A program made the position numbers and the translations under genes. A stretch of DNA of 38,372 bases from Terramyces sp. JEL0728 (lineage: Eukaryota; Chytridiomycota; Chytridiomycetes; Rhizophydiales; Terramycetaceae), in NCBI GenBank assembly GCA_027603945.1, contig JADIIU010000117.1, forward strand, positions 1 to 38,372. Reading direction: 5' to 3'. Position 1 is the stretch's first letter. Each line of letters begins with the position of its first letter. A model generated the notes under the pieces. It did no database searches, was not told the DNA's origin, and was given only the letters and a program-made list of their open reading frames with translations. This document shows, one piece after another, positions 1 to 38,372 of the stretch.

Positions 1-701
1 TCGAACAAATCAAGAAAGATACTGGAAATGATAAGGTCGAGTTTTTGCATTTGGAATTGGATAATTTGAAGACAGTTCCTGAAGCAGTTAGCGAATACTT
101 GTCTAAACACGATAAACTTGACTTGTTGATTAACAATGCTGGTGTTGCAAATGCAGGCGGCTTAACCAAAGATGGGTTTGAAATGACTTTTGGAACCAAC
201 CATCTAGGACCTTTCCTATTCACAGAACTACTCAGACCAGTGCTAGAAGCGACTCCAAACGCACGTATAGTAAACGTAGCTTCAAAAATACACGTTCAAG
301 GGCAGCTATATGATTTTACTAAATTGAAAGAGGCAAACCAAAAGACTGTAAAATTGGATACATATGGACATTCAAAGCTGGCTAACGTCATGTACACAAA
401 GAAACTCGCAAAAGATCTAAAGAGCACCCTGGTATTCTCTTTGCATCCTGGCGTGGTTGCTACTGATGTTTGGAGAAACGTACCAGGATTCATTCAGCCG
501 GTAATTAAAATATTCATGCTTTCCGAAGAACAAGGAGCCATGACTACGTTATTCTGTGCGCTTGAAGCCAAGAGGGAAGACAATGGATTTTACTTTGACG
601 ACTGCAAGAGAGTAAAATACTCGGCTCTTGCTGACGATGCTGCAGCAGTTGAAGAACTGTACACCAAGTCCAGAGAGTTTGTTGCTGAATACCTTAAATA
701 A
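1..701 (+). CDS. Short-chain dehydrogenase/reductase, 5' end cut by window edge
   Basis: C-terminal part of a classical SDR oxidoreductase of the retinol-dehydrogenase/WW-oxidoreductase-like type. The frame is open from base 3, so the N-terminal cofactor-binding glycine motif lies outside the window; the stop is at 699-701. Visible are the NNAG motif (NNAGVANAGG), the catalytic serine region (NVASK), the YxxxK active site as YGHSK, and the HPGVVATD segment after it. Substrate cannot be told. It is the upstream member of a tandem pair with the gene at 766. Bases 1-60 are almost identical to 927-986, after which the two diverge. Unlike its neighbour it has no intron at the EEQGA codons. Confidence 0.9.
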   Translation, partial: EQIKKDTGNDKVEFLHLELDNLKTVPEAVSEYLSKHDKLDLLINNAGVANAGGLTKDGFEMTFGTNHLGPFLFTELLRPVLEATPNARIVNVASKIHVQGQLYDFTKLKEANQKTVKLDTYGHSKLANVMYTKKLAKDLKSTLVFSLHPGVVATDVWRNVPGFIQPVIKIFMLSEEQGAMTTLFCALEAKREDNGFYFDDCKRVKYSALADDAAAVEELYTKSREFVAEYLK

Positions 702-765
702 ACTACTCTTTATCAAATATCCGAGCGGCAGTGAAACACCAGCATGTGAAATATTTTTTCACAAA

Positions 766-1648
766 ATGGTCTTCAACTACAAACCTACACAAGATTTGAC
801 AGGAAAAGTCGCAATTGTAACAGGAGGCTCATCCGGAATAGGCAAAGTAACTTGTTTCGAACTCGCTCGATTAAACTGCACAGTGGTTATTGCTGCAAGA
901 AACCAAGAAAAAACACTTCCAATTATCGAACAAATCAAGAAAGATACTGGAAATGATAAAGTCGAGTTTTTGCATTTGGAGTTGGATGATCTCAAGACTA
1001 TCCCACTAGCGGTGAAGGAATTCTTGTCCAAACATGACAAGCTCGATTTGTTGATCAATAACGCCGGTATCGCAAACGCAGGTGGGATGACAAAAGACGG
1101 ATTTGAAATTACATTTGGAACTAACCATCTCGGTCCGTACTTGTTTACCGAATTATTGAAATCCACCATCGAAAAAACTCCAGATGCTCGTATTATCATC
1201 GTCTCTTCCAAAGCCCACTACAGAGGGAAAAGATATGACTGGAGTATAATTAAGGAGCCAAATACGAAAACGGTAACTATCGATTCGTACAACGACTCCA
1301 AATTAGCCAATGTCATGTACGCAAGGAAACTTGCAAAGGAGTTGAAGAATACATTAGTGTTCTCGTTACATCCTGGTGTGGTCGCTACAGATGTTTGGAG
1401 AAATTTACCATGGATTCTCCAGCCAATAATCAAGTTTTTCATGCTTTCTGAGGAACAAGGTTTGTAAAATTAACCTAGGTGCCATGACCACACTGTATTG
1501 TGCGTTAGAAGCCAGAAAGGAAGACAATGGGTTGTACTTTGATGACTGTAAAGTCCTAAAGCACTTGGAATTAGCAGATGACGAAGAAGCAATCGAAGAC
1601 CTGTGCTCCAAATCAAGAGAGTTTGCTCAAGAACACTTGCAGAATTGA
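766..1648 (+). CDS. Short-chain dehydrogenase/reductase (two exons, 19-nt intron)
   Basis: Exons 766-1459 and 1479-1648 give 287 aa. The full SDR motif set is present: TGGSSGIGK for NAD(P) binding near residues 20-28, NNAGIANAGG, IIVSSKAH with the catalytic serine, and YNDSK (YxxxK). The 19-nt intron 1460-1478 (gtttgtaaaattaacctag) restores the C-terminal region that matches the upstream paralog, which is uninterrupted there; without splicing the ORF stops inside the intron. ATG 766 begins MVFNYKPTQDLTGK, a normal SDR N-terminus. Probably an NAD(P)-dependent alcohol/aldehyde or retinol-type dehydrogenase; substrate unknown. Tandem duplicate of the preceding gene. Confidence 0.92.
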
Positions 1649-2150
1649 TTGCAATAAATTTCAGCCTTTTTGATAAAGTCGTGCCCCCAATTTGTTGGAC
1701 AAATTAACCCTAACCCTGGAACCCAGAAAAGAAAAAAAAACGCAAATTCTGGCTATCATATGATAATAAAATTAGAAATGATTACCATTGAATTATGGGA
1801 AAGTGAAAAATATATCAACAACAAAACCTTACGCGCTTGCTCTCTAACCATAACTTTTCTTTTTATCTTCAGCTGAAAAAAGTAGGAATTTCATTGTAGT
1901 TTTAAAAGTGGATGAAATGACCGAAACGGCTAATTTTGTTGTAACTAAACTGAACAGACAACGGATCAAATATTTCAGCTCAGAGTAGACGTCGATATGC
2001 CAAACTGAGAATCTGGATTTCATTCCTTATAAGGATTATTTTCCATCAGCCAGAAATAAACAACCTAACGCTGAGGCTATATCGCATTTTGATGAGGAAA
2101 CAAAAAAAACATTTTTTGCAATTAAATTGAGGTTGCGGACCTAAATAACA
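1649..2150. other. Intergenic region upstream of the C2H2 gene
   Basis: No convincing gene in about 500 bases. The open stretch around 1670-1876 has no ATG start and no family resemblance. The region is A/T-rich with poly-A tracts near 1731 and 2101. It holds two tandem TAACCC units near 1707-1718, a CArG-box palindrome at 2025-2034, and presumably the promoter of the gene starting at 2151. Confidence 0.5.
2025..2034. promoter_or_regulatory. CArG box (MADS-box factor site) candidate
   Basis: CCTTATAAGG is a perfect CC(A/T)6GG element inside a 12-bp perfect palindrome (2024-2035), 117 bases before the ATG at 2151. MADS-box factors of the SRF/Mcm1/Rlm1 type bind such sites in eukaryotes. Its use here is inference from the match and position only. 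Confidence 0.35.
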
Positions 2151-2846
2151 ATGAAACACAACTTCAACGACCACAACCAGACACTCGTTATGCAGCAAGA
2201 TGAACTCAGCTACCACCACAACTCAAGCTTCCTGCACAATCACGAACAGTTTGTCTCCCAATCGGTAACTATCGATTTCACTCGGCCACAAATACAATTA
2301 ATAGAAGCAGAAAGTATTGATTTCTTGTTTAGAGAATACATTCGAGAGGATGCTCACATGTTCCAATATGCACCGGAAATCAATTCGCTACCAGAAAACA
2401 GTTTAAAGGGTCATGATATATCCCCTTTGCTGCTTACAGAGTCTACTGTATACCCTATGGAGAAGCAACCGGCACCTCATCCTGTCCCAGCTGGTTTCCA
2501 ATATAAAAACTCTCAGCCGAACTTTGACTACCAAAACTGCGCAGGAAATTTGGTAACCGTAGTCAACGATCGATGCTCAAGTGATTGTGCTTGCGGAAGC
2601 AGCTTATCAGACAATAGTGCTGGTTCACCAAGGTCGACAAAAACAAGAAATACAAAAAACCGAGTCCAGAAACGCAAGGTGGTTGATATTGCAAAAAACA
2701 AATTCTCTCTATTATTTAGACAATCCGAAAAGGTAGATTTGCAAGTTTTTGTGATGACCAAATGCCCATTCTGTCCAAAGTTGTTTAAAGCTGTCAGAGG
2801 CTTCAAATCTCACATTACTAAACATCATCCCCGTGATTTTCAATAA
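2151..2846 (+). CDS. Single C2H2 zinc finger protein
   Basis: 231 aa, one exon, ATG at 2151 and TAA at 2844-2846. The N-terminal two thirds is low-complexity and probably disordered (Asn/His/Gln-rich, then Ser-rich), followed by a basic Lys/Arg stretch around residues 160-180 that could serve as a nuclear localisation signal. One C2H2 finger sits at the extreme C-terminus (CPFCPKLF ... HITKHH, near residues 202-225). This is the layout of a sequence-specific DNA-binding protein, though one finger alone usually needs flanking contacts. Target genes unknown. It converges on the methyltransferase gene with 75 bases between stop codons. Confidence 0.75.
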   Translation: MKHNFNDHNQTLVMQQDELSYHHNSSFLHNHEQFVSQSVTIDFTRPQIQLIEAESIDFLFREYIREDAHMFQYAPEINSLPENSLKGHDISPLLLTESTVYPMEKQPAPHPVPAGFQYKNSQPNFDYQNCAGNLVTVVNDRCSSDCACGSSLSDNSAGSPRSTKTRNTKNRVQKRKVVDIAKNKFSLLFRQSEKVDLQVFVMTKCPFCPKLFKAVRGFKSHITKHHPRDFQ

Positions 2847-2921
2847 ACTCATTCTGATATTTGCTTAACCCCTATTCAAAGTTCTTGGATTTATGGAAAA
2901 AACAAAAAAAGCTGTTTTTAA

Positions 2922-3698
2922 TCAATTCTTTTTTGCGACAAACACAACTCCTTGGTTATCCATTTTGTAAATACCATCTTGCAAGTAAGGTTCCATCAAC
3001 TTTGCAGCTCTAGCAAGGGCCGCTTCCTTTGCTTCTCCAACAAACCCAGGTCCATCTTGGAACTCCATCAAATCTTCCACAGTAGCAAACTCCATCGGCA
3101 TTTCAACAGTATTGTATTCAATAATCGAATATCCGGACTCGGAAAGTATTTGTTCCAGTTTTTCCCTTTTCCAGAATGAAAATGAAGCATCTTCTGTTTC
3201 AAAGTATTGATCAGTTAAACCACCAGACGGAGCATCTTTTACAATGCGTAAAAACGGAACAGTTGAATGATGCGGCCAGACAGATCCAACAAAGATTGGT
3301 GCGCAGGATTGAAAGAGCTTGAACAAATTTGAAAGATTTTCATTGTACATGATTCCAAATGAACAAGTAACAGCATCTGCATGCATATTTTCAATATCTT
3401 TGTCACGGGCCAAGCATTTGACTTGGAGCTGTTTCCCTGCAGGAATAGGAGCGCGTTGTAAATAAGAAAGCATGCCAGCAGATCCGTCGCATGCAATCAC
3501 TTTGCCGACAGTAGTAGTATTCAAGATAGTCAGAGCAGGTTCGCCTGGACCGGTTGCGAAATCCAATACAGTGCTGCATTGGTATTTGGCTACAAGATTG
3601 GCTATTTCATTGTAGACAGGGACAAATCGTGGCCGGAACACCTTGTTGTACTTGTTGGCCATCAAGTCCCATTCATTGATTTCTTCAGGTTCTGGCAT
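2922..3698 (-). CDS. Class I SAM-dependent methyltransferase
   Basis: 258 aa, one exon; ATG at 3698 reads MPEPEEINEW. Motif I is VLDFATGPGEPAL (residues about 45-57), the glycine-rich SAM loop; the following acidic-loop strand ends in ACDGSAGML and a motif II-like strand reads DAVTCSFGIMY. This matches the Methyltransf_11/UbiE-like small-molecule methyltransferases. An N-terminal segment (WDLMANKYNKVFRPRFVP) resembles the substrate-gating helix seen in that group. Acceptor substrate cannot be deduced. In-frame codons extend upstream of 3698 but contain no earlier ATG. Confidence 0.8.
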   Translation of the reverse strand: MPEPEEINEWDLMANKYNKVFRPRFVPVYNEIANLVAKYQCSTVLDFATGPGEPALTILNTTTVGKVIACDGSAGMLSYLQRAPIPAGKQLQVKCLARDKDIENMHADAVTCSFGIMYNENLSNLFKLFQSCAPIFVGSVWPHHSTVPFLRIVKDAPSGGLTDQYFETEDASFSFWKREKLEQILSESGYSIIEYNTVEMPMEFATVEDLMEFQDGPGFVGEAKEAALARAAKLMEPYLQDGIYKMDNQGVVFVAKKN

Positions 3699-3910
3699 TT
3701 TTGGGAAATTCAAGTGACAGCCAGCTTTTTATATTGGCTTTCCACGTGATCTGCATCCAATCATTAAGATTGCATAGTGGAGTTAAGGGAAGCCAGTTGG
3801 ACCAAGTTAGACTCATCGTCAGACACACCATTCAGACACATTCCTTGGAGAAATCTGAACAGTCAAACTAATCGAATTCCAGACTGCAAAATCCATAAAT
3901 ACAGTCCAGT

Positions 3911-3956
3911 TTTATTTTCCTTTTAGTTTATCCTTTATTTTCCTTTTAGTTTATCC
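3911..3956. repeat. Exact 23-bp tandem duplication across the CMC4 stop codon
   Basis: Two identical 23-bp units, 3911-3933 and 3934-3956, directly adjacent. The second encodes the last residues and stop of CMC4 (minus strand); the first lies in its 3' flank. Looks like a recent slippage or duplication event. Confidence 0.85.
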
Positions 3957-4159
3957 TTTTTCTTCCACACTCCCAAACATCCATAACTGGCATTCGGCAA
4001 ATTCCTGTCGATCGACATGCAGCATTCTTCAAACTTTTCAACAAATTCCCGGCACTTATCTTGATTGTAATTGTTTCGATATATACAGGCTTGTATTTGG
4101 CAAGCGTATTTCTTGCACGGGTATTCTGTTACTGACTGAGATTCGTAATCTGCAGACAT
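3935..4159 (-). CDS. CMC4: Cx9C mitochondrial protein CMC4
   Basis: 74 aa from ATG 4159. The twin Cx9C pattern is clear: PCKKYACQIQACIYRNNYNQ carries the first Cys pair, then DKCREFVEKFEECC, with a further Cys near the end (YGCLG). Order and spacing match the CMC4 (p8-MTCP1) family, which is about 68 aa in human; members are imported by Mia40 and fold with disulfides in the mitochondrial intermembrane space. The open frame continues upstream to 4261, but that part is not conserved in character and I take it as 5' UTR. The lysine-rich tail lies within a 23-bp tandem duplication. Confidence 0.85.
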   Translation of the reverse strand: MSADYESQSVTEYPCKKYACQIQACIYRNNYNQDKCREFVEKFEECCMSIDRNLPNASYGCLGVWKKKDKLKGK

Positions 4160-4323
4160 GGAAAAATTATCTGGAATAGGATTCAATACACAAGCGCGAG
4201 GATACAAGTAATTAACTTGTGCTGTCTCTGATCCCAGCCCGGATATTACTATTGAACACAAGTCGATACAACCCGTATAAATAACCTTTAAATTTTATTA
4301 AAAAGAGCGAAGCTGGGAAAAAG

Positions 4324-7300
4324 TTATCTGCCTGTAGAGAATTTTGTAGGGTGCAGATCTAGGCCGCGGATGTCTGGTGAGAATTTGATGGCATTTCTTG
4401 AGCGCATAATAGCCAATCTTATGCAAGAATAAATGAAGATGACTATTCCGAATCCTAATGCAATCAACCATACAAATGGTGTCATTCGATCGTCTGTTTG
4501 GAATGCAGTGTTGAATGGTGGAACGTAGACAATAATAAACACAATTGCTGCTCCGATCAATATGCCATAGAAATTCCGAACATTTGAAAACATGAATGGG
4601 CCCACTGGATATTTGAACTTTGCCTTGACACAGAAGAGGTTAAAGCATTGCTGAATCATTAGAGACATGTAGTATGCAGAGTTGCCCAACGCAATTGCAG
4701 CGATTTGATCAGCATCAGAAAATTGTTTTCCTGTGGTAGAGTTGAGAGTGTAGCCAGCTGAACCAAAATTAGGGTCAGTGACATCCTTGAGCGACATTCC
4801 ATAATGATACCACATTACAAAGAAATAGCAAACCAAACACCCTATTGCTTCAATAGTGCCAATTTCAAGATATGCCCATGATAAAACCCCAGAATCAACC
4901 AAAGTTTCTTCTTCAATTGGATCCGTCAAATTTCGTATTATTCGTCTCATAAACGATGGCGCGCCATTCTTTTCGTCGTCCTTCATTCTTGCAGTTAATT
5001 TTTCAGTGACTGGCTTTCTTGGTTGCAGTTTCATCAAACTTCCCTTATCTTCGGGCAAATCCCAGGCGAATGATAGTGCAAGGAACATCTCAAACCCTAA
5101 ATCGGTAACCATAATCAAAATAGCATTCAGTGGTAGTGGGATTGGAACTGCAACATTCAACAAATTGGCATATACTAAAGTTATAGCCTAGTTACCTTCA
5201 GGCATAGTGTGGGAGATTGTATACTTGATGGATTTCTTCAGGTTCAAAAAGATTAGTCTTCCTTCTTCGATGCCGTTAACACACGATGCAAAGTTGTCAT
5301 CAATCAGAATCATCGCAGCAGCTTCTTTGGATACATCAGATCCAGACAAGTTCATTGCTATTCCTAAATCAGCCTTCTTTAATGCAGGAGAGTCGTTTAC
5401 ACCATCACCCGTTACACCAACAATATGTCCAATAGATTGAGCATGCTTAACAATAGTCAGTTTGTGTTTTGGAGAAGTACGTGCAAAAATAATTTCTTCT
5501 TTGGAAAAGATATTTTCCCAATCTGCATCAGTCAATCCGTCAATCTTTTCTCCGTGAATGACAATAGCGTGTGCGTCTGATTCTGGGACATCCTCAGGTC
5601 TGCATCCTCTCTTTCTTGCTAACGAATCTCTAGTATCTTGCAACATCAAGTTAATCTTTCTTCCAATAGATTCAGCAGTGAGTGGATGGTCACCGGTAAC
5701 CATCATAACTTTGATACCAGCTTCTCTGCAGTGACCAATGGCTTCTCTGACACCGTGCTTTGGAGGATCTTCCAATGAAACCAAACCATAAAAAGTCAAG
5801 TTGTCCTGAAGTTAAAGAGTAAATACCTTTGGATAGTTTGCAGGGTCCTTTTTGAATTCAAAATCTTCAGGGTATTGGTCACCTGGAAGTGCCAAACAAG
5901 CAAATGCAAGCACACGGTGGCCTTTAGAAGCCATAAAGTTGTATGTTTCATCAAAATTCTTTGTGTGTTCAGGAGTCAAAGGAATGGCTTTGGTGCCGTC
6001 GTGGAAAGTAGAGCACAGTTTCAAAACACGTTCTGGAGCACCCTTCAAGTAAACCATCAATTTTCCGTTGCTGTGTTCCTTTTTGTGAATAGTCATTGCC
6101 CACTTGTTGTCGGAATTGAATGGAATCTCAAATACTTTAGGGAATTTGTCGTGAATACCGTCAAAGTTATCCAATTTTTGAGCAGCATTTCGAAGTAAAC
6201 CAGCTTCGGTTGCATCGCCAAGGACTGGACGGGTTGGGATTGGGCCCTCGTTGTTTTCAAATCTCGCACGAGAACATAAAGCAGACATGTGCACAATTTC
6301 GTTAACTCCAGCATGATTCATATCCAGCGCAACTGCACCAGAGTCGTCACCACTTTGAAGTTGAGCAAAGAATAATCTGTCTCCAGACCAAATATAAGTA
6401 ACAGTCATCTGGTTTCTGGTTAAAGTACCGGTTTTGTCAGTTGCCAACAATGTGATAGCACCAAGAGTTTCCACACCTTGCAAATCCTTTACAAGCACAT
6501 TTCTAGTCGCCATCTTTTTGGCAGCCAACGAGAGCAAAATAGTAACCGTAGCAGGTAGCCCTTCCGGAACGAAACTGACAAAAGTACCAATGGCAAAGTT
6601 GAACGCATAAGCCCATGAGTTACCTCTGGCAAATTTGGCAACGAAAAAGAACGTAACAGACACTACTGCTGCCACTGCTGCAATAGTGTAGACAAAGAAT
6701 TCGATTTCCTGGTTCATTGGAGAAACTCGGCGTTCTTCACTTGAAGTCAAGAAAGCGATTTGTCCAATAACAGTGTTGTCACCAGTTCTAATAACAATTC
6801 CGTAACATTCCCCGTTGACACATAAGGTGCCATTAAACATCAAATTATGCGCTTCCAGGGGATTTTGCTGTTCGTTTCTTACTCCACGCTCTTGGGCTTC
6901 AGCTTCTCCTGTCAGCGATGCGTTATCCACTTTGACTTCAGTAGAGGCAAAAATAACCAAATCTGCAGGAATCTTGTCCCCAGAACGAACATAAACAATA
7001 TCACCTTTGACCAACTCAATGGCTGGGATATTAACTGTTTTTCCATCTCTAATTACATTACACTTGGCAGGAATTAAATTCTAGATCAGGAAAATGTACC
7101 ATAAAGGATTCAAGGATAGCCTGGGATTTTTGAGTTTGGTAAAATTCAATTCCAGCGTTAGCAAAGGCGACGAATAAACAGATAGCACCGATATAAATCT
7201 AGATTAGGCTGGATGTACGTTAATCGTGTTTCCTTCTGGTTGAACAGCGTAAACAACGTAGGCAACAATACCACTCAACCACAACATCACGTTGAAAACA

Positions 7301-7555
7301 TGGAGGAGGTACATGATAAACTGAATAAGCGGATGCACTTTTTTCGGCGGACTGAGCTGGTTGAATCCATCAGTCTCTAACCGCTTTTTGGCTTCTTCGG
7401 TCGACAATCCTTCAGACGCGACCGCTTTTGCAGGGTTAAACTTTACATTGTACAATTGCGAAATTTCTTCGAGCGTTTTCAAGTGTTCCGCCTATATTAA
7501 ATGATGTTACTATATCGACTTTCTTATCGTCCTCCTTTTTTTCTGGGGGAGCCAT
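4324..7555 (-). CDS. Type IIC (Na+/K+-ATPase alpha-like) P-type cation ATPase
   Basis: Six exons (7555-7511, 7491-7219, 7198-7100, 7080-5827, 5805-5196, 5174-4324) give 1043 aa, the usual length of an alpha subunit; introns are 19, 20, 19, 21 and 21 nt. Seen in order: N-terminal domain (SQLYNVKF ... LSTEEAKKRL), M1-M2, A-domain, M4 PEGL, the phosphorylation site DKTGTLT (Asp about 354), KGAPERVL, TGDHPLTAESIG, TGDGVNDSPALKKAD, then M5-M10. PEGL and the overall order match Na+/K+- and H+/K+-ATPases and the related fungal pumps. Oddities: the A-domain loop reads TGEA where TGES is usual; M5 reads YTISHTMPE and M6 TDLGFEM, so some positions that bind K+/Na+ in animal pumps differ (the M6 Asp-808 equivalent is Glu). 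Transported ions are uncertain; a plasma-membrane Na+ or H+ pump is likely. Confidence 0.95.
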
Positions 7556-7746
7556 ACTGAGAGAAAAATGAACGCGATTTTCAAAATTCGCGTGTGTTAT
7601 ATGTGTAAGTGGCGTAATGACATATGAGTGGTAGTGAAATAATAGTAAATTACCATTTAACAATTATGTGTATTTCCTCGTAATCGCCATTGATCTAGCT
7701 CCACTCTGTAAAGTTGCAACTAAAAAAATTTCTCCATTTCAAATCT
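7556..7746. promoter_or_regulatory. Divergent promoter region between the ATPase and Aladin genes
   Basis: 191 bases separate two start codons that point away from each other, so both promoters and 5' UTRs must fit here. A/T-rich with no single recognisable core element. Confidence 0.4.
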
Positions 7747-8950
7747 ATGGTTTCTGTAGTGTCGATTCAAGAGAGCAATAATCAAATACAAGATTTAAGA
7801 CCGAATCAATCAGCTAATGTATACCATCCGCCGCTAGTTTTCCCGCTGGAATTACCTTCTCCCCCAGAGGAACCGTTGGGATTGTTAAAACCACAATCAG
7901 AAGCACCGACCCCAATATCAAAAGGTATATTCTACTAACAAAGGGGTTGATTTAATCAGCTGGCATCCATTTAAAACCACTCTAGCGGTCTCCCATTCAA
8001 ATTCCATCTTTTTATACTCGCTCACAAACAAGAGTACATTTTGCTAATGTAGAATGGTTTCCAGGTGCAAGTGGATTGACACATCAATTTCAGTACCACA
8101 TAAGTTGCATGAAATTCAGCCCATTCAGCTCAGTCACCCTCGCAGTTGGTTGTGAAAAAGGAGTTTTACTGTGGAAAGTGTACACTGAGAAATCTAAAGA
8201 TCAAATTGTACCTCTAATTGAAGGAGAGTCTAGCGCGTGGATGGAATTACTTGCAATCGATGGATTAGAAGGAGTGTCTAGTGTTGAATGGAGTTTATGC
8301 TCGCGATATCTGTTTGTGGGATATAAGAACAGCGTTAGCCTAGTAGTATGGGACACTGTTATGCTTACGCCGCATATTCTCAAAAGAGGCACCGGCGGAG
8401 GTACCAATCACTTGCTGTCAATCAATGATGGCATGTACCTTATACAAACATGCGGAAACCAATTGGCAATTTGGGAAACAGAAACGTGGAACTATAAATT
8501 GATGTCTACTAATAGCAAAATAACAAATATCATATGGATCAACGGATCAAAGAATATTCTATTTACAATCGAAGGCAGCTTTAAAATCTACTGTTTGCAG
8601 ATTAAAAACAACCTTGAAACGCTATCGGCACCAGATATAGAACTGCCACAATTAGATTTACCCAGAATTGATACTCACTTATCAATTGAAATCAAGTCCA
8701 TTAAGCTTGATCCTAAAAACAAACGTTTAGCGGTTTCATTTATCAACGGTAAAGTAGGATTATTCGGGTTCCGAATGAATCCCTTGCCTGACCTTGAACC
8801 AATGTAAGTATTTTTAACTGTAGTGGATGGATTAAAGGATTTGACGGTGATGTTAGTATTGACTTTGCTGGGATTTTTGATCATGGATCTTTGCTTGCCG
8901 CCAGGTGGAATAAGGAAGTTGTTAGTTTTCTTCCGTCGTACTTTAAATAA
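7747..8950 (+). CDS. AAAS: Aladin-like WD-repeat nucleoporin
   Basis: Exons 7747-7924, 7944-8033, 8053-8803 and 8824-8950 (introns 19, 19, 20 nt) give 381 aa. WD-type repeats run from about residue 60 (ISWHP, then SCMKFSPF, VEWSLCSRYLF, VVWDT). The most telling stretch is GGGTNHLLSINDGMYLIQT followed by AIWETETWNY, which lines up with the central blade of ALADIN, as does the C-terminal GSLLAARWNKEVVSFLPSYF. ALADIN anchors at the nuclear pore through NDC1 and has spindle roles in animals. It is shorter than the human protein (546 aa), lacking most of the N- and C-terminal extensions. Many yeasts lack the gene. Confidence 0.82.
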
Positions 8951-9068
8951 ATCAATCTGGCTTCCTTTCTTGTTCCAAGTGCGGGATCGTGATGGTGGAA
9001 TTTCTCTGTCGGGTTAGTATGCATGTTTTTACACAATGTAAATATGTGCCAGTACCACCTTACCCAAA

Positions 9069-9368
9069 ATGTTTGAATGCCCAGTCTGCTCTAAACTCTA
9101 CCAAACCCAGCAAAGGGTCGGCCAGCACATCAAACGACAACAAAAATCTGAACAAAACCTTACTGTACAACCGCACATCACTTTCTACCAAACCCAGTGG
9201 TTATTAAATACTGGCGATACCCTAACTGAAGACAAAGGATTGCAGTGGATAGAAGGAAAGATCAGATTATTTAATATGATTAATGAACAGTTTAAATCTA
9301 TTACGGATCCAGTGGAATTCAAAAATCTTGTTGATCAACGTATTGAAACACTTGCTAAAATTTGTTAA
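9069..9368 (+). CDS. Small protein with degenerate C2H2-like finger
   Basis: 99 aa ORF with ATG at 9069. It begins with CPVCSKLYQTQQRVGQHIKR, which has the two cysteines and first histidine of a C2H2 finger, but the second histidine position holds a glutamine or arginine. The remainder is polar and probably helical (EFKNLVDQRIETLAKIC). No upstream or downstream exon could be joined with a convincing splice site. It may be a small DNA- or protein-binding factor or a fragment of a larger gene. Family not recognised. Confidence 0.45.
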   Translation: MFECPVCSKLYQTQQRVGQHIKRQQKSEQNLTVQPHITFYQTQWLLNTGDTLTEDKGLQWIEGKIRLFNMINEQFKSITDPVEFKNLVDQRIETLAKIC

Positions 9369-9556
9369 TAAATTGTATGTTGCTTGGAATAATCATCCAT
9401 CTGCTCTATCGATGAGCGTATTTGATTGCTATGGAGAATCTAAAATTGAATTATTTGGTGTTTTTGGGTTGAATTAAATCATTCGAATATATATTGCTCA
9501 TAGTAAATTCGGTATACTTCCACATCACAGTTCAAGATTTTTTCCCAGAGATCTGA

Positions 9557-10560
9557 ATGGAATATTTCAATGACACCCTGACGATAGACTTGAAGCTCTG
9601 CAAGGAAATAGAAATAACCAAATTAGCAATCAAAGTAGACGATGTGCAAATAAACTGCAATTCAGACATATCATCAGCTGCAATTCATCAACAAAAACTA
9701 CAGCTGAAAACCAGCATAAAACCAACCTCAGTTACATTATTTCCTCAATCTCTTTATTGTAAATGCTCAAACCTCCTGTTTGATAAACAAGCAAGAATAC
9801 TAGAGTTGCCGAATGATTATTGGTTTGAATTACAGGAATGCTGGGCTTGTCACGATGAGGATTATACTAAGCTGAAAGGGCAGGAAGGCGGTATAATTTA
9901 TTCGCAGGAAGGTGTATTAATGGTTGGCACTAGCTATTACCTGATTCATCCTTCTGATTTGCATGATCAAATTACAACCAAGGTAGGTTTTATACGATAC
10001 ATCTGTAAAGATTATCCATTGGATTTATAGGAAGAATAGTATTAAATGATATTATTTAAAAAAGATCCTACATTAATTGGCCGAAACAAATCATGTATCT
10101 ACTAGCAGATAAATGACTACACTTGATCAAACATGACAAAAGAAACTAATAATAGGAGGATAAAGTCATGTGTAAGCGGTGCTTGTTTCCACTTGGGAAA
10201 TCTATAAAGAATGGCAAAGGGATACAGCTTTACAAATACAGAATTAATGGGTACAGAGATAATGCCAAACTCGCGCCTTCATTTACAGCTTGTTTTCTGA
10301 GGGAGCTAATTGACGAGGCGAATACAATGGCTCACTACCGATACTTGATCAACGACAAACTATTCATCATCCTACTAAACTGGAAAATACTATCATACAA
10401 GAATGGATTCAAAAAAGCAGTAAAAATCTTGTATGGAACAGGAATTGGAGAAAAGGTATTTATAGATGACGATTTACTGGTTGAATTTTATCAGCAGCTG
10501 CAGAACGGGTATGTCGGTGAATTTGACGAATTGAAAACTTCAATTGTCTTTATTGAATAA
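9557..10560 (+). CDS. UBE3D: UBE3D-like (HECT-like E2-binding) protein, probably two exons
   Basis: Exon 1 9557-9982 and exon 2 10156-10560 join in phase 0 to 276 aa. The Cys-rich landmarks of the UBE3D/YJR141W family appear in order: SLYCKCSNLLF, LPNDYWFELQECWACH, GVLMVGTSYYLI and, across the junction, KVMCKRCLFPLG followed by IQLYKY. Family members bind ubiquitin E2s such as UbcH10 and are reported E3 ligases. The intron implied, 9983-10155, is 173 nt, far above the 19-22 nt seen elsewhere, though it has a GTAGGT donor and an actaataatag acceptor. Alternatives are a hidden internal exon, a broken gene, or two ORFs. The first ORF alone would read through to 10030. Confidence 0.62.
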
Positions 10561-10622
10561 ATCAGACATGTAAAATTAACATTATCATTTACATTTTGGT
10601 TAGTCAATACAGCGCTAATCCA

Positions 10623-12758
10623 TCAGTTCAAGTCGAGGTTTAGAAGGAGTGCATCGCAGAATTTAAAGTAAACTTTGCTTTTCCCATAAATCTTTTTGAA
10701 TCTAATCGCATGCATGTTGCCCAGCCATACCTTTACAACCTCTGCCTGCAACTCAGCCCCATCAACCGTAATAGCAAACGTATAGTACTCTGGAACACGC
10801 TCAAAAGCCAGCGCTTTGTACTCTTCCTTCAACTGGATTATCGTCTTGTGCAGCTCTTGGAATATCGTTGCTGGTGGCAAAATAGAGCCTGCAAGCGAAA
10901 ACTTGACTGTACGCATTTTAGTAGCGGGTTTATGGGTTTCATGCCATTTTTCTACTTCTTGCAGGTCTACACTAATGCTTTCGTGTGGCATCAGCGATGA
11001 CATTCTGTCTGCTATTGAAGCTTCTCTCGAAATTATTTTCTTTGATACATCCATTGATATTTCTCTTTCTACTACTGATGCAGCTCTTCTATTTACCGAT
11101 TTAGTTTCTTTGAACTTTATTTGTGGATTACTTGTTTGTCTGTTATACTTTGCCCGAATTGGCGTTTCCTTGAGCCTTGACATCTTTTCTTGGTTTAATG
11201 ATTGTTCTATTGAAGCTGGTTTAGCTTGCATTTGTTCAGCTTCTTTATGTTCATTAGATTCTGCCAAAACCAGAGTTTTTCGGTTACTGCTTGTACTGGA
11301 AGACATTCTGGTTTCTGATGGTGAATTTGCAAGCATAGGGCTTTTCGAATTCTTGCTGCCCAAAGACGACGACCTTGTGATTGAACCTGCATTTACACTG
11401 GGAGGCTGAACGATAGTACGAAGGCTATCATTTTTTGAAATTTTCGCATAGCCGCCATCAGTTGAATCTCCTTCTCTAGTTGACTGTATGCTTATACTCT
11501 TCCTTCTCTTTAACGACACGATATCTTGTGTAGAGGTCCTTTGCTGTGTTTTTTCAAAGTGCTCCTTGTCCTTCTTCAGTTGCAGCTCGTTGTGCTGTCT
11601 AATATGATAAACCGTGCAGTTTGTGTCGAATGTAACCGAGGATATCACTGTTGCCAAAGAGTTTCTATCTACAGCTGCTGGTTCATACTTTACTGGTTTG
11701 TTTACACATTCATAGTTTACCCAGCCGTCATTTCTAATGCCTTCGATATCTATCCGGTCTCGTTCCTTTACGAATATTAATTGCAGCAATACACACAGTT
11801 CTGGTTGTTATAAACACAAACCTTTAGAGAATTCTGGAGGCACGCTGTACTGAATCCTTCTAACCACTCTTTCCAATTCACGTATACTTTCAGCGAGGAA
11901 TGGGGGATGGCCAGCTACCATATAATACACGATTACACCCATAGCCCAGATATCTATTTTCTTTCCGTTGTACTTTTGACCACTCATCAATTCAGGAGCT
12001 GAATAATACGGAGTGCCGCAAATAGTCTACGTTAATGGATCTTACATCCAACTTGTCGCCTGTAACAAAAGTGCCGAGTCCGAAATCCGAAATAAGAATA
12101 TTCCCATCTTCGTTTAACAATATGTTTTCCAGTTTTAAATCTCTATGTACAACTCCGGAAGCATGAGTGAAATCTATTGCAGATACTATTTGCCGGAACA
12201 GTTTGCGAGCATAGTCTTCTGCTAAATGTTTTTGTTTCTTTACAAGATCCGCCAATTCACCACCAGCACAATATTCCCTGTGTTAGTCTAGAATTACATT
12301 ATAATGTAGATATCTTCGGCACCGTCTATCACTTTGAATGTTTTTATGATATTTGGATGATTGAGCCGCATTAAGAGCAATACTTCCTTTTGAAAATCAG
12401 ATAGGTAGTCGTCCGGTTCTTCATTATGTTCGACTATTTGGTTTTCTGCTTCTTGTTTTACTTTTTGAATAAACTCGTCCAGGTTTTCTTGAACATCCAC
12501 TTGGCTACTTTTGATTGTCTCCATGGCCTGACGATATATCCGCTTCTTTTCTTGCAGCACTCGTATCTTTTCACGATCTTTCCTTATCCTCTCTTCATTC
12601 TCTTTGCTGGCTTTCAAGAACTTTTTGTTGAGTATCTTTATCGCAACCTCGTTAGTAATAGTTACTTTTTCACCGGACGGTAGATGCTGTCCTGCTTTTA
12701 CTTTGCTAAATGCCCCTTCGCCAATTGTATTCCCGATCTTGTAGTTTGCTAGTTTCAT
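10623..12758 (-). CDS. AMPK/MARK-related Ser/Thr kinase with KA1 domain and N-lobe coiled-coil insertion
   Basis: Exons 12758-12298, 12277-12046, 12026-11822 and 11800-10623 (introns 20, 19, 21 nt) give 691 aa. Kinase domain about residues 5-330: IGEGAFSKV glycine loop, VAIK (Lys41), HRDLKLEN, SDFGLG, TICGTPYYSAPEL, DIWAMGVIVYYMVAGHPPF. Then a long Ser/Lys-rich linker and a C-terminal KA1-type domain (EVVKVWLGNMHAIRFKKIYG) as in MARK/PAR-1/Kin1, which binds acidic lipids. Unusual: 83 residues lie between Lys41 and the alpha-C Glu (Glu125), against about 17 normally; the extra roughly 65 residues are highly charged and coiled-coil-like. The ATG at 12758 (MKLANYKIGNTIGEG) is preferred; in-frame codons upstream hold no ATG, but an upstream exon is possible. 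Confidence 0.85.
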
Positions 12759-13026
12759 TAAATTGAAATCGCCGTATTTTCCGCAATAAAATCGTGGAAC
12801 AATGGGTATCTTATCTGAACCCACAAAAATATGGTAAAGTGAAATTTGGATATTGCAGTGATTGCCCTAGTAATATTTTGGACTGTCCAGAACGCAATTG
12901 TGCAAATATCAATGGTGCACTGTTATTGAATTCCATCCTGCAGACTATTTATTGGACGGCACAAGCCATTATTCCACCTATTAGCATTCTCAACACAAAG
13001 AATAACGAAAAAATTAACCATTATCT

Positions 13027-13834
13027 TTAATTTTCCAATAGATAGGCAATGGCTCTTTGAATATCGTTTCTGCTGAACCGGAGTGCTTCAATAATCCTTG
13101 GACGCGAAAACCCCATACTCTCCAACATTACTATGTCCTCCTCTGAATGCGCTAGAACAGGCTCAGTTGTGCTTTCGGTAGGCAGCGTGTTTTGAGACCT
13201 ACTTGGTGGATCAACTTGCAACAAAGGCAAGATATACTGTTTACACACTTTTACTACACTATTGCTGATTCTCCATTTCCTTATTGACGTGTACTTTACA
13301 ATCATTCCAGTCAGTAATCCACACGCAGCTGCTACTGCTGATTTACTACCAGACACAAGACAAAACTACATTAATAAAACTTACTTGGAGAATAATGAAA
13401 TACAAGAATGATCTGTCACTAAAAGTCAATCCAAGTATCTGTATGTGGTATGAAGCAGGTATTTGATTCATGTAGAATATTAGACAGCTGAATATGAATC
13501 CGAATGGACCGCAGCTGCTCTTTATTCCATTGTAAAACAAGATTCCCTGCAATGTGGTTGTAATAATGGTGGAGTAAACTAGAAGCGAAGTGAATTTTAC
13601 ACTTCCCCAATGTCGCTCCAGTATTCTAATATTGTATAGTATGAGATTCCCTAGAAATAAGTGTGTGGTAGATTGATAAGTAATTGGAAATAGAAACAGT
13701 TTAACTATGTTGAAATGCTTGGGAGTAGTTGTTGTACCCAGCAAGACAGTCGTTAAAGTTGTGATTCCGGTCAAGATTGTAAGTGCTTTTGTGGTTGGAG
13801 TGTTGGAGAATCCACTTGGCCCATTTGAAAGCAT
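13027..13834 (-). CDS. UBAC2: UBAC2-like ER membrane protein (rhomboid-like domain plus UBA)
   Basis: Exons 13834-13385 and 13365-13027 with a 19-nt intron (gtaagttttattaatgtag) give 262 aa. The start MLSNGPSGFSNTPTTKAL and the segment NLILYNIRILERHWGSVKF match the opening and first loop of the UBAC2/Dsc2-type rhomboid-like pseudoprotease. Several hydrophobic segments follow. The C-terminus is a UBA domain (IVMLESMGFSRPRIIEAL ... IQRAIAYLLEN) that would bind ubiquitin. Relatives sit in the ER membrane in ERAD or in the fungal Dsc ligase complex. No Ser/His protease pair is evident. The ORF continues upstream of 13834 without an ATG. Confidence 0.85.
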
Positions 13835-13851
13835 TTCTAGATTTTGAAAAA

Positions 13852-13995
13852 TCAAAAAGTATGCGAAATGATAATACGCAAAGAATCTTTATTGATCGTA
13901 TGAGGCCAGATTATCCACTCCGGATTCCACCAGAAATACACAAGAGAAGCAAGACTATGAAAACATTTTGAATCTGATGCTTTGGATATCGCCAT
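13852..13995 (-). CDS. Possible 47-aa small protein
   Basis: A short ATG-to-stop frame with an aromatic-rich centre (LASLVYFWWNPEWIIWPH) that could be membrane-associated. A TATAAA sits directly before the ATG, so if that is a TATA box the start would have to lie further downstream. It ends 17 bases before the UBAC2-like start on the same strand, so it may be part of that gene's 5' region. I do not recognise a family; coding status is uncertain. Confidence 0.22.
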   Translation of the reverse strand: MAISKASDSKCFHSLASLVYFWWNPEWIIWPHTINKDSLRIIISHTF

Positions 13996-14110
13996 TTTAT
14001 ACTCTTTCTAGCAGTACAAAAAGTGCACGTCACTTTGTGTTTTATCCAACTCACCTTGCGTAACCAGTGTTGAGATTTCATTGTCACACCATACAAGTCA
14101 AATATCAGTT

Positions 14111-14602
14111 TTATTCTAACTTGGATAATCGGTCTCTAGCAATCAAGGTCATATCCCGCAGCCCAGTTTTTAATTCCTCCTCTTTAGTATTATTCATTCT
14201 CTGTTCAATAACACCGACAATTTCCTGTCTGCTCCTACCATTTACAAACACTACAAACTTGAATCCAAATTTATCTTCGTACTGCTTGTTTAATTTCGCT
14301 AATCTTTCCAGCACCTCTGGAGAAACTTGATTCCCTTGTTCTTTTTTTGATTGTTCAGAGAGTGTTTGTGCTGGAGCCCCGATACGTGGATGCGCATTCA
14401 CCACTAGTATCTGGTCATGCAGGTTCATTTGTTTAATCAATTCATCGCTCTGGTCAATGAGTTCCGTGTACGACGAATATGGTTTATTTTGGATTAATTT
14501 TCTTTGCAGTGGAGGTGCGGTTTCAAATAGTGTATTGATTATTTCGAAAAAGTCTGATTCTGCAAGTTGGTTTAGTTGTTCGATTGCTGGCAGTTTTTGC
14601 AT
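14111..14602 (-). CDS. URAD: OHCU decarboxylase (urate degradation)
   Basis: 163 aa from ATG 14602. The family signature is clear: NAHPRIGA with the catalytic histidine, LSEQSKKEQG, LAKLNKQYEDKFGFKF and VVFVNGRSRQEI. The enzyme decarboxylates 2-oxo-4-hydroxy-4-carboxy-5-ureidoimidazoline to (S)-allantoin, the third step from urate after uricase and HIU hydrolase, often in peroxisomes. The C-terminus reads SKLE: a peroxisomal SKL tripeptide followed by one extra Glu before the stop. The open frame extends upstream of 14602 but without an ATG or resemblance. No other purine-degradation gene lies in the window. Confidence 0.93.
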   Translation of the reverse strand: MQKLPAIEQLNQLAESDFFEIINTLFETAPPLQRKLIQNKPYSSYTELIDQSDELIKQMNLHDQILVVNAHPRIGAPAQTLSEQSKKEQGNQVSPEVLERLAKLNKQYEDKFGFKFVVFVNGRSRQEIVGVIEQRMNNTKEEELKTGLRDMTLIARDRLSKLE

Positions 14603-15008
14603 TTTGTCAGGAAAGAATTTCAGATCAGCATTGTTGAGTGACTGGCACTCTAGCGCACTACCTTCTACTATAGTGGATTGGTTAGTAGCTTGATTTAAAT
14701 AACTGGCGATCGTAACTGTCTCAAGTAGCCAACTGGAACGAACAATCAATTATATTGGCTAATTACATTTAGGGGAATCCTGCATAGTCAGTTATGCAAT
14801 TTTGCACACTGTAATTCATGTTGGATTATTCAGTTCTCACTATGTTTCGCATTTCAAATCTGTTGCACGACTCAAGTGCTGTCGAATACAAGTTATGATA
14901 TACGAGACTCTGGATGCCAACTTTCGTAAAAGTGAATTGTTCATATAATACAACAAATACAAATCATTGCAAGCAGATAACGCATCATATCATTATATTG
15001 AAATTGGC
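14603..15008. other. Intergenic, no gene seen
   Basis: About 400 bases upstream of the OHCU decarboxylase gene and downstream of the next minus-strand gene. I checked both strands for short exons, tRNA A/B boxes and snoRNA C/D boxes and found nothing I would support. It presumably contains the OHCU decarboxylase promoter. Confidence 0.5.
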
Positions 15009-15599
15009 TCACCCTTTTAACTTTTGTCCAAATCCGATATTGATATTTTCAAAATAGGCGGCGGAAATAGCATTTGAATGACTACAGATAGTATCAAGGA
15101 CTTCGCTGCAACTGGCGTTGAATTCCAGCGTAATACTTTCAGTTCCAGATGCGTTTTCACTCCGTCCTACACATTCGCTTACCATATCGATCTTTGTAAA
15201 GTTTGCTGATCCAGGATAAACCTCCATTATATGTGCTGGATTGAGTGCGTAATTTGAAATTTTAACGAAATGAGGCAAGAATTGAGAAACATAGTCATTG
15301 TAGGCAATGCCTGGCGGTGTGGTCAATATGATTGCTTTGCGTTGGCTATTCTTTGCTAGTTGTACGTTGACTCTCTTATTGTAACCACCCATATCGTTCT
15401 GGAGAAACGAAACATTTGCTACATTTACAAAGTAAAATCTTTTGGAGTTGGATTCCGGTGAGTAGAATGGCACCATTGTAACTGGTGTGTAAGATGGGGG
15501 CAGCACACTTTCTTCCACCATTGCTAGAAATTCGGACTGAGCTTTTCTTATGACTGCAGCCACCAACTTGAAACGCCAAACACAAAGACTGTTTCTCAT
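15009..15599 (-). CDS. Unrecognised 196-aa protein
   Basis: Single exon, ATG 15599, stop at 15011-15009. The N-terminus (MRNSLCVWRFKLVAAVIRKA) is basic and hydrophobic and could be a mitochondrial presequence or weak signal anchor. The body alternates beta-like segments (RFYFVNVANVSFL, RKAIILTTPPGIAYNDYVS) with polar loops and has four cysteines in the last third. No family motif is recognised. It diverges from the proline-rich gene to the right, with 129 bases between the two ATGs. Confidence 0.6.
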   Translation of the reverse strand: MRNSLCVWRFKLVAAVIRKAQSEFLAMVEESVLPPSYTPVTMVPFYSPESNSKRFYFVNVANVSFLQNDMGGYNKRVNVQLAKNSQRKAIILTTPPGIAYNDYVSQFLPHFVKISNYALNPAHIMEVYPGSANFTKIDMVSECVGRSENASGTESITLEFNASCSEVLDTICSHSNAISAAYFENINIGFGQKLKG

Positions 15600-15728
15600 A
15601 AAATATACGGTTACTATTAACTTGGCCCCATAATTGCGACCACTACCTGAGGTGACTTGCTAGATAAACAAGATCTGACCTACCGCTATATATCTGGATC
15701 AAGTGATTCCCATGTGTATATTAGTGGA

Positions 15729-16562
15729 ATGCAAAATGGAATCAGAGTTACTGTTCAACTGTCAAAATCTAAATCGCCAATTTTAACTTTCGCGATGCAA
15801 TCTCTAGAATACTCGAATCTGTACGATCAGCCAATCGACCATAGACCAGCAAATCCAATCAATATACTCGTTCACTCTGCAGAATCTGCATTCGTTTCGA
15901 CCATCAAACTCTCTAAACAGTCGAAAGCCTTTATCGCCTACAAACACAATCCAGATTTCCACTCATACTTGTCCACTTTGTCTCATCTGATAATCCAAAT
16001 CAAAGGGAAATACAAGTACAAGCGAGAATCTATGGCCGATATTCTACTCTCTTATTTATTTGTGTTGGACGCTAATAAGTCAGAGTTGGTACAGCGAAAA
16101 GAGAAGGAGCTGAGAGAAAAAATACTGCAGACATTGGATTCCTTGGAAGGATATATTGAAGAATACACTTCATTACGGACTGCGTATGGTCTTGAGGAAG
16201 AAGACGCTTTTACTATTACAGAAAATATCCCGCCGATATCCTCAATTCCAGCCATTGTAGTCAATAACGTGCCAAATACTAAGCCAAATGCGAAACCACC
16301 AATTCCTCCACCGCCTCCTCCACTCAATTTGAATGTACAGAAACAAAATGCAGAGCCAAAACCAAGATTACCTAAAAGGATGATTCGAGCCGATTTCGCA
16401 ATGGAAATTAGCAACCAGCTTCAACATCTAAAGAAAGTCGATCGATCCGTGTCTGGTGGACCGCTTGAAAAACACGCTCTCCCTCAAATTGTAACAAACA
16501 ACGACTATGCCATCCAACAAATCCAAAAAAGGTTTCAACAGTATCGAGATAATGAAGAATGA
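15729..16562 (+). CDS. Unrecognised protein with polyproline segment and WH2-like motif
   Basis: 277 aa from ATG 15729 (MQNGIRVTVQLSKSK); the frame is open and protein-like back to about 15651, so the true start may lie in an undetected upstream exon. A globular N-terminal part is followed by a charged helix (LVQRKEKELREKILQTLDSL), then a proline-rich run (PPIPPPPPPLN) near residue 195 and PRLPKRMIRADFAMEISNQL leading into HLKKVDRS. The spacing around LKKV resembles, but is one residue longer than, an actin-binding WH2 motif. Polyproline followed by WH2 is typical of WASP/WIP-type actin regulators, so an actin-related role is a guess only. Confidence 0.65.
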   Translation: MQNGIRVTVQLSKSKSPILTFAMQSLEYSNLYDQPIDHRPANPINILVHSAESAFVSTIKLSKQSKAFIAYKHNPDFHSYLSTLSHLIIQIKGKYKYKRESMADILLSYLFVLDANKSELVQRKEKELREKILQTLDSLEGYIEEYTSLRTAYGLEEEDAFTITENIPPISSIPAIVVNNVPNTKPNAKPPIPPPPPPLNLNVQKQNAEPKPRLPKRMIRADFAMEISNQLQHLKKVDRSVSGGPLEKHALPQIVTNNDYAIQQIQKRFQQYRDNEE

Positions 16563-16615
16563 TATCACCCAATATATCCATAATTGAGAATTCCTTGTTC
16601 AGTGTACAATTTTAT

Positions 16616-17430
16616 TCATGATCTAAATAGCACAAATAAGACTCCTGTTGCGAGACTAGACAATAGATTCACCTACAATCAACTGTTACTTACCATTTCA
16701 TTGCTAAAGAGCGGATACCCGGATATCAGTACTCCTCCTTTCTTTACTATTTTCCCTTCCTTGGCATCGTAATAAGTCGCCTGTACAGTCGCGCCAACCA
16801 AACTATCAATTAAACTGCCTGCAAAGCCCCCAATTGAGCCCAGTAATATACATTCCAATATTGTGAATTTGTATACCGCAAAGAAATTCTGTACTGCAAA
16901 ATACGAGATTCCAATCAAGAATCCTCCCAATAAACTTGCTACTAGCCCGCCGAAACTAACTCCGCCGTTTGTCCCGGGAGGAACTACTCGTCCGCTTGTT
17001 ATTAATCTTGGCGTGGACGATAATACAGACCCCAGTTCACTTGCCCAAGTGTCTCCGCAACAACACGCTAACACTCCTATACAAAAGAGTCCGCATTCGT
17101 ATTTGTATCCGTAAAAGAAAGATATAAACGAAACAACAACAATCCACAGTGAATTGCACAGCACTTGAATGTGATCCCTCTTTGCTTCAAATGCCTCCTG
17201 CTTCAATTTCAACTGCTTGTTGTAATGCGTAAGTTTGGACGACGATAAATAAAACACAATCAGCATAATTCCAAATGACGGTTCAAGTGCAAAAATACTA
17301 AACCCCACACTAAAAGCTGCAATCGCACCAGAAACAGTTAAACTAAATCAGCCCAGATATACTTTTTCCTTAATCCATGTACAGCCAATACAGTCGCCAA
17401 TAAAAATGCAACCGCAATCTGGAGTAACAT
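16616..17430 (-). CDS. TMEM19: TMEM19/DUF92 family membrane protein
   Basis: Exons 17430-17363, 17342-16694 and 16672-16616 (introns 20 and 21 nt) give 257 aa. DUF92 hallmarks: VFYLSSSKLTHY, CCGDTWASELGSV, PRLITSGRVVPPGTNGGVS, GSIGGFAGSLIDSLVGATVQ, and after the last intron VNLLSSLATGVLF. At least five membrane spans are visible. The plant relative VTE6 is a phytyl-phosphate kinase, and the Gly/Asp-rich loops suggest a polyprenyl-phosphate or CTP-using activity; the fungal role is unknown. Its ATG is only 25 bases from the ATG of the divergent PMT gene. Confidence 0.85.
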
Positions 17431-17441
17431 TTTTCGAAAAA
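17430..17441. promoter_or_regulatory. Palindrome in the 25-bp divergent spacer
   Basis: TTTTTCGAAAAA is a perfect 12-bp palindrome that overlaps the first base of the TMEM19-like ATG and fills about half of the 25-bp gap (17431-17455) before the PMT ATG. It may be a shared control element or simply A/T-tract symmetry. Confidence 0.3.
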
Positions 17442-17455
17442 GCAATAATCGCGAA

Positions 17456-19779
17456 ATGGAACAAAAGAAAAAAGAACGATCAAATTCAACGTCGTTCCTT
17501 CCAACGTCTCAGGAAGATGAGCTGTCGCCATTTACGGAAAAGCAGGTATTTTTATTTTTACTAGACTTTTTACGCTTACACTGTTCATGGACCACAGCAA
17601 GTGAATATGCTCGTAGCATTTGGATTGTTACTCGTGGCTTTGGTTGTACGTTGTTTTATGCTTTCAAATCCAGCCGAAATTGTTTTTGACGAGGTTCACT
17701 TTGGAGGATTTGCCTCTAGATATATCAAGGGAGAGTTCTTTTTTGATGTTCATCCGCCAGTAATCAAAATTAATGCTAGTTGGGAAAACTGTTGGTTGCT
17801 TTCAGCGGTGTATTTGTTGGGTACAACGGGTCATTTTCGTTCAAGGAAATTGGAATGGACTACACCGAACATAATGTTCCTTATGTAGCAATGAGGATGC
17901 TCCCTGCAATTATGGGTGCCTTGCTTGCACCGATTGCGTATGCAACAATGAGGAACTTTGGATACTCATCGCCAGCCGCCATCCTCACTGCACTTGTTGT
18001 GACTTTTGAAAATGCGCTTGCTTGCCAATCGCGTTTAATTTTACTGGATTCATACATGATATTCTTTACTGCTTTGACAGCGCTAATGTGGTCCGAGTTC
18101 TTGCGATTCAAATTCGAGTACTTTTGCTTAATCTAGACCTTTTTCTGTCAACTGGTGGAGAACGCTTACTTTTGTTGGAATTAGTTTAGGTCTAACCGCT
18201 AGTGTAAAGTGGGTTGGGCTGTTTACAATTACACTTATCGGCATCGGCACTATTGTTCAGTTGTGGACAATCATCACCGACAGCTCTATCCCCTTGAAAA
18301 CATTCTACCGTCACTTTTACGCCAGAGCTATTTCATTAATTGTTGTCCCGATATTGGTATACATGTTCTTTTTTCAAGTACACTTTGCACTTTTGACAAA
18401 TACTGGTCCTGGAAATTCTTTTATGGGGCCAGATTTTCAAAGCACCCTTGTTGGAAGTTCTGTAACAAAGGAGTCATTCAAAGATATTGCATACGGCTCA
18501 AAAATTGTGATTCGTCATGAAGATTCCAAAGGCGGCTACCTGCACTCTCACTCTGCAGCATACCCAGGTGGATCGAAACAACAACAAATTACTTGCTATC
18601 CACATAGAGATCCAAACAGCTACTTTCTAGTTGAATATCCAGTTGTTTACGACAATAACACTTCAAAAAGACAGCCAATTGACGGGTTCAAGAAGATTAA
18701 AAACCATTCAAGAATCAGGCTACGCCATATCGAAACACAAAGAAACCTTCACTCTCACAACGTTAGGTAAATCAAGTTAACATAGACCAGTATTCAATGA
18801 TGACAAGGAAGTCAATGAAGTATCCTGCTATGGCTCATCTGCTGTTATTGGAGACGCAAACGACTCTTGGGAAATCATCACTGATGATAATGGAGAAGAC
18901 ATTGAAGCCATGAATACCAAAATTAAACTCCGACATGTAAACACCGGATGCTATTTGTCCTCCAGGACAAAGAAACTTCCAGAATGGGGTAGGCGTCGTT
19001 AATATTAGCTTTTGGCCAGCAAGAAGTTACCTGCTCCTCAAAAACCATCCACGATTTGACAATTTGGAGAATTGAATACTCTGAACATCCAGAACAGCCT
19101 GAAGGTTCCCAAAAGACCCGCTATAAGCCACCAGGTTTCCTTCGAAACTTTATCGAACTGCACAAGGCAATGTGGAACTCCAACAAAGGATTGACTAGCT
19201 CCCATCCATACGAATCTCGTCCACGTACTTTATATTAACGCTAGTCGATTGGCCATTTTTGCATAGAGGAATAAGTTTCTGGCGAGCTAAGCCGGATGAA
19301 TTTGGTATTTACTTGATTGGGAATCCTATCTCATGGTGGGCAGGCACCATATCTGTTTTACTCTACGGAGTATACGAATTAGTCAAAGTACTGTTGGAAA
19401 AAAGACAAAACATGATCCAGACTAGCAGCTATTTTAAAGATATGATGGCGGGATTGTGGTTCTTTGCAATTGGCTGGTTTATTCACTTGTTTCCTTTCGT
19501 GTTGATGCAGAGACAGGTAAGTGTAGTTGACTCTAGTTATTCTTGCACCATTATTTGCCATCCCTATACTTTTCACTGTTAGCTGTTGGTGCGTTCTTTG
19601 ACATTGCATCGTTTAAATTGAAGAAGGGGCAGTGGGTAGTAGCGGCAGTCTTTCTATTGATTGTGGTCCGCACATATATCCAGTTTGCGCCTTTGACTTA
19701 TGGGTACAAGCAGAGTTTCGCTTCATGCAGCAAGTTAAGGTGGAGAAGTAAATGGGACTTTTGGTGCGGCTCTGAATAA
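17456..19779 (+). CDS. PMT4: Dolichyl-phosphate-mannose protein O-mannosyltransferase, PMT4/POMT1-like
   Basis: Eight exons (17456-17545, 17565-17759, 17780-18117, 18137-18766, 18786-18988, 19009-19224, 19245-19516, 19537-19779) with seven introns of 19-20 nt give 728 aa, as expected for the family. Catalytic loop 1 reads FDEVHFGGFASRYIKG (Asp72, Glu73) and FFFDVHPPLGKLL, with exon 3 beginning inside it. Then come GMDYTEHNVPYVAMRMLPA, RLILLDSY, three MIR repeats (GGYLHSHSAAYPGGSKQQ onward, ending near EWAFGQQEVTC), SSHPYESRP, GISFW, IYLIGNPISWW, LFLHHYLPSLYFS and a multi-spanning C-terminus. GGFAS and SSHPYESRP favour the PMT4 subfamily. It transfers mannose from Dol-P-Man to Ser/Thr of secretory proteins in the ER membrane. 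Confidence 0.93.
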
Positions 19780-19869
19780 AATTAATAAAAGTATAAGACA
19801 GCAAGGTTTATTGTGTAAGATATAGAAGAGGTTAGAAGATATAAGATAGTAGAAGGTGAGTAGCCGAAG

Positions 19870-21595
19870 TTATTGTTGTCCAAAGCTGAATCCTCCAGTT
19901 GGTACATTCATTTGAGTTGGGAAGCTAAAGTTTCCAGAAGCATCGACTTCTGGAGCAATTCCAGTGTCGTCTGCATCTTCGTCGTTAAAGTATTTGTCGA
20001 TGATGTTGTACGCCTTTTGGTAAATCGCACTGTTGGCATGTAGTTGCAAGTTGTGAATCTTTTCCATGCCTCCACACTCTTCAATCAAGTCAGCCATCAT
20101 GTTTTCGTTATTTGTAATCTGTCTATCCAATTCGCCAACCTTCAAGATGTTTTCCAAAGCATCAAGCGCAACTTGGGTGATTTTGTTGTCTCCCATAATC
20201 AAAAGATCACAGAATGGCTTGATGCAGCCTTCATTGACAAGATATCTGATTTGCTCTGGTTTAGAAAGAGCACCAGAGGTTGCGTTAGAAAGAGCCCAAC
20301 ATGCCTCCTTCTTGGTTTTAAAGTCGCCACTAGTTAGCGCACCAATCAAAAGAGGAACTAGGTTGGCATCAATTACAGACTGGATTTGAGAAGCGTTTCC
20401 TGCAGTAACGTTGGATACAGTCCAGCAAGCTTCTTTGCGGATAGTGTCTTTAGGGCTGGTCAATAGGGAAGATAATGCACCAAGGACGTTGCAACCAATC
20501 ACAACCTGAGTTTGTTGGTCGTCACCAGTAACAATGTTACCAACTGAACGTAATGCAGGGGTCTGGACAGCAAAGGATGGATGCCTATGGTTAATAGAAC
20601 TCACATTAATAGTTCAACCAGTCTGCGACAAACACCAGATTCAATGACAGCTTGAATCTTTTCGTTTGGCCCATCGGAAAGGTATGAGATAGCCCAGCAA
20701 GCATCAGTCAAGATTTCTTCATCGCTGTCTCTGAGCAATTTAGCCAAAATTGGCAAACACTGAGAAACAATATTCCAGTCAGGCTGAGGAGTTTTGCCCC
20801 TGCAAAAGTTGGATAAAGTCCAGGTGGCATTACGGAGCATTGATGTCTTGTTGCTTCTGTCATTTAAAATATCTAATAATGGCCGCATAGCTCCTTCTTG
20901 CAACACAACATCTCTACATCCAGGGCTGTCGCCAGCAATGTTACCCAAAGCCCAAACAGCCTACAATCAAAACAAACTTACTTGCTCCTTTACGTCCGCA
21001 GTTGGAGATCTCAACAATTGTACAAAGTATGGGACTGCACCGGCGTGGATAACAACCTGAGTCTGATCCGAGTTACCAGAGGCAATGTTGGTCAATGCCC
21101 AAGCTGCTTCAAACTAATGTCAGGATAATGCTACTTGAAGCATAGAATGGCTTGAAGACAGAAATTCAACAAATCTCGGAATAACACCGCAGTTAATTAC
21201 TTGTGCGATAGGAGGGCTACGCTCTATTGTTATTTTTTCTTACCTTTTGACAAGATTTTTCTAAATTTGGATGTAGCTTGAAGTTGCATTTCTGGATCTT
21301 CACTCATAACTCCTGCAATCATTTCTGGTAGTTGTTCCATAAACAACCCCTAAGGTTAAGATCGGTGTATTCTTACATTAGTTGCACCAGAAGGAGCTTG
21401 AATATCTTCATCGTCATCAGTGTCGTCGTTCATGACAGGAATCATGTTTCTTCTCTTGGCCAAAGATTCTTCCTTTTTCTGTTTTCTGATTTCCACAGTG
21501 ACTTCTTCTCGTCTTCTGCGAATTTCATCGGTTTTCATAGCTCCTCTGTTTTTAAAGCCTTGCATTCTAGCTTCGAATTGACCGCCGTTTTGCAT
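19870..21595 (-). CDS. SRP1: Importin subunit alpha (karyopherin alpha)
   Basis: Exons 21595-21377, 21349-21244, 21223-21135, 21113-20982, 20960-20605 and 20584-19870 give 538 aa; introns are 27, 20, 21, 21 and 20 nt. The N-terminal IBB domain (RMQGFKNRG, then [20 protein letters not shown], then SLAKRRN) is followed by ARM repeats with the NLS-binding Trp/Asn pattern: [81 protein letters not shown]. The acidic C-terminus (DEDADDT) and Gly-rich tail are typical. It is the adaptor that carries classical NLS cargo with importin beta through nuclear pores. Its first intron, at 27 nt, is the longest of the short class here. Confidence 0.96.
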
Positions 21596-22108
21596 TTTGA
21601 GAGATTTATGAAAAAAAATTGAGAAATGTCCAGAAGGGATGGATGATGATTGGACAAAAATCAACGGAATACAAACTCAAAGTGTTTTATTGGGTGTCGC
21701 AAGTTATTCAGCACATTGTTTTCGGTCGTTCCGCGATCGTTCAGGCTGAATTGCCGCAGACGTCTTTCCAGTTAACATTGGATATTGATCTGATATTTTG
21801 ATTTCATATTGTGGGTTGGCAAGTCCTCAGATGCTGCCTGTTGAGGTGCATGGCGGAATATTCCCAGTAGAGTTCAGCAAAGAGTCTCAGGCCGTTCTCC
21901 CATTACAATGGAGCATTATTCAGTTGTTTTCATGAATCGTCTCTGTATCAAACGGTCTTTCGGCCCAATTGAAACTACCAAAGGAAAGGTATAAATATTG
22001 TGCGAAAAAGATTACAGTCATACATAACAAAGTAATTTCAGTCTCATCTGCTCTGCTTGGTTCAACTTCCATTGCATAAATAAACAAAAAACACGATGAA
22101 ATTTTAGA
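21596..22108. other. Unresolved region between importin alpha and the next gene
   Basis: 513 bases with two coding-like traces and no model I can close. On plus, a frame from 21645 reads EYKLKVFYWVSQVIQHIVFG and stops at 21801; a second frame about 21830-21935 reads PQMLPVEVHGGIFPVEFSKE and on to QWSIIQLFS with a stop. A 20-nt GT-AG segment (gtgggttggcaagtcctcag) lies between them, but the phases leave an in-frame stop. On minus there is a 50-codon ORF. It could be a degraded gene, a gene with an unusual intron, or chance. Confidence 0.3.
21920..22072 (-). CDS. Possible 50-aa single-span membrane peptide
   Basis: ATG 22072 to stop 21920. The start MEVEPSRADETEITLL is acidic and is followed by a hydrophobic span (CMTVIFFAQYLYLSF). 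A candidate 22-nt GT-AG intron after LSF would give a different basic tail (DRLIQRRFMKTTE) instead of the unspliced end. No family is recognised; it diverges from the gene at 22109 with 36 bases between starts. Confidence 0.25.
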   Translation of the reverse strand: MEVEPSRADETEITLLCMTVIFFAQYLYLSFGSFNWAERPFDTETIHENN

Positions 22109-23802
22109 ATGTCTACTGAACAAGCCGTGACACCAGTCTCCGTATTAATCAAGAACAACCCAACAATTCATGATTCTTCAGTAACGCTTCGCCACTCTGT
22201 AGTGCAGATTAGCGTTGATAGCCATCCTTCTCCTACCCTAGAATTCACTCCCGAACAAAAAACAAAATTGATGAATTCATTAATGACAATGGATTTCGAA
22301 AATGTGGATATTTTACTTTCCAGTACCGACCAAATAGAACATTGCTCTAGTTTTTCTGATCATGAATCAATAGTTACTGAATTATATGCGAGAATCCTGA
22401 ACAGCCTTATAAACGCGTACAACGAGTCGGATCATATCGCCAGACATCACCTTAGAACTATTATTTATGGCTGCTTTATGTTTGCAGTCAATCGTGGTAT
22501 TGTATTTTTACCTCATCACCACACTGATGTAGTAAAATTTATGGCAACAGTCTCGGAAGAGAAATCTCTTGCGATTTTGAAAGCTTATCCTGAAAATACT
22601 TGGTCTCAGCAATGCCACGCTATTGCCTATCATTTAGAATGGAAAATGGGTATACAAGTACTAATTTAGCTTCCTTGGAAACTTTTGATGCCGAAAGAGC
22701 AATTAACGCGGCTTTGAAAGAAATCCCAGAATCAGATGCTGCCATCGAACAAGCAGTAGGAAGTACTGAAAAACCTCCAGCATTAAATAGAAGAAAGAGC
22801 CTGCTGGATGTAATAGAAAACGAAGATCGGTCGCAGATGCAACGAAAAATTAGAGAAAAACACTGGTTGACTTTAAGAATCAAGTTTGAATTCGCATGGC
22901 AAGAGCTTATTGAAGTACCTGCCGGCGGCTATTCACGAGGCCCAGAATTAAACTATACTTTGCAAAGGAAAGCAGTCTCGTTAATCAAATCAATCGTGGT
23001 TCTCGCAAATCATTTCCAACAGTACGAATATGCCTGGTACTGGCCTGAAAGGGCAAGATTGGTATTTGACTGGTCATTGTTGTACAACTTGATCAAGACT
23101 TGCCGGATTGCAAATAAGGAAGAGCCTAGTCCAGTCTGGGTAGCAAGAGGATGGGTATTGTACAAACAAGTGCTTGAAAATATGAAGCAAAGCCTTAAAG
23201 GAATGAAAAAATACGTTTCCTTCATGGAAGAGGTAGAGCATCACTAAATAGTTTTTACTGTTTGTTAGAGAAACCGAAAGCGATGATGAGGCACTTGTCA
23301 CCTTTGTTCGATTGTACCATGACATGCTTTCAAATTGCTCTCCCCACCATTTCCCGATTTCTGACTCAATCTTGGCCCATTTGATTGAATTGTGTTGGAG
23401 CTGCAGAGGTGAAAGCAAGGACAAATGGGAAGAAGCTTTCCGCATGGTACCCTTTGCTAACGATAGATCATTGAGATATATCAGTTGTATCAAACCTACA
23501 AACATCGCCCTCACAGTGTGTTCAGAGACGAAGAATACTTTACCCCCGAGACTTTTGTTCTCCTTTTGAAATTCTGCACGCACACAGGGAACATTGAAGA
23601 GTTTAACATGCTCAATCACGACGTGCTATCCAAAAACCCCGACGTCGACTTTGTAAACAAAGTGAAGATTGGATATGCGACTTTTGTCAATGATAAATTG
23701 AACCGAAACTCAAAAACTTCTCAAGCAGCGTTGCGACCTCAACCAAAGCTTGACTTGGAAGCAATTAATCGTTTGAGAAATACTCTAATCCAATATTTTT
23801 AA
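22109..23802 (+). CDS. Unrecognised alpha-helical protein (four exons)
   Basis: Exons 22109-22649, 22670-23232, 23252-23446 and 23467-23802 (introns 20, 19, 20 nt) give 544 aa. The introns have strong signals (gtatacaagtactaatttag, gtagagcatcactaaatag, gtaccctttgctaacgatag) and join smoothly, for example RMIIEIYQLYQTYKHRPHSV. The sequence looks helical throughout, with amphipathic pairs such as LIKSIVVLANHFQQYEYAWY and FVLLLKFCTHTGNIEEFNML that recall TPR/PPR-like solenoids, and a charged loop near residues 225-260. No conserved motif lets me name it. Its stop is 67 bases before the PAK gene in the same direction. Confidence 0.75.
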
Positions 23803-23869
23803 GTAAACGTTCCTTTTTGCCATTTGGTTTGATTGTTACGCCACGTTCGTGTAATGAGAAAACTTGACT

Positions 23870-26087
23870 ATGAATCCAATACCACCAGCAAAGCCTAAAC
23901 GGACAATTAAGGACAAACCTCCCACTGTTCCACCACGACCTGCTGAAGACAGACCACAACCACCCCCTCCCCCTCCGCGACCCGAAATATCCAAAACTCC
24001 ACCACATTCGAGGAATAATTCAGTGGAAATAGAAAATTCACAAACGAACCAAATTCAGAGGAAACTGCCAAACTATCAGGAGAGTCAAGGAAATATAGAA
24101 TATATTCAGCATAAACCGATAACAACACGTGTACCAGTTAAACCTCCTAGACCAGAAGCAAATGAACAACCGTCATCTCCAAGTTTAACCAGGAAAAACA
24201 CATTTCCATCGACAAAACCAGCGTCGCCTGTCATAACAAGGAAAAATTCCAAGCCAGAGATGCCTTCTCCTTTAAAATCACCTATAACCAAAAGCAGCAC
24301 AAAATTAGAATCTTTGCAGTATGATTCGAGAGATGAATTACTAAAGAGTTACTCGCGAGAAGATTTGAATATTGACAGAGTCATACCCGAAAGTAAAAAT
24401 GGGCAAAAGCTGCCTCCTCCATTACGAATGGGAAGGCCGAAACCTAAAAAGTCGGCAATTGGCAACTTTGTTGATTCCGTGCATGGTATTTAGATATTTA
24501 TAGCTAGGAGCATTTGCAGAGGAAAATGAACACCAACGGCCAGTTATTTCCGTACCATTTAATCCAATTCATATTACACACGTTGGATACGATGCTGAGA
24601 ATGGAGAATTTACTGTAGATATCAATTAATGTAGGGATTACCGGAAACTTGGAAGCGGATGATTTCCGATTCTGGCATTTCAAAGCAAGACCAAGCAAAG
24701 AACCCCCAAGCTGTATTAGACGTTATTGGATATATGACCGAGACATCCAAAGTTAACAAAGAAGAGCGAGCCTTTTCAAAATTCAGCAATTTTGAAGACT
24801 TTCAGGAAACACCGACTTTGCCAGAATCAAAGAAGATGGACCTCACCAGTCCTCAGCTACCTCCCAAGCCTCCAAAGAAACCCGCGAAGCTAAAGGCTGA
24901 GGTTGAATCTCCTCCAAAGTCTCCACCACCAACTTTACCAAGACCGCCTCCAAAACCTGTCAAATCAGTTGAAGCTGGCAGTGCAAAGAGTACTAGTCCA
25001 CCTACTCCCCCAGAATTGCCCGGTAGACCAGAGATGGGTAAGTTGAATTTCATTGTAGCTTTGGATAAACCTGTTATACCGCCAAAACCATCTTCAAAGC
25101 CTCCAGAAATAAGACCAAGAATAAAACCTATTCAAGAAGATGTTGTAGAAAGGATGAAGAAGCTTTGCAGCCCGCTCGATCCATACACTGTATATACGAA
25201 TTTCCTTTTGATTGGGCAGGGGTAAATCCTACTAATCATAGTGCTTCTGGCAAAGTATATTCCGCAAAGAGTGATTCTGTGGGGTCGGTAGCTATTAAAC
25301 AAATGAATCTCAATGCCCAGCCAAAAAAAGAGGCGATCATAAATGAGATTTTAGTAATGCGCTCGAATCGCCACAAGAATATCATCAATTTCATAGACTG
25401 CTACTTTTACAAGGAAGATTTGTGGGTTGTTATGGAATATATGGAGGGTGGTACTCTGACCGATACTCTGGTGACCAATTATATGACCGAACCCCAGATA
25501 GCTGTGGTTTGTAGAGAGGTGATTAAAACGTAATTTAGGTTTTGGAAGGACTTCTTCACTTGCATTCCAGTCACGTAATTCACCGAGATATCAAATCGGA
25601 CAATATTTTATTAGGGGTAGACGGGCAAGTTAAATTAAGTAAGTGTTTAGTAACGATAGTCGATTTTGGATTCTGTGCGCAGCTGGGAGATGGACAGACT
25701 AGTAGAAACACAATGGTAGGAACTTCCTATTGGATGGCACCAGAAGTAGTCACAAGAAGAAATTATGGACCAAAGATCGACATTTGGTCTTTGGGAATAA
25801 TGGCGATAGAAATGCTAGAGGGCGAGCCGCCTTATATGCATGAAAGTGCTATGAGAGCGCTTTACTTGATTGCGACAACAGGAACTCCAAAGTTGAGGGA
25901 GCCTGATCAAGTGTCGGGCACATTCAAAGATTTCTTGGCCAACTGCCTGGAAGTGGACGTGGGCAGAAGATATTCCACCGAACAGGCATTGAACGATCCA
26001 TTCATAACAAGTGCCAAGCCCACTAAATCCCTTATACAATTAATACATGCAACACTACAAGTGAAAAAGAAAGAAAAAGAAGCATAA
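23870..26087 (+). CDS. p21-activated (STE20/PAK) kinase A with proline-rich N-terminus
   Basis: Exons 23870-24485, 24508-24614, 24635-25221, 25242-25518, 25539-25638 and 25660-26087 (introns 22, 20, 20, 20, 21 nt) give 704 aa. The N-terminal 200 residues are proline- and Ser-rich with SH3-ligand-like runs ([14 protein letters not shown]). The CRIB domain is at about 219-242 ([20 protein letters not shown]), then [15 protein letters not shown], a second proline-rich linker, and the kinase domain from about 430: [46 protein letters not shown]. Binding of Cdc42/Rac GTP to CRIB should relieve autoinhibition; the usual roles are polarity, actin and MAPK signalling. Tandem with kinase B at 26430. 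Confidence 0.94.
25639..25659 (+). other. 21-nt in-frame intron just before the DFG motif of PAK A
   Basis: The GT-AG segment has donor gtaagt, contains taacgatag at its 3' end, and is 21 nt with no in-frame stop. Splicing gives KLIDFGF; retention would insert seven residues (SKCLVTI replacing I) immediately before DFG. The paralog has a 22-nt intron at the same place that cannot be read through without a frameshift, which supports this being an intron. Confidence 0.85.
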
Positions 26088-26429
26088 CCGGCGCTTTATT
26101 TGTACAACCAAAATAAATTCAGTAAATACTTGCCATTGTTTCGTGGAATTTTTAATCTGCAATGATAACGCTTATTCCAATTCTTCTGATAGATTTATGG
26201 TATAATTGGTGGTAGATTGACTGCATATGCACAAGAAAGCTTAATAACCAAATCTATCTGTATTGATCTTCAGACCAAACAGCTTCAGAATCGATAGATC
26301 ATGAGCGCATGCCATCCGCAAGCTTAATTTGAGAGATTTTTATGGCATATCTTTTTCAAATTGTCAATGTCATGACAAGTCATTTTAGCTTTTCTCCCAC
26401 AAACTTTTCGGAATCACAAATATTGGCGA
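26088..26429. other. Intergenic region between the two PAK genes
   Basis: 342 bases with no ORF, tRNA or clear repeat. It must hold the 3' end of kinase A and the promoter of kinase B. A/T-rich, with CTTTTCTC and similar pyrimidine tracts close to the kinase B start. Confidence 0.5.
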
Positions 26430-28259
26430 ATGACAGAAAAGTCGATCCAGCCCCAGCAATCTCTACATGAGAAGAAGCTTTCAGTTATCAGCCAGAAACA
26501 AAAGAAGAGTATTATCAATACACTGGTATCTGGCGTGCATGGTAATCATTTTTTAAAACTAGGCATGTTTGTCGCTGAAGAACAGCCAATACCAAAAGTC
26601 AACAGGGCCGCTATATCAACACCTTATAATCCAGTTCACGTCACGCACGTCGGATACGACGAAAACGCAGGGGAGTTTACAGTACAACATCATTAATCAA
26701 AGGGATTGCCAGATCACTGGACAAAAATGATCAACGATTCAGGGATATCAAAGCAAGATCAAGCAAAGAACCCGCAAGCGGTAATAGATGTAATTGGGTT
26801 TATGACAGAAAATAATACAGCCAGTGACGAAGAAAAGGCGTTTGCCAAATTCACCACCACAGTAGAAAAAACAGCCCCCTCAGCAATATCTGTTGGAGGA
26901 CAAGAACTGGAAAAGGATAATCCCTCTTCAACGCTACCTAAACTTCCTAAAGATCAGGTTGTGGAGAAAGATGTAGAGATTGTCAAAATACCGCCAAAAC
27001 CTTCCGAAAACAGACCCTCTATTAACACCACATCTCTTGGTACAACATCTGCAGCAGTCATATCACCCAATGTGAAGAGTCCCCCACCAAACAAACCGAA
27101 ACTACCAGTTGTCCCCGCAAGACCAGCCCATACCTTAGGAATAGCATCTACAGATGTCAAACCAATAACTGTTTCCAAGCCTTCTACCCCAGCAACTCGT
27201 GTATCGCCAGTGAAGCAAGAACCAGATGCTCCGCAAGCCCCAAAACCACCTCCAAAACCTGTAATCAAAGACATGCCTTTGAATACCGATGTTACAACGC
27301 AAGTGAAAAGAAGACCAAGAGTTGGGGGAGAGTCTACCGAAGATGTTATGGTGAGACTCAAAAAGCTATGCAGCCCTCAGGATCCAAAACGACTATACAC
27401 AAATCTAAAGAAAATAGGTCAGGGGTAAGCTTTATTAATCATAGAGCATCTGGAGGGGTATTCATTGCAAAGCAAGTTGAGACTGGAAATTCAGTGGCAA
27501 TTAAACAAATGAACCTGAACGAGCAGCCGAAGAAAGAATTGATTATAAATGAAATTTTAGTAATGAATTCTGCCAAAAACAAGAACATTGTAAATTTCAT
27601 TGATAGTTTCTTGGTACAAGGAGATTTGTGGGTTATTATGGAATACATGGAAGGAGGGTCGCTCACTGATACTCTACAGATAAATTATATGACAGAAGAA
27701 CAAATTGCAATTGTATGTAGAGAAGTTTTAGAAGGATTAGCCCACTTGCACTCCAAAGGAGTAATTCACAGAGACATAAAATCAGATAATATACTTTTAG
27801 GGATGGATGGTCAAATTAAAATCAGTAACAAATTACTAACGTCTAGCCGATTTCGGTTTTTGCGCTACTATTGGTGATGGACAAGCAAAACGCAACACTA
27901 TGGTTGGAACACCTTATTGGATGGCCCCAGAAGTCGTGACTAGGAAAGAATACGGACCAAAAATAGACGTGTGGTCGTTAGGAATAATGGCAATTGAAAT
28001 GCTAGAAGGCGAGCCTCCCTATTTAAACGAAAATCCCATTCGTGCATTATACCTCATAGCTACAAACGGAACTCCTTCGCTACAAGACCCAGATAGTGCA
28101 AGTGAGACGTTTAAAGATTTCTTATTGTGTGCTCTCAAAGTACTGGTTTCCGAAAGATACACTACCGAAGAACTACTACTGCATCCTTTTATCTTGGATT
28201 CTAAACCAATCGAAAACCTAATTCAGTTAATACAGTCAACAAAATCTGCAAAAAAATAA
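26430..28259 (+). CDS. p21-activated (STE20/PAK) kinase B
   Basis: Exons 26430-26541, 26563-26681, 26703-27424, 27445-27824 and 27847-28259 (introns 21, 21, 20, 22 nt) give 581 aa. A short N-terminus is followed by CRIB at about 55-78 ([20 protein letters not shown]), the same [15 protein letters not shown] block as kinase A, a Pro/Ser/Thr-rich linker, and a kinase domain from about 310: [45 protein letters not shown]. Four introns are at the same positions as in kinase A; kinase A's additional intron in the CRE/VLEG codons (25519-25538) is absent here. The stop is 15 bases from the convergent SDR stop. Tandem duplicate of kinase A, without its long proline-rich start. Confidence 0.94.
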
Positions 28260-28274
28260 CCGTAATATATTTTA

Positions 28275-29177
28275 TCAAAGTTTGCTTTCGATTCCGTCTG
28301 CGTATTCAAAGACTTTGTTTGCCAATTCTTGGCCGCCGTCTTGAATGAATTTGATTGGTTTCATTAAGGAAGCCGATGGCGAAACAAGTCCTCCATTGTT
28401 TTCAGGTTTGCCAAACTCGTCACTGGTAAGAATATATGTAATTAGTTGCCCTACATTCTTTGGATCTTGAGCTACAATCCACCCAAACATACCTTGCAAG
28501 AATGTCAAAACAGAAGGAAACCCTTGGTTCGCAAGTCCATCCGTATTTACTATGCCAGGAAACAAGTGATGACTGGCGACTTTTGGATGTTTCTTTGCGA
28601 ATTCGCGAGTGGTAATATCGGTCATTGTCGAGTGCTGTGAAGCTGCCCGAATGAAAAACGGAAAATAACTCTCCTTTTCTAACTGCAGATCATCCAAATC
28701 AATAGCAGCTCCATTACCTGCCCCCAAGCAATTAACAACGCGGCCATTTGTTTTTTCAAGTAGTGGGATAAGATTCTTGATTAATGAGAATCGGGAGAGA
28801 TAATTCATTGCAAAGGTAAGCTCGATGTTTTCGTTGGTTACTCTGCGGGGTCCATAATTGAGACCACCTGCACATAAAACCAGTCCATCTAAACTTGGAT
28901 TCTTGGTCTTGAAATCGTGGCAGAAGCGTTTGACGTTGGATATACTAGTGACATCTACACTGAAAAAGTTGAATGACTGAGTTGGTTTGGAAATTGATTG
29001 TAGTTTGGCGATTACTTGATTTCCTCGCTCTGTATTTCTGCCGACTATGCTGATTGAAGCTCCCAAGGATCCTAGCGAAATAGCAGTTGCTTTGCCAATG
29101 CCCTGAGTGCCTCCGACCACCAGATAGTGCTTTCCAGCTAAAGATAGCTTTTGATTTAACGCTGCAAATTTGCTCAT
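28275..29177 (-). CDS. SDR-fold oxidoreductase-like protein lacking the YxxxK site
   Basis: 300 aa, one exon, ATG 29177. The Rossmann start is intact (VVGGTQGIGKA) and the fold continues with LVLCAGGLNYGPR and LTFAMNYLSRFSLI. Where classical SDRs carry Ser and Tyr-xxx-Lys, this protein reads VVNCLGAGNG and ASQHSTMTDITTREFAKKHP, without an obvious Tyr/Lys pair, then HHLFPGIVNTD. A fungal subgroup with this altered block exists, so it may use different chemistry or bind NAD(P) without classical catalysis. It is unrelated in detail to the SDR pair at the left edge. Confidence 0.88.
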   Translation of the reverse strand: MSKFAALNQKLSLAGKHYLVVGGTQGIGKATAISLGSLGASISIVGRNTERGNQVIAKLQSISKPTQSFNFFSVDVTSISNVKRFCHDFKTKNPSLDGLVLCAGGLNYGPRRVTNENIELTFAMNYLSRFSLIKNLIPLLEKTNGRVVNCLGAGNGAAIDLDDLQLEKESYFPFFIRAASQHSTMTDITTREFAKKHPKVASHHLFPGIVNTDGLANQGFPSVLTFLQGMFGWIVAQDPKNVGQLITYILTSDEFGKPENNGGLVSPSASLMKPIKFIQDGGQELANKVFEYADGIESKL

Positions 29178-29301
29178 AAAGGTAACCCTTTTCCGCAGAA
29201 CTTGGCCACAACTCCGAATAATCTCCTTTTCACTCTGTTATCCAAAGGAATTTATCTCACTGGCACGAGCTTCACCAGTGTCTGGCCAAATTGTACATTT
29301 A

Positions 29302-30241
29302 TTATACTACAATCCATACGAGACTGTCGTCTTCAACACCTTGATCTTTCAGGCTATCAGCAGCGCTGAACGCGCAAAAGAAGCGGTCGTTACCTTCCAA
29401 CCCCAAAGTCCCCAGTTGAATTGTTTGCCCTCTGTTCAAACCCAATTGACGAATCACAGATTTATCATTAAAAATGTGCCGCTTAAGCATATCCGATGAT
29501 AATTCGGTTGTAGGTATGGTAAGAGCAGCTTCCAAAGTGTCTGCGCTATCCTTTTGGAAAATCTTTAGGTATATTCTGATTCTCTTTCCTAATAGCTGGT
29601 TTAGTAAAAAATACTTTATCGAGAGGATCGTTGTGGTTCGTGGAGTAATCTCGAACAGTCATATTAGGATCGAGCGCTTCCTTGTAGATTGCTTCTAACT
29701 GCGCGTCGCCATAGAGCGGAGTGTGTCCCTCCGCATCCAACTCTTCAAATACTTCTTCAAAACTCTCATTCACTGTCATTAAATATATCTACTGATATTC
29801 TCCATCGCATCCTGCATATTCTTTTCATACTTGTATTTCTTGTCGCGTTTAGAAACCGTTTCAAAGGTCTCTCTCTTGTTAGCAAACCGCAATCCTTTAA
29901 TAGACTCGATAGTTGCCTGGTTAATCATGTGGTTAGAGAATCGAATTTGCGCTTGGGTTTGAATGTAAATTGACCGTTCAAAATTCTTGTCCGAGATATT
30001 TCTAAAGCATTGCAGCTGCTTGGCAATCATTTGGGCTTTTGGCAAGTCCCCAGTTTTCAGCTGATGTCTCAAATTTTGCATCTATGTTAAATTGTAGTAC
30101 CAGCTGCTTTTCTTTTCGTTCAAGCTCTGTCCTGTCTCTCTTGAGCTCTCTTACGCAACGCTCAGAGTCTCTACGAGAGACTTTTAATCGTCCTTCTCGA
30201 TCTTTCATTGCCAGAGAGTGAAATTGCTGCAGCAAGGACAT
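29302..30241 (-). CDS. ESCRT-III (VPS2/CHMP2-like) protein with C-terminal ubiquitin-like extension
   Basis: Exons 30241-30101, 30081-29793, 29772-29615 and 29595-29302 (introns 19, 20, 19 nt) give 293 aa. Residues 1-150 have the ESCRT-III core: a basic helix (VRELKRDRTELERKEKQL), then LKTGDLPKAQMIAKQL and an acidic C-terminal helix (MNESFEEVFEELDAEG), closest in pattern to CHMP2/Vps2. The last exon adds about 97 residues (RIRIYLKIFQKDSADTLEAA ... IQLGTLGLEGNDRFF ... DSLVWIVV) whose beta-rich pattern with a hydrophobic end looks like a ubiquitin-like/RA beta-grasp fold. I know no ESCRT-III protein with such a tail. It should act on endosomal or other membranes in scission. Confidence 0.78.
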
Positions 30242-30304
30242 TTCGCAAAGTCTAAATTCTTCATGACATCATTTTTTCATTATATGTGGTGATGGAGCAC
30301 TGAC

Positions 30305-30526
30305 ATGAATACAAATACAGCTTGCAGGAAAATATTTGTTATGGAAGATAATCTCGATCATGCAATGCAAGTAGAGCCGTGTAGGTTTGAAAAGCAGCCT
30401 TTGACAAAGCTACAGCGAAATCAATCGCAACTTACTGTAGGATTGGTTGCTGCCACCCTCTTGAATTTCAGGCAGACGATACTGGAAAGTAAATACGATG
30501 CACGCAAAAAGAATCCTGTCCAATAA
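30305..30526 (+). CDS. Possible 73-aa protein, unrecognised
   Basis: ORF from ATG 30305, or from ATG 30341 as MEDNLDHAMQVEPCRFEK. A polar N-terminus is followed by a mildly hydrophobic helix (LTVGLVAATLLNFRQTIL) and a basic tail. It diverges from the ESCRT-III gene with 63 bases between starts. It might be a small membrane or complex subunit; no family recognised and no paralog in the window. Confidence 0.4.
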   Translation: MNTNTACRKIFVMEDNLDHAMQVEPCRFEKQPLTKLQRNQSQLTVGLVAATLLNFRQTILESKYDARKKNPVQ

Positions 30527-30531
30527 ATATA

Positions 30532-30691
30532 ATGTATAATACTTGTGAAATTTGTCTTGATCCCTTTGAGCCTAATAAGACTGATCCAACAGCAGTCGTC
30601 TCGCCGCACTGCTTGGGTTAATGCTCATAATGAAGTTGGAGGAGAAAGTATCAGTTTAGCAAATTCAATAATATTTCCTGCACAAATATGA
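30532..30691 (+). CDS. RING-like fragment, doubtful
   Basis: A short frame starting MYNTCEICLDPFEP has the C-x2-C start of a RING finger and later PHC, but the remaining zinc ligands are absent. It stops at 30621 unless a 19-nt GT-AG segment (30617-30635, gttaatgctcataatgaag) is removed, after which it runs to 30691 (46 aa) without further Cys or His. Possibly a RING gene remnant or chance. Confidence 0.25.
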
Positions 30692-31008
30692 TTTGGTGGG
30701 GAGAGCGCAAATAACCGGAACGATACATTTATCGCACAACCGTACACTTCAACTATTGACGCATTCTTGTATGAATCGTCAGCAAGCACTATTTTCAGTC
30801 AAAATACCCTTATTGCGGGTTATAAAACCCGCTGTGCCACGAAATAGGATAATGAGTTATTAGGTTGTGTTGGTTCGTCCGACGTTTGCACAAGTGGATG
30901 CTGTGTGCAAGTGAGAATTTACTACCGTATCCATTTCACAATAACGTGTATGGTGTGGTATACTTGTAGCGGAACTTCGGGATTTGCAGCCTGGGAACTT
31001 TCAAAATA
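30692..31008. promoter_or_regulatory. Upstream region of Zn2Cys6 factor 1
   Basis: No ORF of note. The region carries a TATA box embedded in a CGG-containing palindrome (30815-30832) about 180 bases before the ATG at 31009, and otherwise looks like promoter and 5' UTR. Confidence 0.45.
30815..30832. promoter_or_regulatory. Inverted CGG repeat overlapping a TATA box
   Basis: GCGGGTTATAAAACCCGC has 7-bp arms GCGGGTT/AACCCGC around ATAA, which reads as CGG-N10-CCG, the inverted-triplet format bound by Zn2Cys6 dimers, and contains TATAAAA at 30821-30827. It lies 177 bases upstream of a Zn2Cys6 gene, suggesting autoregulation (inference). Confidence 0.5.
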
Positions 31009-32605
31009 ATGGGAAAGTTAAACTGCTTGGAATGTAGCAGAAAGAAACAAAAGTGCAATAGACAGCGGCCACAATGCCATGGATGTCAAATATCGAATGT
31101 GCCTTGCAAATATGCCCAAAATACAGTCCCACCAACTGCAACAAAGTGCACAACAGAAGCAGAGAAAGTCTTTCTGGACCAGCAAACAGAACAATTGGAT
31201 GCTTCAAATCATTATGATTGGGCTATGCTTTCTGAAGATCCCTCCATGAAGCCAAGTCCCGATATATTGAATTTATACTTGGATGCTTTAATTGACGCAG
31301 GAGGAGAAGCTGCAGAAGCACATGTGTTGGAAATGACGACAAAACTATCGCTGGTGTCTCCGACCGCACTAGTTTTGGCAAAAGAAACTTCGATAATGCT
31401 GAAATATTGTATTAGAGGAATTGGATTTGATTTCCTGGGGAACCCAGAGGTAGCGAAACTGTGTTTGGAGAAAGCCTTGCACTATCTCCATGACACACTA
31501 GGTGATCCTTCGGTTACAAATGTCCGAGCAATGTTAGCTCTGGCACTGTTTCATAAGAGTAACGATTATCTAATAAGGAATGAAAAGGTTGGATGAAGGA
31601 TTAGCGTACTATTCGATCGCAGTGAAAATGGCAAAAGATATTGGGATAAACCGAGAGGAATCCCTGGATAGACTGACAACAAGCGAATTTGAAAAGGAGG
31701 AATGTAGAAAGCTGTGGTGGTGGATTTACAGGATCGACCAGTACTTGCGATTCAAAAACAAGTCAGTTTTGAATGATGGAGATAACGGTGTGTTCTTGCC
31801 AGGTAGCAATCGTGCCAAAGGTCAGGATCAAACACCTTACTTGGGGATGTCTATTTTGGCATCGAGCGAGTGGTTCACCCCACCATTGGAAGATCAGAGC
31901 ATTCATAGTTGCAAAATATTGCTTACAAGGATATTGGGAAAAGCCATAGAATTCAACCACCTATACCATAGCAAAGGCAGCAAAATCAATGCAAATTATA
32001 TACGCCAAACATTAGAAGGATCACTGCAGCTATGGTGGGAGAACTTGCCTCCCTCATTCTATGACCATTTAAAACTTTTGCACAGTGGAGCAAAGATTTC
32101 ACAAAGCGAGAGCTGGCAGGTGTTTGAAATATACCTACATTACAATTACGTCAGGGCAGAAGTCTTATTGCCGACGCTATTCACAGAACTACAGGCATTG
32201 CAAACTGGATCTACCCCAAAAACAGTTGTGAAGCTATCAAATATTGCAAAGGAAAGTGCTATGATGTTGAAATTAATGCTGCAATCAAACGCCGCATATT
32301 TATACAAGTCTCCTATATTTGTAGTAAGTTTTAGTTGATCATAGATACCGATTTTCCACCTCGCAATACCAATTTACTGCGCTACATTAGCAGATATACC
32401 ACAAGATCTTAAACTAGAACTAGAGAATGCGCTTGCATTGCATATCAACTGTATTAGAGAATATCTTGGGAAATCTACGATTAAACCGTTGATGTTGGAT
32501 ACATTTGATTACTTGATAGCACTGACTGATGTCAAAACACTGGTCCAGGATTTCACCAAGCTCAAGATATTAAACAATGATCCTTGCGCTATTCAAAGTA
32601 ATTAG
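31009..32605 (+). CDS. Zn2Cys6 fungal transcription factor 1
   Basis: Exons 31009-31558, 31578-32323 and 32345-32605 (introns 19 and 21 nt) give 518 aa. The N-terminal zinc cluster has the exact C-x2-C-x6-C-x6-C-x2-C-x6-C spacing (CLECSRKKQKC, then CHGCQISNVPC). The middle carries the fungal-specific regulatory domain, best seen in CRKLWWWIYRIDQYLRFKNK, plus repeated helices through to IPIYCATL and LDTFDYLIAL. Such proteins bind CGG-containing sites as dimers. There is little coiled-coil linker after the cluster. Paralog of the next gene, with both introns at matching sites. Target pathway unknown. Confidence 0.92.
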
Positions 32606-32779
32606 GATTATCCAGTTGAAGGCAGTTCTCATATGGAATAATTCCCATAGCCTGGTATTGGCTGTAATAAACTAGCGCAGACCATCCATTTTCAATTCAA
32701 TAGTGCATTCTTTGAACCAACATCTAAATCAAACGGCCGATATGTAAATCACCCGAGTCCGAGATATCTTTGCAAATTC

Positions 32780-34550
32780 ATGGTTAGACCAAACAACACT
32801 TGTTTAGGATGCGCAAGAAAGAAACAAAAGTGTACCAGAGAAAGACCTACATGTCAAGGATGCATAATTTCAAAAGTAGAATGTATATATCAAGAAATCT
32901 CTAGTGTATTGAAGAAAAAGAAAGTAATGACTGCTAGGGAAAAGGCTCTAGAAGATAGGCTGAACCAGTTGGAAGCAGCATTCATGGCTGCAAACCCAAA
33001 TACGTCTTGGTTGCTACCTTTTGATTTCCAAGTCAAGGAGCCAAAAATGGATACACTGAATTTGGATGACGCTTATTCTTTTGACGCGGAAGGGGAACTT
33101 GCCGAGACGGAAGTACTGGAGTTGTTTACATTCATGTCAGCTGTTGTTTGGGTGAGGTCAAAAGAGAATTCAAAAATGCTAAAGTATGCGCTTCGAGGTC
33201 TTGGGTTTGAGCTCCAAGGTAAGCAGCATTTAGCTCCAAAATGTGCAGAGAAAGCAATTCAACATTTCTCAGACGCCATTGCAAACCCAAGTGTAACTAG
33301 TGTAAGGGCCATCTTGATTTCCGCTCTTTTGCATTTACGTAATAGTAGTTTTATTTAGGACTGCATCGTTTGAAAGAAGGGTTTGCTTATTATTCATGCG
33401 CGGTTATTATGGCCAAAGATGTTGGAATCAACAGAGAAGAATCCTTGTCGCTCATCTACAGTGACGAATTTGAAAAGGAAGAGTGTAGAAAATTATGGTG
33501 GTGGATTTATAGTATTGATCAGTTTTTAAGATACAAGAACAAATCAGTCTTGGCAGACGACGATAATGGAGTATTTTTGCCTGGGAATTACAATACCGCT
33601 CTTCAAGATAAAACCCCGTATCTGGGAATTTCAATTATGGCATCAAAGGATTGGTTTACCCCTCCTTTAGCAGATCAAAATCTCCACAGTGCTAGAATCA
33701 CACTGGCCAGAATATTTGGAAAGGTTTTGCATTTTAACCACCTTTATCACAACCAAGGCAGCAAAATCAACGTTATTTATATACTTTCGACACTATCCGG
33801 ATCAATTCAGTTGTGGTGGAACAGTCTTCCAAGCAGTTTCCTTGAAAAACTAGATTGCCTGTATGCTGGGGCAAAAATCGAGAACACAGAAACTTGGCAG
33901 GTATTTGAAATATGCACACAGTACAACTACATTAGAGCCGAGGTGCTATTGCCGGTGCTATTCAATTACATACTAGAAAACAAACCTGCATCTGCAACTG
34001 CAAGGCCGTTACAAGAACTAGCCAAAGTAGCCAAGGAAAGCGCGGTTTTATTGAATTTGGTAATTGGATCATCTCCTTCGTTCATGTTTTTGAACCCAAT
34101 GTTAGCGGTAAGTTGCACTTGAATTAGGTATTCATTTTCCATCTTACAATCCCGATATACTGCGCTACACTGATAGATTTACCATTGGGTTTAAAATCAG
34201 ACTTGTCGCAAGCACTAGATGTACATGTAAAGTGTGTCCAACATTTCTTGAAAATCTCCAAAGCCAAACCATTGATTTTAGATACCTTTGATTATCTTAT
34301 ATCACTGACAAATGTTAAAAAGTTGATTATTGATTTCACCAGATTTAAAATATTGGATCAAGATCCGATGGCTTTTGTTGCCAAGGAACAGGCCAGCCAG
34401 CATCAACCTCTTTTTCCTAGCCAGATTGAGTTGGTTCAGTCACCATGGAATTGCAAGTCTGAACCAGGTACTCCTATCACAGATTTGGAACAAATGCTTG
34501 CTCCAGCCCTTGCCGAATCGGAAATGGACTTGCAACTACCTCCACGTTAA
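32780..34550 (+). CDS. Zn2Cys6 fungal transcription factor 2
   Basis: Exons 32780-33338, 33359-34107 and 34128-34550 (introns 20 and 20 nt) give 576 aa. The zinc cluster is CLGCARKKQKC then CQGCIISKVEC, followed by a basic stretch (LKKKKVMTAREKALEDRLNQ) that looks like the linker and start of a dimerisation coiled coil. The regulatory domain matches its neighbour (CRKLWWWIYSIDQFLRYKNK, GVFLPGNYN, IPIYCATLIDLP). It has an extra C-terminal tail of about 50 residues rich in Gln, Pro and acidic residues (EMDLQLPPR at the end) that factor 1 lacks and that could be an activation domain. Tandem duplicate 174 bases downstream of factor 1. Confidence 0.92.
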
Positions 34551-34674
34551 TCATCAACAATATATTGCATACAGTTTATCTAAAATTTCATTATCTCCCT
34601 TGTAATTACGAATCTGTTTCGCAATATCTCACTTGGACATTAAAGAAATTCGGCAAGTCTGAAATATATTTTAT

Positions 34675-36687
34675 TTATTCTTTAGGAACCAAGTATGCAT
34701 TTTCAAGATACTTGATTTGATTGTAAATCATTTCCCGAGCCCGATCATCCCAACCAGCATATACTCCATCCTTATATGTAGTCAAGTCCAATTCAGTAGT
34801 TTCTGCAGGATCGTTAGTCAAATCATAGACAGAAACAGACCCAGAGAGATCGACTGCCATTTTGAGACCATTTTCGCGGACTTGAATGGCAGATAGACCT
34901 GGATTGGCAAATCCAAATCGCGGCTTGATGACTTCTGGATGCAGTAAGCTGTTTCCTTCATATCCATAGTCAAATACTGTGTCATTGGTGAATTGGTCAT
35001 TTAAAATATCCATGATTGTTGGGACTACATCGAGGTTGGTTCTATCTCCTGTGATTTTAGTGTTTTTCAACAATGGCTTCCATTTTTCGTTTTCAGTCCA
35101 CAACATCAACGGCACTTTGAAAGTCACATCCAATACATTTCCTGCAGCAAAGATTCCCTTTTCGCCAAATGCAAACCCATGATCGCCATTGATAATTAGC
35201 AAAGTTTCTTTTGCAATGTCCTTTTTCTTCAGGTATTCAACGAGATTTTGCAACACTGCATCTGTATGGGATACCGTATTGAGGTAGTGGTTAACTTGCG
35301 TGTATTCAGATGTAGTATAGTCTCTCATTTCCCAGTTATCTGGCAGATTCCACGGATGGTGGTTTGTGTTGGTCATGGAAGCCATATAGAACGGTTTCTT
35401 TGCCTCAACTTGTTCATCCATCCATTTAAACATTCTAGGTAGAATAACTTCATCATCATATCCAAAATAGTTTACAAACTGGAATGGTGCTTGACCATTG
35501 TATTCTGCATCAATTTCTTCTTTGCCGTATAGAGGCAATTCCATCTTGGCAGTGATTTTATCCAAATTATCAAAAATTGTGCACGATTCCATCAACATTG
35601 TGTTGAAGCCATTTTCTTTCATGTGTGTTGGCAGACATGTCTTGTAAAAGCTTCGTTTGTGTTCAGAAATGAAATCAGAGGGATGAGGGTACATTGAGCA
35701 CTGCATAGACAGAATTGATTTGATTGTATATGAAACTACGGTAGAGAATGTAGGGGCATACGCGCATTCGTTGACAAATGAATCTAGGAATGGTGTAATA
35801 TTTCTTTCCTTCATAGATTCTTCATTCAGCACTCTTTTCGCAAGCGGTGAATCATAATTGAATGGATACAAATCACCCCTTCCAGATTCTATTGTGAACA
35901 AGATGATATTCTTGATTTCAGAGTGATTGGTTCGTTTCAAGAATGAAAAGTCTTCAACTTTCTGTGTATGTAGCAAAGAATGAATATTTTCAAATTGAAA
36001 ATCAGATTTGATTGACTTTGAAATGCCTAATTTGGTCAACGGATCATTCCATGGTGCTGTTACAAATTTAAACAGTACATTTTTTGACATGTGAGGGTAT
36101 GGCCATCCTGGTCGAACTAGGAATGCTAGCAGTAAATAAAAGAAATAGACTAGGAACCAAGTGGCAGCACGCTTCTTGGCAACTGGTTTAGTTGATAGAG
36201 GCAAGTAATCCATTGACCTTTTTTGCTGTGAATAGTCTACCCAGGCGACTAGTCCAAATAAACAGGCAAATACTAGATACACCATCCCCAACACAAACAC
36301 TTCTTCCTTTGATGAAGCCATTTTTGAAAAGTCTTTCCAATTTTCAACAACTTTGTAAATGATTGAAACATCGAAATCAACTCCAGATATAATGATTGCT
36401 GTAATACAAGTTACTAGCAGGAATATGTGGAAGAGCTTAATGCACCAACTAACGAAATATCCTAGAATGGCAATTGGTCCAAATGTAGCCAGCATGTAGC
36501 AGTCAAAGAAATAAACACCAAATATGAGGAATAAATCCTGGTATAAGACCGAAGCGAACAGTATTACCATATCTATTGGTGTATAACGACCTATTTCAAC
36601 GAATGCTAAGAGCAGCTTGTAGTATATAGAATACAGGACCGCAGATTTGACATAGGCCTTGCTGAAAATACCCAGTGCTCTTGTCAT
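34675..36687 (-). CDS. LTA synthase-like alkaline-phosphatase-superfamily membrane enzyme, copy 1
   Basis: 670 aa, intronless, ATG 36687 (MTRALGIFSKAYV); the in-frame codons before it lack an ATG. About five membrane spans occupy the first 210 residues (for example LFASVLYQDLFLIFGVYFFD, VFVLGMVYLVFACLFGLVAW). The soluble domain carries sulfatase/phosphotransferase motifs: ILFTIESGRGDLYPF with the metal-binding Glu, TPFLDSFV, a probable Thr nucleophile in VVSYTIKSI, TNTNHHPW, and INGDHGFAFGEKG with metal-binding Asp-His. This is the architecture of LtaS-type glycerol-phosphate transferases and related phosphoethanolamine transferases. The actual donor and acceptor in a fungus are unknown; cell-wall or GPI/glycan modification is plausible. 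Near-identical to the copy at 37236. Confidence 0.88.
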   Translation of the reverse strand: MTRALGIFSKAYVKSAVLYSIYYKLLLAFVEIGRYTPIDMVILFASVLYQDLFLIFGVYFFDCYMLATFGPIAILGYFVSWCIKLFHIFLLVTCITAIIISGVDFDVSIIYKVVENWKDFSKMASSKEEVFVLGMVYLVFACLFGLVAWVDYSQQKRSMDYLPLSTKPVAKKRAATWFLVYFFYLLLAFLVRPGWPYPHMSKNVLFKFVTAPWNDPLTKLGISKSIKSDFQFENIHSLLHTQKVEDFSFLKRTNHSEIKNIILFTIESGRGDLYPFNYDSPLAKRVLNEESMKERNITPFLDSFVNECAYAPTFSTVVSYTIKSILSMQCSMYPHPSDFISEHKRSFYKTCLPTHMKENGFNTMLMESCTIFDNLDKITAKMELPLYGKEEIDAEYNGQAPFQFVNYFGYDDEVILPRMFKWMDEQVEAKKPFYMASMTNTNHHPWNLPDNWEMRDYTTSEYTQVNHYLNTVSHTDAVLQNLVEYLKKKDIAKETLLIINGDHGFAFGEKGIFAAGNVLDVTFKVPLMLWTENEKWKPLLKNTKITGDRTNLDVVPTIMDILNDQFTNDTVFDYGYEGNSLLHPEVIKPRFGFANPGLSAIQVRENGLKMAVDLSGSVSVYDLTNDPAETTELDLTTYKDGVYAGWDDRAREMIYNQIKYLENAYLVPKE

Positions 36688-37235
36688 GTTGAATTTTTTT
36701 TGTGTTTTCAAAAACCTCAAACAGCTTCATTGCCACAGTCATGTGGCTGTAACAAAAATCTCGGTGAAAACCAAAAGTTTCGGAACAGTGAAACAGGACA
36801 TTTTATTCCGTTACAAGTAAACAAACAATCTGAAAGCAAAGTTTAGTCTAGGATTTGCAAGCGAGCTAGTTGGCAGTGTTAGCGGGGACATTTCTATTAG
36901 CACCCTATAATGAAAGGATTTTCAACTTTTTCTTGTTTAGATCAATATTCCTTGTTTAGGTCAATATTCCTTGTTTAGATCGATTATTAGTTGGTAAACC
37001 CTCTCTACTGACCAACTGGAGCAAATTCCAAACCTATAGTGAATTTGGAGTCAAAGGCATCTGCTGATACTTGTCAGTGTCCACTTTTGCTGGTTACATA
37101 TCTGAATCAGAGGAATCTTAATTGGATGGTCACTAGCTGCACTGGTGACTACTGTTCTTTAGTTATCGATAAGGTGTGTGACCAGTTATGATAAACCAGT
37201 TTTACAAGGCAAAAATTCGTGATACTAAATAATAT
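36688..37235. other. Intergenic region between the two LTA synthase-like genes
   Basis: 548 bases without a gene. It contains a three-unit 19-bp tandem repeat (36930-36986) and a small imperfect hairpin near 37122-37148 (GTCACTAG/CTGGTGAC). It should include the promoter of copy 1 and the 3' flank of copy 2; similarity between the copies does not extend into it. Confidence 0.5.
36930..36986. repeat. Three 19-bp tandem repeats
   Basis: Three consecutive units, 36930-36948, 36949-36967 and 36968-36986, of the form tccttgtttagatcaatat with one to a few changes each, about 240-300 bases upstream of the copy 1 ATG. Could be repeated binding sites or a minisatellite. Confidence 0.75.
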
Positions 37236-38372
37236 TTATTCCTTGGATTTATACGCTTCATCAAGATACTTTATCTCCTTATAAATCATTTCCCGAGCCC
37301 GATCATCCCAACCAGCATATACTCCATCCTTGTATGTAGTCAAGTCCAATTCAGTAGTTTCTGCAGGATCGTTAGTCAAATCATAGACAGAAACAGACCC
37401 AGAGAGATCGACTGCCATTTTGAGACCATTTTCGCGGACTTGAATGGCAGATAGACCTGGATTGGCAAATCCAAATCGCGGCTTGATGACTTCTGGATGC
37501 AGTAAGCTGTTTCCTTCGTATCCATAGTCAAATACTGTGTCATTGGTGAATTGGTCATTTAAAATATCCATGATTGTTGGGACTACATCGAGGTTGGTTC
37601 TATCTCCTGTGATTTTAGTGTTTTTCAACAATGGTTTCCATTTTTCGTTTTCAGTCCACAACATCAACGGCACTTTGAAAGTCACATCCAATACATTTCC
37701 TGCAGCAAAGATTCCCTTTTCGCCAAATGCAAACCCATGATCGCCATTGATAATTAGCAAAGTTTCTTTTGCAATGTCCTTTTTCTTCAGGTATTCAACG
37801 AGATTTTGCAACACTGCATCTGTATGGGATACCGTATTGAGGTAGTGGTTAACTTGCGTGTATTCAGATGTAGTATAGTCTCTCATTTCCCAGTTATCCG
37901 GCAGATTCCATGGATGGTGGTTTGTGTTGGTCATGGAAGCCATATAGAACGGTTTCTTTGCCTCAACCTGCTCATCCATCCATTTAAACATTCTAGGTAG
38001 AATAACTTCGTCATCATATCCAAAATAGTTTACAAACTGGAATGGTGCTTGACCATTGTATTCTGCATCGATTTCTTCTTTGCCGTATAGAGGCAATTCC
38101 ATCTTGGCAGTGATTTTATCCAAATTATCAAAAATTGTGCACGATTCCATCAACATTGTGCTAAATCCATTCTGTTTTAGTCTTGTTGGAAGACATGTTT
38201 TGTAATATGTTCGTTTGTGTTCAGAAATGAAATCAGAGGGATGAGGGTACATCGAGCACTGCATAGACAAAATTGATTTGATTGTATATGAAACTACGGT
38301 AGAGAATGTGGGGGCATACGCGCACTCGTTGACAAATGAATCTAGGAATGGTGTAATATTTCTTTCCTTCAT
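37236..38372 (-). CDS. LTA synthase-like membrane enzyme, copy 2, 5' end cut by window edge
   Basis: The window holds the C-terminal 378 residues, starting at the codon for Met in MKERNITPFLDSF, which is internal in copy 1 (about residue 300). The membrane spans and the IESGRGD motif therefore lie outside; the Thr nucleophile region, TNTNHHPW and INGDHGFAFGEKG are present. Over about 37280-38150 the two copies differ at only about ten bases by eye, mostly silent, but the last residues differ (DEAYKSKE against ENAYLVPKE) and so does a block at 38155-38213. Same inferred activity as copy 1. Confidence 0.88.
   Translation of the reverse strand: MKERNITPFLDSFVNECAYAPTFSTVVSYTIKSILSMQCSMYPHPSDFISEHKRTYYKTCLPTRLKQNGFSTMLMESCTIFDNLDKITAKMELPLYGKEEIDAEYNGQAPFQFVNYFGYDDEVILPRMFKWMDEQVEAKKPFYMASMTNTNHHPWNLPDNWEMRDYTTSEYTQVNHYLNTVSHTDAVLQNLVEYLKKKDIAKETLLIINGDHGFAFGEKGIFAAGNVLDVTFKVPLMLWTENEKWKPLLKNTKITGDRTNLDVVPTIMDILNDQFTNDTVFDYGYEGNSLLHPEVIKPRFGFANPGLSAIQVRENGLKMAVDLSGSVSVYDLTNDPAETTELDLTTYKDGVYAGWDDRAREMIYKEIKYLDEAYKSKE

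Follow-up and report, generated by a model that had tools for sequence, protein, structure and literature searches.

Ultrashort introns were known before from giant ciliates, relict algal nuclei and reduced parasites. The introns of 19–22 nt that we report here resemble those described for the ciliate Stentor coeruleus in being tiny and GT-AG as the norm, in having the branch A 5 nt before the end, in donors that often read GUAAUU and in a conserved branch-recognition site in U2 (PMC9505925). According to the same account, Stentor introns are 15–16 nt long, with GUAAUUUUUAUAUAG the commonest and the branch A at nucleotide 10 or 11 (nucleotides 14–16 here), and Stentor Cwc25 lacks the glycine plug that is intact here. 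The likeness to chlorarachniophyte nucleomorphs lies in spliceosomal GT-AG introns, 18–23 nt long, several per gene and within a narrow range; two nucleomorph introns of 40–41 nt were interpreted as two fused units (PMC4494063). Nucleomorphs are, as described there, relict algal nuclei of 0.37–0.61 Mb with ~290–340 different proteins, whereas the genome here is 15 Mb and has SF1, U2AF65, Cwc25 and Isy1. Mikrocytos mackini, a reduced rhizarian parasite with 17–19 spliceosomal proteins identified, also has tiny introns of near-constant length and conserved sequence; they are reported as 16–17 nt, with 224 in the genome (PMC10245619), compared with 19–22 nt and ~1.2 introns per kb of coding sequence here.

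Among fungi, Cryptococcus neoformans is likewise rich in short introns, with a small population below 40 nt; its introns average 56 nt, compared with 19–22 nt here, and it has the highest share of introns below 60 nt, there termed ultra-short, among the fungi of that study (PMC11913375). Searches of the open-paper literature turned up no fungus with introns of ~20 nt as the norm, in agreement with the original prediction, whose comparison with Stentor and chlorarachniophyte nucleomorphs was also borne out (heterotrich ciliates, mikrocytids and nucleomorphs). In HeLa extract, ~50 nt were required between the 5′ splice site and the branch site (PMC6692369), a distance that is ~14 nt here. This in vitro limit is not absolute, since 43-nt introns are spliced in humans (PMC11913375).

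In the window (the whole 38,372-nt stretch of DNA that was analysed), we rebuilt 45 GT-AG introns in 14 genes, with exact coordinates and open frames. Their lengths are 19 nt (14 introns), 20 nt (19), 21 nt (9), 22 nt (2) and 27 nt (1); i.e. 44 of the 45 fall at 19–22 nt and the sole exception is the 27-nt intron. All 45 have GT-AG ends, though they were selected for those ends. The gene finder alone gave 37; the remaining eight were chosen by eye and kept only with an open frame, two of them (25639–25659 and 31559–31577) having been prompted by a paralog. It had been claimed that the same 14 genes hold 46 introns, 45 of 19–22 nt and one of 27 nt, and that their removal keeps the frame: the genes, the 27-nt intron and the open frames all stand, and the count falls to 45, with 44 of 19–22 nt. 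An 11-nt segment in the gene at 16679–17430, part of a test combination, was dropped and lies outside the 45.

Several genes rest on the gene finder or on open frames. On the forward strand, the finder placed a 19-nt intron at 1460–1478 in an SDR gene (766–1648), and a tandem SDR copy (1–701) lacks exactly this intron. The Aladin-like gene (7747–8950, forward) has introns at 7925–7943 and 8034–8052 (both 19 nt, by eye) and 8804–8823 (20 nt, finder). On the reverse strand, the finder called 12278–12297 (20 nt), 12027–12045 (19 nt) and 11801–11821 (21 nt) in a protein kinase gene (10623–12758) and 13366–13384 (19 nt) in a UBA-domain protein gene (13027–13834); in the gene for a DUF92 membrane protein (16679–17430, reverse), 17343–17362 (20 nt) was chosen by eye. 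Two genes have no Pfam match: that at 22109–23802 (forward) has 22650–22669 (20 nt, finder), 23233–23251 (19 nt, by eye) and 23447–23466 (20 nt, by eye), and that at 29302–30241 (reverse) has 30082–30100 (19 nt, by eye), 29773–29792 (20 nt, finder) and 29596–29614 (19 nt, finder).

Protein alignments cross the junctions of three further genes, in which every intron was called by the finder. In the Na/K-ATPase-like gene (4324–7555, reverse), 5/5 junctions are crossed: 7492–7510 (19 nt), 7199–7218 (20 nt), 7081–7099 (19 nt), 5806–5826 (21 nt) and 5175–5195 (21 nt). The same is true of 5/5 in the importin-alpha gene (19870–21595, reverse), at 21350–21376 (the 27-nt intron), 21224–21243 (20 nt), 21114–21134 (21 nt), 20961–20981 (21 nt) and 20585–20604 (20 nt). 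The PMT gene (17456–19779, forward) has introns at 17546–17564 (19 nt), 17760–17779 (20 nt), 18118–18136 (19 nt), 18767–18785 (19 nt), 18989–19008 (20 nt), 19225–19244 (20 nt) and 19517–19536 (20 nt); alignments cross 6/6 of the junctions tested, all but the one at 17546–17564, with a 1-residue gap one residue off the junction at 18118–18136. The Prp8 alignment crosses 2/6 junctions, which are both of those in the part shown. Domain scores changed in the same sense: U2AF65 scored 252 bits against U2AF_lg with its introns read through (cut-off 310) and 334 after removal of four, and the SF1-HH match went from two pieces of 66 and 43 bits to a single one of 115 bits.

Three pairs of paralogs share 10 introns at the same position and phase (10/10 of one member, 10/12 of the other); eight of these 10 differ in length between the two copies, and for eight of the 10 the finder made its calls with no reference to the paralog. 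In the ATPase pair, the introns at 7199–7218, 7081–7099, 5806–5826 and 5175–5195 have counterparts of 21, 21, 21 and 20 nt, respectively, at identical position and phase, and 7492–7510 lies outside the paralog model (L027). The two PAK genes are both on the forward strand. In PAK1 (23870–26087), the finder called 24486–24507 (22 nt; paralog 21 nt), 24615–24634 (20 nt; 21 nt), 25222–25241 (20 nt; 20 nt) and 25519–25538 (20 nt), the last exactly missing in PAK2, which is uninterrupted there; 25639–25659 (21 nt) was proposed from a 22-nt PAK2 intron and is a multiple of three, open in frame. PAK2 (26430–28259) has 26542–26562 (21 nt), 26682–26702 (21 nt), 27425–27444 (20 nt) and 27825–27846 (22 nt), all from the finder and the paralog comparison. 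Of the two Zn2Cys6 regulators (both forward), the first (31009–32605) has 31559–31577 (19 nt), proposed with the paralog in view, and 32324–32344 (21 nt, finder), each with a 20-nt counterpart; the second (32780–34550) has 33339–33358 and 34108–34127 (both 20 nt, finder and paralog comparison). Near-identical contigs differ by 1 nt in length within each of two introns. Together with the tandem SDR copy, these comparisons point to removal of the segments independently of RNA reads.

Lengths were compared with controls by means of a gene finder whose length prior was flat over 10–400 nt and whose sole splice signal was GT/AG. With its coding model, it replaced a simple search for GT...AG in open frames, in which the contrast against control dinucleotides had been weak. 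Across 292 kb, 59/123 GT-AG calls were 19–22 nt long, compared with 2–7 of 96–108 calls for eight control end pairs. In 20 loci outside the window (200 kb), the values were 44/82 and 2–4 of 60–73, and no other length class exceeded the controls. The coding model in both runs was trained on GT-AG gene calls; with seven control pairs each trained from scratch, 65/115 GT-AG calls were 19–22 nt, compared with 1–5 of 72–83. Among the 123 flat-prior calls, 49 exceeded 40 nt; 24 of these start or finish with a short intron-like unit (18–23 nt) and 25 do not, and thus some longer introns may exist. Calls above 60 nt were more numerous for control end pairs than for GT-AG. A further figure, 253/264, comes from a model with a length prior and signals trained on short introns. 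The main counts take a 3-kb locus once (L042 lies inside L013). These data support ~20 nt as the intron norm in the sampled 0.29 Mb of the 15-Mb genome.

The introns share an internal layout. A typical one consists of the donor, 2–4 spare nucleotides, YTRAY with its A at nucleotides 14–16, usually 2–3 nt more, and AG. YTRAY occurs in 33/45 window introns (shuffles: mean 7.5, maximum 17) and is missing from 12, and it occurs in 45/59 of the calls made without signals (shuffles: mean 9.6, maximum 19). In 32 of the 33 window introns with YTRAY, the branch A is nucleotide 14 or 15; it lies 5–6 nt before the last base in 31/33, and in 219/253 model calls. The branch-to-AG distance is short and nearly fixed, with no pyrimidine tract between. 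Donors are GTA, mostly GTAATT or GTAAGT, and the donor hexamer and branch heptamer are 2–4 nt apart in 190/194 model-called introns with YTRAY. At least 4 of 6 pairs with U2 are possible in 196/200 YTRAY heptamers (a count that took the 3-kb locus twice), which adds little because three of the six pairs follow from YTRAY itself. As judged from the sequence, the introns carry the marks of U2-type spliceosomal introns.

We also looked for the splicing machinery, as the original prediction had advised for U1, U2, U6, SF1, U2AF and Prp8. Four of these were found and look ordinary. U2 scored 140 bits, with GUGUAGUAUCU, and carries GUAGUA; Prp8 is full-length (2,329 aa) and its own gene has six introns of 19–22 nt; U2AF65 and SF1 are both present. 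Cwc25 begins with an intact MGGG, unlike the Stentor type without an N-terminal glycine plug; in the alignment with the chain CWC25 homolog (5yzg), MGGGDLNLKKSWHP is covered from residue 1 onwards. Isy1 is present, with an ambiguous gene model (12 alternatives) whose first 31 residues align to none of eight well-matching Isy1 chains. For Isy1, micro-exons of 1 and 3 nt were considered and set aside: one of the 12 open-frame solutions needs nothing but simple introns of 22 and 21 nt, and intron-like units in tandem are barely commoner than in reversed sequence (7 versus 4). Neither U1 nor U6 was found. The U1 search gave no match in the genome and was equally silent in control genomes. Two Rfam matches to U6 (27 bits, cut-off 44) fall within what looks like an intron-containing protein gene and were thus taken as false. 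Genome searches with the U6 consensus as DNA and with a gapped pattern found no U6, and a 19-base pattern with up to three mismatches gave six matches (control, three); the four of these six loci that were scanned contained no U6. Failure to find U6 and U1 does not show their absence.

We consider it very probable that the segments are ordinary spliceosomal introns of the U2 type with GT-AG ends, shrunk to near-minimal length genome-wide in a fungus-like organism, and we infer that they are removed by RNA splicing. That the frame breaks are sequencing or assembly errors has a negligible probability: we found no point in favour, and the paralogs conserve the positions while the intron letters have diverged, the ends and branch motif are consistent, and the peak at 19–22 nt does not appear with control end pairs. 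Segments cut from the DNA (internal eliminated sequences) or skipped by ribosomal frameshifting would also be short and restore the frame on removal; with GT...AG in 45/45, the branch motif at fixed spacing in most, and a genome that encodes a spliceosome and has such segments in its Prp8 gene, this is extremely improbable. Real introns in an organism that is not a fungus, or in a lineage whose introns have already been described, are a better proposition that we still find improbable. In its favour, Prp8 scores 4,573 bits with the chain named hPrp8, compared with 4,067 with the one named spp42 and 3,385 with chains named Pre-mRNA-splicing factor 8. On the other side are indirect fungal signs, namely a regulator with Zn_clus and Fungal_trans domains and the best matches of importin-alpha and of PMT (for PMT, the chain named mannosyltransferase 1, 6p25), together with the lack of any such case in the open papers searched.

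A specialised spliceosome is a serious alternative that we judge to be on the unlikely side. In this reading, which follows a conjecture made for Stentor, U6 would pick the 5′ splice site with no need for U1 to stay bound, and changes in the branching factors would accommodate a lariat loop of 14 nt. It is favoured by the 2–4 nt gap between donor hexamer and branch heptamer, set against the ~50 nt needed in HeLa extract (PMC6692369); by G at +5 in just 55/253 donors (model calls) with GTAATT the commonest, and GUAAUUUUUAUAUAG as the commonest intron of Stentor (PMC9505925); by the unaligned Isy1 N-terminus; and by the failure to find U1. However, the Cwc25 start missing in Stentor is intact, Prp8, U2, SF1 and U2AF65 look normal, the U1 search is silent in control genomes too, and Isy1 has 12 alternative models. 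The modified spliceosome suggested earlier is not demonstrated by these data: the components found are conventional, with only the Isy1 N-terminus, in an ambiguous model, left unaligned.

For ordinary U2-type introns of this size, the intron would most likely be recognised whole (intron definition). The branch site would be read by SF1 and then by U2, with the AG at a nearly fixed distance beyond, and thus no pyrimidine tract would be needed. U1 pairs with about −3 to +6 of the 5′ splice site. The segments paired with U1 and U2 would be just 2–4 nt apart, so recognition is probably a hand-over: by the time that U2 and the tri-snRNP engage, or at that very moment, U1 would depart or give way to U6. 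The narrow length range fits deletion pressure against a hard floor of donor, branch and AG, an idea already put forward for mikrocytids (PMC10245619). More tentatively, this may be a fungus whose spliceosome is otherwise conventional and whose whole intron set lies at the mechanical lower limit, where U1 and U2 would be excluded from the usual cross-intron complex and the choice of 5′ splice site would pass early to U6 or would not require U1 to stay bound. If this minimal-limit reading is true, the intact plug of Cwc25 would mean that plug loss is not required for 14-nt lariat loops.

The introns offer a new test of how short an intron can be and still be spliced. Having SF1, U2AF65 and a Cwc25 whose plug is intact, a fungal case is nearer to genetic models, and therefore swaps of factors and introns with yeast could test the limits: the size floor, the hand-over from U1 to U6, and the need for U2AF without a pyrimidine tract. 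In such a genome, most genes with several exons would be broken up by any gene finder set to a minimum intron length of some tens of nucleotides, and other cases may therefore hide in annotated fungal genomes.

The window is contig C117 in an assembly of 15.0 Mb and 231 contigs, and its genes were rebuilt with our own gene finder, which combines a three-periodic coding model with explicit intron lengths; exons missed by the finder were checked by eye. A segment was accepted as an intron where it started with GT, ended with AG and left an open frame after removal. The 14 window genes yielded 45 such introns: 14 of 19 nt, 19 of 20 nt, nine of 21 nt, two of 22 nt and one of 27 nt. The original prediction, which had counted 46 (45 at 19–22 nt and one of 27 nt) with the frame kept on removal, was accurate to within one (44 at 19–22 nt here). 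Unaided, the finder recovered 37 of the 45. Among those missed is PAK1 25639–25659 (+), whose length of 21 nt is divisible by three and whose reading frame stays open, with a 22 nt partner in PAK2; if retained, it would add seven residues immediately ahead of the DFG motif. The Aladin label of one window gene carries a Pfam score of 143 bits, under the cut-off of 171. Two very similar tandem genes, at 34675–36687 and 37236–38372, are intronless; the first has a sulfatase domain and the second is truncated by the contig end.

The length peak was compared with chance using a flat prior (all intron lengths of 10–400 nt equally likely), with GT and AG as the sole splice signals and other end dinucleotide pairs as controls. 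Across 291,868 bases, with a coding model pre-trained on GT-AG gene calls, 59 of 123 GT-AG calls fell at 19–22 nt, compared with 2–7 of 96–108 for eight control pairs. In 200 kb beyond the window, made up of 20 loci (bases 20001–30000 of contigs C1–C20), and again with a coding model trained on GT-AG gene calls, the values were 44 of 82 and 2–4 of 60–73. When each end pair was trained from scratch, GT-AG gave 65 of 115 after its final training step and 63 of 112 after the step that was the controls' last; seven control pairs gave 1–5 of 72–83. No length class other than 19–22 nt exceeded the controls. Because the GT-AG peak far exceeds the control pairs in all three runs, ~20 nt is the intron norm in the sampled ~0.29 Mb of 15 Mb, in agreement with the proposal that this length is genome-typical.

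Longer introns were considered among the 49 flat-prior calls above 40 nt. In 24 of these, one end or the other is a short intron-like unit, pointing to short introns that were merged; a few of the 25 without such a unit could be genuine. A model with learned signals and lengths called 264 introns (~1.2 per kb of coding sequence), 253 of them at 19–22 nt, a share that depends on its own prior. At one locus (L019:3842–3884, +), two intron-like units of 22 and 21 nt adjoin with zero exon between them and, by analogy with the 40–41 nt fusions of nucleomorphs, could be a single fused 43 nt intron.

Donors in the 253 model calls begin GTA, the top hexamers being GTAATT (49) and GTAAGT (18); T occupies position +5 in 113 of these calls and G in just 55. 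A YTRAY branch motif is present in 33 of the 45 window introns, whereas shuffling those introns gives it in 7.5 on average and in 17 at most. It is also enriched in calls made without any splice-signal model (45 of 59; shuffles: mean 9.6, maximum 19), and so is not imposed by the model. For 32 of the 33 window introns with the motif, the branch A falls at nt 14 or 15, the 27 nt intron being the exception, and for 31 it lies 5–6 nt upstream of the final base; the best branch A in the 253 model calls is at nt 14–16 in 241 and 5–6 nt ahead of the last base in 219. There is no space for a pyrimidine tract. Donor hexamer and branch heptamer are only 2–4 nt apart in 190 of the 194 model calls with YTRAY.

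The basis for the predicted removal of these introns is sequence comparison. Three paralog pairs were compared: PAK1/PAK2 (23870–26087 and 26430–28259, +; 60% identity), the Zn2Cys6 regulators (31009–32605 and 32780–34550, +; 53%) and the Na/K-ATPase-like proteins (80%). The latter are animal-type alpha-like pumps, present in two copies in a fungus-like genome (window 4324–7555, −; contig C61:71322–74534). By aligned residue and phase, all 10 introns in PAK2, regulator 2 and the second ATPase match their partners, as do 10 of 12 in those partners; two of the 10 pairs (25639–25659, 31559–31577) were modelled knowing the partner and the other eight independently. Matched introns differ in length in eight of 10 pairs and share identical letters in 11–15 of 20–22 columns. 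The two unpartnered introns are one in PAK1, where PAK2 is uninterrupted, and one in an ATPase region outside the model of the second copy (L027). A tandem SDR copy at 1–701 is likewise uninterrupted (...GAAGAACAAGGAGCC...) at the exact point where the SDR gene at 766–1648 (+) has a 19 nt intron (1460–1478), which would be a gain or loss postdating the duplication.

Near-identical stretches occur on separate contigs (L023/L024 on C199/C111; L030/L031 on C30/C33); here the assembly may contain both haplotypes, or the stretches may have been duplicated recently. Between L023 and L024, two GT-AG segments are each 21 versus 20 nt, the 1 nt difference being internal. Their alignment has five indels, three in intergenic-labelled stretches and two in bases called exon in L023 and intron in L024; the single L030/L031 indel is intergenic-labelled. 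Spliced proteins can be aligned over their junctions to PDB chains named Na/K-ATPase alpha-1 (five junctions inspected), importin subunit alpha (five; gene at 19870–21595, −) and protein mannosyltransferase 1 (PMT; six; 17456–19779, +). No alignment gap falls on any of these 16 junctions; a single-residue gap sits one position away from one of those in PMT. Removal raised the U2AF_lg score from 252 to 334 bits (cut-off 310) and turned two SF1-HH pieces (66 and 43 bits) into one of 115. The Prp8 gene has six introns of 19–22 nt, and residues 6–2311 of its 2,329 match PDB Prp8 chains, with two of the six junctions visible in the displayed alignment.

Of the splicing factors named in the original prediction, four appear conventional: U2 snRNA (140 bits, GUGUAGUAUCU retained), full-length Prp8 (2,329 aa), SF1 with helix-hairpin and KH domains, and U2AF65, above its curated cut-off after intron removal. 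U6 snRNA was not found in the assembly by four kinds of search, though U2 was found at once, and may be interrupted, diverged or unassembled; U1 was not found by one search. No inference is drawn from either negative result because the U1 control likewise gave no hit and the assembly may be incomplete in places. In Stentor, Cwc25 lacks its glycine motif and the Isy1 N-terminus is unconserved (PMC9505925). Here, in a direct test of the idea published for Stentor, the Cwc25 N-terminus is MGGGDLNLKKSWHP, as in a chain named CWC25 homolog, with the glycine start intact. Residues 1–31 of the Isy1 model find no counterpart in alignments with eight Isy1 chains, but the exon structure of this part of the gene is ambiguous. 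Its 5' end (L034/L033) has three successive intron-like units of 20, 20 and 21 nt, spaced by 1 and 3 nt, and either micro-exons or an alternative exon structure would fit, among 12 open-frame solutions.

Introns this short are the genome norm in heterotrich ciliates (15–16 nt; PMC9505925, PMC10245619), mikrocytids (16–17 nt; PMC10245619) and chlorarachniophyte nucleomorphs (18–23 nt; PMC4494063). In line with the earlier statement that no fungus is known with a ~20 nt norm, our searches of open-access papers turned up none. A 644-genome fungal survey gives Cryptococcus neoformans, mean 63 bp, as a relatively short-intron example (PMC8476143); a 2025 paper, in which 'ultra-short' means <60 nt, ranks it top among the fungi studied, with a small population <40 nt (PMC11913375). 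The putative fungal identity of our genome rests on matches to a Zn_clus and Fungal_trans regulator, PMT and importin-alpha.

HeLa extract does not splice with the 5' splice site 46 nt from the branch site, ~50 nt being the accepted in vitro minimum (PMC6692369), and human 43 nt introns are spliced in cells (PMC11913375). The distance here is ~14 nt. Recognition would presumably be by intron definition, with the branch site read by SF1 and U2 and the AG located by fixed spacing. U2AF65 might act through protein contacts instead of tract binding, or be replaced, as happens with SPF45 on some of the short introns in humans (PMC8363638). Since steric constraints seem to make it difficult for U1 and U2 to bind at once when 2–4 nt separate their paired segments, the likeliest step would be a hand-over from U1 to U6 ahead of full U2 seating.
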